Shown: one piece after another, positions 1-64,000 of the stretch
Layout of the letters: each line of letters starts with the position of its first letter
How positions within the stretch are numbered: the first letter of the stretch is position 1
From: Nannobrachium achirus
Taxonomy: Eukaryota > Chordata > Actinopteri > Myctophiformes > Myctophidae
Direction of reading: 5' to 3'
Length of the DNA stretch: 64,000 nt
NCBI GenBank assembly: GCA_963921795.1
Contig: OY997653.1
Coordinates: 61,723,701 to 61,787,700, forward strand
Notes under the pieces: model-generated
Told to the model about the DNA's origin: nothing
The model's database searches: none
What the model saw: the letters and a program-made list of their open reading frames with translations, nothing else
Made by a program: the position numbers and the translations under genes

Positions 1-167
1 CTTGTGTGTAGGTTTATGTATAAAAGATTTTGTAAAAATAAGAAAAAATTATAAGAGGAGTGAATGATGAATAAAACATAGAAAATGCATAATAAAATAT
101 CTTCAAAAGAAAATGTGACTTTATTGTGTGATTTATAATTAGATGTGGGAATTGGCTTAACGACTAA

Positions 168-324
168 AGGGCTGTCCACACCAACCACTGTAACTATAAA
201 AATGTATGGGTACAGACTCAGGATACTGTCTATAACTATAAAGATATTTGATCTAAATCGTTCTAAAGAGTCCTCACCACAACTATAACGACCAACAATA
301 TAGTTATAGTTATAGGACGGCCCT
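168..324. mobile_element. Small inverted-repeat MITE
   Basis: AGGGCTGTCCACACC at the left and TATAGGACGGCCCT at the right, with TATAACTATAA motifs inside. Confidence 0.55.
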
Positions 325-559
325 TAAACGGCCCTTAAACCGGGAGAAAATTAAAAAAGGAGAAAAACTCAAATGAAATAGGCCTATGGCTGCAAGTAGT
401 AATACGCTATCCTGATGCCTGGGATAGACAGTCTGTGAGAATATATGTGGCTACTCTCTCTCAGACTCCTCCAGAATAGCTGTATTTTATTCATTCTAGT
501 TTCACCTACAAACGTGGACTTCAAAAATCATGTAATTCACATCTAGCCTAAACCCTCTA

Positions 560-1410
560 TTAAAACAGACCTACCAAATGGACCCATAAGAGTTTATTTT
601 TGTGTTCAATTGTGCATTCACATGGGGTCTAACTAAGTACATGTGCCTATACTATCACTACTGGCATATACAGTACCTTACATGAAAGATTACTCAAATG
701 GGTCCATTTGGACACTCTCATGGGGTCTAAATTACTTTTTTGTCCAGCATAATGTGATAATTCTACAAGTTTATTTAAGTTTCATTTTAAATGAATTAAT
801 AAAATAAAACTCATAGGCGACACAGATGATGGTGCTTACTTTCACATCATGCATTCTAACTCGCTTATACCTACCGTACATTGTCAAACCATTACTCAAT
901 ATTTCTGGCAAATTTGAAGTGTACTTTGCTGTACACAGAACACCTCTGTGCTAAACTGTTTAGCTTAGCGTCTATAGTCTATAAGGTAAGACTAGACACT
1001 TGTAAATGTGCAAGATGTTTGAAAGTGTATACGCTGCACGTATCATGTCCTAGAAGCTTAAAGTGTCCCTTTGTGCAATACCTGGCCTTTGAGCTTGACT
1101 CTGTGAGCTGACGGGCTTATGGGATGGTCAGTAAACGGCACAAAAATCCAAATAAGCAGAGTTAAGACGGGCACAGACAGAGAAGATTAGACCTGCAGAC
1201 AGTGAAAGGCTTCTTTGCTTAGACCACATTAGAACCATTGACCTAAACATAAACATAAACATTGACCTATAGATACAACCAGCCTTTACTAGAGAACCTG
1301 AACCGACTGCCTGTCTGTCTGGGACCGGAGACATGCTGTGTGTTGAACAATGCCAAAGACACTGGCACAGCTTTTACATTTAATATGGTATACCTGGTTA
1401 TACTATAGAT
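560..1410. other. No gene; fragment of an alternative-core palindrome
   Basis: CAAATGGACCCATAAGAG (567) and CAAATGGGTCCATTTGGACA (697) are remnants of the GTACAAATGGAACC core. The rest is unique sequence. Confidence 0.4.
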
Positions 1411-1800
1411 CAGGGTTCTTCAAAATTTTCAGGCCAAGGACAGCTTAGCTCAGAGAGAGATGAAGCAGGGACCCCCTCCACATATCATGTCACTGTCTGG
1501 CCAAAAACTTATTGGCATAAATCAGGGCTATTGAACACCCTTTACATCTGAGTGTTGGTTAAAATTATATTGAACCAATGCTTGGAGTTAGGAGGTTTCA
1601 GCCCGACAGGAGAGATATATTATTAAATATGTTGCTATTAAAGTTTAGATTCATAGACTTGTTTGACAGCACTATCATCAAGTGTAAAGGATATTTTTTT
1701 TTGTTAACGTGTATTCTCAGAACTTTAACCACTTAAACCGTCATTTAGTAAACGTGACCTTTCACTCTTGGTCTGCTCCAGTCTACACCAAACCTCTTTG
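1411..1800. mobile_element. Decayed CAGGGGTC-family MITE with nested MITE
   Basis: Matches 12894-13350 (AGAGAGAGATGAAGCAGGGA...TTGACAGCACTATCATCA). It is interrupted at about 1493-1605 by the CTGTCAGGCC family in reverse. Confidence 0.65.
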
Positions 1801-3260
1801 CTGAAAGGAATTTAGAGACCTGTGAATTTAGAGGACCAAACATTACACGTGAACAATAACATAATGTGCACATACCACAGGGCAAGCAGAACTATTAACC
1901 CACCAATGGGAGCAAACTTCATCTTTTCTGGAATGCCATCGATACAGTCACCACATTCCTGTCATCCAGCGATGACGAGAACACAGTGAAAAGGAGAAAT
2001 TCTCAGAAATCATTTTCTGGAAAAAAATGCCATACACCAAATTGCACATCTTGATAGTGTGCTGTTTGCTTGGGGAACAATAGGCGTCCTCATTGCCAAA
2101 GGCCACAAACGAACGGAGAGGTCCAACGTGCTTCCCTCAGCCACCTCCACACAGTGAGGTCCAACGTGCTTGCTTCTCTCAGCCACCTCCACACAGTCAA
2201 ATCCTCACTGTTACAATGATTCAACCACATGAAAAGGATCCAATATAAATATGTAGTTAAAATAAAAAAGTGTTAAACCTTGCCAAAGTCAAATCCATGG
2301 CAGTTGGAGTTCACACCACAACTACGGTATAACAACAGGAGTGGTGAAAAAGTTAGATATCGTCGTTGTCGGGTGGAAACCTTGTATGTCCAAAACCGTT
2401 TGTTCTGTATTTATCATTTTAAAAATGATTTAAACTAGTGAAAACAGCCGTTCTACAAGCACACAACGCCTCGCGGTGCGAGGCGTTGTGTGCTTGTAGA
2501 TCGGCTGTTTTCACTACTTTTGTGCGACGGCCTTGTGTGATGAAGCAGGACTTTGCTTTGCGAAAACAATTACAAATTTGAAACTTGGAGATACAAGGTT
2601 TCTGCCTGACAGTGACGATATTATGTGGTTAAGCTTGGTGTGAATGTCATTCTAGGCACGAAAATAGCAGATCTACAAGCTCACAACGAACAAATCGTGA
2701 TATGTAGATCGGCTTGTAGCCGTAGTTAACAAAAGTGTAAGTGTACAAATGTAAGTGTAAGTGTACAAAATGTAATCAAATGGGCCCGTAAGTGTCCATG
2801 TGGTTGCATTTCTCTGAGTTCAAAATGCATAAATTCTCATTTCAACATCAGGATTTCACCGTGCCAGACCGTCATCATCGCCACTTACATCATTTTTTAA
2901 TCATCAAAAAAGGTGGACCTTTCAACGCGGCTCCTGGGCATGAGTTGATAACTTGTATATTTTCCACATTCCTCCGGGTCTTACCTGCGTAATGTGATCC
3001 CCGACCCCAAAGGTCCAAAGCTCCCGGAATATCACTGATTAAGTCATGTGTGTGTTTTCAGCACAAAGCCGTGGCGAGAGGAGAGTAACATGAGATGAGT
3101 CTCGCTGATCCATGCAGCGATAACGTGCTCTGCTCGCTCAGAGAGTCTGTTTCACTGTAAGAGAGAGAAACTATCAGTAGGAACCTTGCATCGGTTTTAT
3201 GCCAGGTCATTTGTTATGATGTACCTGGAGTTATTATGCAGTTTGACTCGTTGGCAGCCT
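1801..3260. other. No gene outside the 2364 MITE
   Basis: A 50-bp tandem duplication (GAGGTCCAACGTGCTT...CCACACAGT) lies at 2118-2205 and a decayed hairpin module at 2662-2717. Nothing else was recognised. Confidence 0.45.
2364..2626. mobile_element. TIR MITE (GTCGTTGTCGGG family) with central hairpin
   Basis: ATATCGTCGTTGTCGGG at the left and CTGACAGTGACGATAT at the right, with a near-perfect hairpin module at 2437-2515. Homologous over its whole length to the copy at 55850. Confidence 0.8.
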
Positions 3261-3452
<192 letters not shown>

Positions 3453-3582
3453 TGATATCTCACAACATCAGAAATACTGACTGACTAACTGATGCCATAG
3501 CAGCACTGCTGTAGGAAACACAGGACTGATGATACAAGTCAGAGTAGATGCAAAGTTTGATGCCGAACAGTCATCGGTATAG

Positions 3583-3994
3583 ACCAGGGGTCTTCAACAG
3601 GGGGTCCGGGACCCCTAGGAGGTCCTCAGAGTTACTACAGGGGGTCCTCCAAATCTTCCAATCCTTTTTATATTAACAACTTGAACCCCAGTGTCCATAT
3701 TCTGAGAACTGTAGCCAAAAATAGCTGATCTACAAGCTCACAATGCCTCGCGCTAAAGAGCTTTGGTGTAGAGGGGAAAAAGAGCAGACTAAGTACAGTG
3801 AAAGGTCAAGTTTATTAAGTATTGACGGTTCAAGTGGTTCAATATTTCAAAACACAAATTGACATGAATCCAAAATACACTTATGATTGTGCTGTCAAAC
3901 AATGAAGCTACTGTATATGGAATCTATGAAAAGGTTGTGGGGGTCCCTGCTTCATCTCTCTCTCAAATAAGGGGTCCTTGGCCTGAAAACGTTG
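3583..3994. mobile_element. CAGGGGTCTTCAAC-family MITE
   Basis: CAGGGGTCTTCAACAGGGGG / AACGTTGAAGACCCCTG. Only half of a hairpin module remains at 3716-3757. No TSD is visible. Confidence 0.75.
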
Positions 3995-5063
3995 AAGACC
4001 CCTGCTTTAATGAACTCAAGTTTAACAAGGTTTATAGATATAATGTAACTATAAAACACTCTATCATAGAATGTCACTCGTTGCAATCCCCATGTGCTAT
4101 ACAGTATGTTTACTGCAACAGTAGATCATGTTTCCACCATAACATTTCATGGAAACTGTAAAAAGAACTTTATGTGGATATTTGATACACATGTAAGTTT
4201 TACTCCAAGTAATATTGCTGACAGTTATGAGACCTGCAAGTAACACAACATGAGACCTTCTTTTCACAGACCTAATCTGTCAACTACAGTACTTAGAATC
4301 CCTACTCACTGGGAATTCAAATTAACCAGTAAAGCCTCTATCAGAGTCCAGGTTGAAGAGCTATTCACTGCAAATTTTAGGTGTAAAGCTATCCACCTAA
4401 AGTGAGAAAACAAGTGGAGGCCATCATAGTCAGTCACGGTGAAGTCCTACAACTGTGACTGAGTGGTCTAGATTGTTCGCGGTGGATTGCTCTTCACCGC
4501 GAGTAATGACGCAATGTTGTAGTTTTATGACATAAAAAGACTACACCGCGATGGATAGCTCATCACCCGCGGTGCCTACTATGATAGGGGCTTAAGACTC
4601 CCTAATCGGGAGATAAGCGACCGTCCCGTTGCATACACAAACTTTAGTAGGCAGTCGTAGCCAATCAGGGGGGAATATGGGAAATGGGACAGATACATGT
4701 TGATGACATGACTTTAGAGATACTGTGTACCGCTTTGTGTGATTTTAGGGCAAAATCTGTAGGAGCAGTGTCCAAAGATGTGTTTTGCAAGAATCGGCAT
4801 CATGGCAGCGCTAGAAGAGGGCAATGTGAGAAATTAGATTATTTAGAAAATGGACAATCTACAAGTTCACAAACGTGTCACTAGACTGACTTTTGTGTTG
4901 TTTTTTTACATTTTTGCCCAAAATAGGGACTCCGGGGTTATGGTGGTTGAGAGCAGTGGTTTGTGGATTTAGGTGGTTGTTTCATCAATCATTGGTCAGA
5001 GCGTCCATTCCACTCATGCTTGGGATGACTCGGTAATTTACAGCATTAACAGACACAACTTAA
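3995..5063. other. No gene; possible old MITE at 4420-4600
   Basis: GGCCATCATAGTCAGTCACG...CGCGGTGGATTGCTC partly pairs with GATGGATAGCTCATC...CTATGATAG. Ends are unclear. The rest is unique. Confidence 0.35.
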
Positions 5064-5195
5064 GAGGGCGCCGGGGGGGCCAGAGGGAGGGGGGGGCCGG
5101 GGGGGCCAGAGGGAGGGGGGGGCCGGGGAGGCCGGGGGGGCAGAGGGGAGGGGGGGGCCGGGGGGGGGCCGGGGAGGCCAGAGGGCAGGAATTTG
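5064..5195. repeat. G-tract array (GGGGGGCCGGGG)
   Basis: More than ten runs of four to nine G on the plus strand, separated by CC or AGA, a strong G-quadruplex-forming sequence. Confidence 0.9.
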
Positions 5196-5272
5196 CTAGT
5201 GTTTAAGTCTCATGACCTGAGGTAGTCTTACAATAATAACAGAGCCCATGTCTTAGGGACTATCAGGGTAAG

Positions 5273-5357
5273 CACGAGAGAGGAGAGGAGAGGAGGAGAG
5301 GAGAGGAGAGGAGAGGAGAGGAGAGGAGAGGAGAGAGAGAGGAGAGGAGAGGAGAGG
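5273..5357. repeat. (GAGAG)n microsatellite
   Basis: GGAGAGGAGA units with small length changes. Confidence 0.93.
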
Positions 5358-5380
5358 TGGCATCAGTTGATAACATACTA

Positions 5381-5813
5381 GTCTCGCGTAGCCAGACAAC
5401 TATTCCACAATCTCCGAATGCTATATAGAGTCTGGAATGACAGCTCCTGAACGGCGAGTATCAGAAGTAGCCAGTGCTGCACTGAACTGTAGTCCCATTG
5501 GAAACATAACAGAAGCACACTCGCACAAACAGTAATTCGAGCGGCATATTCTTCTTTATGGGTGTATAGTTTAAGACAACATTTGAAAACATCATGGAAG
5601 TAACACCAACAACACCAGAGAAAGACAAAATAAAGTCCCAAAAAATATTGAAAGGAGACATAACGCTTCCCAGTAGGACTTGTTATTGCTACTGCACCAA
5701 GGGAGCGGGTGCGTCACATCCGCTTTATCTCACACTCTTTTTATTTCCGTCTCCAGACTGTATGCCGGGAGCAATTACAAATCGCGTTAGGCAACAGTCT
5801 GGCCACACAAGAC
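5381..5813. mobile_element. 433-bp TIR element with 13-bp TSD
   Basis: Left end GTCTCGCGTAGCCAGAC, right end GTCTGGCCACACAAGAC. Flanks TGATAACATACTA (5368-5380) and TAATAACATACTA (5814-5826) match at 12 of 13 positions. The right-hand 48 bp are homologous to the 66-bp copy at 57458. Confidence 0.8.
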
Positions 5814-5826
5814 TAATAACATACTA

Positions 5827-6355
5827 ACAGAATCATATTTAAAGGACTGAGATATCAATGATGAGCAAGATGCATCTCATTGTCCTGACTCCTCCTGAGC
5901 TTCAGCTGTCAAAGTGGCAACCCCTCTGAATGGCTTATAGACTGTTTTCCGAGCAATGCGATTGGCTCTCCAGATGTCTCGACATCTGGATTGTCAGTTT
6001 AGCTGATTGAGACAAGAGAGGCACAAATGTAGTGTAGGTATGATTTATGTAATCAAGTGATTACAGTGGCCACACTGAGGCCCTATTATTGGTCAGTGGG
6101 AGGAAGCATGGGGTGTGTTGTTTTTGGTACGTCTGGACCGGAGGTTTCTCTGTGTCCACTAACCAGCATGCCCCCCCCCCCCCCCCCCCCCCCCCCGAGC
6201 ACAGGTGGTCCCTCCCTCCTCAGGTTTCTGATGTTGAAAGGAACTGCTACTGCAGTTTTACAGAGTCACATGTTTGCCACGCTATATTGGGCCCCGGGTG
6301 GACAGAAAAACGTGTTCCAGTAAGTCATCAGACACGAGCCTACCGGGCTGTCTGG
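5827..6355. other. No gene; 26-bp poly-C run
   Basis: A C run at 6172-6197; otherwise unique. Confidence 0.6.
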
Positions 6356-6855
6356 AGGGGCGTCACAAGGGGGAGGAAAGTGGGACTGAGTTACTAACTA
6401 GGGCCCAGTGTGGAGGGGCTCTAGTAGTAACTTTAGCTATTGAAAAATAGCAGATATACAACCAAGCTTGTTGATCTGCTATTTTTGAAAAGTCGTGAAA
6501 ATGTGTGCAAATCTTTGAATATATGTATTTTTTAAGCGGACATTTTGTAACTCAAATTTTGATTCTGGGGGTGTCCCTGGAACTAAATATTTTGAGATGG
6601 GGGTCCGTGGCCAAATACATATCATCTTGGGGGTCCTTGACATGAAAACGTTTGAGCACCACTGACATAGAAACATAGGTTTCTTGCACACATTTTCACA
6701 ATCTTTCAAACATAGCAGATCTACAAGCTCGCAGCGCGGCACTCGGTGCCGCGCTGTGAGCTTGTATATCTGCTATTTTTCAATAGTTGACATTCATGGG
6801 GGGCCCACAGTGAATCCTAGTACCCAGGGCCCAGAATTTGGTGTGACGCTCCTGG
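6356..6855. mobile_element. GGGGCGTCACAAG-family composite MITE
   Basis: AGGGGCGTCACAAG / GTGTGACGCTCCTG, TSD CTGTCTGG/CTGTCAGG (7 of 8). A degenerate hairpin (6440-6490) and a full hairpin (6712-6776) flank the TTGAGCACCACTG segment. Confidence 0.82.
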
Positions 6856-6863
6856 CTGTCAGG

Positions 6864-7501
6864 AATCGGGTTTGGCCGCGGTTTGAAAGCAAAAGAGAGA
6901 GAAGACGCGTGAATGAAATAGCTCGACTGTGAACATAGAACTAATTTGGTATAATTACAAAAAGGTCTGGCATAAGGTATGTATGGCCAGCTAGAGTCAG
7001 CTAATTCATACAAAGTAATGAGAGTTTATTTCACTGGCCAGGTGGCTCTCATCTCCGTCCAGGGCAGGATTAAATGCCTTGCTCTGCACCCAGAATAGTA
7101 TATTTGTAGAAGTAATACAAGCTGTCCGCTAGCTAGTCCAGTGGTTCTCAAACTTTTTTGATTCAGGACACCGCTGAATTACACTGTTCATTTTTGGAAT
7201 CTTATGTAATATTACTCTAGGTAAATATGCAAATCTTTCCCCCAAAGATACATTAGTCACTGCATGGACACAGATTTTTGGTGAAGAGAGTTGATAGAGT
7301 AGGTGGAAAAATACATCAAGTACAGTGCCACTGAAGTGATATTGATGGATTTCAAATATTATCAAAGTATTCTGCGGCACAAAGTACTCTGTGGGAGAAA
7401 CCCAACAATGACAACCATTCACACAAGCTCACTAGACATTGGAGATCTGTTACTTTTGCCAAATGTTCGCCCCCAGAATAGCGACACTAGGGTTCATGTC
7501 T
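6864..7501. other. No gene; lone MITE end
   Basis: CCAGTGGTTCTCAAACTTTT at 7138 is one end of a CAGTGGTT-family element without a recognisable partner. The rest is unique. Confidence 0.4.
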
Positions 7502-7505
7502 TTAA

Positions 7506-7966
7506 AGGACAACTTTGTTTTTTTTACAACAAGGGTTCATATTTTAGATTGTAATTAGAGAAAAGAAAAAGTGAGTGTTAAAATGTTTTCATTTGCTTCG
7601 TTCTATTGTTTTATCGCGTTTAGCGTGCTAAAATGTGGGGCATGCGTACGCATGGGGGCATGCGTACAAGTGGCTAAATATGTCTTTTTAGACACAATAA
7701 GCCAGCTGTTTCTTTATCGCTATTTACAGTAACACTTCTAGCCCCCATAAGTCACATCTAACCATGAAAGGTTGCGTTGTATCTTGGGAATGGGCTTATT
7801 CTGTGTAAAATGACATATTTAGCCACTTGTACGCACCAACCACTGAAATAAGAATCTCTAAAACAATAGAAAGAAGTAAATGAAATAATTTTAACACTCA
7901 TCTTTTATAATCTTTAATTACAATCTAAAATATGAACCCTTGTTGTAAAAAAACTAAAGTTGTCCT
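7506..7966. mobile_element. TTAA-flanked MITE with about 60-bp TIRs and longer inner pairing
   Basis: AGGACAACTTTGTTTTTTTT / AACTAAAGTTGTCCT between two TTAA sites (7502-7505, 7967-7970), the piggyBac/Kolobok target pattern. Inner arms also pair around GCATGCGTACAAGTGGCTAA. Confidence 0.82.
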
Positions 7967-7989
7967 TTAACAACCCCAGTGCAGCGCAG

Positions 7990-8925
7990 CACAGCAGTGT
8001 TGATTTTGACAGCAAGTTTAGATTTAGTTTTAGTCAGTTTCTTTTTAAATAAAATGCTTCAGTCATATTTTAGTGAATCTGAAAGGTTGTAGTTTTAGTC
8101 AACTAAATATCATAAGATTTTAGTCAATTAATTCTACTGTTGATTTTGTCGACTAAAATGTATTTTGGCAGGCCTTGATGGTGTCGTAATGCCTGATTTT
8201 ACACTCGGTTGCGTGCTGAAAATAGCCGAACAAGCTCACGACACGCCTCAGCTTGACGCCTTGTGAGCTTGTAAATCTGCCATTTTCAGAGGTCAACTAA
8301 AATAAAATGACTTGTCTTTTAGTTCCACTGTCTGGATCTCTTCTCCACTAGTCCCTCCCTAACATTTTAGACTAGTTTTTAGTTGTTGACTAAATAGTCT
8401 TTATGCATATACGCCATTTTGTTCTACTTCCGGGTGTCTTTCGACTTTCCTTCACAGGGTGTTACTGATGATACTAATGAAGGCTCTGTTTGATTTATTG
8501 TACAGTGGTTCTTTAATTTCAAGGACCCCCATAACTCTGTACAAATGGAATCAACAAATGGAATCAAATTGACCTTTGCAGGTCCATTTGCTTCCATTTG
8601 TACACTGTCAGAGTTACACACCTGTATGGGGACATTTGAAACCCACTCAAGGACACTTTGAGACCACTGGTGTAGCAGAGTGTTTCCATAGTGAGCCAAC
8701 ATGCACAATATCAGCACCCTGACTCTGTTTGACCAGAATGGAACAGACCCTTCATTAGTATCATTGGTAACACCTGTGAAGGAAGTCGAAAGACACCCGG
8801 AAGTAGAACAAAATGGCGTATATGCATAGAGCCTAATAGTTTTAGTCATCATAGCGTAGTTTTTATTTAGTTTTCGTCAGTAGTCGACGAACATTTTTCG
8901 ACATTGACGAAATCAACACTGCTGC
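7990..8925. mobile_element. CAGTGTTGATTTTG-family MITE, doubly interrupted
   Basis: CAGTGTTGATTTTGACAGC / GACGAAATCAACACTG. It has a degenerate hairpin module (8214-8287) and a second TIR element at 8409-8821 (TACGCCATTTTGTTCTACTT / mirrored, flanked by TATGCATA). That element is itself interrupted at its centre by a CAGTGGTT-type MITE with the alternative core (about 8503-8672). Confidence 0.8.
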
Positions 8926-9108
8926 AGTGCACAGCCAGTGCTATAAATACTTTTGCCTTTGAAGGATGGTGTGGTAAACAGCAGCACAGACACAATCAAA
9001 ATACAATCTTATTCATTACAGGCCTCTGTGTGACGAACTGCAGAGCAATCAATCACAGTCCTGTCGTCACCGTGTGTGTAAGGGCTTTTTGAGCAGCGTG
9101 GTGTTTTC

Positions 9109-9347
<239 letters not shown>

Positions 9348-9348
9348 A

Positions 9349-9796
9349 GGGGCGTCACAAGGGGGGGCAGGGGGAAGTGGGACTGAGTAACCAGGGCCCA
9401 AGGTGGAATTATTTTATACTTAAGCTAGTGAAAAAAAAAATTGAAACGTTGTGTGCAAATCTTTGAATACCGGTATATGTATTTTTTAAGCGAACATTTG
9501 TAACTCAAATTCTGCTTCTGGAGGGGTCCCTGGAACTAAATATTTTGAGATGGGGGTCCGTGACCAAATACATATCATTTTGGGGGTCCTTCACATGAAA
9601 AGGTTTGAGCACCACTGATGTAGAAAAATCCAAACATCCAAACATCCCAAAAAAAAAAAAATAATTAAAATAGCAGATCTTCAAGCTCGCAGCTCTTGAG
9701 CTGCAAGCTTGTATTTCTGCTATTTTCAATAGTTAAAGCACAAAAATGTGAGTGAATCCTTGTACTCAGGGCCCAGAATTTGGTGCGACATCCCTG
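9349..9796. mobile_element. GGGGCGTCACAAG-family composite MITE
   Basis: AGGGGCGTCACAAG / GTGCGACATCCCTG. The first hairpin module is lost; the second is 9667-9727 with a short apex. Poly-C and (CA)n follow to 9859. Confidence 0.75.
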
Positions 9797-9819
9797 CTCC
9801 CCCCCCACCCACCCAGCCC

Positions 9820-9850
<31 letters not shown>

Positions 9851-10088
9851 ACACACACTCTCTCCTCCTCTGTCAAGATCTTCCACATGGCCTTGGCAGC
9901 TTGGCAGCCTGGACGGTGTGGAGAAGAACGTGACTCAGTGAATTCCATTTTCTCACATTGTTCAGGGTTGAGTCTTGGATTGTGCTGTGCTCCCAGAGTG
10001 CATCTGGATGTGTGTCTATAATCGCCTCTGTGATGTTCTTTTGAATGCGCTGCGGAGGAGGGGGGGGGGGGGGGGAGCTGGTGTGTTG

Positions 10089-10548
10089 CAGTGTTGTTTT
10101 TGACAGCAAATTTTGTCTTAGTTTTAGTCATAGTCTTTTGAAGAAAATCTCATTTAGTTTTAGTCATAATTTAGTCCCTTGAAAGTTCTAGTTTTAGTCT
10201 AATTTTAGTCGACTAAATATCATAACATTTTATGGCGACTAAATCTACAGTTGATTTAGTCAATGGCCTTGATGCCATCATAATGACTGATTTTACACTT
10301 GGTTGTGTGCTGAAAATAGCCGATCTACAAGCTCACAGCGCGTCGCAGCGCGACGCGTTGTGAGCTTGTAGATCTGCTATTTTCAGCACGCAGCACCTGA
10401 GAGCAACCAAACCCAGTCTCCACCAGTCCCTCCCTAACGTTTTGGTCTAGTTTTTATTTTGTTGACGAAATTGTCAATATATTTAGTATTAGTGTTAGTC
10501 ATCACAGCTTAGTTTTTATTAATTTTTTTCAGTGAAAAAAACGCACTG
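10089..10548. mobile_element. CAGTGTTGTTTTTG-family hAT MITE
   Basis: CAGTGTTGTTTTTGACAGC at the left, AAAAAACGCACTG at the right, perfect TSD GTGTGTTG (10081-10088, 10549-10556). The centre is a full hairpin module at 10307-10389. Confidence 0.92.
10307..10389. repeat. Hairpin module copy, near-perfect palindrome
   Basis: GTGCTGAAAATAGCCGATCT is mirrored by AGATCTGCTATTTTCAGCAC, apex GCGCGTCGCAGCGCGACGCG. Confidence 0.92.
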
Positions 10549-10556
10549 GTGTGTTG

Positions 10557-11240
10557 CTGCGATCTGAGTGTACTTTGTTCAATTATACAAACATAAGCAT
10601 GCCATGCACACACACTCGCACACGTAACCGAGCAAAAGACACGTGTGAATGTATGGGATGCACACAATCAAACACACACAGGTGCACGCACAGCAGCCTC
10701 GCCCCCGGCTTTTCAACAGAACAAACGGGCCTGCTGGTCCTCATATCTCTGTGTGGCTCATTGACATAAGCATTTGTGACTCAGCGTGACTGAGGGGCAG
10801 TCATTTCGGAAGGCAGGGTTTTTCACTACTGCTAATATGACTTTTTTTTTCTAAAATGAAAAAAGCCACAAATGCATCTCAAAATATCTAGGCTACATTT
10901 CACAGCTTAACTCTGCATGTAAATAAGACTTTTTTTTAATTAATGTGAGAGATCGTCAGGTCATTTGCAGGTTAGACATTTATTTAGAACTTGAATATCT
11001 CAAAAGTAGTATTTCAGCATGGCATCATTCTATAAGCCATATCTTCAAAAACTGTTGGGTCAATCTCCACAACCAATATATCATTTTGTAGCTATGATCC
11101 CCAGCTTTCAAATGAAAAAAATGGAAAAGAGAAAAAATGCAATGACTAGCCGTCAGCCGCGCTGGGACACATTTGTTTTCTTGCTCAGGGGAAACTACAG
11201 CGTGCTTAGCTTGTTTGTGAGCACAACGAGTGCTCAATGA
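10557..11240. other. No gene seen
   Basis: CA-rich stretch at 10607-10690, then AT-rich unique sequence. Confidence 0.4.
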
Positions 11241-11248
11241 GTGCAGAC

Positions 11249-11766
11249 TAGGGCATTCACCAAATATTTGAATATTCGAATATCAAAGTCACTATTCAAC
11301 GTTGTTCACCGAAGTCCAATATTCGCTTACTTTAATGTTGTTATTGTTTTCCTCTTTAAAAAAATATATAGTTTATAAAGCTTGGCGAGATACAGTACAG
11401 TAGGAAGTCATAAGAATGAGTTGTCAATGCCCCTGGTGGATGAATTTGTTAATGCTCTATACCAGGGGTTCTCAAACCTTTTTTAGGCCGTGACCCCCAA
11501 AATAAACATATTTGAACTGGGGACCCCCACCCTGACAAGCACTTGGAATTGTAGGTATTACATTTAAAAAATAGCAGATCTACATGCTCACAACGCCTCG
11601 CAACGCGAGGTGTTCTGAGTATGTAGATCGGCTATTTTCACAATGTTCGCCTCTAGTACTTAACATTTGACAGTTTGGCCAGTCCTGTCGAATAGTCGAC
11701 TATTCGAATACTTTGAGGTCGAATAATTCGAACACTAAAAATCCCAATTCTACTATGAATGCCCGA
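11249..11766. mobile_element. ATTCGAATA-rich hAT MITE with nested MITE
   Basis: TAGGGCATTCAC / TGAATGCCCGA, TSD GTGCAGAC/GTGCACAC (7 of 8). A CAGGGGTTCTCAAA-type MITE (about 11463-11690) with a hairpin module (11567-11640) sits in its middle. Confidence 0.8.
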
Positions 11767-11907
11767 GTGCACACTGCGTCCTCATTCCCTTCCACTGTGA
11801 TGTTCTTTCCCGATATATTCTGGTCAGGTGGGCCTGCTGTGAATCATTATTTCCCCACTGAGGATTGAAGGGTGAGTGAGAGAGAGAGCAGTGGAAACGT
11901 CGCTGCA

Positions 11908-12434
11908 GTCCAACTGTAGTATTTGGGAGCAGGGATGTCGCACCAAATTCGGGGCCCTGGCCTGGGTACAAGGATCACATTTTGTGCTTTAACTCTAGAA
12001 AAATAGCAGATATACAAGTACAATGTGTGATGTCATCACATTGTGATTTGCAATACAAACCCCAAAATCAATCCTCCAGTTCTAGGCAACACAGAAGAGG
12101 GGGAACTTTTTTTTATTTCCACACAACTCCTCTAAGGTATATTAATGACATAGTTCAATATTGAAAATGGGTGGTCTTCCCCTTTAAAAAATACAAATAT
12201 TCAAAGATTTGCACATATTTTCACGACTTTTCAAAAATAGCAGATCTATATGCTCGCAGCGCAGCACTCGGTGCCGTGCTGTGAGCTTGTATATCTGCTA
12301 TTTTTCAATAGCTAAAGCACAAAATAATAAAGGCCCCCTCCACCTTGGGCCCTAGTAACTCAGTCCCACTCCCCCCCCCCCCCCCCCCCCCCCCCCCTTG
12401 TGACGCCCCTGGTCCAACTGTAGTAGTTGGGATG
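11908..12434 (-). mobile_element. GGGGCGTCACAAG-family MITE flanked by 22-bp direct repeats
   Basis: The element at 11930-12411 (CAGGGATGTCGCACC / TTGTGACGCCCCTG). Immediately outside, GTCCAACTGTAGTATTTGGG + AG (11908-11929) and GTCCAACTGTAGTAGTTGGG + ATG (12412-12434) form a 22/23-bp repeat. It has a partial first and a full second hairpin module (12233-12305) and a poly-C run at 12371. Confidence 0.85.
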
Positions 12435-12745
12435 TATTGGTGGGAAGGGAGAGCAAGAAGAGACCGATGCAGGACCTTGGAACGCTCGTGGTTCATTATC
12501 CATTGTTTGAACTCTTAAAGGGCAGGAGCCAAATTAGAGCGCCGCTCGTGTTTCACAGACGATATCCAGGGCTTTGTTTTTAGACGACGGCGGGCTCGGT
12601 GTCAGATATGTGTTCGCTTTGTGCATCCAGGAAAAACAGCACCCATTATTAGTCATTCATTTAGATCATTTTGATCATGATTGATTGTTCGCAGCTCGAC
12701 CAACTGAGGAGGCGGTCTGTCTGTGTATTATGTATGAAACTCTGT

Positions 12746-12762
12746 TCCACCAGAGGGCGCTG
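12746..12762 (+). promoter_or_regulatory. CTCF-like motif
   Basis: TCCACCAGAGGGCGCTG is a close CTCF core match in a unique stretch (12435-12885) that otherwise shows no gene. Motif only. Confidence 0.4.
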
Positions 12763-12893
12763 AAAGCATCAAAACAAACTTGGACCGAGGCTGAAATGCT
12801 GTAGACTCGTAAACCATGCTCCTCATGCCTTCTGATTCAAATTCGAACAGAAGGTAAGAGGAGTCAGTTTACTAGGCTAGAAATACTGTGCAC

Positions 12894-13350
12894 CAGGGGT
12901 CCTCAACATTTCCAGGCCAAGGACCCCTTAGCTGAGAGAGAGATGAAGCAGGGACCCCCCACAACATGTAGATTCCATATAGTTTCATTATTTGACAGCA
13001 CAATCATCAGTGTATTTTGGATTCATATCAATTTGTGTTTTCAGATATTTAACCACTTGAACCGTCAATACATAATAAACTTGACATTTCACTCTGTACT
13101 TAGTCTGCTCTTTTTCCCCTCTAGTACACCAAATCTCTTGCCAAAAATAGCCCAGATCTACAAGCTCACAACTGTGAGCTTGTAGATGCTTGTAGATGTA
13201 GATGGCTAATGTTCTCAGAATATGGATGCTTGGGTTCAAGTTAATATAAAAAGGAGCAAAAAGGTTTCTATCACACAAAGATTTGGAGGACCCCCTGAAG
13301 TTACTCTGAGGACCCCCTAGGCGTCCCGGACCCCCTGTTGAAGACCCTTG
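12894..13350. mobile_element. CAGGGGTCCTCAAC-family hAT MITE
   Basis: CAGGGGTCCTCAAC / GTTGAAGACCCTTG, TSD CTGTGCAC/CTGTACAC (7 of 8). A rearranged hairpin module lies at 13145-13200. Confidence 0.85.
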
Positions 13351-13358
13351 CTGTACAC

Positions 13359-14365
13359 CTACACCAGAATCCCCAAATGAAAGGAAACAGGCCACCACCA
13401 CCACCACCATGCAGCTCAGCTACACACACCTCTAGAATACTCAGAAAGGAGGGGAGAGCCTGTTTTATAAGAGTGAGGCAGCTTTGGTTACATCTCACTT
13501 CACTGTGCATTCTATTATACTGCCCCTAATTCTGTACATTCCCCATTGCACATTCCACCTTACCGCTAAGAGGGTTTTAAAGAGGGTTAATGGGTGCATG
13601 TGTCTTCACCTTTTTAAACTTTCTTTTCAGTACTACAGTCCAGGAATCGTCTTGTTGTACATTGTATGGCTGTTGTTGCTTACAGACCCATTTCACCGAT
13701 TGCAATTCCATTCAATTCAATTCAAAGGGCTTTATTGGCATGAGAAAACGTACGTTGCCAAAGCAGAAGTGTATACAATACAATACAATACAATACAATA
13801 CAATACAGTACAATACAATCAGAACAAAATATGTACAGGTCAAAAAATGTTATGTGCAGGCAGAGCAGGGATATATACATTGTTTTTTAAGGTAGTTGGG
13901 TTCTATTTGATATCCTTTTCTTATCACAGCAGCTCACGAATCTGCTGTGTTTGCACATTGTTTTACTTCACCCAGCAGGTATGGGAGTTTTTCATCATTG
14001 TTTTCAAACTCTCCTTGTGTTGCACCTACAGTACAGTATATTAGTAACAAATAAACCCTTCTCGATTCTTGATTATGCAGCAGGTTCTCTATCACAGTTA
14101 TTTTGAGAAAATTCTGTTTTCATGAAAATGTAGCCTAGGTAGGAGATGATCAACTTTGTTGCATAGACTTTCTCAAATATCTATTAGATATCTACCTTCT
14201 CCAAAAAATAGCTATTAGACATCTGTTTTGTGTTCATGGGTCAGTAAAAAGGTTTAAGTCACGAGGACAACAATGATGATGGCGGTGCATGGTCATGATG
14301 ATGATAATGACAGTGACATAAAACAGCCAACTCTGAGGTTGTGCATGTCTTATCACATCAGTGAT
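13359..14365. other. No gene; possible LINE tail and AATAC microsatellite
   Basis: TTCAATTCAATTCAAAGGGC + TTTATTGGCA at 13713 looks like a reversed LINE 3' tail with (TTGAA)n. An (AATAC)n tract lies at 13775-13818. The rest is unremarkable. Confidence 0.4.
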
Positions 14366-14369
14366 CATG

Positions 14370-14508
<139 letters not shown>

Positions 14509-14765
14509 ACTTTATCGTGACTTTAGGCGTTGTGAGCATGTAGATCTGCTATTTTCACAATAGAACCATGTTATACCAAATGTAATGTAGCACTGTGATA
14601 TTGGATCATTCCGTCCTTGACAATAAGCAATCCTACTGTTTAGATGCTGTACAGACGCACACATGGAGCAAAAATGATGTTAGAAAAAATGATTTTTTTT
14701 TTTACTTCGACATCCGACTTTCTCTGGTGGGAGTCGACTTGTGTAATGAAGTCGACTCAGTTGAA

Positions 14766-14808
14766 TTGTCTACTTTTTCGTTAATGCCCTAGTGTGTGCG
14801 CGTGCATG

Positions 14809-14868
<60 letters not shown>

Positions 14869-14885
14869 TGTGTGCGTGTGCGTGT
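14766..14885. repeat. (GTGC)n microsatellite
   Basis: About 14 GTGC units with GTGT edges. Confidence 0.95.
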
Positions 14886-15153
14886 ATGAGAGACAGAAGG
14901 AAGGAAGGCTTGAGGAAATGTGGGTTTGTATGGCTCTCAATGACAGCTCAAAGATTTAGCATCATAAAACAAAGAAACATTATGCAACAGCAGCACATGT
15001 TGGTAATCCCTGCAGACACCGTCTGGACGCCCAAACGCTGCGTCTTGATCCTCCGCAGTGAGCTAACACCCAGGGACGTCACAAGGGGGGAGGGAAAGTG
15101 GGACTGAGTTACTAGGGCCCAAGGTGGTTAATTATTTTATACTTTAGCTATTG

Positions 15154-15226
15154 AAAAATAGCAGATATACAAGCTCACAGCGCGGCACCGAGTGCCGCGC
15201 TGCAAGCTTGTAGATCTGCTATTTTT
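15154..15226. repeat. Hairpin module copy
   Basis: AAAAATAGCAGATATACAAG ... CTTGTAGATCTGCTATTTTT, apex GCGCGGCACCGAGTGCCGCG. Confidence 0.9.
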
Positions 15227-15475
15227 GAAAAGTCGTGAAAATGTGTGCAAATCTTTGAATATATGTATTTTTTTAAGCAAACATTTGTAACTCAAATTTT
15301 GCTTCTGGGGTGGTCCCTGGAACTCAATATTTTGAGATGGGGTTCCGTGGCCAAATACATACCATTTTGGGGGTCCTTCACATGAAAAGTTTTGAGCTCC
15401 ACTGACATAGAAACATAGGTTTTTCAAAAAAACTCAGGAGGATTTTGAAATATTCAAAGATTTTCATGATTTTTC

Positions 15476-15548
15476 AAAAATAGCAGATCTACAAGCTCGC
15501 AGCACGGCACTCGGTGCCGCGCTGTGAGCTTGTATATCTGCTATTTTT
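15476..15548. repeat. Hairpin module copy
   Basis: AAAAATAGCAGATCTACAAG ... CTTGTATATCTGCTATTTTT, apex CGGCACTCGGTGCCG, the reverse orientation of the partner copy at 15154. Confidence 0.9.
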
Positions 15549-15668
15549 CAATAGTTAAAGCACAGGGCCCCCGCAGTGAATCCTTGTACCCAGGGGGGGG
15601 GGGCCCAGAATTTGGTGTGACACCCCTGGTAAGACCTCCGTCTTGATCCTCCTTGGTGAGGTAACACC

Positions 15669-16355
15669 TCCCTGTTTAACTGGAGCTCAGTCTGTTGTTT
15701 GTTTTCCTTAACAAAGGTAGTATTATCTTCCCCGACCTTCGACCCTGGGGCGAGAGCTTTCTAGACGCCCCAGAGTGGTGATGCAATTTGAGACTTAACT
15801 TCAGCCAATGTGATTAGCAGCAGCACCTGAAAACCCAGATGGTACCTCCCTCCCTCCGCAGGCCCGCTGGTGATGCTGTCAGACCTGGCACGTACCACTT
15901 CTTGGACAAAGGGGGAGGCAGAAATGTAGACAAACTAGAAGGTCGGCCGGCTACGCCGGCCTCCCCTCTAGGTCGCCGCGTTGCATCTATAGGAGTAGAT
16001 ATTCGTCGAAAACAAACCCCTGAGGTACAAAAGTTTGAAAAGTTGGTAAAAAAAATGTTTTTTGAAAAAAAAAGGTTTTTTGGAGAAAAAAAAAGTTTTT
16101 GGAGAAAAAAAAGAATTTTTGAAAAAAAAAGTTTTTTGAAAAAAAAATGTTTTTTGAGAAAAAAATGTTTTTTGAGAAAAAAAAAGTTTTTTGAGAAAAA
16201 AAAAAGTTTTTTGAGAAAAAAAAACTTGAGAAAAAAAAAGTTTTGAAAAAAATAAAAAATGAAACGTATTGGTGATGCGATGACGTGGTGTATACGGATG
16301 TTACTGCGATTGAGGTGAAAGAGAAAAGTGGAAAGTTGTGAGCTAACTATTAGCT

Positions 16356-16360
<5 letters not shown>
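15669..16360. repeat. Unique stretch, then a purine/T low-complexity array
   Basis: 16030-16250 is an irregular array of about 20-bp GTTTTTTGAGAAAAAAAA units. The Lys/Phe-rich frame across it is a by-product. 15669-16020 shows no gene. Confidence 0.7.

Positions 16361-16411
<51 letters not shown>
16361..16411. repeat. (TG)n microsatellite
   Basis: About 25 TG dinucleotides. Confidence 0.95.
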
Positions 16412-16414
<3 letters not shown>

Positions 16415-16646
16415 CTGGCTACGCCCCCCTCGGTTGAAATTGGATCCGCCGGTCCCATAGCTGGGAATACGAGCCAATCACCGGTCACCATGGCAACGGG
16501 GGGCCAATGATAGAGTTATGGGCGGTATTCCCTACGTTCTACCTACATCGGACGTTCTCCCTACCTACCGCTTGGAAGTGGGATGCGGCTTTAAGCCAAT
16601 TGTAAATATAAGATGGAAACTATTTTCCCTCCCTGAAATTGTAGGG

Positions 16647-16829
16647 CAGTGGTTCTCAAACGTTGAGATTTGAGGGTCCCCCCTTAACTTTGACAGTGTA
16701 CAAATGGAACCAAATGGACCCTAACGGGTCCTTTTGGTTCCATTTGTAAATTTACAGACTTGTAAGGGTCAATTTAGACCCCCATAAAGGAACCTAGAGA
16801 GTCCCTGCAATCCACTTTGAGAACCACTG
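16647..16829. mobile_element. CAGTGGTT-family hAT MITE
   Basis: CAGTGGTTCTCAAACG / CTTTGAGAACCACTG, perfect TSD TTGTAGGG (16639-16646, 16830-16837). Alternative core GTGTACAAATGGAACCAAAT. Confidence 0.92.
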
Positions 16830-16840
16830 TTGTAGGGGCT

Positions 16841-17276
16841 AGTCCCAGTTGGGCGGTGTCCCAGTTGGGCGGTGTCCCAGTTGGGCCGTGTCCCAGTTGG
16901 GCGGTGCAGCGATAAGGCGGTGGGGGAGCCTTTCCAACAGACTGTAAAGCAAGCGATCTTCATCCCATTCATGCGTTTATCGTGCGCTTGGCCAGGCCTT
17001 ACGGCCTGGGCATAAATATAACGATTGCATTCACCCCGGCATTCACCCCCGCTCCTCGCAGGCACTCGCGCCTGCGGCGCTCGGGCGCGAAGAGCAGGAC
17101 CAAGGTCCGCTGGCCTTCGCGCCGCTTGCAATGTCGTGGACAATAACTGTGACATATAACCATTGTATTATTGCTCATCAAATTTTCGGCGAGAAATCGA
17201 TGGGGTCTCATAGCTGTACGCTTGCCGCCTAACGCTACACCATGCCCAACTGGGACACCGCCCAACTGGGATTTTC
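16841..17276. mobile_element. GC-rich TIR element with 16-bp subterminal repeats
   Basis: The left end has four tandem copies of CCCAGTTGGGCGGTGT; the right end has two inverted copies (ACACCGCCCAACTGGGA). Flanks are CTGTTGTAGGGGCT (16827-16840) and CTGTTGTAGGGCT (from about 17279), a long TSD-like repeat with one indel. The right end has a few extra bases (TTTTCC) beyond the TIR. Confidence 0.7.
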
Positions 17277-17394
17277 CCTGTTGTAGGGCTTGCAATGTGT
17301 TGTTGGGAGGCTAACCAAATGGGGAAGGGGAGTCTCTCGGTGACACCTTTCTGGGCAAAGCATTTTAAATTAATCCAGACAGATGTGAATCATT

Positions 17395-17620
17395 GCATCA
17401 TTGTAAAATCGTACCACTGTATGCAAACTGTTAATAAAGTATTCAATCAATCAATTAATTTAATCTTCTGGACCCCCTACCTCTGAGAGTGTATAAATGG
17501 AAGTAAATAGCCCCATCCATTTGCTTCCATGTTACACAATCACAGAGAGACATGCAAGAGTTATTTGGAACCCCCTCCAGGACTCCAGATGTCCCTGGAC
17601 TCCACTTTGAGAACCACTGC
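17395..17620. repeat. LINE tail followed by a decayed CAGTGGTT MITE
   Basis: TGTTAATAAAGTATTCAATC + AATCAATTAATT is a LINE 3' tail of the type seen at 33075 but in + orientation. The segment 17465-17618 ends CTTTGAGAACCACTG and carries a diverged alternative core. Confidence 0.6.
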
Positions 17621-17625
17621 CTTAG

Positions 17626-18500
17626 ACAAATTAAGGTTATTTAAATTGAATTATTTATTATGCTGCAGAAATATTAAAATAATAATGTATAGTGAGTAAA
17701 GTAAGTAAGTAATCCCATCCTGTCTGTACTCCTTGGGTCGCAGCTGGGGGGCAACAAGCCATAGCTAAACTCTTTGTTGGAGGATAATGTTTGAGGATAT
17801 TGTGAAATGTCTGCTGGCTGCATCATGGGAGCCTGCCTCCATGTTTAGACCATCGCAGCAAAAGCTGTTGTATATTCTTTCCCTCATTAACAACTTATGT
17901 GGCCCTGTTGCGACAAATTTCAGCCTTCCGGCACTTAAAACAAAATGCAACAAATATCTGTGACAGCGGTTTACTGTAGTGTAGGTCCAGGCATGGTTGG
18001 TAGCAGCAGGTACCAGTGAGTGTGCACACATACTGTATGAATGCTTATGTTATGTATACTGCCTGTGAGTGCATGAATGGGTGCACCTGTAGCAGGACAC
18101 CGGCCCAGTGTTTGGAAACCAGTAATCCAAGGTATACAATATACTGTCACTCAATCACGATCAACGTACAACACGGACCGGCCACGCAACAACTACCAGA
18201 TGTGTGTTGTGTTGTGTACCACATGCATGGTTAAACAGCCTGTTGCTGGTCTCACATCTAGAAATGAAATTCAGCTGGTCAAGAAAACGGCAACGTCTAT
18301 GAATATATAGAGATATATACATGCAAATATACCTGTGTGTGTTTTTATGTCGTTAAAACTATGTGTAAATGGAGTGTGGAGGCATAATGCATGTGACTCT
18401 GTGTATTAGAGTATGTTATATTTATATCTTTATTCTGTTTTCAATGTATTTCTTTGTATATCTCATACAGTACCTACCCAACTATTTTATTGTATTTTAT
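17626..18500. other. No gene seen
   Basis: Unique AT-rich sequence with short GTAAGT repeats near 17696. Nothing recognisable. Confidence 0.4.
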
Positions 18501-18509
18501 TATCTATAT

Positions 18510-18699
18510 CAATGGTTATCAAAGTGGATTTCAGGGACTTTACAGGTTCCTTTATGGGGGCCTAAATTGTCCCTCGCTAGTCTGTAACTCTGACAGTGTA
18601 CAAATGGAACCAAATGGACCCGTTAGGGTCCATTTGGTTCCATTTGTACACTGTCAGAGTAAGGGGAGACCTTCAAATGTAAAAGTTTGAGAAACACTG
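18510..18699. mobile_element. CAGTGGTT-family hAT MITE
   Basis: CAATGGTTATCAAAG / TTTGAGAAACACTG, TSD ATCTATAT (18502-18509, 18700-18707). The alternative core is a perfect palindrome around CCAAATGGACCC (about 18590-18658). Confidence 0.87.
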
Positions 18700-18857
18700 A
18701 TCTATATTACCGGTGTATCTGGAGACCTGTTCATGGTGTTGCTGGGACGGGGAGTGGGACAATAGAAAGTCTGTTGACAGGAGGCACACTTGGACCTTTG
18801 TCTTTGTGGAGGATGGAACTGACTTTATAATGGACTGAAGTTGGACTGGTATAGGAC

Positions 18858-19259
18858 TAGGGATGCATGGGACGACAAGCGATATTATCGTTTATCGTGA
18901 TAAAAAAACACTCACAATAATGGTATTGTGGAGATTACATTTAGCGTGATATCGTCCTCCGTCATGCACTGGGATCAATTCACCTTTTATTTGCCGAGCT
19001 GCATATCCGGTACCACTTAAACCCTCTATAATTGGTAAAAGGTACTTAAATATACGTACTTGATACAGTATTTTTTTACCACTCTCTATCAAATGTCTTT
19101 GCCAAAAAATTGCAGATCTACAAGCTTGTAGATCTGCTATTTTTTGGCAAATGTTCAGCCCCAGGATAATGGATTTTGATTATTGTGATAATATCGTAAA
19201 TCGTCATTTTTTTTGTCACAATAATCGTGATATGATATTTTCATATCGTCCCATCCCTA
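18858..19259. mobile_element. GGGATGGGACGATA-family hAT MITE
   Basis: TAGGGATGCATGGGACGAC / ATATCGTCCCATCCCTA, TSD TATAGGAC/CATAGGAC (7 of 8). Central 54-bp hairpin module at 19098-19151 extends to TTTGCCAAAAAAT / ATTTTTTGGCAAA. Confidence 0.87.
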
Positions 19260-19633
19260 CATAGGACCTCTCACCTTTGGACCGTATGAACCGTAACATA
19301 AAGTTAACGTTAAGAAAGCTTACATTGTAATTTTTCTCTGCTATAACTCTGCTGCCCAAGATGACCTGCTTGCTCTATATACAAAATAATAAACGGCGAT
19401 GTTTATTCAATGTTTATTCATCCATACATACAGTAGGTTCAGGCTGTATCTACATTCACCTCATCCACCGGGTCTTGTTGGTTTTGGCAGAGGGACAAAG
19501 TCACCCCCTGTATTAGACCACTCTTGCATATCTCTGATTGGCCCATAGGTTAAGTGTGGAGGAGTGGGGTGGACCCCCCCCCCCTCCCCCCCCACCTGGG
19601 TAGACCGCAGCAGAAAGATAGGCAACAAGGGAC

Positions 19634-20106
19634 GCGACCGCGTATTTCCCGGTGAACCTAAGCGCAACGGTGGGGGCTTGGGAGTGTGGGGAACACGCAC
19701 CACGACTATTGCTGATGATGGAGAGGTTAATTCTATAGCTTAGCCTTTATGTATTGAGAATGAGAGCCGAGGCACTCTTGCCGATTTAGTAAGAGACTCG
19801 TCACCAATTGCAAGATATTTAAAAGTTATTTGGGGCCATGATGATAACCTTTTCTTCCCACAACTAGACTAAGGATTTATATTGTCTGTGTTATTGTTTA
19901 CAACCAAAATTATTCACGTGTGGCAAGATCGCGGTTCCACTAGTTTTTAGTAGGCTATAGTGTATGCTTAGAAGCCTTTTCAGAAGTTAATTTAATGTTT
20001 TCCATTTAATGATGTCCTTTATTAGTTGTTTTTCATAAGCTCGCGACCCTCCTTGCCCATCGGCCCCCACCTTTGCGCACAGGTTCACCGGGAAATACAC
20101 GGTCGC
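19634..20106. mobile_element. TIR element with 9-bp TSD (MULE-like)
   Basis: About 55-bp TIRs, GCGACCGCGTATTTCCCGGT at the left and ACCGGGAAATACACGGTCGC at the right. Perfect 9-bp TSD ACAAGGGAC (19625-19633, 20107-20115). The interior is AT-rich and non-coding. Confidence 0.85.
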
Positions 20107-20509
20107 ACAAGGGACAGGGTTTTATAAGAGGAGATTGGCCTCATTTTCAGTTGCCAAAAGAGCCCGAGGCGATCTGTTCACCCCAAGTTACCTCTCCAAA
20201 CAAACTGCGTGTGGTAAGAAAAAAAAGACACAGTGTACACACTAAGAAGATTCCTATAACAGACTGATGGCATCGCTGGACCCTAAGTGGTCTCTGGTTA
20301 GTCTGGAGGCCCCTGTGGTTGTTTGGTCTCGGTGGCGCGGAACCTCCAGACTGTGTGTCAAATGACAGAGAGGTCAGAGCGGAGGTCGATGGGCCGAGAG
20401 GCTGAGTGACCATAGTGAACTGAATCATACCAGTGGTTCTCAACCTTGATGAGATGCATCAGGCCAGCAGTTTTCAACCTTTTCTCATATCAAGATCCAT
20501 TATTTAGCC

Positions 20510-20670
20510 CCGTGGTTCTCAAACTTTGAAATTTGAATGTCTCCCCTTAACTTTGACAGTGTACAAATGGAACCAAATGGACACTGTCAAAGTTACAGAC
20601 TTGTAAAGGGTTAATTTAGACCCCCATAAAGGAAACTAGAGAGTCCCCGAAATCCACTTTGAGAACCATG
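20510..20670. mobile_element. CAGTGGTT-family hAT MITE
   Basis: CCGTGGTTCTCAAACTTTG / CTTTGAGAACCATG, TSD ATTTAGCC (20502-20509, 20671-20678). It has the alternative core GTGTACAAATGGAACCAAAT. Confidence 0.85.
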
Positions 20671-20845
20671 ATTTAGCCCAATCTGCATTTGAGAACTACG
20701 GTACCCCCATATGGGATTTAGTCTCTCAGACCCAAAACGTAAAATATTTGGTTGTTGTTGGATAATAACTCCATGATGTATTGATGTGGTACATAGGAGA
20801 GATAACAGTGTAGATTTCTTGTAAATTAAGTAATACATATGTTTA

Positions 20846-21535
20846 ACTCATTCTGTGCCTATCCCGAACATGTTCGGGATATGTTCAATCCAAAACATTT
20901 TTTTTTTTATTAATTGACTTACCCTGAGCTGCTTGTAGAGCCGTGGGTGGTCCTGGCTCGTCCTACGCTAGCCAGCTAGCCATTTTACATGGTCCGACGA
21001 TATATTCCATTAAAAATGGTTTAAAATACATTTTTGAGACCCCCAATGTTCACCGAATGTTCAGCGCCGCTTCCGGAACGTAGTCCAGTGTGCCTATCCC
21101 GAACATGTTCGGGATTTTTAATGAAATGAATAAAATGATCCGAGGCCTTCTGAAGCCTGAGCCTAAATTTAAAATCCAGTGGTCCAAATCCTGGGGAAGC
21201 CATGCCGGCCGTGAGCCGCGAACGTAGCCGCGAATCGCCGCCGAATCCAATGAAAAACCACATCTTTGGAGGCCCATATCTCTGGATTGTGTTTTTAGGG
21301 ATGTGGCGCGAGGTTTATTTACGGCGAAATCGCCGAAAAATGATCTTTAAAATGACAAAATGGGAATAGCTATTCTGTTAGCATTATCATCCGGGACCTT
21401 TCCATGACGTGCACGAACGTGAGCACGCGCGTCACTGCAACGTGAGCCCCCGGATGCTAATGCAGTCCCCTATGGGAGAAAGTCTGGCATTCTTTGGTGC
21501 CCTCTAGGGGCTGGCACTGGAAGCGTTAACAATGA
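20846..21535. repeat. GC-rich dispersed repeat with two GAACATGTTC palindromes
   Basis: TGTGCCTATCCCGAACATGT + TCGGGAT occurs at 20853 and again at 21088. The remainder is GC-rich with CGNCGAAATCGCCG motifs and resembles fish repeat sequence. No coding frame was recognised. Confidence 0.45.
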
Positions 21536-21716
21536 TTTAACTCTTGAGAGCGTAAAATGAAACCAAATGAACCCGTAAAGGTCCGTTATGGTTTTATTTT
21601 ACCCTCTCAAGATTTAAAGATCTTTAAGTGTCCATTTGGTTACCAACTCTACATCATTTAGCTGGAGACCACCTGGAACCCCCTCAGGGACCACTGGTGG
21701 TCCCCAGACCACTGGT
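21536..21716. mobile_element. Decayed CAGTGGTT-family MITE
   Basis: Core AATGAACCCGTAAAGGTCCG-type palindrome between CTCTTGAGAGCGTA and TACCCTCTCAAGA, then GGACCACTGGTGGTCC...ACCACTGG. Confidence 0.5.
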
Positions 21717-21839
21717 TGACGCAATGTTTCATCTCTGGGACCACAATCTACAGTAAACTGTAACATTGTCAATGATAGTTTAACTCCCAGAGTTGCAGTT
21801 AGAGTTAACCCATTCAGAACGCGTACATATTATTGTGTA

Positions 21840-22335
21840 TCATTTTGTTATGCTTTAACTATTGAAAAATAGCAGATATACAAGCTCACACTGCGAGCTT
21901 GTAGATCTGCTATTTTTGAAAAATCGTGAAAATTTGAATTTTGACCCGAAGTGTCTTTTGAATCCTTCTAAGATTCTTTTAAAAACCTATGTTTCTATGT
22001 CAGCAATCTGGCCAGCCATCGTCAAAGAAAAGGTCCTTTTCACTTAACTGGAGCTCAGTTAGTCTGTTCTTGAGACACTACTATGTCAGTGGTTCTCAAA
22101 CCTTTTCATGTGAAGGACCCCCCAAAATGATATTTATTTGGCCACGGACCCCCATCTCAAAATATCTAGTTCCAGGGACCCCACCAGAAGCAAAATCTTA
22201 GTTACAAACGTTCGCTTTGAAAATACATATATTCAAAGATTTGCACACATTCTCACGACTTTTTCAAAAATAGCGGATCTACAAGCTCGAGCTTGTAGAT
22301 CTGCTATTCTTCACTGGTTAAAGCATTCAATAATT
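21840..22335. mobile_element. GGGGCGTCACAAG-family composite, partial
   Basis: Only the two hairpin modules (21863-21920 and 22265-22312, both with shortened apices) and the CAGTGGTTCTCAAACCTTTT middle segment remain; the outer ends are missing. Confidence 0.7.
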
Positions 22336-22570
22336 CTAGGCCTAAATGGGTCCATTTGGACCCCCGGTGGTTCCCAGACCCATCAGTCTCAACATTGGAC
22401 ACCCTTAACAAGAGGCAGAGATGGTCTGCTCGCTTTCACGTGAAATAAAAGAAAGTGGTCACACTGGGTTTTTAATATGAACAGGTCACCTGTCACACTA
22501 GTATATACTCTATGTTCCTCTGTGACCAGCAGCACTCTGACATCACGTTCCTCCACCACGTTTTCCCCTG

Positions 22571-22878
22571 GCCTGGCTGTGTGTGAGGCACAGAGGCAAC
22601 GTGCACACGTGCACACACTCTATAACACACTGTGTGTGAGGCACAGAGGCAACGTGCACACACTCTATAACACACTGTGTGTGAGGCACAGAGGCAACGT
22701 GCACACGTGCACACACTCTATAACACACTGTGTGTGAGGCACAGAGGCAACGTGCACACATTCTATAGCACACTGTGTGTGAGGCACAGAGGCAACGTGC
22801 ACACGTGCACACACTCTATAACACACTGTGTGTGAGGCACAGAGGCAACGTGCACACGTGCACACACTCTATAACACA
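22571..22878. repeat. Minisatellite with two unit lengths
   Basis: Six units of GTGTGTGAGGCACAGAGGCA + ACGTGCACAC..ACTCTATAACACACT. Long and short units of about 52 and 42 bp differ by an internal GTGCACAC duplication. Confidence 0.88.
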
Positions 22879-23026
22879 CTCCATGGAAACTAAAATCTGC
22901 CTCCGAGGTGAGTTGCGGGTCTACTTTTAATGCCTTTAATGCAGGGCCCATATGGGCAGCTTCAAACTGAGACCCCTGCTCTGCTGTGCACATTGGAGAG
23001 AACCTCACCCAGATGAACCCCCTAGC

Positions 23027-23572
23027 TCTGGTCCAGAGCGTCAGCTGCAATGACGCTCTGACAGACTGCTGGCTAAAAGACTAGACCAGGATTTCTGTTC
23101 CCCTACGAGGGCTCAACTTCAGTCAAAATAAACAAAACTACTTTATATATACTCACCTATCCAAAGGTAGTTTTCCATTGTTGAAAGTCTTTTCTCCGCA
23201 CTGGTAAATCTCTCAGCACCCCATCCACTCTGTAAAATACATTATTTTTGTCATGAAATAAAGCGCATCCAACTCGACCGTCACTTATTTCCGGGTTGTG
23301 TCTGCGGTGGCCACTGGGCGGCTCGAGGTGGGTGCGTTTTATATCATGACAAAAATAATGTATTTTACAGAGTGGGTGGGGTGCTGAGAGGTTTCCCACC
23401 GTGGAGAATAGACTTTAAACAACACAAAACTACCTTTGGTTTGGTGAGTAGTGAAGTAGTTTAGTTTATTTTGACAGAAGTTGAGCCCTCGTTGGGGCTG
23501 AGAAATCCTGGTCTAGTCTTTTAGCCAGCAGTCTGTCAAAGCGTCAATGCAGCTGATGCTCTGGACCATAGC
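23027..23572. mobile_element. Long-TIR MITE
   Basis: Arms of about 230 bp: TGGTCCAGAGCGTCAGCTGC...AGACTGCTGGCTAAAAGACT is mirrored by AGTCTTTTAGCCAGCAGTCT...CAGCTGATGCTCTGGACCA, reaching GTAAAATACATTATTTTTGT in the middle. The flanks share TAGCT only. Confidence 0.75.
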
Positions 23573-24406
23573 TAATGACCCCCCAAAGAAAATGTCTTAA
23601 CAGCGCCACCCTCTTTCCAGACAGTGTGTATAAGAGACTCCCACCACGGCTGAGAAAAACCTGCCCCCATCGCTGAGATGTGCAGAGGGACAGAGGAGCA
23701 TTAAGCGTTCGTTTCGGTCTGTGCGATGACCTACTCCGTCCGCTGTGGCTTGCCAACTCTGAAGGCGTGCTCGTTGCATGCGTGCACTCGCTTGCCTTGC
23801 GTAGCCTAACTGCTCGGGCTCGGGCATGCCTCCCATTAAGCCTCAGGGCCTCGGTGTCTGCGTGCCTGCCTTGTTGTCAAGTGGTTTTAAAAGGTCATGC
23901 ATTGGCTGTGAAAACCTCGCACATACGCAGGATGTTGAGTGCACCAAAACAAGTGCTCCCGTCCTGAGCTCAACCGTGTGTGCGGTTGGGAATCGCTTAC
24001 ACGCCTCCAGACAGGATGAGAGGTAACGCACACTGAGACGCTATTTTTGGTCAATAGCATGCCCTTGAGTTATGGCCGACCAAAGTACAATTTTGGCAAG
24101 TCTGAGCAGCCCAGGAAATATGATATAGAATCCTCAGATGAAAAACATACAAATTAAACAGAAACCCTGCCTTTTTGTTATTTGGTTAACACACTTGCCG
24201 TGAGAGTCCATTAGTAAATTTTCATTGGCCAGCGTTTGTGTTTATGCTGTGGTTTGCTTATTGTGACCACGTATCCTTCAACCGTGTTACTATTAACCAT
24301 GTTAGTCTGCTATCAACCACAGGTATGTTTTTGATTATGTTATTTTCCCCAGTAGCTATGTAAGTGGTCAATAGGTATCCGAAAGGAGGTGCAGATTAAG
24401 CAGTGA
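23573..24406. other. No gene seen
   Basis: Moderately GC-rich unique sequence to about 24040, then a dispersed repeat (24072-24236, see 30527). The short open frames overlap each other and show no family resemblance. Confidence 0.4.
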
Positions 24407-24795
24407 TTGATTGATTGATTGAAGACTTTATTAGAAGTTTGCATAGGAAAAGGTACAGTTTCATGACGGTACAGTTCACTGGTACAAGGTCTACTAAAAG
24501 GAGATCCATGAAAAGACTAAGCTTATTTCCACAGGAAACCATTGAAGTATCTCATATAACATTGAATGACAGACGAATAGAACACAGTACTATGCAGTAG
24601 ATATGTAAAGAAAAGAAAAATGAGAGAACAAAAAAAAGAGTCTAAACAGTAAGTAAGTAAGTAAGTATATACAAAGAAGGGGCAGGGGAGGGTAGGGTTG
24701 GGCTAGGTTCGTTTTTTTTTTTACCAGTTGCAAACGGCTGCTGCCTGTAAGTTTTTCAGGGCAATTTTAATAGATAGTCACTTGGTTTCCTGGGG
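24407..24795 (-). mobile_element. 3' end of a non-LTR retrotransposon (L2/CR1-like)
   Basis: Same 3' UTR and (TCAA)n-type tail as the copy at 33075, mainly non-coding here. Truncated just upstream of the C-terminal codons. Confidence 0.75.
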
Positions 24796-25152
24796 GGAAT
24801 AAAATGAAAAAAAAAAAAAACATGGAACTTTTTAAACCAAAGGAGGCTTGAGTGACAGCCCGAGGTCAAAGGTGAAAGGTGAAGGGGTCAGCTAAGGTTC
24901 AGGGTTACGGTGTAAGAGCATGCTCGTGACAGAGATGAGATGCTGTGTTGCTGTAATTAGATTACAGACACCTTTTCCCCTTCGTCATGCTACTGTAGAA
25001 AGGCCAATGGCGGACGCTCCCATCAGACACACAGCATGCAGCAGGTCAATTTCACAGCTTCTTGTTCCTTCCAAGAAGATCAGCGCAGATGTAGCCGTCA
25101 ACGTTACGCTTTGCATGCTGCAATACAAGTTTATCCAATAGCTTTATGATAT

Positions 25153-26101
25153 CAGTGTAGATTTTGTCGACTAAAACTATGACAAAAAATGTTCGTCGAC
25201 TGCATTTATTTTACTGACGAAAACTACATAAAAATGAAATAAAAACTAAGCTAGGATGACTAAAAATACCACTAAATATTAGGGATGGTCCGATCAGGTT
25301 TTTTGGAACCGATCACCGAGCACCGATCACAAAAGTTTGATCACCCGATACCGATCAATCACCGATCCGATCAAGTTATTATTTATATATTATTTATACT
25401 TTCTAAATGTTAATGTTTTAACTTTAATTAATTAATTCACTCATGAATTCATTTATATATTTGCCTTATAGTTATTTACTAGCATTACTATGTATTTATT
25501 ATCATAGCAGTAACTAATTATTCCTTCAGCACTGTGGAAATCAATACCCCAAAATGGCCTCAAGTGGGCATACTGAACGGCTGGTTGATCGGATGCATCG
25601 GTGAATTTACCTTTTGATCTAAACCACCGATTATCGCCGATCACGCTTTGATCGACCCGATCCGATCCATTGCCGATTGATCGGTAACATCTCTACTAAA
25701 TATATTGACAATTTTGTCAACAAAATAGAAACTAGACTAAAATGTTAGGGAGGGACTAGTGGAGAAGAGTCATTTTATGTTTGGTTGCTCTCAGGTGTTG
25801 CGTGTTGAAAATAGCAGATCTACAAGCTCACAACGTGTCGCGAGCTTGTAGATCAGCTATTTTCAGCACACAACCAAGTGTAAAATTAGTCATTACGATG
25901 CCATCAATGCCTGCCAAAATACATTTCAGTTGACTAAATCAACTGTAGATTTAGTCGCCTAAAGTCTTATATTTAGTCAACTAAAATTAGACTAAAACCA
26001 AAACTTTTCAGGTGACTAAATTATGACTAAAACTAAAAGACATTTTATTCAAAAGACTATGACTAAAACTAAATCAAAATTTTCTGTCAAAAACAACACT
26101 G
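25153..26101. mobile_element. CAGTGTTGATTTTG-family hAT MITE, interrupted
   Basis: Starts CAGTGTAGATTTTGTCGAC and ends CTGTCAAAAACAACACTG. Perfect TSD TATGATAT (25145-25152, 26102-26109). It is rich in GACTAAAACTAAA motifs and interrupted by 25280-25695. A shortened hairpin module lies at about 25806-25866. Confidence 0.9.
25280..25695. mobile_element. GATCGG-rich hAT-like MITE, nested
   Basis: TAGGGATGGTCCGATCAGG / CGGTAACATCTCTA, perfect TSD CTAAATAT (25272-25279, 25696-25703). Inserted into the 25153-26101 element, so it is younger. Confidence 0.9.
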
Positions 26102-26493
26102 TATGATATGTAGACCTTTTTTTATAATTAGTACAGTCCCAAAGGCACACAAAAAGATTTGTTCAAACCCCATAAAGAATTGCTGTCTATAGAAGCACAC
26201 ATCATAAAAGTCACCTCACAAGCGAGGATCACATTCACAGCGTGTCTGGTAGTATACTACGACCCATTCTCTTTTTGCTCCGTGAATTACCGTTCTCTGT
26301 GAAGAGGTTGTAGGTCCTCGGGGACGGAGACTCTGGCAGCTTCCTGACTGTATAAAACCCTCAGTAAGACCATCCAAGCCTGTCTGAATCCCGCAGCCAC
26401 TGGGCAATAAGACTCCCAAGCAGGGGTGTCTGTCGCACCAAATTCTGGGCCCTGGGTACAAGGATTCACTCACATTTTGTGCTTTAACTGTTG

Positions 26494-26566
26494 AAAAATA
26501 GCAGATATACAAGCTCGCAGCGCGGCACCGAGTGCCGCGCTGCGAGCTTGTAGATCTGCTATTTTT
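26494..26566. repeat. Hairpin module copy
   Basis: AAAAATAGCAGATATACAAG ... CTTGTAGATCTGCTATTTTT with the long GC apex GCGCGGCACCGAGTGCCGCG. Confidence 0.9.
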
Positions 26567-26820
26567 GAAATAATCGTGAAAATGTTTGTCTTTGAATATT
26601 TCAAATCCTTCTAAGGTTTTTTGATAAAACCATGTTTCTATGTCAGTGGTGCTCACACTTTTTCATGTGAAGGACACCCAAAATGATATGTATTTGGCCA
26701 CGGACCCCCATCTCAAAATATTTAGCTCCAGGAACCCCCCAGAAGCAAAATTTTAGTTGCAAATGGTCGCTTAAAAAATACATATATTTCAACGATTTGC
26801 ACACATTTTCACGACTTTTC

Positions 26821-26893
26821 AAAAATAGCAGATCTGCAAGCTCGCAGCGTGGCACTCGGTGTCGCACTGTGAGCTTGTAGATCTGCTATTTTT
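26821..26893. repeat. Hairpin module copy
   Basis: AAAAATAGCAGATCTGCAAG ... CTTGTAGATCTGCTATTTTT with apex GTGGCACTCGGTGTCGCAC. Confidence 0.9.
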
Positions 26894-26984
26894 CAATAGC
26901 TAAATAATGAAGGCCCCCCCCCCACCTTGGGCCCTAGTAACTCAGTTCCACTTTCCCCCCCAGTGTGACACCCCTGCTCCCAAG

Positions 26985-27908
26985 GCCAAACGCCAAGCCA
27001 TGGTAACACGACAGATGTAGAGCGCCATCTAGCGGGAGCAAATGATAAACGTTTGTGTACAGGGAGAGGATGAAGCAGATGCATACCTTTCAGCATCTGT
27101 TTGCTGTAAAAGGGCCAGGCCACCTACATGGAACGCTGTGTGTGCCAACTCCATGCAACAGCATGGGATATGCCCCTCAACTAACCACCCCCCACTCCCT
27201 ATAAACTTGAGGCTCAAATAAATCAACGCTTCATCCCACACTTACAAACAAACTTGGCAGAAAAACGAAACCAGGCTGTCCAAGGGACATGCGACACTCA
27301 CTGTGAAGAAAAAAAGAAGGAAAAAATGCATCCTGTGCTTTGTGGCATTTTCGCACATGTTCTGAGGCTGAATACCTCTGTGGGTGATGATTGAGAATGC
27401 ATGGTTCCTAGAAAGGCTATTCCCTCTGCATTTCTAGAAAGGCTATTCCCTCTGTATTTCTGGAGGCAGATTCATAAATCTGTCGGATGCATAAACTTTT
27501 CATATTTTGTGTTGCATAATCTGCCTCTTGTTCACATGACGAATTCCATTAATAAAATCAAAAGCAGTCTCTAATTGTGTACAGGCATGCGCTGCATGGT
27601 AGCTTTGTGTCCACTTCCTCCCAGAGGATGGAGGAATGAGACTTGAGAATAGAATTTGTCGTCAGATAAACATCTAAACAGGGGCCAAATCTAAACAGCT
27701 TCAACTCTCAACTCTCTGATCATTTGACGAAGGCTAGAAACATTCTCACAGTCAAACAGATGCCTTGTGTGTGTGCTGGACAACATTGCCTCGAAACAAA
27801 TATTTCAGCAGAGTTGTGTGTAGAAGGTGTCCTTGACGTAACCTCACAAGAATTCTCTAAATAATTGCTTACATTTGTACACTAGTGTAGAGCAGCATAT
27901 CTCTGCTG
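26985..27908. other. No gene seen
   Basis: Unique sequence. It includes a CTCF-like motif on the minus strand at 27021-27034 (GCGCCATCTAGCGG) and a short tandem duplication at 27412-27462 (TAGAAAGGCTATTCCCTCTG). Confidence 0.4.
27021..27034 (-). promoter_or_regulatory. CTCF-like motif
   Basis: The minus strand reads CCGCTAGATGGCGC, a good CTCF core match outside recognised transposons. Motif only. Confidence 0.35.
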
Positions 27909-28103
27909 TCAGGCCAAAACCTCCTAACTCCAAAATGTTCATTTTTGGGAAAATGTGCTAATGTGGAGTTAGGAGGTTTTGACCAAAGGGCGTTTAACTA
28001 CTTTTCATTTGTTCAATATTATTTTAACCAACACACAGATATAAAGGGTGTTCAATAGCCCTGATTTATGCCAAAAAAAAATCTAAAACCTCAAAAATGT
28101 AGG
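27909..28103. mobile_element. TIR MITE (CTGTCAGGCCAAAACC family)
   Basis: Left CTGTCAGGCCAAAACCTCCT, right GTAGGCCAGACAG. A reversed copy is inserted in the decayed element at 1411-1800 (about 1493-1605), with the same GGGTGTTCAATAGCCCTGAT segment. Confidence 0.7.
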
Positions 28104-28351
28104 CCAGACAGTGACGAAAAAACGGTGTCTTTATAAAAGATTTACACAAAGAATAGATGATTTATTGGTTTTGAATTGTGGACCCAGCCAGGTAATGGTC
28201 CCTCTGATCACTGCTCAGTGGGACAGAGATGGGGCAACTCCCTACTTCTGGGATTCGGCTTCTGACTCCAATGGCAGGAATATTAATAAGATCCCTGCCA
28301 CCTTCCCCTTTGCAAGGTCTCTTTGCCAACCTTTTGATTTCATTAGCCCTT

Positions 28352-29060
28352 AGTTACAGTTTACAGTTTAGGCATTTAGCAGACGCTTTTAATCCAAAGC
28401 GACTTACAATAAGCAAATAAACATCACAATAATAAACAAGATTAAGTGTCAGTACATCAACAGCAATATAACAAATGTAAATGAATATCTATCTAGAAGA
28501 AAAACTATATAATCCGTAAAAAAAGGTTTCTAAAAACCTAAAAAACAAATGCTAATTAGCTTCATGTATGGTCATTGATTTTTCCAGTAGTGCTAAGGGT
28601 TTAGGTGGAGTCTGAAAAGGTGAGTCTTCAGTCCTCGGCGAAAGCTAGCGAGTGAGTCCGTTGTTCTAAGTGCGACAGGGAGTTTATTCCACAACTTGGG
28701 GGCCAGGAGGGCAAACTATCTCGGACGAGTGGATTTTTGCCCTGGGGTTTTTAGCGGGGGGTCTGTCAGCATCCCTGTGTTGGTTGATCTAAGTGCACGG
28801 GTGGGGATGTAGGGGTTGATCAGGTTTTGGAGGTATGGAGGAGCCATACCTTTGGCTGCTTTGAAGGTCAGCATCAGAGTTTTGTATTCCGTGCGGGCCG
28901 CAACCGGAAGCCAGTGGAGGCTGCGGAGAAGGGGAGAGACATGTGAAAACTTAGGCTGGTTGAAGACCAGCCTAAGTTCGTGGCCTCAAGTCCTCCATCA
29001 TCACGGCAAAGAGACTCTCAAAGAATAGAGTCTGTGTGTGCGAGGCACCTCTCAAGTAGC
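28352..29060 (+). repeat. Fish interspersed repeat (GCATTTAGCAGACGCTT family)
   Basis: Starts TTTAGGCATTTAGCAGACGC and AAAGCGACTTACAA, an opening common to many fish repeats, followed by about 600 bp with relics of a reading frame. The end has a GGCTGGTTGAAGACCAGCC palindrome. The class is not assigned. Confidence 0.6.
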
Positions 29061-29237
29061 CTTATGTAATGTAAACACAATCACCAGTATTAAGCTCTGA
29101 CGGCAACATTGCTATCATTATTCACTGCTGTCTTGATCTTAGGTTTGCAAAGGGATTTAGCTAAATAAGAGAGGGGAGAGAAGGAGAGAAAGACGGAAAA
29201 GAAAGATCAAGCTAGCTAGGGCAAAGTTGATTGCCTG

Positions 29238-30364
29238 CAGGGGTGGACTGGGGATCTGGCATACCGGGCATTGCCCGGTGGGCCGACAATAAGTGGGCCA
29301 GTGTGCAAATTATTTTTTCCCCCGAACAAAAGAGGACAGATCCGAGCACTCAAAAAGGTTTAAAAAAGGAGGAGAGCGGGTGTAAAAACTGGGTACTTTA
29401 TTTCATAATAATAAGAGCCAACATGTTTCGACCTCTCTGGGTCTTCATCAGGGCATATATATGCTTATTTTTGCCCCCGTTTTAGGATAGTTGTAGTTGT
29501 AGTCCTTTTGGGGCTGGGCGGCCGCTAAGTGGAGACGGTCAATCCTTCAGTAGCACCGGCACACAGAGCAGAGAGACATAACATGATTGGCCCACTGGCT
29601 TGTCTATCAGTTGAATATTGGCCCAATCACAGGCTACTGTGGACCAGGAGTCCCACTCAAATATATAATAGCTGATACAAGCCCACAACGTGTTGCTGCT
29701 TCGACGTGAAAGAGAATCGGAGCAGCAGGAGCGGTTTTGCAGTCGCTAAATCGCACTGTTGTGAAGAAAAAAGAGTTGGGCCGGAAGGCAAAGCTCTCTG
29801 TCTACCGAGCAATCTTCGTTCCTACTCTCACCTATGTTCATAAAGTGTGGGTCAAGACCGAAAGTATAAGGTCGCGGGTGCAAGCGGCCAAAATGGGTTT
29901 CCTCAGACGGGTGGCTGGTATCTCCCTTAGAGATAGGGTGAAGTTCAGTCACCCGAGAGAGACTTGGAGTGGAACCGCTTCTCCTACACGGAGTCAGCTT
30001 AGGTGGTTCGGGCATCTACGGATTCCCCCCGAGCGCCTCCCTAGTAAAGGTCCTCGATGCACGTCCCACTGGGAGGAGACCCCGTGGCAGACCAAAGACC
30101 AGATGGAAGGATTATATCTCCAGGATTATACCTGTATCTCCAAACTGGCTCGGTATACTCCCTGAGGGAGTGGAGGAAGTTGCTCGGGATAAGGAAATCT
30201 GGAAGTCTCAGTTGGAAATGTTACCCCCGCGACCCGATTCCAGATAAGCGGTTGAAGATGGATGGATGGATGGATGGATGGATGGATGTTGGATTCTCCC
30301 TGGTCGTTGTGGGCCGGTCTGGACCAAGATGCCAGGGACGAATTTATGTCCCAGTCCAGCCCTG
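29238..30364. mobile_element. hAT-like element (CAGGGGTGGACTG family) carrying a LINE
   Basis: CAGGGGTGGACTGGG / GTCCCAGTCCAGCCCTG, TSD ATTGCCTG (29230-29237, 30365-30372). It contains a CATGTTTCGACCTC...CTTCATCAGG repeat (about 29330-29460) and a Rex1-type LINE 3' end (about 29725-30290). Confidence 0.85.
29725..30290 (+). mobile_element. 3' end of a Rex1/Babar-type LINE
   Basis: Frames read KKELGRKAKLSVYRAIFVPT, RSRVQAAKMGFLRRVAGISL and RPTGRRPRGRPKTRWKDYIS, ending PPRPDSR-stop, then GATAAGCGGTTGAAGATGG and a (GGAT)n tail at 30258-30290. The frame is broken at least once, so it is a 5'-truncated relic. Confidence 0.85.
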
Positions 30365-30374
30365 ATTGCCTGCA

Positions 30375-32384
30375 TGTCCAGTGGTCTCCCTTGAAAAAGA
30401 AGGCATTTATCATAGTAGTGTGTCTGTCCCTGTGTTGTGAGCTCCTTGCTCCAATAAGCTAACAACTATTGTTCTTCCACGCTTGTAAAGTTCTTCATTA
30501 CTACATTTAGATCCTCATAGATCTGAATCGCCGACCAAAGGTACATTTTTTGCAAGACTGAGCAGCCCATGAAATATAATCAGATGATTATTGTTATCAG
30601 ATTAAAAACATATGAATTAAACAAAAACTCAACCTTTAGTTCCATCCCTGCTTTTTTGTTATTTGGTCAATACCATATAGACTGTCTGTAGTCAATACAC
30701 GTGCCGTGGGGGGTGCATCAGTACATTCTCATTGGCCTGGACTTTACTGTGATTAAAAGTACATGCATGCCAAGATTGCAAAGTTTGTTTTGAAAGGTTT
30801 CACTGCAAGTCGTGGTGCTTAGTAGTAATCACATCCTGCTTACAAAGTCTTAGCCTTGCCTAAATATGGAGGGAATTTACTTCAGAGACTTCAGAAAGGA
30901 AAATCCAGCTCTATTTGAAATACTCTAACAAGCATTCTTTTTTTGTTGTTTAGTCTTTTCGTCTGGATCAAAACTTGCCATAGCAATCCTTGTTAATCAA
31001 AATCTCCTTATACTCTTATGGACTTCCAGGCGGTTGCCTTTGTGCGAGAAAATCTAATGTAACAATCTGTGTTTGATTCTCAATTTTATTGAAAATCTTT
31101 TATTGTAAGACATTCCTCTCATTTCATGCATTTTGCAATGTTGAACTCATTATCCAACAAGGCAATCTAATTGCTACCGAATGTGTGAAATCCTACAGGA
31201 ATCAACATCACTTTGACACTACCATAGTATGGTATAGACAGCAAATTATGTATAAATTACATTAAAACTGTAGTTTGTATTATTGGTTATTTTTAAGAAT
31301 GGTTATGTCTATCGGTTTGTCTATCCTGCAATCACTATCATCCCCAAAATAAACTACTGATTGGATTGCCATTGAACTTTCTGTGCACCATTATCAACAC
31401 CAGAGGATGGTGATTTCTGGAGACCTAATGCATGTAGGCTATGCATACTACCCGGAGGATTGCCCCTAATCATTTTTGTGAGCCAATAGCTTTTCCTGTC
31501 AAGCCAAATAGCACCCTCAGGCCAGCATTTCCAAAGATACGGATCTCAAAATCTAACAGACAGACAGATTGTCATGAAACATAATGTATTTATCAAGGAT
31601 TAATCCTACTGATTTTGCTGACCCTAGTATGGCGTTTACTTTAAGGCAGATTCGAGGAAGAACCACATTTTGATGATCCCATGTTTTTTTCCCCCTCTAG
31701 CGCCACCCATTGGCCAGTTTCCAGTTGAGTGTAAGGAGCAGCCCAGACTCTAGTGACAGGCTGACAGCTGCAGTAGCAAGGCTTTTAGACTCTTGTCTTG
31801 TTTTCAACTTGAATTGATGTATTAAAGTACCCAGAACATCTTTTCTGAAGTGGTAAATATTACTTGCATCTGCCCTGTCATGTGTTTGTTTAGGCCTATT
31901 TGTGCATACATTTTATATCCACATCACATTATATTATAAGATAGTTTTTATAGCAACTTTCTTTTGACTTGTCTCCATTGAGTATGGTTTAGTATGGTTG
32001 CTATAGGCAACAAACTATAGAGGGTATGCGCTTGCTTGACATCATACCAGGAAGTTATGATGGAACGCCTACTTAGTGGCAAAGAACTACTTTCTGGCCT
32101 TGACAGCCCATAGGCCTACATCCAAACAGAAAAGTCCTATCTGATTGCATTAAACAACATTAAATTATGTTAAACTCATTTTGCCACTCACTTCGCCACT
32201 CGATTTGCCACTCAATATGCCATTCACTTTATGCATGCGTAGACCCTCTATTGTTCTCAGCGACTCGCATCAGTGCAACCACACTTGCACTGGAAACAAG
32301 CCCTTAGCCCTTTGTGTTATCCTTTTAGCATCATAATCGTACCTCTGTACTAATAAAGCATTAAATCAAAAATATCAAACCCAG
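30375..32384. other. No gene seen; one dispersed repeat
   Basis: 30527-30745 is a diverged copy of 24072-24236 (both GCCGACCAAAG...AGCAGCCCA...TTTTTGTTATTTGGT). 31290-31720 resembles common fish interspersed sequence (CAGACAGATTGTCATGA) of unknown class. The rest is AT-rich unique sequence. Confidence 0.5.
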
Positions 32385-32500
32385 TATACCCAATACCAAA
32401 CATAGGCTACTAGAAGTCTTAACAGAATATGGGAAATATCTGGGTATCAAATTAATGATTCAAAATCTGAAGCAATGATGTTAGGACCTTGATAGCTTGC
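32385..32500 (+). mobile_element. L1-type LINE reverse transcriptase fragment
   Basis: A short frame reads ISGYQINDSKSEAMMLGP, the conserved L1/Tx1 RT segment (consensus like ISGYKIN.SKSEALPL). Flanks (32500-32760) may be further decayed L1. It is a small relic. Confidence 0.65.
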
Positions 32501-33010
32501 TGTTTTTCAACAATAAAGATTTTTTTTTAAGCCAAGCAAAATGGAAGAAAATAAAAATAGATTTGTAAACTGCCTTCAAATCTAGAAAGAACATTATGTT
32601 TACCATGGAGGGAGAGATTAAGGAATCTGATAGCCCATCTAGGGCTCATCTGTGACATGACATAGTGTTAAGGAGAACTCCTTATAACTCGGACTATGGA
32701 CCAGAGCTAAGGATACAGAACCTGCACAGGAGTGACTGTATCCAGCCCAATGTCTTCCATAGTTTCTTGAAGGTCATGTTAAGAAACATATTGATCCTGT
32801 TAGAATAAGGATTTTGTGTTGCCTGTGTCTGTGATGCCCTCTGTAATTTTCTGTAAATGCTTGATCTCTGTTAAATACGGGATGCAATTTTTGTTTTGTG
32901 TGTGTACATGTGTATATGTAGGCCTGTGCCCATATAAAAATAATTACATAATGGATGAAAAATGGAAATAAAGGTAAAGTGCAAAAAACAAACAAACTAA
33001 AAAAGGTATA

Positions 33011-33026
33011 CCAGCAGATGGCAGCA
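33011..33026 (+). promoter_or_regulatory. CTCF-like motif
   Basis: CCAGCAGATGGCAGCA matches the core CTCF consensus. It lies between repeats 2.9 kb upstream of katnbl1. Motif only. Confidence 0.35.
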
Positions 33027-33074
33027 TAATACAAATTACTCTGTTGTCTGCACCAATGTACCAGCCAGCATGTG

Positions 33075-33505
33075 TTTGATTGATTGAAGACTTTATTGTC
33101 AGTTTGCATAGGAAAAGGTACAGTTTCATGACGGTAAAGCTCACTGGTACAAGGTCTACTAAAAGGAGATCCATGAAAAGACTAAGCTTATTTCCACAGG
33201 AAACCATTTAAGTATCTCATATAACATTGAATGACAGATATGTAAAAAAATAAAAAAATGAGAGAACAAAAAAAAAGGAAAACAGTAATTCTAAACAAAC
33301 AGTAAGTAGACCTATATACAAAGAAGGGGCAGGGGAGGGGAGGGTTGTGCTATGTTAGTTTTTTTTTACCAGTTGCGAATGGCTGCTGCCTGTAAGTGAT
33401 TTTTCAGGGCAATTTTAAAGGATGCTAGTGATCCACACTCCTTTATGGCCTTCGGTAAGGCTTTCCACATTTGCTTCTGTCTTGCCCATATGAAGACTCA
33501 AGAGA
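33075..33505 (-). mobile_element. 3' end of a non-LTR retrotransposon (L2/CR1-like)
   Basis: On the minus strand a reading frame ends MWKALPKAIKECGSLASFKI...RNW-stop, the form of a fish LINE reverse transcriptase C-terminus. A 3' UTR and the tail AATAAAGTCTTCAATCAATC follow. It is strongly 5'-truncated. A second copy lies at 24407. Confidence 0.75.
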
Positions 33506-33702
33506 TACCAGACCAATTAATGTGTTGTATGATGATCATTGCTTCAGAAAGGATATACTGTAGCTGCATAGACATATTGTGTATTTGAGCCCTTTCTGCC
33601 TAAACCATGTTGTTAAAAAACTGCATTGGACTAAATCAGCACTGAGGCATTTTTTTCCCTTACAGTATTTTTTTATGGTCAAAAACTCAAAATCAATTAC
33701 TA

Positions 33703-34039
33703 AGTAGTTTCTCAAAGTGGGGTCCGGGGACCCCCGTGGGTCCTTGGAGTTCCAGGGGGTCCCTGCGTAACGATAGTATGGAACCAAATGGACCCTAATG
33801 GATCCATTTGGTTCCATTTGTACACTCTCAGAGTTAAATTATCATTGATTTTACAATAGAAATTGGGGTCCCAGAGATATAAATGCCATTAAATGTAGCC
33901 TGAATGCATGTCAAACTGGGGGTCCTTGATTTTATTTTTAAAATGATTGGGAATCACTGCTAGAGCCGTAAAATAATATATTCTCTTATGGGGGTCCCTG
34001 GCATATATTTTCCTAGACATGAAAAAGTCTGAGAACCAC
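33703..34039. mobile_element. CAGTGGTTCTCAA-family MITE, decayed
   Basis: Left AGTAGTTTCTCAAAGTGGGG, right GTCTGAGAACCACTGC. The alternative core (ATGGAACCAAATGGACCCTA and its mirror) is at about 33777-33832. Confidence 0.7.
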
Positions 34040-34804
34040 TGCACTGCCATAAATAAACCGCTAGATGTCACTAAAGCTCTATATAGCTCTGTGTCATCAC
34101 CGTCCGTCATCAATCTATCCCACAATTCCTGTTGTGTTCATTTGAATGGCAAAAAGTCGGAAAAGGGCCAAACAACAACTAGCCTAGAGGAGAAGATAGT
34201 ATTTACCGTTGTTCACTCGCATTTTGGATTAACATACACCAGAGGAGACTGCACGGCATTTCACAAAATGAGACGGTTAGTATTATTAGTCAACGGCATT
34301 TAGCTGAAATTGTTTAACCGTTGGCCTAAAGGAAACGGCACTGTTGAGAGAAAGCATATGTTTCCTGGCTAGGATGCTAAGTAGCTAGCATCACGCACTA
34401 CAGAGGCCTCCTCCTGTGTTTATCCTTCATGGTTGAACTTGCACAGCCAGATTGTCCGGAATTAAAGTTCAGTCTGGCTTCGAACACGAGGCTATCAGAT
34501 ATGTCACACATTGCAGAGTTAAACTTGGTTACACCTAACATTAAATAATAATACAAAAATAATCAACAGCCTGTGGAACTATTAAGTGATATTTAGGTGT
34601 AGCTCGGGGGCTAATGCAGGTTATGATGCAGGTCTAGCAGCAGACCAGCAGTAGCCAACGCCTCCTGCGACTAAAGTATTTATTTGCTTTGTTTGTTTAC
34701 TAATGTTTATGAGGTAATATTTACTTTTAGGGAAGTATTTTAAGCGGTTCCGGCAGGGCACCATCATTATACCCTGGCCAGCAATAACTGACATATTAAA
34801 GGCA
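34040..34804 (+). other. Unique sequence upstream of katnbl1
   Basis: No repeat family was recognised. A stretch at 34080-34280 ends in ATGAGACG|GTTAGT, a donor-like context, so it could hold the non-coding first exon of katnbl1. There is no CpG island or TATA box to support this. Confidence 0.25.
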
Positions 34805-35826
34805 ACGTTAGGCCAGATCAAGACGTATAACTTATCACTTTTGGGTGCAGTGCTAACCAATGGTGTAAAGTAGTACATTTACTTATGTACTGTAGGGCCT
34901 ACTACAATTTTGAGATATTTGTACTTTACTTGAGTATTTCCAATTTCCAGTACTTTTACTTCTACTCCACTATATCTTCTTGGATCCAAATATTGTACTT
35001 TTACTCCACTACAATTGTTTGAAAACTATAGTTAGGCCTACTAGTTACTTTGCTGATATAAATTATGATATTTTAAAACATACATAAACTGCACTTTAGC
35101 CCTATTTTATACCTTGGCTATTTGAAAATAGCCGATCTACAAGCTCACAACCCGTGTAGATCTGCTATTTTCAAACATTTTGTACTTTTACTTTTAGTAC
35201 TATAAGTACATTTTGATGCCAATACTTTTGTACTTTTACTCAAGTACATTTTTAATTCTGGACTTGTACTTGTAACAGAGTACTTCTACAATGCAGTATT
35301 GATACTTTTACTTAAAGGGGCACTCCAACCCTTTTCAACCTATCTTCATATAATAGGTCCTCATGATAAAAGATCACAATTTTTTTCTACTCAGTTTGGG
35401 TCTCATAGGAGAGCTGTGGGTGGGTCAAATCCTTCTACCAGTGACATCATCAATGGGAAATGCAAGCTAATAGAAACTGCAGGCTTTCTATTCCTGAAAA
35501 AGTTGCAATGTTAAAGTGGAAGCCATTGTTCTCGTGATAATAAAAATCTAAATATTTTTTTTCAAAAATATATATATATATATATATTTTTTTGTCAAAC
35601 GATGATGTCACCGGTAGAAGGATTTGACAGCTCTCCTATGAGACCCAGACTGAATAGAAAAAAATTGTGCTATTTTATTATGAACATTAGTGAGGACCTA
35701 TTATATGAAGACAGGTTGAAAAGTGGTGAACTACTCCTTTAAGAAGAGAATGTGAGTACTTTTTCCACCACTGACGTTAGGCCAGATCTCTAGACGTAAC
35801 TTATCAGTTTTGGGTGCAGTGCTAAC
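34805..35826. mobile_element. hAT-like MITE flanked by 53-bp direct repeats, upstream of katnbl1
   Basis: The element at 34858-35773 has ends CAATGGTGTAAAGTAGTACA / GTGAGTACTTTTTCCACCAC + TG. It is bounded exactly by a 53-bp direct repeat (34805-34857 and 35774-35826), starting ACGTTAGGCCAGATC and ending TTTTGGGTGCAGTGCTAAC. Nested inside are a hairpin module (35121-35175) and a second inverted-repeat MITE (about 35317-35742, AAGGGGCACTCCAACC / CTACTCCTTT). The right copy ends 49 bp before the katnbl1 ATG. Confidence 0.82.
35121..35175. repeat. Hairpin module copy
   Basis: TTTGAAAATAGCCGATCTAC is mirrored by GTAGATCTGCTATTTTCAAA, with the lower part of one arm shortened. Confidence 0.85.
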
Positions 35827-35875
35827 TAGAAATTTGCCTGTGACTTCTTGTCTGTCCTACAAAGCGTCCCCTATT

Positions 35876-38800
35876 ATGGCCGCAGGAAAGTATAATGGGC
35901 TACAGAGGAAATCCCTTGGTCCCAACCAGGACACATCCCATGCCTTTCTGCAACCCGGCCTGCATCTTGATGCCAAGAAGAACATGAAGGAGGTGGGCCA
36001 AATCTGAATAGAAAACATTGTTTTACTTACTATTGTTATGCCAAAAAACCTTTGAAGTGGAATAGAGACTGTTAGTGTGTCTTTATGCCCTATCCTTTTG
36101 TTTTAGGTGGATAAGTTAAATAAGGAAGAATTAGATAAAGACGGGTGAGTCTGATCCACACCTGTGGGGATCGTCTAATCATAACATTCATAATCACCAT
36201 CTGTCTGTGTCCCGCAGATAATCACTTTGTCAGTCACTGGTCCACCGAGGCACTTTTCCATAAGCATACGCACCATTAGGGGTGGGCGATATAGGAAAAA
36301 ATACAATATCACAACATTTTTCCAAGCTGTATCACGATACATGATCTTATCACGATTCTTTTTCCATGTTGGTTTTTATGGTTATTTTTCAAGTTACCTA
36401 ACAGTACCACCACCTACAAGGAAAGTAAAGCTAAAAGAAAAACCAGTAAAGCTAAAAGAAAAACCAGTAACAGACTATTTATACCAGTGGTCCTCAAAGT
36501 TGGGTCCAGACACACTCTGGGTTCCTTTTGGGAGGTGTAAATTTGACCCTTACAAGTATGTAAAAGACCCTTTGGGGTCCTTTTTGGTTTCATTTGTACA
36601 CTGTCAGAGTTAAGGGGAGACCTTTTTGGGAAGTTCGGGAACCTACTGATTAAGACCAAAATGCAGGTTTAAATGGATTCTGCAATGAATCTCTGTAGTA
36701 ACAATTCAACAGGATTTTTTCATAAGGCTCCCTCATTGTATCACGATATATACGATATCTCTGAAAAGGCATATCGTGGAGACATTGTATCGTCTCAATG
36801 ATATTTATCATCACCATATCGCCCACCCCTACGCACCATGGCAATGTCTCTGGCATCTTCAAATGTTCTATGTTCTATATTTTGTATGTATGTATAATTT
36901 CAGTTTCTCATTCGGTACGTCTTTGACTTGATAGGTTTGGAGCGGAGTACAAAGTACACGGACCAGGCAAAGTGAAAAGAAAGTCATTGTGCAAGAGGAG
37001 AGGGCGTACGTCTGCGGTGGCGAGTACGGGGCTTCGCCGCCAAACGATTCATACGGACTCTACCTCTGACACCGGCATGGCCAACAAGGAAAATGAGCTG
37101 ACCTGCTCCGAGGACGTTCGGGCCGTACACTACAATGACAACTGCGCCTTTCCTGTGATCTCTGCCGAGACTCCCAAAATGGCAGGGGCTGGCTCCAAGT
37201 ATGGTGACTACTTTGCAGAGGTGAGACACATTTTGACTGAAAAGAATGTTTTTATTTGGTATCATGAATCAGCAGAGTATATTTTTTGAAGGTGTAAAAA
37301 AAAAAGAATTGATTGCATATTTAACTAGGGCTGACCCCCAAAAATTGAATATTCGAAGCTTCGTTCGATGGCACAGGATTCAAACTTGAAAAAGAGAGTT
37401 GAATAATCGGCCGTTTTTCCTTTGGGGGGCTGCGGGGCCTTACCTTGCGCCTCACTCCACTCCAGTGCAGCGTCGACTCCTCCTCTCACACGTGTTAACA
37501 TTAACAACAAGCTGACAACAACAAGAGCAAGCATGAAGCCATGAGAATGGTCACCGATAATTAAAAAATAGAAAAGGCAGCGCGCTATCACAGATAAAGC
37601 CCCGGACACCAATGTCTAAGTAACATCACCCATGCAACTACATGCGATGCTTTCACACATCTGTGTCAGCCTCCAACAACAATGTCGGTGTAACACCCAT
37701 GCATGCAACTGTCCTCCACAGGACACAGCTTGTTCTTTATCAGGAAACGACAGCGAAAATTGGATTTCACAAAACAGACCCCGTCACCCGTCGATCCCGC
37801 TTTAAAGGGAAAAGAAGAGCTTAAAACCAACTTGCTATTGTTACGTGATGTTGATGACAGGTTTATATCCGATCTGCAAGCTCAAAACCTGTCGAGTCCG
37901 GCAGGTTTTCTGGCTGTGAGCTTTCGGTTGATGAGTGGAACTTTATATCAGCCGTCTTTACACAGACACACTGCAGTGCAATTATTTACTATAAAATCTA
38001 CTATTACATTTGTGTGTTTACACATTGGGAGTTAATCTGTTCTAGGGCTCGCGAGTCGCGCTGCTGCTGTTGCATGATTATTATGTCAATCCTACCATAC
38101 TGCAAAAAACACATTTATTATAGAAAACATTTGTATCATATTCTTGTTCTTCCTTGTTGTTTTCAATGTGCAAATAGGGAGCTTTATTATGGGGAAAAAA
38201 CAGGTGTGTTTTCCCTTTTTTAATTGGGTAAAATAGCTAATTTTTTAACACATTTCCTTAACGGTTATCCCCCCCCCCCCCCCCCCCCCCCTTTCCCCGT
38301 CGCCAACGTTCGATCGTTTTTTGGCTTATAAACTTCGACTTTAATAAATACAATCGAAGGTCAGCCCTATCTTTAATGTGTCTGGTGGGACAAGTACATT
38401 TCTGTTCAACTTTTCCTAAAAAAAACATCTGCTTGTCCCAGATTATCCTCAATGTCCACCATGTCCCTCATTAACTCATACCTCGCGATCCCCATAGAGA
38501 CCGTAGATTTCCCGCTGTACCGCGCTGCCATGCCCGTAGAGCCCGCAAAGTTTAATTAGCTTTAATCATTATGAAAGGATTAAAAGTATTAGCGCAGATT
38601 TTCGCTGATTCTGGCTCTTTAGGCCCGCCCCCCTAACTGTATCCGGTCATTTCCGGTCTGGACCGGATCCAGCTTTCCGTATCCAGTCTGAGCCTGGGCC
38701 ATAGTCCCGCCTCCATTGGTTTACTGTGTAACAGAAGTGGAAGCTACTGGGCGATGGAACTCTCGTTTTTCAATCGGATTTTTGCGTTTGGAAACTTTGA

Positions 38801-41800
38801 TCCAGTCTCTACACGCCTGGATTATGATCCCCGCACATATCGTGCGTTTTGTGCGCGAACGTGTCCACGTGTTACCATAGCGCACAGTTGGCTTTTTTCA
38901 ATGCTTTTTCATGTAAACACTGGCTGATAAGCAGAGATACAGCGTGGCAACGGATATGTCTTTTTCAATGGGGTTTTTTGTATTCGAAAGCTTGTCACCG
39001 AGTCTAACGTCTACTAGATGAGTCGCGCACAGATTGTGCACGATGCGTGCGCGTGCCCACGTTAAAAGGTAAGGACAATTTGGCAGCTGCTTACTACAGC
39101 TATGTTTAAAATGGCAGAGAAAAAGTTAACCTGTGCATTGTTTGTTTTACTTCCAAAGATATCAATGGACCATGAAGCTATGAATCATGTTCTTTTTGAA
39201 AGGAAACTTCGACTAAACGTTGCTCTGACTTTATGGCGACGAAACGCCAGTGAATTAGTCGCTTATCTAATCAGGTAATTCATGATGTTTATCTTTTTCT
39301 TCTTTTTTTGTGATGTTTATCCTTTAGACAATTAACTTGCTTCATATTCAGTTTTTGTTTCCTTTTTACAGAATTCAAGACACAGGTGTTCTCCTCGATT
39401 GCCTACCTGTCTTAACAAAGAAGTAAGTCTGAGCTCACTTTAATAATGTATGCTTTCATGTACTATTGTAGCTCTTCTATTTTTATTTTCATTGTTTCAT
39501 ATTAAATTGCCATCTCCCGTACCCGGCACTGATGCAAAAACTCAAATCCCCATAACCTCACAACCTCATAACTTTTGTTATATTGTGCATGTTGAACTCT
39601 CCTTGCATCTCACTGTATTCAGCATAAATTACTTATTGTAAACTACATTAAATGTTGTTGAACTTTAGTTGAATCTACGGTTATACAGCTTCATGGACAT
39701 GATTGATGTCTTGTCCAAATGTTGTTCTTCATATATTTGGTCCTCACTAAGGTGCCGGCTACACAGAGCTGGATATTTCTGAAGCTAGACATTTGCTAGA
39801 CATTTTTTTGTGCTGTTGGGGCTTGCAGCCACATGAAGCTGGATATTTTGGCCGTGAAGCTGGATATTTTTGAAACCGGATAAATAAGTGGAGACATTGA
39901 AAAATATCCGATTCACTCAATCCGTGTAGACATGGAATCCGGATATCTCTGCAAACTTTACTGTGTGTGTGCTTGTCCCCTAGTGGAGGTCTGGGGACTC
40001 AGATTATTTTAGACCTAGATATCTTTGTCGTGTGGATATCTGAAAAAAATGGATATATGAAATATCCAGCTCCGTCTGGCCTAGGCCTAATGCTCTGCTC
40101 AGTGGACAGTTCAGAAACCTAAATCCAAGCTAATCGAAACGGATTGCTTTCTATTCCTGGAAAGTTGGCAAATTGCCTAATGATGATGTCACTGGTAGGA
40201 TGGTTTCTGAAGTGTCCACAGCCCTCATACCGATATAATATTTTCTGGTTTTGAGCGGTGCTCCTGGAACCAACATCTGGCTTTGTCCGGACCCCCAAAA
40301 ATCTCTGGTCCCCAAAGAATTCCGGGCTCTGAAGCGTGGCCTACATCTGGCCTAGATATGGCCTTAGATATGGGTTAGGGTTAGGCGCGTGAGGTTTGTG
40401 GCAGATAAATCATTCTTTTTTCGCGGAGCAAGGAAAATACATCTTGATGCTTGTTGTTGTTGGTATTTGAAGAAGTGTGGGGAAGGGGACACTGCTGTAA
40501 TTTTCCAGCGTGTTTGCAAGCGTGAGTGTGCCACGTGATCACAACATCTTGGTATAATAGGGGCAGGTAAATGAATTCGGTAGGCAAGCAGCTGTGGTGT
40601 AACTAACAGTCCGCCGCGTGATCAGCAGTGCCCTATAGTATAGGTAGTGTAGCAAATCATTTTGCATGGAATTATACCATAATACCATTCTATGCTTTAT
40701 TTTTGATACACTACCTGTCTTTGGACATTACTCATAGGAGTAAGATACTCATTATTGTACTGAATGACTTATATAGGCCTGGAAATTGGTTTAAATATTC
40801 TGGAAACGTTTTGGAAATTCATTGATAAAAATGTGTGCTGTGAACCCTGCATTGATCATTGGTCACTTTGATTGGCAGTTTTGCCGAATGCTACGAGGGC
40901 TGCTGGGGAAACTAGACGACAGGTATTTCTGCCTCAGTGCCTAATTGACCCCATGGACAGTCATTAGGGATCAATATACTGTTTGAACATGATGCTCCGT
41001 AAAGCTTTAAACCAAATGAAGTATGAATTTTGATTAGCACAACTGTTACTGAATAGAAACCAGGCTATACTTACTTTTATTTTCAACATATTGACATTGA
41101 AATAAAACTGGATTTTTTTATGTCAGTATTTTCGAATCAAAATGTTGTAACTGTTGTTGTCGATTAAAGGGGTACTTGAATTCAGCAATGAGGAAAAAGG
41201 GGGTACTGACTGAAGCCCAAGAAGTTTGAGAACCACTGCTTTAAGCATAACCATAATCATTATCACTCACCGATTCAGGCTACTACTGTAGCATTTTGAT
41301 GTTCTTTTGATTGGGAAGATATGCAACACAAGTCCTCAGCCATGAATTGAACTCGGCGTGTATTTCATTTTGATATTTTGTTTGTAGTTGATAGGGCTGT
41401 CACGATTATGCCATTTTACATGACGATTCATTTTCTCTCAAATAATTGCGATTAACGATTTAATTGTGTTTTTGTCGTTGACAATTACATTTCTGTTTGG
41501 CTTTTAGGCTTTGAAGTTACACATGGTAGATATGACACATAAGCTAAATATACAAAGAAATTACTTGACATATTTGACAACTTTATACTTAAAAAAGAAC
41601 ATTGATAGTGGAAATAGCAGATCTACAAGCTCACAACACGTTGCATCGCTACGCGTTGTGAGCTTGTAGATCTGGAGACATTATTTTGACATGGAAACGA
41701 TTATGACGATTATGAAAAATAATCATGATTATGTCAAATAATCATGATTAGACGATTATGTAATAATTGTGACAGCCCTAGTAGTTGATGCATAACTGTC

Positions 41801-44317
41801 TGAGCCACCGGGGGGGGCTTAATAATATTCTAACTTGAGACTTGTGTTGTTGCCTCTCCAGCCTTCAAGATGAAGCACCGTGTTTATCACTAGGCTGCTG
41901 TATCGACCTGCTGCCACAACTGAAAGTGATTCTCGGCAGTAAATATGAAGAGTAAGTCTATTCCATGTGTTTGAGTATGTGTCATCAGCGACTTCCTATA
42001 CTGTAGCTTAGTTTGTTTTGATGAGTTTCTCTATGAAAACTGTCACTTCTTGTCTGCATATCTCTGTAGGTCACGCCTGACACTGTGGTTCCCCTGACAC
42101 ATCACTGTGACATCACAGGTCTATGGGTTTGTCGCTCTGACATCACTGTGATGTCAGGGGAACCACTCTTAACAGAATGGGTTAGCCGCTCTGACATCAC
42201 GCACTGGCTTCACTGTGATGGAACACTAACAGAAACCCTTTTATGCCCATATATGAAGTTCCCGGATGTCACCAATATTAAGCCCATATCTAACAGGACT
42301 TCATATTGGAAAGCCCATATATGGAGGAAACATCGGCCACATACCACACTAACAGAAACCATATATGGCCAAGACAGCCCATATCTGTGTGGCTGGTTCT
42401 ACAGACAGGGATCTCCAATTTTAAAACCTTTTTTTGGGGTCCCACTAGCTGCTAGCACCTTCTATCCTCACAAAGTCATATGTGAGGATATGACTATGAC
42501 ATCGACACAAAGTCGATGTCATAGACATCATATGACTTTCACATAACAAATAACTGAGTAAGCATGTTTGGGCTCTCTCAGCATATCTCCATATACAGTA
42601 CATGGATCTCCATATATGGGTACCAGGGGTCTCCATATATGGATAACTGGTCCGATATACATCACTGGCCAGATGGCAAAGAATTGGCGCATGTAGCCCT
42701 GAGGCGTCTTACTAGTCTATTGTGTTTTGTTTGTTTGACAGACATATAATTGTTGGTTTACACTGGGTCCAGTCCGTCATCAGGAAATGGTGGCCTGAAC
42801 TTTCCACAAATGGCAAAAGCCTGCAGGACCAAAGCTCAGAGGACAGGTAGGTTGTTTGTTTTATGCTCAGAGGACAGGTAGGTTGTTTGTTTTATGCTCA
42901 GAGGACAGGTAGGTTGTTTGTTTTATGCTCAGAGGACAGGTAGGTTGTTTGTTTTATGCTCAGAGGACAGGTAGTTTGTTTGTTTTATGTTCAAATATCA
43001 CCAAAAGGTCATTGCACAATTTCTCCAAGAAGTTAATGGACCCTAGTGCTGATGGTCTGGCATATTGACAACAACAATAGTAGTTAGATTTTTGAGGTAA
43101 CCAATGGAATCTGTTCATTTAGGCATAGCATGATAATTGCATTGCAAATGCATAGGTAATCCGACTAATTGCATTGATCAGTAAAAGTATTTTATCGTTG
43201 CAATTTAACCACTCAAATCCTAGCATCCTTATTCTGACCAAGTCATTATTTTGCAAAAATAGATGAAAATTCACAAACATTAAAGATCTACAATCTCACA
43301 ATGCAGATTTGAAGTCTAGTCAGAAACAATCTCTGGAGATGATTGATTTTACAAATGAAATTCCACACATCTATGACTTATTAACAGCATAGTGTTTGTT
43401 CAGCAAACATCGAGTTAACATTTTACATTCCTGATTTCAGAAATCTTGAAGTCATGAAGCAGCGACTGAAGGACTTATGGACAGAGGAATCGCAATTGTG
43501 TTTAGTTCCAGGAACTACGGGGGACATAGCCAAGGTGAGAGCGTTACTCCTGTCACGTTATTTATGAAAGCTGTGTGATAACATAGTTCATACAAATTTC
43601 ACATAGTCACCATCAGCTTTTTACCTGGAACCAAGCAGCTAGAAGTCACTCCTGTCAGTGGAAAACATTTGAGTGCTGCCACAATCCAAAACCATTGATG
43701 CATGTCCTGAATGACCTAAAAAACTGCAACATTTTATTTTTTATTTTTTAACATGGATCTGAATGTAAAAGACATGGTTGGTTTTGTAATAGGGATGGGA
43801 CGATAAGCGATATTGTCGTTTATCGCGATAATCGCATCGTGGAGATTTAAGTTATCGTGATATCGTCCTCCATCATGCACTGGAATCAATTCACCTCTTA
43901 TTTGCCGAGCTTCATATCCAGTACCGTTTAAATCCTCTTTGCCAAAAAATAGCCGATCTACAAGCTTGTAGATCGGCAGGATAATGGATTTTGATTATCA
44001 TGATAATATCGCAAATCGCAATTTCTTTTGTCACAATAATCGTGATATAAAATGTTCATATCGTCCCATCCCTATTTTGTAATTGTTACAGATCATTTGT
44101 ATAATTACGTGTAATGTTGTATGGTCTGTACATACAGTACAGTTAATCCTAACACATCATGACAAACGTATAGCTCGCGGCAGCTTTTCAGCATGTGTGT
44201 GCGTGCATGTGCGTGCGGGCCTGCACACACACAATTACATTTTACTGGCTGTAAAGATAACTCTCCCCCCCTTCCTCTTTTTAGGCTATTGAGTCTTACC
44301 TATCACAACTGTGCTGA
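35876..44317 (+). CDS. katnbl1: Katanin p80 subunit B-like 1 (KATNBL1), 9 coding exons
   Basis: Coding exons read from the sequence: 35876-35992, 36107-36144, 36935-37220, 39159-39274, 39372-39422, 41862-41951, 42742-42846, 43441-43534 and 44285-44317. All introns are GT-AG, the phases join without a break, and the product is 309 aa (the human protein is about 304). A basic cluster at about residues 64-76 ([13 protein letters not shown]) looks like a nuclear localisation signal and is followed by MANKENEL, a stretch shared with human KATNBL1. Residues about 148-309 match the con80 domain of katanin p80, including [40 protein letters not shown] and [11 protein letters not shown]. In the known family, this protein binds katanin p60 subunits and modulates microtubule severing; it is nuclear in interphase and moves to spindle poles in mitosis. 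The start is the ATG preceded by a possible acceptor (CCTACAAAG), so an upstream non-coding exon is likely but not placed. Introns 2, 3, 5 and 8 carry MITEs. The exon 7 donor lies in a 31-bp tandem repeat. The next gene, emc7, is on the same strand 3 kb away. Confidence 0.93.
36277..36831. mobile_element. GGGGTGGGCGATAT-family hAT MITE, katnbl1 intron 2
   Basis: TAGGGGTGGGCGATAT / ATATCGCCCACCCCTA, perfect TSD CGCACCAT (36269-36276, 36832-36839). A CAGTGGTCCTCAAA-family MITE (about 36485-36650) is nested at its centre. Confidence 0.9.
37325..38369. mobile_element. GGGCTGACC-type TIR element, katnbl1 intron 3
   Basis: TAGGGCTGACC at the left and GGTCAGCCCTA at the right. Internal GAAGCTTCGTTCGAT-type motifs are mirrored at the right. 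The centre (37866-37920) holds a degraded hairpin module and 38267-38292 a poly-C run. The 8-bp flanks match only partly. Confidence 0.65.
38620..39075. other. GC-rich segment with an imperfect about 110-bp direct repeat, katnbl1 intron 3
   Basis: Contains CCCGCCCCCC, CCCGCCTCCATTGG (GC box next to a CCAAT-like box) and two related segments from 38766 and 38961 that both start TTTTTCAAT and end with CGTG..CCACGT. It could be an internal promoter or an unclassified repeat. Confidence 0.35.
41392..41780. mobile_element. GGGCTGTCACGATTA-family hAT MITE, katnbl1 intron 5
   Basis: TAGGGCTGTCACGATTA / TAATTGTGACAGCCCTA, TSD GTAGTTGA (41384-41391, 41781-41788). Hairpin module at 41618-41674 inside. 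Confidence 0.9.
41618..41674. repeat. Hairpin module copy
   Basis: CAGATCTACAAGCTCACAAC is mirrored by TTGTGAGCTTGTAGATCTG with apex ACGTTGCATCGCTACGCG. Confidence 0.88.
42083..42665. other. katnbl1 intron 6 segment with SRF-type CArG boxes
   Basis: Perfect CCATATATGG palindromes at 42315, 42359, 42610 and 42633 plus near matches. Other parts hold inverted pairs (GTTCCCCTGACA / TGTCAGGGGAACC; CATAGTCATATG pairs). Whether this is a regulatory cluster or an old repeat cannot be decided. Confidence 0.4.
42834..42988 (+). repeat. 31-bp tandem repeat containing the exon 7 splice donor of katnbl1
   Basis: Five 31-bp units begin GCTCAGAGGACAGGTAGGTT. Unit 1 spans the end of exon 7 (42846) and its donor AG|GTAGGT; units 2-5 repeat the same donor inside the intron (the last reads GTAGTT). 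Using any later donor would read GAC AGG TAG, an immediate stop. Confidence 0.9.
43790..44074. mobile_element. GGGATGGGACGATA-family hAT MITE, katnbl1 intron 8
   Basis: TAGGGATGGGACGATA / TATCGTCCCATCCCTA, TSD TTTTGTAA (43782-43789, 44075-44082). The centre holds a minimal 26-bp perfect hairpin module (43952-43977) starting GCCGATCTACAAGC. Confidence 0.9.
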
Positions 44318-44580
44318 CAATTGTCAACGTAGCACTGAGGACGTGACCACTACTGCCTGAAGATGGCTGTCTTTTTTTAGCTGAAATGGACTGGTTCATT
44401 CTTCCACTCAGACCTCTTGCTAACGGGATTGATGAACTGATCACAATCAGCCAACTCCCTCGGTTGGAGAGGAAAACGATGAAGAAGCAGAGCCAGGGAG
44501 CCTTTCTGCAAAAACCAAGAAATCATTTTGCACAGTTTTGCACCTTGGTTCTTCTGACTCATGAACTTGAAACTGCACCG

Positions 44581-44712
44581 GTCTTAAGGTTTCTTTTTGT
44601 TTTGTTTTATGTTTTAGTTTATCTTTATTTTTTATCAAATACGTCAGTCTTAAGGTTTATTTTTGTTTTGTTTCATGTTGTTTTTGTTTATCTTTATTTT
44701 TTATCAAATAAA
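44581..44712 (+). repeat. Duplicated T-rich segment in the katnbl1 3' UTR
   Basis: Two tandem copies of a segment of about 63 bp begin with GTCTTAAGGTTT and end with TTTATTTTTTATCAAATA. Only the second copy has the canonical AATAAA. Confidence 0.7.
44707..44712 (+). terminator. Poly(A) signal of katnbl1
   Basis: AATAAA lies 390 bp after the katnbl1 stop, followed by a GT-rich stretch (GTGTGTATGTGGTTGTGTG) about 30 bp on. It lies in the second of two near-identical copies of a T-rich segment of about 63 bp. The first copy reads AATACG at the same place. Confidence 0.7.
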
Positions 44713-45099
44713 TTTGATGAAAATCATTCATCAATCTTCAAGTGTGTATGTGGTTGTGTGTTGATCGTATTGTTGTGCTAAGCGGTGGTTGGACAAAGGA
44801 TAAGGATAATGATGATTTGGCTGAGCCGTACATTAATTGTGGCAATGATACAGGACAGACATGACTGTACTGTGCAAATATTAAATGGCGACAGAGTTGT
44901 TGAAAGAGCCAAATGAAATGTCACTGACACAAAGACCTTGTAAAAATCAGCAGTGTGTTGCTGATGGACCCACATCACGTCACAGGATGGGGATCAGTAT
45001 TTGATGCCATGTGAAAACCCTTGGAAAAACACATGGACAAACACACATGTCATGAATTGGAGTGGTTTGCAGTGCACCGCTCAAAGGTACAGGCAGAGT

Positions 45100-45840
45100 A
45101 GTTCAAGAGGAGAGTAGGGTCACGCTTTGATTTCGCCGCAGACCGGAAGTGTTGTCGTTGGAGCCTGGTGACATTCCTAACAAATGTCTGCTGCTCTTCA
45201 GCCTCGTCCACCTCCATTGTAACCGAGGCATTTTCACTCGCTGTTAATTAAGTAGATTAAATCACGCCTTTTCCCCCTTTTAACGCATTCACAAGCCTCT
45301 CCAAGTTATGCAACATTATTTCACGTATCGGCTCTAGTTAATGTTTCTCGTAAAACAATTGACTTTATTGGCTTTAAAATGTACTTGAATTAACTTGGAG
45401 AGGCCCGTTAATGGGAAAAGACTTTAGTCTACTTGCCAGCGAGTGAAAATGCCTCGGTTACAATGGAGTTGGACGAGGCTGAAGAGCAGCAGGAATATCA
45501 CCAGACTCCAGTACGATATTAATGGTAACGGGGAGAGTGTTTTCTGCAGGTCTTTCAGTCCGAGTGTATCAAAGGGTGCGTTCGGAAATGTGCACCGGGT
45601 CTGGTTAGGGTTAGTTTTAGGCATAGTTTTATTGAGGTTAGGGTTGGGTTATGGCATAGTTTTACTGAGGTTAAGATTAGGTTTGGGTTTAGGCACTCAC
45701 TACACAGAGCACACACCCGGTGCGCATTTCCGAACGCACCCTTTGATACACTCGGACTGAAATACCTGCGGAAAACACTCTCCCAATGGTGACGTCACGT
45801 CCGCTTTCCACACTTACGATGGGAGTCGACGTAAGTAAAG
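45100..45840. repeat. Cluster of two long inverted repeats between katnbl1 and emc7
   Basis: Inverted repeat 1: 45160-45306 against 45391-45510 (shared GCTGCTCTTCAGCCTCGTCC and AACCGAGGCATTTTCACTCG). Inverted repeat 2: 45534-45600 against 45715-45782 (shared GTCCGAGTGTATCAAAGGGT). The second loop holds GGTTAGGGTTAG-like repeats. A CRE palindrome TGACGTCA lies at 45790. Mobile origin is likely but the family is unknown. Confidence 0.7.
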
Positions 45841-46397
45841 TGTCAGAACTCTCTCATTCTATGGGTCTGGGTACAGGGGGCCTTCAACAACGGGTCATTA
45901 TGGGACCTCTGTTCAGACTTTCTGTACATCATCAGGCCTTACAGTAGTGACCTAGCCTAGCTCAGCTAGACATCCCCAGCCATGTCAAAACAAGGAGGGG
46001 ATATACTGCAGTTAGTTAGCTGCATTAGTATATAGGCTGGCCCCAGGCTGGTAGTGACCTACCGTGTGCCAAAACAACCTGTTCTAATCTAGAGTATACA
46101 GAAGGTCCAGGGGCCTTGGGCATTGGGCAAGAAAGGACAGCAAAACTAAACATTAATTTTGGCCTGACCTATTCAAAGCAGCCCTTAGGGGCCCCTTATT
46201 GCTCAGGACCCTGTGTCTCAGTTGGCCCAATATAGAAGAGGGCCCCCCAGAGTCTAGATTAATAGGCCTACTACATTGATAGATAGGGCTGTGAACTAAA
46301 CTCATTCGTTTTTATTATAATTATTTGTTAATATTATAATCCTAAAGGGGAGGGGACCGGGACGCATTTCATTTTTTTATAACTTGGTCTTTATTAA

Positions 46398-46587
46398 GGC
46401 CCATTCTCACTGGGCCAGATAAACAGAGAAGAAAATTACATTTCTCCATTCAATTGGATGGTAAGATACAGATAGAACAAAATATCTGTCACAGATATTT
46501 TTTATCGGTATCTTACCATCCACTTCAATGGAGAAATATATATATATATATTTTTCTGTTTATCTGGCCCAGTGGGAATGGGCCTTT
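46398..46587. mobile_element. Inverted-repeat MITE upstream of emc7
   Basis: AAGGCCCATTCTCACTGGGC + CAGATAAACAG is mirrored by CTGTTTATCTGGCCCAGTGG + GAATGGGCCTT. The inner arms also pair (TCCATT...GGATGGTAAGATAC / GTATCTTACCATCC). Confidence 0.75.
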
Positions 46588-46627
46588 ACGGATTGCACTT
46601 TTATACAAAAGACATATCAAGACATAA

Positions 46628-46906
46628 ATGGTAAATGGTGCATTTATATAGCGCTTTTAATCCAAAGCGCTTTACATAGATTGTGCATTACATTCACCCA
46701 TTCACACACACATTCATACACCGGTGGCGGAGGAAGCCATGCAAGGCACCAACCTACTCACCGGAGGCAATTAGGGGTTCAGAGTCTTGCCCAAGGACCC
46801 TTCGACATTAACTCAGGGGGAGCCCGGATTCGAACTGGGAACCCTTCGGGTTTTATACCCTTCGTGCTCTAATACCAGTTTCTCTACCCCTGAGCTATGC
46901 CGCCCC
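46628..46906 (-). repeat. tRNA-derived SINE (V-SINE-like)
   Basis: On the minus strand: GGGGCGGCATAGCTCAGGGG (A box TAGCTCAGGGGTAGAG), B box GTTCGAATCCGGG, then a body and a 3' end with GCGCTATATAAATG...CCATTTACC. Flanked by the 7-bp repeat AGACATA (46620-46626, 46907-46913). The body length rules out a functional tRNA gene. Confidence 0.8.
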
Positions 46907-47175
46907 AGACATACCATCCTAAGCAAATAAATACAATTAAACCACAAATTAAATTTGATAAAAATGAATCAAAATACAAACATAGAAAACGAAAAGAAAA
47001 GTACAACATTTACAGGGGTTCACATTATACTCTTTCTTATATTTACATCTCTCCTTTTTTGAATTTATACAAAAAACATTTCCCCCATCTTTTATAATAA
47101 AGTATTATAAACTTATTATAATGTTTTTGTCCCCGGCATTTTTTTCAATAAAGCTTTTTTTTTTTTTTTCATCAG

Positions 47176-47183
47176 TGACGTCA
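47176..47183 (+). promoter_or_regulatory. Full palindromic CRE (TGACGTCA) upstream of emc7
   Basis: TGACGTCA lies 187 bp before the emc7 ATG, followed by a run of CAG/CTG-rich 5'-UTR-like sequence. It is a perfect CREB/ATF site by sequence. Its position makes it a plausible promoter element, but no TSS can be seen. Confidence 0.4.
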
Positions 47184-47369
47184 TTACGCATTTTGGACAG
47201 ATCCAGCTGATGCTGCAACACAGCTAGCAGAGCAGCTGCAGTCAGTCGGACTCAACCACAGATAGAGGAAGGAAAACAAACGGCCTGGCGTCGACACAAC
47301 AGGCCTAATAGATGTTATATTAGTCACACATAACGGTTATTATTTGTGATAATACAACAAACAGCGAGG

Positions 47370-50300
47370 ATGTTGCACCGGGCCAGAATAGCGCCGTTGT
47401 TGTGTCTTTTGGTTCAGTCTCTGGTGGGTCTGGCGTGCTGTTTCACCGACATGGAGCAGCCGGGGCCCGCTAGCAGCAGCAGCAGCACCGGGGTACAGAC
47501 CAACGGAGGGCCGGGGGGAGACCGCTTCAAGATCGAAGGCAGGGCCATCGTCCAGGGCGTCAAGACGCAGGACTGGGTCTCCACGGCCCGGATCCTGGTG
47601 GAGGGCGAAGAATATGTGGGCTTCTTGAGGTGAGAAGAACCGTCGTATAGCGAACTACTAAACATCTATGCTGCTAGCCACCAGGCTAAGCTAGCGTTAG
47701 CTTCGTTAGCATTGTGTTGTGTGTGTATGACTGTGCTACTCTGTAGCAGGGCTTACTGTCTTTATTCATTCTAAATCAGTGGTTTTTAGAATTACTTTAT
47801 CACACTTTTACATGGCAAGGACCCCAAAATGATACGCCCCATAAGAGACGATTTTTATGGCTCTAGCAGTGATTCTGGTTTTAATTTCAAGGACCCCCGT
47901 CCCCCAGTTTAACATTCGTGAGTAGCCGCAAATTGCAACACTAGATTATTTTATACTCGGATGAATCTAGGGTTGCAATACCTCCCATAGGGATCCAATG
48001 CATGAAAACAGTTTTTTGCTATCTGATTGTATTAAACGACTTCAAACTCACCAATATTGTGGCTCTATGGAAAGCTTGGAATTTACTCTTGCTATCTGCA
48101 AAGTGTTTGTTTCTGAAGATTCCACCGTGGAATTGTTATGATTTATTTTCTGTCAATAAAATCCGAGCAGCCATGTTTTTTTTTCTAAGTCTTGAATTTA
48201 GGAAGCGCTCGTCTTCTATAACACCACGTCCCGCTGCCTCCTGCATTAGGCTATGTGACAGAACCAGCTGGCACACAGGACTGCTGAGTGACTTCCCACG
48301 AGCGCTTCCAAACTCCAGCACTTAGAAAAAATAATCACCCGAACTGAATTTATTGACAGAAAATAAATCATAACAATTCCACGGTGGATTTTTCAGAAAC
48401 AAACACTTTGCAGATAGCAAGAGTAAATTCCAAGCTTTCCATAGAGCCACAATATTGGTGAGTTTGAAGTCGTTTAATACAATCAGATAGCAAAAACTGT
48501 TTTCATGCATTGGATCCCTATGGGAGGTATTGCAACCCTAGATTCATCCGAGTATAAAAAAATCTAGTGTTGCAATTTGCGGCTAATTCGTGAGGCAATA
48601 GCTCCATGAAACCATAGCATGAAACATTCGTGAGGCAATAATAGCTCCGTTCATGGAGCTATGAGGCTACGGATTCCCTTGTGTCAGGGACCCCAATTTA
48701 TGTTGTAAAATCAATGTTAATTTAACTCTTGAGAGTGTACAAATATAACCAAATGGACTCGTTGGTTCCATTCGTACCCTCTGAGTTACAGACCCATAAG
48801 GCTCCATTTGGGTCCTAGATATCATTAGCTGGGGACCCCCTGGAACTCCCTCAAGGACCCCACTTTAAGAACCAATGTTCTAAATATAAGATTGGCTGTT
48901 AGCCTTGGATCAATACTATCATAGATATCTTGACTTGCAAATGTCAAAATCGATAGGTCTTGATCCAAGGCTATAGATGTACATCTCTGTAACGCTGTCC
49001 TGTTGATTTGTTGATCTCTTGTATTGCCATTTTTGTTAAACTGTAATTTTTCTACCTATTTGATCAATTTACACTTCGAAAAAGAGACTTGAGTCTTAAA
49101 GTGGTTTTACTGGTTAAATAAACCCAGTGATATCTAATTCAAGAGTGTACAAGTGGATTCTCAAGGGTACTTTTGGTTCTTAAAAAACAAACAAGAAAAA
49201 AATATATTCAAAGTCATGCTTGCATAATGATTGCTTAGTGAGGATATTAAATTGTCATGAATCGTGACAATGAAACCTTTGTGGGTTTTTTATGTATTTT
49301 TTGCAGAACGGACGGGAGTTTTGCTGTGAACGATGTCCCTTCAGGATCTTACGTTGTGGAGGTTGTGTCGCCTCAATATAAATTTGAACCTGTACGTGTG
49401 GACATAACCTCCAAAGGGAAAATGAGGTAAGGCTCATATGCAAACGCAGACAGTCTGGTGTGTCATTTTAAGCTATTCTGCTGTATGCTTCAACGCAACG
49501 TGTCCCTAAACTGCAAGCCATTATAGGGCACGTATCGTGAACTACATCAAGACCTCTGAAGTCATCCGCCAGGCATATCCCCTCCAGGTCCGGTCCAATG
49601 GCCCACACACATACTTCATGAAGAGGGAGACCTGGGGTTGGACAGACTTCCTCATGAATCCCATGGTAAATATTGACATTGTATTTACTTTCAAGTCATT
49701 TTCTGTGTAGTTTGTATTGTTCATCAGTGGTGTAGAAACAATTAGATGTTCACATGGTCATGTTGGCGGAGGAAGGCTGTTCTCATCTTTGTCAGGACCA
49801 ATACAGGGCCGGCGGCAGCCCACAATGGCTGAGGGTGCTATGCTTTAAGAGTGAAGGATACCCAACTCAAATCGGCCAGGTGAAAACAAAAGGCTAAATT
49901 TGCATACCAATGGGAGTGTGTGCCAAACCGGTTGTGGCCAGCCAATGCTGATCTACTGTATTATAATGTAAATTTCGGTTCCCTGGCCAAAATGAGGGTG
50001 CAAAGCAGGCCTCAGCAGCACCCTCGTAGAACCGGCCCTGGACCAATAGCGATGGGCAGTTTGATTTTCCATTGTGGTCTTGTAGAATACCTACCCAACT
50101 GATGTTACTGTTGCACTGGGTGCAATGCTTTTGCTTGATTGCATAGCAGTAACCCCTCCTTATTTTTTAAGATTGTACACATCTCAGCATTATTAGGTTA
50201 TGTAAAGGAAGAGCAACATGATGGCAAGATCAGAGAGAGGGAATGATCTTCAACTCGGTTCTTGAACAGAATGTTTGAGCGGTGTGTCATTGGCCCATGT

Positions 50301-52277
50301 CACATTTATTTAAATGTAATTATAATTTGGCATCAGGGCTTGTATTCTAGCCTGTCACCAGCCCTGGTAGCAGCCTGCTACATTATGATTGGTTTTGTCA
50401 CTTAGCTTCTCAGTCTGGCAAGCCTCCCACGTATTTCCGAACGTCACCTGTTATGTAGGTGACGTTGTTGCTGATTGGATGTTGTTCCAACGAATCAGAG
50501 TAGGGTTAGGGTAGCTACGTCATCAGCCAGCAAATACACAGTGGTGTATTTGTCCAGAAGCAGTGGTTTCTTGGAGATAGGACCCTTCCCTAGCCAGACT
50601 GAGAAGTGACGTGACAAAACCAATCCACTGAACGTAGCATACTTGTATTCATCAAGCACCTGAGAATCACTGTTGCTGAGCTGTGATTGGTGTAGCAGTG
50701 TTGGCTGAGCTTTGACTAACTGGTCTTGTTTTGGGGGGGTCTGTGATTGGTATAGCAGAGTCAGCTGTGTAGTTTGCTTTAGTAATTCATGTCACAATAA
50801 TCGTGACATGAAATTTTCATATCGTCCCATCCCTTTTCTGCAAAGCCGAACACCAACAATAGATTAAAAAGTCTGTACTTGGAATATGATTTATGTAGAT
50901 ACATTTGTGTTGATTTTTCTCCTAGCTTGGTGTACCAGTTAATGTTGTCATTCTGTCGGCAGACTTGGCATGGATGCTCACGGTCATGCGTTTCCTGTTC
51001 GTCTAATTGCTTGTTTCCATTCCATCCACAGGTTATGATGATGGTTCTTCCACTGCTGATCATTGTCCTGCTTCCCAAGGTTGTCAACACCAATGACCCA
51101 GAGATGAGAAAGGTAAAGACCTCTTTGACTCGGTTATAGACGGCAGAGCAAGAGATGAGGAACGATCCGGAAAGGAAATAGATTTAGAAACAGATGAAGC
51201 ACAAGGTCAGGTGCATGTCAGCTGATGAAAGACCTCCAGAATTTAGACACAAATGTGAAATTGATTGAAAAAACAGAACCGGAGTCAATTGATGGAGATG
51301 CAGATATGAATTCTGACAAGACAGCCAAGGAAAAAGCAGTTAGAATGGAGAAATTATGATAATGTATTTAGGGTTTGTTTACTGGCAAAACATACTTTTA
51401 TGTTGAATAAAAAACAGTATACAGTATTTGTGCAGCCATAAGCCACTCCAACCAATCCCTGAAACGTGTCAACCTCGCAAATTGCTTTACCATGACTGAG
51501 GATTGCAGAATGAATGACTTAACGTTTAATAACTTAGTCTTCAATATCCTCTAACATTGTTATTAAACAGTCTTGATAGTCTTACATTTTAAGTGCTGAT
51601 CTGAGACAATATTGCATACCTTTTTGGTGGAATCCTATAGAGATGTGCCGATTGATCGGTGAGTGATCGGTATCGGTCGATAATGCCTCTATCGGCTTTC
51701 ATCGGTATCGGCTTTGCCTCTATTGGCTTTGCCGATCTACACGCTAGATCAGCTATTTTCACAATATTTATCTGTGGGACTGAATGTAACCTCAGCTTCA
51801 ACTCTTATAAGTTGGATACTAAAGGACCTCAGCATGCAATCTCCTAATGTCTATACTTAATATGCAATGTCAATGTTTTGTAAGAAGAATCATTATATAA
51901 ATGCTGCTACAGTAACACAATAAATAGAAGAATTTATGGATTTGACGCTGTGATCGGGAATATCGGCAGATACTGATTCCAGTTGATCGGTGATCGGCAT
52001 CGGCCCCAAAAATCGCAATCGGAGCATCTCTAGTCTAGAATCCTATATTGCAAGCAAGCACAAGAGTACTTATATAGTGACTACAGTATAGTGATGGTTT
52101 CTTTCTTTACACCCTTCTCTCTAGGAAATGGAACAGTCCATGAACATGCTGAACCCCAACCCCGAGCTGCCCGATGTCTCTGAGTTCATGACCAAACTGT
52201 TCTCTGGTGGCTCAAAGGGCTCCAGCAAGCCTGGCGGCAGCAGCAAGGGAACCAGGCCGGCTGTGAAGCGGAGGTAG
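47370..52277 (+). CDS. emc7: ER membrane protein complex subunit 7 (EMC7), 5 coding exons
   Basis: Coding exons: 47370-47629, 49307-49426, 49527-49665, 51032-51112 and 52125-52277, all GT-AG and in phase, giving 250 aa (human about 242). Residues 1-24 form a signal peptide ([15 protein letters not shown] core). A lumenal beta-sandwich domain at about 51-150 contains [43 protein letters not shown] and [32 protein letters not shown] leads into a single transmembrane helix (about 170-189). The cytosolic tail has [26 protein letters not shown] and a Ser/Gly/Lys-rich basic end. EMC7 is a peripheral lumenal subunit of the EMC, which inserts tail-anchored and multipass membrane proteins at the ER. 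An in-frame GTG at 47346 exists upstream, but the ATG at 47370 directly precedes the signal peptide and is the likely start. Intron 1 contains nested transposons and intron 2 is only 100 bp. The gene is syntenic with katnbl1 and chrm5. Confidence 0.95.
47777..48877. mobile_element. CAGTGGTT-family hAT MITE in emc7 intron 1, interrupted
   Basis: Outer TSD TTCTAAAT (47769-47776, 48878-48885). The right half carries the alternative core GTACAAATATAACCAAATGG. It is interrupted by the long-TIR element 47923-48585. Confidence 0.85.
47923..48585. mobile_element. Mutator-type (MULE-like) MITE with about 238-bp TIRs
   Basis: Inverted arms 47923-48160 and 48349-48585 are about 98% identical and start TAGCCGCAAATTGCAACACT. 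The flanking 9-bp duplication ATTCGTGAG (47914-47922, 48586-48594) and long TIRs are the Mutator pattern. A second inner inverted segment (GAAGCGCTCGT / ACGAGCGCTTCC) is present. It has no coding capacity. Confidence 0.88.
49804..50040. mobile_element. hAT-like MITE in emc7 intron 3
   Basis: TIRs CAGGGCCGGC / ACCGGCCCTG with perfect 8-bp TSD GACCAATA (49796-49803, 50041-50048). Confidence 0.9.
50388..50625. mobile_element. TIR MITE in emc7 intron 3
   Basis: GATTGGTTTTGTCAC...TCAGTCTGGC is mirrored by GCCAGACTGAGAAGTGACG + TGACAAAACCAATC. A fragment of a CATATCGTCCCATCCCT element end follows at 50785-50834. Confidence 0.65.
51638..52037. mobile_element. GATCGG-type hAT-like MITE in emc7 intron 4
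   Basis: TAGAGATGTGCCGATTGATC ... GCATCTCTA with flanking GAATCCTA on both sides (51630-51637; 52038-52045 after a 5-bp extension). A degraded hairpin module lies at 51731-51762. Confidence 0.75.
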
Positions 52278-52366
52278 TAGTACTCTACCACCTCCTAGTT
52301 CTGGAGGTAGTACTCTACCACCTCCTAGTTCTGGAGGTAGTACTCTACCACCTCCTAGTTCTTCCT
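52278..52366 (+). repeat. 30-bp tandem repeat directly after the emc7 stop
   Basis: About three copies of a unit GTACTCTACCACCTCCTAGT + TCTGGAGGTA begin at the emc7 stop codon, which is followed at once by a second TAG. The repeat is entirely 3' UTR. Confidence 0.75.
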
Positions 52367-52922
52367 AGAGAAGCACTAGTCTTACCATGGAAAACATTTT
52401 GAAGATTTTTTTTTTTTTGCTTGGGTCTATTGTACAGTTTTGTTTTCATTTATTTTTTATTTTTAAAAGGGTCTTTTTCTTTTTTCCCCCGATTAGTCTG
52501 GGTGTCTAATATTAGAGAAAGAAAATTACTGAGCGAAGCTATAAGATGTTTTTGCACTGCACTGTAAACAATCTCCATACAAAAAGATACACAGAAAAAT
52601 CCTGAATATTTAACTTTTTTTCGAGAATGTAGAATTGAGCCATGAAGGTCCATTTTTACACTCGTCGTTCATTTGATGTACATACTGTACGTTTGTAACT
52701 TTGACTCGTCCATGTGGTGTAACTCTCCAAGCTAACCTTTTGGTATGCATTCTCTCTGCTGCTGCCTGTCAGATTCATATTGTCAGTTCTACTTCAACTA
52801 GTTGAAAGAACTTATATTAATATTCAGATTCTTCTTCTTTTTTCCGAGTTGATAAATACGACTGTGAATGAAAGTTTATTGAATTTTAACTATAATTAAA
52901 AAGACTTATTTAAATGAGAAAA

Positions 52923-52928
52923 AATAAA
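52923..52928 (+). terminator. Poly(A) signal of emc7
   Basis: AATAAA in an A-rich context, 650 bp after the emc7 stop, followed by GTGATG...TGTGTTTTCTTT. It is the first canonical hexamer after the stop codon. Confidence 0.65.
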
Positions 52929-53094
52929 TTGTGATGCTATTACAGATGTGTTTTCTTTATTGACTGAGGTTACGGGCATGGATTTGTCTAAGTATAATAC
53001 AATTTCATATGGGCTACTGCTAAGCACCTGTAAAACAAATTATTGGGAGTTGAATAAGGGGAAAAATAAAGAACTTTACAAATGTGTGTGTTGC

Positions 53095-54306
53095 CTGAGC
53101 AGTATGTTGATGTGAGTAACCACAGATATAAAAAGCTAGATAACTCATCCTGAGCAGTATGTTGATGTGAGTAACCACAGATATAAAAAGCTAGATAACT
53201 CATCCTGAGCAGTATGTTGATGTGAGTAACCACAGATATAAAAAGCTAGATAACTCATCCTGAGCAGTATGTTGATGTGAGTAACCACAGATATAAAAAG
53301 CTAGATAACTCATCCTGAGCAGTATGTTGATGTGAGTAACCACAGATATAAAAAGCTAGATAACTCATCCTGAGCAGTATGTTGATGTGAGTAACCACAG
53401 ATATAAAAAGCTAGATAACTCATCCTGAGCAGTATGTTGATGTGAGTAACCACAGATATAAAAAGCTAGATAACTCATCCTGAGCAGTATGTTGATGTGA
53501 GTAACCACAGATATAAAAAGCTAGATAACTCATCCTGAGCAGTATGTTGATGTGAGTAACCACAGATATAAAAAGCTAGATAACTCATCCTGAGCAGTAT
53601 GTTGATGTGAGTAACCACAGATATAAAAAGCTAGATAACTCATCCTGAGCAGTATGTTGATGTGAGTAACCACAGATATAAAAAGCTAGATAACTCATCC
53701 TGAGCAGTATGTTGATGTGAGTAACCACAGATATAAAAAGCTAGATAACTCATCCTGAGCAGTATGTTGATGTGAGTAACCACAGATATAAAAAGCTAGA
53801 TAACTCATCCTGAGCAGTATGTTGATGTGAGTAACCACAGATATAAAAAGCTAGATAACTCATCCTGAGCAGTATGTTGATGTGAGTAACCACAGATATA
53901 AAAAGCTAGATAACTCATCCTGAGCAGTATGTTGATGTGAGTAACCACAGATATAAAAAGCTAGATAACTCATCCTGAGCAGTATGTTGATGTGAGTAAC
54001 CACAGATATAAAAAGCTAGATAACTCATCCTGAGCAGTATGTTGATGTGAGTAACCACAGATATAAAAAGCTAGATAACTCATCACTGAGCAGTATGTTG
54101 ATGTGAGTAACCACAGATATAAAAAGCTAGATAACTCATCCTGAGCAGTATGTTGATGTGAGTAACCACAGATATAAAAAGCTAGATAACTCATCCTGAG
54201 CAGTATGTTGATGTGAGTAACCACAGATATAAAAAGCTAGATAACTCATCACTGAGCAGTATGTTGATGTGAGTAACCACAGATATAAAAAGCTAGATAA
54301 CTCATC
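53095..54306 (+). repeat. 55-bp minisatellite, 22 units
   Basis: The unit begins CTGAGCAGTATGTTGATGTG and ends AGCTAGATAACTCATC. Twenty units are exactly 55 bp and two (junctions near 54082 and 54250) carry one extra A, which accounts exactly for 1,212 bp. Units are otherwise almost identical, indicating recent expansion or homogenisation. It begins about 165 bp after the emc7 poly(A) signal. There is no spacer variation as in a CRISPR array. Confidence 0.97.
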
Positions 54307-54532
54307 CGACGCTGCAGTTCATTGGCGTGACTGGTAAAACAGGACTGGCGGAAGTGCGGAACTGTGGAAGGCACTCTGCTGCCCCCTGCAGGGGGAAAGA
54401 GGGAGTCCCGCATCTGATTGGCCTACCGAGCATCCCATTCTGTGACGCACAAGGAAGCGTCCTTCAGATTTCCGGAAGCTTGCCAGTCCTCTTTTACCAA
54501 CGCCGCAGAGCCGGAGGAGGCGTCTACCTTTA

Positions 54533-54640
54533 TATGTCTATGTGAGTAACTGTTTTCTAGGCTTTGTATGTCTAGATGTGAGTAACTGTTTTCTAGGCTT
54601 TGTATGTCTAGATGTGAGTAACTGTTTTCTAGGCTTTGGA
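54533..54640 (+). repeat. 36-bp tandem repeat, 3 units
   Basis: Three copies of TATGTCTAGATGTGAGTAAC + TGTTTTCTAGGCTTTG. It shares the 12-mer GATGTGAGTAAC with the 55-bp minisatellite 230 bp upstream. Confidence 0.85.
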
Positions 54641-54737
54641 GTATATATTGTTGTCAAAAGTGTCTTTCCATGTTTTGAAAGACTGCATTTTGGGAAAGTG
54701 TACATTTTGAGCTGTTATACTACCGGTATTTGCTATA

Positions 54738-55161
54738 TGAGATGTTACCGATCAATCGGCAATGGATCGGATCGGGCCGATCAAAGCGTGATCGGCGATA
54801 ATCGGTGGTTTAGATCAAAAGGTAAATTCACCGATCCGATCCGATCGGTGCATCCGATCAACCAGCCGTTCAGTATGCCCACTTGAGGCCATTTTGGGGT
54901 ATTGATTTCCACAGTGCTGAAGGAATAATTAGTTACTGCTATGATAATAAATACATAGTAATGCTGGTAAATAACTATAAGGCAAATATATAAATAAATT
55001 CATGAGTGAATTAATTAATTAAAGTTAAAACATTAACATTTAGAAAATATAAATAATATATAAATAATAACTTGATCGGTGATTGATCGGTATCGGGTGA
55101 TCAAACTTTTGTGATCGGTGCTCGGTGATCGGTTCCAAAAAACCTGATCGGACCATCCCTA
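54738..55161 (-). mobile_element. GATCGG-rich hAT-like MITE, reverse copy
   Basis: Starts TGAGATGTTACCGATC and ends GGACCATCCCTA. It is the reverse complement of the element at 25280-25695 at high identity, and a clear TSD is not visible here. Confidence 0.8.
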
Positions 55162-55178
55162 CACACAACCCTTATGTA

Positions 55179-55493
55179 CCGTAATTGCCAGACTACAGTA
55201 TATGCCGCGACTTTTTCCCCATGTTTTGAACCCTGCGGCTTATACAACGGTGCGGCTTATATAACGATTTTTACAGCTAACGGCCAGTTAGTTAGTTTTA
55301 CAATGATCTTTAACAAGGATTTATATAGATTTATACAGCTAACAGCCACTAGGGGTGCTCTAGCGGGAAGCAGGAGGGACACCTGCGGCTTATAGTCAGG
55401 TGCGGCTTATATATGTAAACATTTGTTTTTTTTCTTCTAAATTTAGCTGGTGCGGCTTATATTCAGGTGCGGCTTATAGTCCAGCAATTACGG
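55179..55493. mobile_element. TA-flanked TIR MITE
   Basis: TIRs CCGTAATTGCCAGACT / AGTCCAGCAATTACGG flanked by TA on both sides (Tc1/mariner-type target). The motif TGCGGCTTATA recurs five or more times inside. Confidence 0.7.
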
Positions 55494-55849
55494 TACATAT
55501 TTTGGGAACCCACTAATCATTCCCACAATATCTATATCTTGATATATGGTCATGTATAATATATTGTGATTGATTTTGTCTGTCACACACCCAGCCCTAG
55601 TATGTGTGATGAATTGCCTCCAGAGTGCAGTTGAGGAAACTCTTGGTTTCACACACAGGTGGAATGTTGCTGTACTGCACAGGGACGTGCTGGGCCCCTG
55701 ATTCAACCCGGGAAAAAGAGTTGAGAGGCCCTCATTGCGCGCTATTGAGAGAGAGATCTCTCTCTATAGCGCTGCTGCTACTCAAAGATTTGCCATTTCA
55801 GATCATGACAAGTGACAAGCCAGTGGGCCAATTACATGAGTTATCTTTT

Positions 55850-56087
55850 GTCGTTGTCGGGTGGAAACCTTTTGTATTTATCATTTAAAAAACTAATTAA
55901 ACTAGTGAAAACAGCCGATCTACAAGCACACAACGCCTCGCGGTGCGAGGCGTTGTTTGCTTGTAGATCTGCTGTTTTCACTACTTTTGTGCGAAGGCCT
56001 AGTATGATGAAGCAGGGCTTTGCGAAAAAATTTACACATTTGAAACTTGGAGATACAAGGTTTCTGCCCGACAGTGACGATTTACTG
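55850..56087. mobile_element. TIR MITE (GTCGTTGTCGGG family) with central hairpin
   Basis: Left TCGTTGTCGGGTGGAAACCT, right TACAAGGTTTCTGCCCGACA + GTGACGAT. The centre is a hairpin module (55904-55982) with apex GCCTCGCGGTGCGAGGC. The same element lies at 2364. Confidence 0.8.
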
Positions 56088-56405
56088 GAATGTGAAATGT
56101 TACTGTAATGCAGACCAACTGTGTACAAATACAATTGAGCCAAGGCTTAGGCTTAGGCTTAGGGTTAGCTGCTGTAGGATTCTCCAATTTCTCCTACAGG
56201 GAATTCTTTGCTCCACAACCTGGTTTCCATTTATAGTAACTAAGGCAGCACACTCCAATCAAGCGTGAATTACAATTGGTTGCAGTGAAAATAGATTATC
56301 TACAAGCTTACAGAGGCATTATGAGCGATACATAAATTGTAGATCTCGGGATCCACATGGTAACTGTTATCCCAAATGTGGATGTGGTCAGACTGTCATT
56401 TATGG

Positions 56406-56814
56406 CAGTGGTTCTCAACCTTTTCAGGCCGCGACCCCCAAAATAATCAAATTTGAACTGGGTACCCCCCACCCTGAAAAGCATTAAGAGATGAGGCATT
56501 ACATTTTGCATAACACAGTTCTAATGTGAAAATAGCAGATCTATATGCTCACAACGGGCGTTGTGGGCATATAGATCGGCTATTTTCACAATTTCTGCCT
56601 CTTGACAATTTGGCCAATGTTTTAATTTGTCATTTCAGAGGTATTACAAAGTCCTTAAATTGTCACTTGTCAATTGTCAAACTTCATGTTGGTCTGTTTA
56701 TCGTTGAATGAAAAAACAATGTTGCACATTAAGCTAATTATCTGGGGACCCCCCATAATAATTTGGGGACCCCATGGTCCCAAGGGGTCCCGACCCACAG
56801 GTTGAGAACCACTG
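56406..56814. mobile_element. CAGTGGTTCTCAA-family hAT MITE
   Basis: TIRs CAGTGGTTCTCAACC / GGTTGAGAACCACTG, TSD ATTTATGG at 56398-56405 and 56815-56822. Central hairpin module at 56525-56590. Confidence 0.9.
56525..56590. repeat. Hairpin module copy
   Basis: TGTGAAAATAGCAGATCTAT is mirrored by ATAGATCGGCTATTTTCACA. The stem carries the paired variant ATATGC/GCATAT in place of ACAAGC/GCTTGT. Confidence 0.9.
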
Positions 56815-57165
56815 ATTTATGGAGTCGGGAGTCCTCTGTGATTTATGACTCGATATTTGTGCAAGGTTTCAGGCAGCCAAATCAGAGCCTTTTACTTCCA
56901 TTATGAAATGAAAGTAACATATTTAAAATGTGAAAGGTTAGAGTTACTTATGTGGCCTACTGGCAGTGTTGTGCACAAGAATTTGCTGTTGATCGTTCCA
57001 GTGGCATGTGAGATGATTTGTGGACACGGACCCTTTTATAGATGGCTAGACTCCTGCCAGAGCCATGCCATAATAACAAAACAAGTATGCAATGCCTTCC
57101 AACTTTTGAATATAGTCAGTGTGACAAGTCTAATGATTTTTCTTTACTGTAATTCTTTTTAAATT

Positions 57166-57168
<3 letters not shown>

Positions 57169-57231
<63 letters not shown>
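57169..57231. repeat. (CA)n microsatellite
   Basis: About 31 CA units. Confidence 0.96.
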
Positions 57232-57233
<2 letters not shown>

Positions 57234-57349
57234 GTCACACAATACTATACACAAGAATAAAAGAATAACAAGAAATCACAAAACAATTATTAAACACTGA
57301 GAATAACGGGCAGAGCTCAGCAAGGAACATTTCTCTTCATGTTCTAAAG

Positions 57350-57802
57350 CAGTGGTTCTCAACCTTTTCAGGCCATGACCCGCAAAATAATCATATTTTA
57401 ACTGGGGACCCCCCCACCCTGACAAGCACTAAGAGTTGAGGCATTACATTTTGTATAGTCTCGTGTAGCCAGACGCCGGGAGCATTTGCAAATCGCGGAG
57501 GCAACAGTCTGGCCACGCGAGACTACATTTTGTATAACATGGTTCTGTTGTGAAAATAGTAGATCTACATGCTCACTACGCCTCGCAATGCGAGGCGTAG
57601 TGAGCAATTTCGGCCTCTAATATTTGATGATTTGGTCGATGTTTAATTTGTCATTTCAGAGGTATTAAAAAGTCCTTAAATTGTCACTTTGGAAATGTTG
57701 AGAGAGAAAACAACATTGCATATTAAGTTAATAATCTGGGGACCCCCCAAAATAATTTGGAGACCCCCCTGGGGGTCCTGACCCACAGGTTGAGAACCAC
57801 TG
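57350..57802. mobile_element. CAGTGGTTCTCAA-family hAT MITE
   Basis: TIRs CAGTGGTTCTCAACC / GGTTGAGAACCACTG with perfect TSD TTCTAAAG (57342-57349, 57803-57810). It contains a hairpin module copy (about 57545-57607) and a nested 66-bp TIR element with 13-bp TSD (57458-57523). Confidence 0.9.
57458..57523. mobile_element. 66-bp TIR mini-element with 13-bp TSD
   Basis: Ends GTCTCGTGTAGCCAGAC and the inverse of GTCTGGCCACGCGAGAC. It is flanked on both sides by TACATTTTGTATA (57445-57457 and 57524-57536), a perfect 13-bp duplication. It shares both ends with the 433-bp element at 5381 and looks like an internal-deletion form of it. Confidence 0.88.
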
Positions 57803-58417
57803 TTCTAAAGGACAGTGCAATGATGATACAACAGCTTCAATCGTCTCAGAATTCCCATTGCGTCATGGTGTGTGTGTTACTGCCACATAATTACAGTTCT
57901 GAAGTTACAGACACATTCCCAAAAGATCTAGTGATCAACAAACAATCATTGCCATCATGTTTCCAAGGTGAAACCGTAAACTTTGGACAGATAAGCGTTT
58001 AGTTTAGCCCTTCAATCAAACATCAAATGGAGTAGCTCAGGTTTAACATTGTATCACTGCAGACATAATAAAGAAAACATTCACAAAACACTGATATACA
58101 CAAGGCAATGTTCATACATTTGAAACATAATTAGAAACTGAAAGGCTTTATTTCATACAGACATTGGGCACCACCACATCAAGTGGTGGTGTCAGAAAGA
58201 ATGAAAGAAAACATGGTGCAAGTAAGGAATCCATGCCCCCTGCTTTTGATGTGCCTGTGTCATTTATTTTTCATCACCAGTGGGTCTATGTTTTAACCCC
58301 ATTTCTGGACAGACTGAATTAAATACACTGTTTTTTTTGGGGTTTCTTTTTTACTACCGTACTTTAACCTTTTATCCCCACGATTTTGTAACCCATTTTT
58401 CACCCGGTGCCAATGCC

Positions 58418-59231
58418 CAGAGATGGGCAGTATTTGAAATACATGTATTTGAAATATGGATTTGAAATCCTTTTTGTCTCCACCAGCCGAAGGCAAGGGG
58501 AGAGTATGTTTTCGCCCCTGTCCGTCCGTCCGTCCGTCCTCCGACTTTGTGTACAGCTAATCTCCGGCGCCGTTGGCCCGGTCGCTGCCAAAATGAGCAC
58601 ACACACTCCCTGGATGCCAACAGAACCTCTGCCCCACATTTTTCAAATGGCCCTGTTCTAGCGCCACCATGAGGCCGATGTTTGCAAAACAAATTTCTGT
58701 ACACTACTCCTACAGATTTTGACCAAAAATCACGCAAATCGGTAGACAGTGTCTCTACAGTCATGTGATCAACACGGATCTGTCTGATTGTCCATATTCC
58801 ATCCTGATTGGCTGATATTGGCTTTCAAAGTGTGTAAGATTGGTCCATTTTGGACAAAATGCCTCAAATCACAAATGCAGAGTGCAATTAACATGAAATC
58901 GCTCACACACGTTCCCACTAGGCCGAGGAAGAAATGCCACTTCAAATTTTTGAAATCAGCCTCATGGTGGCGCTATAACAGGCCGATTCGTGGTTTTACC
59001 TATAACTCCACCGATCAGTTTCGAAACTTTGTAAGCGCACTCCCTGGATGCCAATTCAGAACCTCTGCCCCACATTTTTCACATGGGCCTGTTCTAACGC
59101 CACCAGGAGGCCAATTTGTGCAAAACTACCTTTTGGACACACATTCCCACTAGGCAGAGGAAGAAATGCCACTTCAAATTTTTGGAGCTGTGTGAAGCAC
59201 AGGCTCCCTATACGTGGCTGTGTGGGTCTGT

Positions 59232-59268
<37 letters not shown>

Positions 59269-59831
59269 TGTCTGTATGTAGCCTGAACTTCCTAAACTTC
59301 GGCACGCCACTAGTCCCACAGTTTTGCCACCACACACTCGCGCCATATGTCAAATCGACCGGCTTACTCGGGAATCGTGGGCTATTACTTTTCTAAGAGA
59401 AAGGTTCTATAGTTTAATTGATATTAATTTATTAGTGAATTAATTTTCCCCATTGACTTATAATGGGAATTGCAAAAACTCACATTCAATTATTTGTCTC
59501 TCGCAAACCATAGGGGCTAGAGTTTCAAGACTTGGAGAGGAGGTTCATAATGATTTCAAGGATTAAATAAAAAATACTTGTGTCATTTGGCCGCATGGTG
59601 GCGCCATAACACCCCACTTTACGTTTTGGCCTGTAACTCTTGAACCGTAGGTCGGAAAATTAAAAATATTTTTTCCCTGGATTCCTTGGGTCATGACGCA
59701 TCTCCCCATATAGGCCACGCCCATTTGCGCCATGATAGATTTTCCGCCATCTTGAATTTTCTCCAAAACACACTTTTTGCTCCTTTTCCTACATATTTTC
59801 TTCAAATGTCACAAAAATCGGTACACATGAT

Positions 59832-59867
<36 letters not shown>

Positions 59868-60603
59868 CTCCACTTCACACGGGTGTGATTTTGAAATCAG
59901 CCTCATGGTGGCACTATAACTATTCGTGGTTTTACCTATAACTCCACTGATCAGTTTCAAACTTTGTAAGCGCACTCCCTAATAGGCCAAGGAAAAACCC
60001 TTTCCTTGTATTTTTCACATCAGCCTTTTATAGCGCCACCAGGAGGCCGACTTATGTAAGACACATTTTTGGATATTACTCCTTCAGATTTTACCCAAAA
60101 TTAACACAAATCAGAACACAGTATCTCTACAGTCATATGATCAAGATGGATCTGTCCCGTATTAAATATTCAATCCTGATTGGCTAAGATTGGCCTCCAA
60201 ACTTTGCAGGATTGATCAGTTTCGAACAAAATGCCTCAAATCAAACACAGCGTGCAATTGTAATGAAATTGTGCACGCACAATCGCGAAAGGCCAAGGAA
60301 GAAATTACACTACAAAATGTTCAAATCAGCCTCATGGTGGCACCATGAAAGGTCTAAGATTGGTGAAGAACACATGCCACCCTTTTGACATTGGCCTATT
60401 ATAGCACCACCAGGAAGCGTGGCCTGGTGGAGACATGTGCTCGGAAGAGCACTTCTTCTAGTTAGTATTTTGAAATACTATATTGAAACACTTTCTTGTA
60501 TTTTGAAATACAAAAAGGTATTTGAAATACATATTTCAAAACACAAAATAGTATTTCAAATGCGTATTTCAAATACACATATTTCAAATACTGCCCATCT
60601 CTG
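58418..60603. mobile_element. hAT-like TIR element, 2.2 kb, no transposase
   Basis: Ends CAGAGATGGGCAGTATTT and AAATACTGCCCATCTCTG, flanked by the perfect 8-bp duplication CCAATGCC (58410-58417 and 60604-60611). Subterminal regions are rich in GTATTTGAAATAC-type motifs. The interior holds imperfect repeats of blocks about 280 bp (58663, 60026) and about 110 bp (58940, 59885, 60310) long, with motifs GCCTCATGGTGGCGC and CTCTACAGTCAT. No transposase reading frame is seen. Confidence 0.8.
59826..59866. repeat. (CA)n microsatellite inside the 58418 element
   Basis: About 18 CA units. A (TG)n tract lies at 59233-59268 in the same element. Confidence 0.93.
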
Positions 60604-60659
60604 CCAATGCCTAAACTGTAATCCTGGGTGCTACCTTCCCTCTGCCAACCTGGGGAGGG

Positions 60660-61050
60660 CCCCGATCTGAGCTCATGCTTCCTTCAGTGCACTGAGCAGG
60701 CCCTTCCAGGGCGCTTCTTATCACCTGACAGGGGGGAGTTTCCCCGGTAGGATGTAGTGCGTGGAAGCATCACGTTATTCCAACCAGTTCCATTCCCCTC
60801 CATCAGGCGCCCCGTCTGGCCAGGGGGAGGCAGTATAGAGACCAGGATTACTGCATGTTTTTGTGAGGGTGTCTACCCTAGGGAACACGGGGAGAACATG
60901 CAAACTCCACACAGAAAGGCCCTTTCGCCAACCCCACCTGTGGGCGCTGATGACACGGAGGAGAGAACACACCCCCAGCGCCCACAGCACAAATCGAACC
61001 CAGGACGATTTAGCTGTGAGTGCGATAGCGCTAACGAGTCACGACTACAC
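60660..61050 (-). repeat. tRNA-derived SINE-like repeat
   Basis: Read on the minus strand from about 61048 it starts GGGGGCACGGTGTAGTCGTG, has a B-box-like GGGTTCGATTTG, then GTGTGGAGTTTGCATGTTCT-type sequence, which is common in fish SINE-like repeats. The head is degenerate. SINE family assignment is by recall only. Confidence 0.5.
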
Positions 61051-61402
61051 CGTGCCCCCCTGTAATTATATTTCTTATTATTTAGTTACTAAATAATATA
61101 TATCTAATAAATAATATAATTATTATTTCGTTTCTAAATAATAATAACTTATTATTATTTAGTAATTTGTAGTTTTTATTTTAGTTTCAATTAATTCATT
61201 TTCCTTTTAGTTTTGTATGATGCACTAAGGGCGAGAAGCGCACATGTTGACCAATATGTTTGATATTTACGTTTGATAATGTCACAATTCAACACTTTAA
61301 TAAAAAAATATATTAGCAACATTAAGCCAGGTGTTCCTATTTTGGGCACATTTGTCAAAAAACAAACAAACATTACATTAAATTAAAGAATATTTAAAAA
61401 CA

Positions 61403-61475
61403 AAAAGCAGATCTATAAGCTCACAACACATGACATTGCAACGTGTTGTGACCTTGTAGATGGGCTATTTTCACT
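61403..61475. repeat. Hairpin module copy, decayed
   Basis: AAAAGCAGATCTATAAGCTC is mirrored by GACCTTGTAGATGGGCTATTTTC. The flanks (61056-61559) are AT-rich with C and T runs and show no gene. Confidence 0.65.
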
Positions 61476-61559
61476 ATTTGTGGTACAAAGTAGTGCTTAA
61501 GTAGTAAACATAATACACCCCCCCCCCCTCACTTCCCCCCCCCCCCCCTTTTTTTTTTT

Positions 61560-62233
61560 TACAGATGAAACCCTGCATACAAGTACAACGATGAAAACTG
61601 AAAATGAGCAGTGGCTAAATCCAGGGTTCCCACGGTCATGAAATTCCTGGAAATATTTTGAAATTAGAAAAATATTTTTCCAGTAATGGAAAGGTTTTGG
61701 AATTTATAAAGGGTCCTGGGAGGTCCTGGAAAGAATAGCTATGCATTGTCTTTGGTTATTGATTTTGTTAATACCTCTGAAATGACAAATTAAACATGGG
61801 CCAAATTGTCAAATATTAGAGGCAGAAATTGTGAAAATAGCAGATCTACATGCTCACAACGCCTCGTGTTGCGAGGCGTTGTGAGCATGTAGATCGGCTA
61901 TTTTCACAATAAAACCGTGTTATACAAATTTCCTCAACTCTTAGTGCTCGTCAGGGTGGGGAGGTCCCCAGTTAAAACATGATTATTTCGGGGGTCACGG
62001 CCTGAAAAGGTTGAACCACTGGCATACACTGCCTGTCTTTGGGCATTGCGCATAGGAGTAAGCGACCTGTTACTGAGCTGAATTATCGTTATATAGTCCT
62101 GGAAATCGGGTTAAATATTCTGGAAAAGTTTTGGAAATTAATTGGTAAAGATGTGTGGGAACCCTGTACAGATGAAACCCTGCATACAAGTGCAACGATG
62201 AAAAGTGAAAATGAGCAGCAGTGGCTAGAAATC
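61560..62233. mobile_element. TIR MITE flanked by 62-67 bp direct repeats
   Basis: The element at 61622-62166 has TIRs CAGGGTTCCCAC / GTGGGAACCCTG. It is bounded exactly by a long direct repeat at 61560-61621 and 62167-62233. Both copies start TACAGATGAAACCCTGCATA and end in GTGGCTA(G)AAATC, differing by two substitutions and two small indels. A reversed CAGTGGTT-family fragment with hairpin (61760-62015) is nested inside. A related right-end fragment lies at about 40700-40850. Confidence 0.8.
61828..61910. repeat. Hairpin module copy, near-perfect palindrome
   Basis: ATTGTGAAAATAGCAGATCT is mirrored by AGATCGGCTATTTTCACAAT, with GCCTCGTGTTGCGAGGC at the apex. Confidence 0.9.
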
Positions 62234-62247
62234 ACTCCAGTCCCGTA

Positions 62248-63810
62248 TCAGTTAATTCTACTATTGATGTTGGGGTTTTGTCCACACCAGACCAGCTTGT
62301 CCTCTCCTCCCCTCTTCCGGCTCCACTGGCAGAGCAGCAGCATGCGGAAGGTCTTCTGGAAGGTCTTGTTGCACAGGGCGTAGCACATGGGGTTGATGGT
62401 GCTGTTGACGTAGCACAGCCAGTAGCCCAGGTGCCACAGGGACAGCGGGATGCACTCGGAGCAGAAGGTGGAGATGAGCACCATGATGTTGTAGGGCGTC
62501 CACGTCAGGATGAACGCCAGCAGGATGGCGCTGAGCGTCTGGGCCGCCTTCTTCTCCTTGATCAGCACCATCCTCTTCCTCTTGGTGATCTGGCCCGGGT
62601 CCATGGGCTTAGGCGTGGGCATGGGGGTACTGGAAGGGGTGGAGTTCTTGGCCATGATGTGCTCTGTTTCAGTGGGGCATGGACCCAGCCGTGTGGCGGC
62701 TGGGTCTGTGTCCTTGCCATTCGACGCAGGCTTGAACTTATATGATAATATGCCCTTCTTGCTGCTTTTTTGGGGGGGACCGGCAACATACCCGTCTTGT
62801 TCATATTCCGTTGCCTGGCCGTTCTTACTGCTCTGCCCTACTCTGTTACCTTGCTTTGTGAACGACCCCTGTTTGGTTTCTGTGGAAACATGATGCTCTT
62901 CCTCCTCAGACGAGGTGTAGCTGTTGAAGGACGTGGCCTGGTCGGCCTTGACCCACGCCTCCTCTGACCTGGTGGTGGTCTTGGTGGCGTTGCTCTGGTT
63001 AGAGGACGACCAGGAGGCCTGGTTCCTGTCCCTCCTGTCACTGGTGAAATGGAAGCAAGACCTGAGTTTCTGCGGTTTGGCCCCTCCCTCGGTGACGTCG
63101 GACGCGTTAGCGAGCCCCTGGAGCTCGGCCAGGTCCTTTGTGCGTCTCTCCGTCTCCTTGTAGATCCGGCAGTAAAGGATGGTCATGACGGAAACCGGGA
63201 TGTAGAAGGCGGCGATGGCCGTGCCGAACGTGATCACGGGTTCGGAGAAGAACTGAATCTGGCACTGGTCTGGCGGGACCTGTCTTTCGCCCACGATGTA
63301 CTGCCAGCACAGAATCGGCGGCGCCCACAGTACGAACGACACCAGCCACGCCAGGCCGATCATGATAGCGGCTCGCTTTGGAGTCCTTTTGGCTCTGTAT
63401 GTCAGTGGCCTTGTGATGGAGAAATACCTGTCAAAGCTGATCACTAACAGGTTCATAACCGAAGCGTTGCTGGCCACGTAGTCCAGCGCCAGCCAGAGGT
63501 CACACGCAAGGTTACCCAAGGACCAGTATCCCATTAATATGTACGTGGTGTAAAGGTTCATGGACAACAGGCCTATGATTAGGTCTGCAAAGGCCAAGCT
63601 CAGCAGGTAGTAGTTGTTCACAGTCTTCAGTTGGCTGTTGACCTTGAAGGACAACATCACCAACACGTTGCCAACGATAGTTATCAAGCTGACGATGGCA
63701 GACAGCGTAGCTATGGTGATAACCTCCCATAGGCTGTGGGTGAGAGGCTGGTGGGTGCTTGATGTGTTGCCATCCAAAGTGGTGGTGTTTAGCAGACCAT
63801 TGGTCACCAT
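62248..63810 (-). CDS. chrm5: Muscarinic acetylcholine receptor M5, single coding exon
   Basis: An uninterrupted 520-aa reading frame encodes a class A GPCR with seven hydrophobic segments (about 28-52, 66-88, 103-125, 147-168, 191-213, 425-448 and 459-479). Key residues are visible: orthosteric Asp110 in [17 protein letters not shown] at 127-129, extracellular cysteines 103 and 183, FILTWTPYN in TM6 (Trp437, Tyr440, Asn441) and NPMCY at 473-477. N-glycosylation sites are at Asn8 and Asn15. The long third intracellular loop (about 214-422) has family-typical junctions ([10 protein letters not shown] in loop 2, [22 protein letters not shown] before TM6). Loop motifs such as [10 protein letters not shown] and YTSSEEEE favour M5 over M1 or M3, and the location beside emc7 and katnbl1 agrees. 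M5 couples to Gq/11 and raises phospholipase C activity on acetylcholine binding. Coding in one exon is normal for this family. A 3' splice site sits 77 bp upstream of the start and a short uORF lies in between. Whether it is the teleost a or b copy cannot be told. Confidence 0.96.
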
Positions 63811-63827
63811 GATGGTGGGTTATGTTG

Positions 63828-63866
63828 TTACAGTGTGCAGGTTAGTGAAACTTCTTCTGGATCCAT
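63828..63866 (-). other. Short upstream ORF in the chrm5 leader
   Basis: Between the predicted splice acceptor and the receptor ATG, the minus strand carries ATG GAT CCA GAA GAA ... TAA, encoding MDPEEVSLTCTL. It ends 17 bp before the chrm5 start codon, so reinitiation would be needed if it is translated. Its functional status is inference. Confidence 0.45.
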
Positions 63867-63886
63867 GAAGAATGTTCCCCGGTCAC

Positions 63887-63905
63887 CCTGAAATAGAAAG
63901 AAAAC
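63887..63905 (-). promoter_or_regulatory. Predicted 3' splice site of the chrm5 coding exon
   Basis: On the minus strand a pyrimidine-rich tract (TTTTCTTTCTATTTCAG) ends in AG at 63889-63888, with exon sequence GGTGACCGGGG following. This fits the usual muscarinic receptor layout of non-coding 5' exons spliced to one coding exon. The upstream exon is outside the window. Confidence 0.6.
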
Positions 63906-64000
63906 AACAATGATTTAAAGTAGCCTACCACCAGACCTCATTTCCCTATCAAATGTACACGCAAGCAAGCAAGCATCCGCACACACGCACACACACACAC

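Follow-up and report, generated by a model that had tools for sequence, protein, structure and literature searches.

How did one hairpin come to lie inside transposons whose ends differ? The question is raised by the window, that is, the whole 64-kb stretch of DNA analysed here. The 18-base hairpin arm AATAGCMGATCTACAAGC, with up to three mismatches allowed, matched the window 50 times against 0.06 expected, and none of 100 shuffles reached 50. From these arm matches we counted about 32 hairpin copies, with both arms recognised in 21 (at most four mismatches per arm). The initial annotation had described the palindrome as present about 30 times, and all 14 positions that it quoted fall on copies. 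In the 1.66-Gb assembly, the exact 14-base arm occurred 357,932 times (178,839 plus 179,093), and its backward sequence, searched as a control in the whole assembly, had 0 occurrences. The shared hairpin is confirmed as real and genome-wide.

A covariance model search of the window recovered the copies having both arms and missed the single-arm copies at 3720, 12002, and 14536 and the remnants at 37864 and 51729. A few further covariance matches, such as 18586-18661, 27910-27986, and 46452-46525, were read as fold only and rejected as copies. The sample across the window and other loci comprised 98 hairpins, or 96 unique hairpins after removal of two duplicates. The window copies are as follows, with letters for host families and TSD for target site duplication.

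2435-2517, G hairpin (unit 2361-2617)
2655-2735, degenerate hairpin, host not recognised (K)
3712-3756, plus strand, left arm only, family E (element about 3586-4005)
6438-6491, first, shortened hairpin of the B element 6356-6855
6703-6785, second hairpin of the B element 6356-6855
7439-7499, plus strand, X, a decayed right arm and flank homologous to E and F
8213-8292, family C hairpin (element about 7994-8934)
9661-9732, family B hairpin (element about 9348-9793)
10307-10389, family C hairpin (element 10089-10548, TSD GTGTGTTG)
11562-11644, family A hairpin
12228-12310, family B hairpin (element about 11931-12411, partner arm at 12002)
13138-13208, family E hairpin, right arm duplicated (element 12895-13351, TSD 7/8)
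14523-14563, minus strand, single arm with family A flank
15149-15231, first hairpin of the B element 15072-15629
15471-15553, second hairpin of the B element 15072-15629
18929-19194, plus strand, F interior homologous to the E interior 12967-13247 (score 89, null 28.3, 0 of 200 shuffles)
19100-19149, family F hairpin, centrally deleted
21860-21922, shortened hairpin, B-type interior
22261-22316, shortened hairpin, B-type interior
25802-25869, family C hairpin (element 25153-26101, TSD TATGATAT)
26489-26571, first hairpin of the B element 26421-26976 (TSD CTCCCAAG)
26816-26898, second hairpin of the B element 26421-26976
35119-35177, family I hairpin (element about 34857-35773)
37860-37930, remnant in the GGGCTGACC element (37325-38368, TSD 7/8)
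41605-41679, family H hairpin without right foot (element 41392-41780, TSD GTAGTTGA)
43940-43982, family F hairpin, shortened (element 43790-44074, TSD TTTTGTAA)
51729-51765, remnant in a GATCGG-type element (51638-52037, TSD GAATCCTA)
55902-55984, family G hairpin (unit 55849-56079)
56523-56592, family A hairpin (element 56406-56814, TSD ATTTATGG)
57547-57606, family A hairpin without right foot (element 57350-57802, TSD TTCTAAAG)
61395-61477, hairpin in element J (about 61320-61560)
61828-61910, family A hairpin, minus-strand element

The window hosts with differing ends and 8-bp TSDs include families A, B, C, E, F, and H, and three more families with 8/8 TSDs (Q, R, and T) were found at other loci. 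The outer terminal repeats had been described as carrying their own 8-bp TSDs. This holds for 11 of the 20 hairpin-bearing window elements tested, which had 8/8 or 7/8 matches (A, B, C, E, F, H, N, and D2), whereas other window copies of B, C, E, and F matched at only four to six of eight bases, and no 8-bp TSD was recognised in the tested window elements of G (6/8 and 5/8) or I (4/8). Among 3000 random pairs, each scored at the best of 121 offsets, 19 reached 8/8 by chance and 122 reached 7/8 (141 together). A looser search yielded a pair for 32 of the 96 hairpins and fired also at 31 of 200 random anchors; therefore, only its matches with recognisable ends were used, the random-anchor control applying to the looser form of the search. 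Loci L012-L015 share one TSD and are probably one duplicated insertion, so Q was counted as two insertions.

The host ends are of the CAG/TAG type in A, B, C, E, F, H, Q, R, and T, and the hosts measure about 280-1,330 bp. Judging from the 8-bp TSDs, most recognised hosts appear to be of the hAT type; G, a MITE with another kind of target flank, is at least not recognisably so. The placement of the hairpin at or near the host centre, given in the initial annotation, applies loosely: its relative position in hosts with a TSD lay anywhere between 0.2 and 0.79, and B elements have two hairpins in mirrored arrangement. The GATCGG type stands weakly as a host, with the remnant at 51729-51760 alone, whereas two closely similar GATCGG copies (25280-25693 and 54739-55161) gave no arm or covariance match. 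Two window hosts had been overlooked, the GGGCTGACC element with its remnant at 37864 and the element at about 61320-61560.

The hairpin consists of a palindromic core of 67 bases whose stem is about 38-40 bp long; deletions within the hairpin were seen. The core is alignable in the families compared while the ends differ. Core position 7 shows a recurrent A/C mismatch: 33 of the 63 hairpins outside family B have it, and these belong to A, C, E, F, G, H, I, and Q or are unassigned; among exact arms of the assembly, 35,040 hairpins were A/C versus 6,964 C/C. This mismatch, common to families with different ends, argues for a single origin of the core, and the proposal of one homologous hairpin in such families is borne out. 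The arms co-vary, as 197 sites were changed on both arms against 77.5 expected if they were independent, and 51 covariation cells were counted against 23.6 after shuffling (0 of 500 shuffles as high). No excess was obtained for pairs with changes on both sides (14 versus 11.6 shuffled, 62 of 500 as high) or for further pair types (29 versus 29.9 shuffled, 372 of 500 as high), and 29 of 32 changes within families were one-sided. The similarity of the arms may be maintained by arm-to-arm correction or by selection for folding. Arm equalising of a gene-conversion-like kind was rejected as the sole force because the position-7 mismatch persists in many families.

The suggestion of a palindrome that moves on its own into the centres of MITEs was not supported. 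A target duplication at the hairpin boundary was rejected, as no direct repeat was found at any common offset. Exact 6-base repeats near the feet were present in 21 of 94 hairpins against a null of 2.5%; by eye, the excess is TTGAAA in family B and inherited. Near-perfect copies were seldom solitary: in a random sample, 18 of 20 hairpins with zero to two arm differences (position 7 excluded) lay in recurrent flank types. The unclustered hairpins were 10 of 45 in that sample; seven of these ten had at least six arm differences, and two were near-perfect, one of them with its own host ends (T). Among all 96 unique hairpins, 79 shared a flank type with another hairpin, with only flanks longer than 40 bases used for clustering, and for the most part flank type goes with end type. 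A clean empty site was not seen for the 93 of 96 hairpins with enough flank, nor at the family C junctions; of 15 places there where the flanks are 0-30 bases apart, 14 retain hairpin remnants. The hairpin seems to have spread along with its host elements rather than by its own jumping.

A modified form, in which the hairpin is or was mobile, for instance as a folded single strand that was excised or replicated and inserted without a TSD, with a preference for palindromic centres, is in our judgement unlikely. Such a preference would give family-specific inverted feet. The feet do vary from family to family, and in A, C, F, G, and I they form inverted rather than direct repeats, a pattern for which copying offers no simple explanation. 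The very high copy number would fit as well, as would the occurrence of the same 67-base core in both orientations relative to the family A flanks. The flipped core at 61828-61910 is identical to that of L017_2559 and opposite in orientation to the family flanks; the flip is not polarisable, as against the copy at 11570 the arm base and the loop disagree on which copy is inverted. Three possible but ambiguous empty sites point the same way: L030:333-418 in family I, C3:75056095 in family C, and the left site of the B copy at about 9348-9793 (within 9375-9510), where a hairpin was either lost or never filled in. The recurrent flanks of near-perfect hairpins, the decay of most unclustered ones, and the hairpin pieces at short C junctions nevertheless speak against mobility, as does flank similarity that reaches beyond the hairpin in some families.

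We give a similarly low probability to the hairpin being, rather than a passenger, a structure-dependent cis element that would aid unrelated non-autonomous elements to multiply, so that the families capturing it won. Recombination at the extruded hairpin may also allow it to pass between families and to turn around in place. For example, a factor of the host or the transposase could bind or open the hairpin, and the recurrent mismatch could belong to the signal.

Descent of all host families from one ancestral element, with ends diverged or replaced and the interior kept, is less probable again. The E and F interiors are homologous over about 270 bp (z 13, 0 of 200 shuffles), which agrees with such an ancestor, as do the hAT-like 8-bp TSDs of most recognised hosts, the matching ends of A, E, and X, and the shared A/C mismatch. 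However, the E/F alignment stops short of the ends, and the target flank of G is of another kind. Similarity outside the hairpin was also found between J and S (z 10), between X and both E and F (z 4-8), and between B and I. Over all families, flank similarity beyond the core had a z of 5.8 (0 of 200 null sets as high), and it was weak without E, F, B, and I (z 2.3, 6 of 200 as high). The initial annotation had named a shared transposase-derived interior as a possible counter-explanation; a shared interior as such applies to E/F/X, J/S, and B/I, and nesting accounts for others (G inside U and V), but for the remaining pairs nothing is clearly shared beyond the hairpin and a few bases.

Nesting as the only process, in which the insertion of a few small MITEs with the hairpin into other transposons would account for every transfer, is the least probable. 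In its favour, the G unit (172-261 bp) is nested inside two different hosts, U and V (the two copies in U are not independent), and occurs in other contexts, and an imperfect inverted repeat, TTAACCACTTGAACC, noted by eye, flanks the E interior. Against it, in A, C, H, and Q the hairpin lies within the family's own interior with fixed flanks, and no inner element ends were recognised there by non-systematic inspection.

The reading that we favour, with slightly better than even confidence, is that the hairpin is a core domain of common descent, exchanged between non-autonomous transposon families by nesting and recombination and amplified within each family. The data show one homologous core in many end-families, fixed flanks within families, interiors common to some pairs, nesting of G, arms that co-vary, deletions within the hairpin, and a lack of TSDs at it. 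The core would have had a single origin, as a palindrome about 67 bp long in which one position was mismatched, and its entry into each family would have been rare, at or near the founding of that family. The route of entry could have been nesting, with one hairpin-bearing element placed inside another, or else recombination or template switching, in which the hairpin was copied into another element along with a larger or smaller part of its flank. The families would afterwards have multiplied separately, each using ends and presumably a transposase of its own, and the hairpin would have kept a fixed place in each. We infer recombination as a transfer route between families; among the loci examined, no transfer event was caught in the act.

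These results touch an old question, namely the origin of new MITE families and the reason why a few of them become extremely numerous. With a single marked hairpin present in many end-families of the same genome, exchange between families can be tested directly: the core can be traced like a tag, and one mismatched base tells its orientation. Otherwise similar families with and without the core can also be compared for its effect on copy number. The case suggests that the interior and ends of a DNA transposon can have separate histories, which affects repeat classification.

Outside this genome, the exact arm had 0 matches in viral contigs and 11 single matches in prokaryote genomes, against roughly 15 expected by our own arithmetic. 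Rfam at gathering thresholds matched only a LINE tail, and the 11-base arm occurred in four papers, none of them on repeats, judged by titles. SINE families with shared central domains (CORE, V, and Deu) also combine one internal domain with different ends; however, they are retroelements without a palindrome and multiply by another mechanism. Angel and other fold-back MITEs of teleost fish are small palindromic non-autonomous elements in which the whole element is the palindrome, whereas here one hairpin is common to many families. Hosts A, B, C, E, F, H, Q, R, and T resemble hAT non-autonomous elements in their 8-bp TSDs and CAG/TAG-type ends, but we know of no central hairpin common to several ordinary hAT MITE families.

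Among the listed literature on MITEs with palindromes, chimeras, or shared interiors, a comparable case is described in a work on the CMITE families of Acropora corals (PMC2872659). According to its main text, these families have different terminal repeats and a common 75-base internal region of unknown origin, more conserved between families than the ends (PMC2872659). They are described there as piggyBac-like, with TTAA duplications and a length of about 100 bp, and their number in A. millepora is put at about 1,600 copies; that main text does not contain the words palindrom, hairpin, secondary structure, fold, or stem (PMC2872659). An interior more conserved between families than the terminal repeats is common to both systems. 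The shared part here is a hairpin, though, with 357,932 exact arms and hosts that are mostly of the hAT type and about 280-1,330 bp long. The piggyBac-type TTAA duplication and CCYT ends were not found in the hairpin hosts, and because their ends are CAG/TAG with 8-bp TSDs, the hairpin system is not a CMITE. It works like the coral CMITEs, its closest known precedent.

The palindrome was initially annotated as recurring about 30 times in the window, and our counts agree. With up to three mismatches allowed, the arm AATAGCMGATCTACAAGC matched the 64 kb 50 times, where shuffles predict 0.06, and we counted about 32 copies, 21 of them with both arms recognised. A covariance model made from 17 copies recovered the two-armed copies in the window, with top scores of 101 bits, but not the single arms or two remnants, which fell below its list. 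The complete form has a 67-base core. The copy at 10307, folded as single-stranded DNA over 83 bases including the feet at the core edges, forms a stem of some 38-40 bp with an energy of -46.2 kcal/mol, equalled by none of 200 shuffles. Across the assembly (1,658,514,493 bases, 564 contigs), in which the window occupies C16:61723701-61787700, exact GCMGATCTACAAGC was found 178,839 + 179,093 times (216 per Mb), and its backward control had no match in the whole assembly. Twenty 10-kb regions, picked blind and together spanning 200 kb, contained 50 exact arms, or 250 per Mb, and 45 hairpins; thus, the hairpin is not peculiar to the window.

Shortening from the middle with palindromy retained is seen in many copies (34 bases at 19108 and also in L053, a locus outside the window, are examples), and some are missing a foot or an arm. 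The 67-base cores at 61836 and in L017_2559 do not differ in sequence but lie in opposite orientations relative to the family A flanks, the arrangement that inversion in place would give, with either copy a candidate for the inverted one.

As had been proposed, the hairpin is carried by elements with differing ends; we list eight such families in the window and three at other loci.

Hosts of the hairpin
Family A, ends CAGTGGTTCTCAAC, window
Family B, ends CAGGGGCGTCACAA, window
Family C, ends CAGTGTTGATTTTG, window
Family E, ends CAGGGGTCTTCAAC, window
Family F, ends TAGGGATGGGACGA, window
Family G, ends CGTCGTTGTCGGG, window
Family H, ends TAGGGCTGTCACGA, window
Family I, ends CAATGGTGTAAAG, window
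Element J, hairpin host, window
Element N, TAGGGCTGACC, hairpin remnant, window
Element D2, TAGAGATGTGCCGAT, hairpin remnant, window
Family Q, ends CAGGGGTGGGCAAC, other loci; 10/14 end bases paired, 8/8 target site duplication (TSD), two independent TSDs
Family R, ends CAGGGCTACTCAAC, other loci; 13/14 end bases paired, 8/8 TSD
Family T, ends CAGGGACGTGCA, other loci; 11/14 end bases paired, 8/8 TSD

The claim that the outer ends carry their own 8-bp TSDs held for 11 of the 20 hairpin-bearing window elements tested, which matched at 8/8 or 7/8 and represent A, B, C, E, F, H, N, and D2 (chance level: at least 7/8 in 141 of 3000 random pairs). It did not hold for the others, including I and both G copies, with just 4-6/8. 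Two hairpins occur in one element at L039:905-2236 and in B elements. At L050:7915-7976, in a family T host, the arm pair reads CCAACCTCCAAGC / GCTTGGAGGTC, most of the changes being present in both arms.

Other features of the window
8554-8614, 16700-16761, 18600-18660, 33778-33836, 36566-36624, 48725-48793: second, unrelated hairpin ACAAATGGAACCAAATGGACCC with its mirror, recurring in several CAGTGGTT-type elements; possibly another shared core
7502-7970, 23023-23574, 45188-45492, 47923-48585: large self-complementary elements without the hairpin
28366-28420, minus strand: UnaL2-type LINE 3' tail, the sole Rfam match of the window at gathering thresholds
53080-54340: long tandem array, unit about 60 bases
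62248-63810, minus strand: muscarinic acetylcholine receptor open frame, best match human M5; together with the LINE tail, this M5-type receptor suggests a vertebrate, most likely a teleost

An odd feature common to most families argues for a single origin of the hairpin core. In the multi-copy families except B, O, and R, the two arms disagree at core position 7, with GCAGATC on one and GCCGATC on the other. The arms differ there in 43 of 96 hairpins; the next most mismatched of the outer 19 positions is position 11 (29/96), because the B arm reads GATATAC, and position 21, nearer the loop, differs in 33 of 87. Among 63 non-B hairpins, the A/C pair was found in 33, from A, C, E, F, G, H, I, Q, and unassigned copies, followed by A/A (13) and C/C (6). 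Genome-wide, exact-arm hairpins include 35,040 with A/C and 6,964 with C/C at this position; an A/C excess at this scale is not proven, as random arm pairing would need about 44,000 A/A by our own arithmetic.

When family representatives are compared, both arms are changed at 197 sites against 77.5 expected under arm independence, and one arm only at 370. In the 17-copy alignment, both-side changes filled 51 cells versus 23.6 after shuffling (0/500); neither the count of pairs changed in this way (14 vs 11.6, 62/500 shuffles) nor that of further pair types (29 vs 29.9, 372/500) was unusual. Inside families, 29 of 32 changes were one-sided. Palindromy was therefore kept during family divergence and decays once copies land.

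Homology through a shared interior was considered as an alternative for the differing families. With hairpins masked, E, F, J, and two window pieces, X (7130-7500) and S (4790-5000), match one another: E and F align over about 270 bases (score 89 vs null 28.3 +/- 4.5, 0/200), J and S over 49 bases (z 10), and X matches E and F on both sides (z 4-8). B and I have their left 21 bases in common (p 0.00015). Flank similarity past the core reached z 5.8 (0/200) over all families, z 5.3 without E and F, and just z 2.3 (6/200) without E, F, B, and I. The shared piece thus exceeds the hairpin in E/F/X, J/S, and B/I, and this cannot be claimed for the remaining families.

The other alternative, a palindrome itself mobile and landing in MITE centres, with solitary copies bearing their own target duplications, is not supported by the hairpin edges, where direct repeats were absent at any common offset. 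Inverted complementarity extends a few bases past the hairpin in A, C, F, G, and I, in family-specific letters, and hardly at all in B, E, and J. Flank types recur: 79 of the 96 hairpins have one or more in common with another hairpin, and flank type largely tracks end type. In the random sample, recurrent flanks surrounded 18 of the 20 hairpins whose arms differed at no more than two positions (position 7 excluded), and 7 of 10 unclustered hairpins had at least six differences.

When the joined flanks of 93 hairpins were searched against 354 kb, the junction was spanned at nine places, seven of them partial deletions or partial matches. The two without a clear hairpin were window 9375-9510, where a B copy has its left site, and L030:333-418 (family I), which may be an empty site or have arisen by deletion between short repeats. 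For family C, 15 places in the whole genome have 0-30 bases between the exact flanks, and 14 keep hairpin or foot pieces (exception C3:75056095, on another contig); filled sites with those flanks number two in 354 kb, both inside the window. Hence, the hairpin was very probably already present in family C when that family spread, and its losses begin within the hairpin.

Family G, a unit of 172-261 bp (nine copies with both ends), is flanked by 'atat' on the left in 7/9 and on the right in 8/9 copies, two of the nine lying in one host and not being independent. It is nested inside the hosts U (CAGGGTTCCCCAAT) and V (CAGGGGTCGGCAAC), which have their own TSDs (8/8 or 7/8). Spread of the core between families would most likely have proceeded by such nesting, shown for G, with the palindrome presumably also a site of recombination or template switching; each family would later have multiplied via its own ends. 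Gap repair and template switching are generally known routes. The hairpin may aid multiplication or may be a passenger, and its presence in very abundant families is suggestive only.

The closest described case is CMITE of Acropora, in which families with differing ends have in common an internal region of 75 bases that is better conserved than those ends and is of unknown origin (PMC2872659). The present hosts likewise combine differing ends with a common interior, but they differ from CMITE in TSD type, in scale, and in that the shared part is a hairpin; a word search of PMC2872659 returned no palindrom, hairpin, secondary structure, fold, or stem. Given this precedent, and since no published description of the present hairpin was found in the open-access literature searched, the hairpin-sharing families appear to be an undescribed variant of the already known interior-sharing MITEs.
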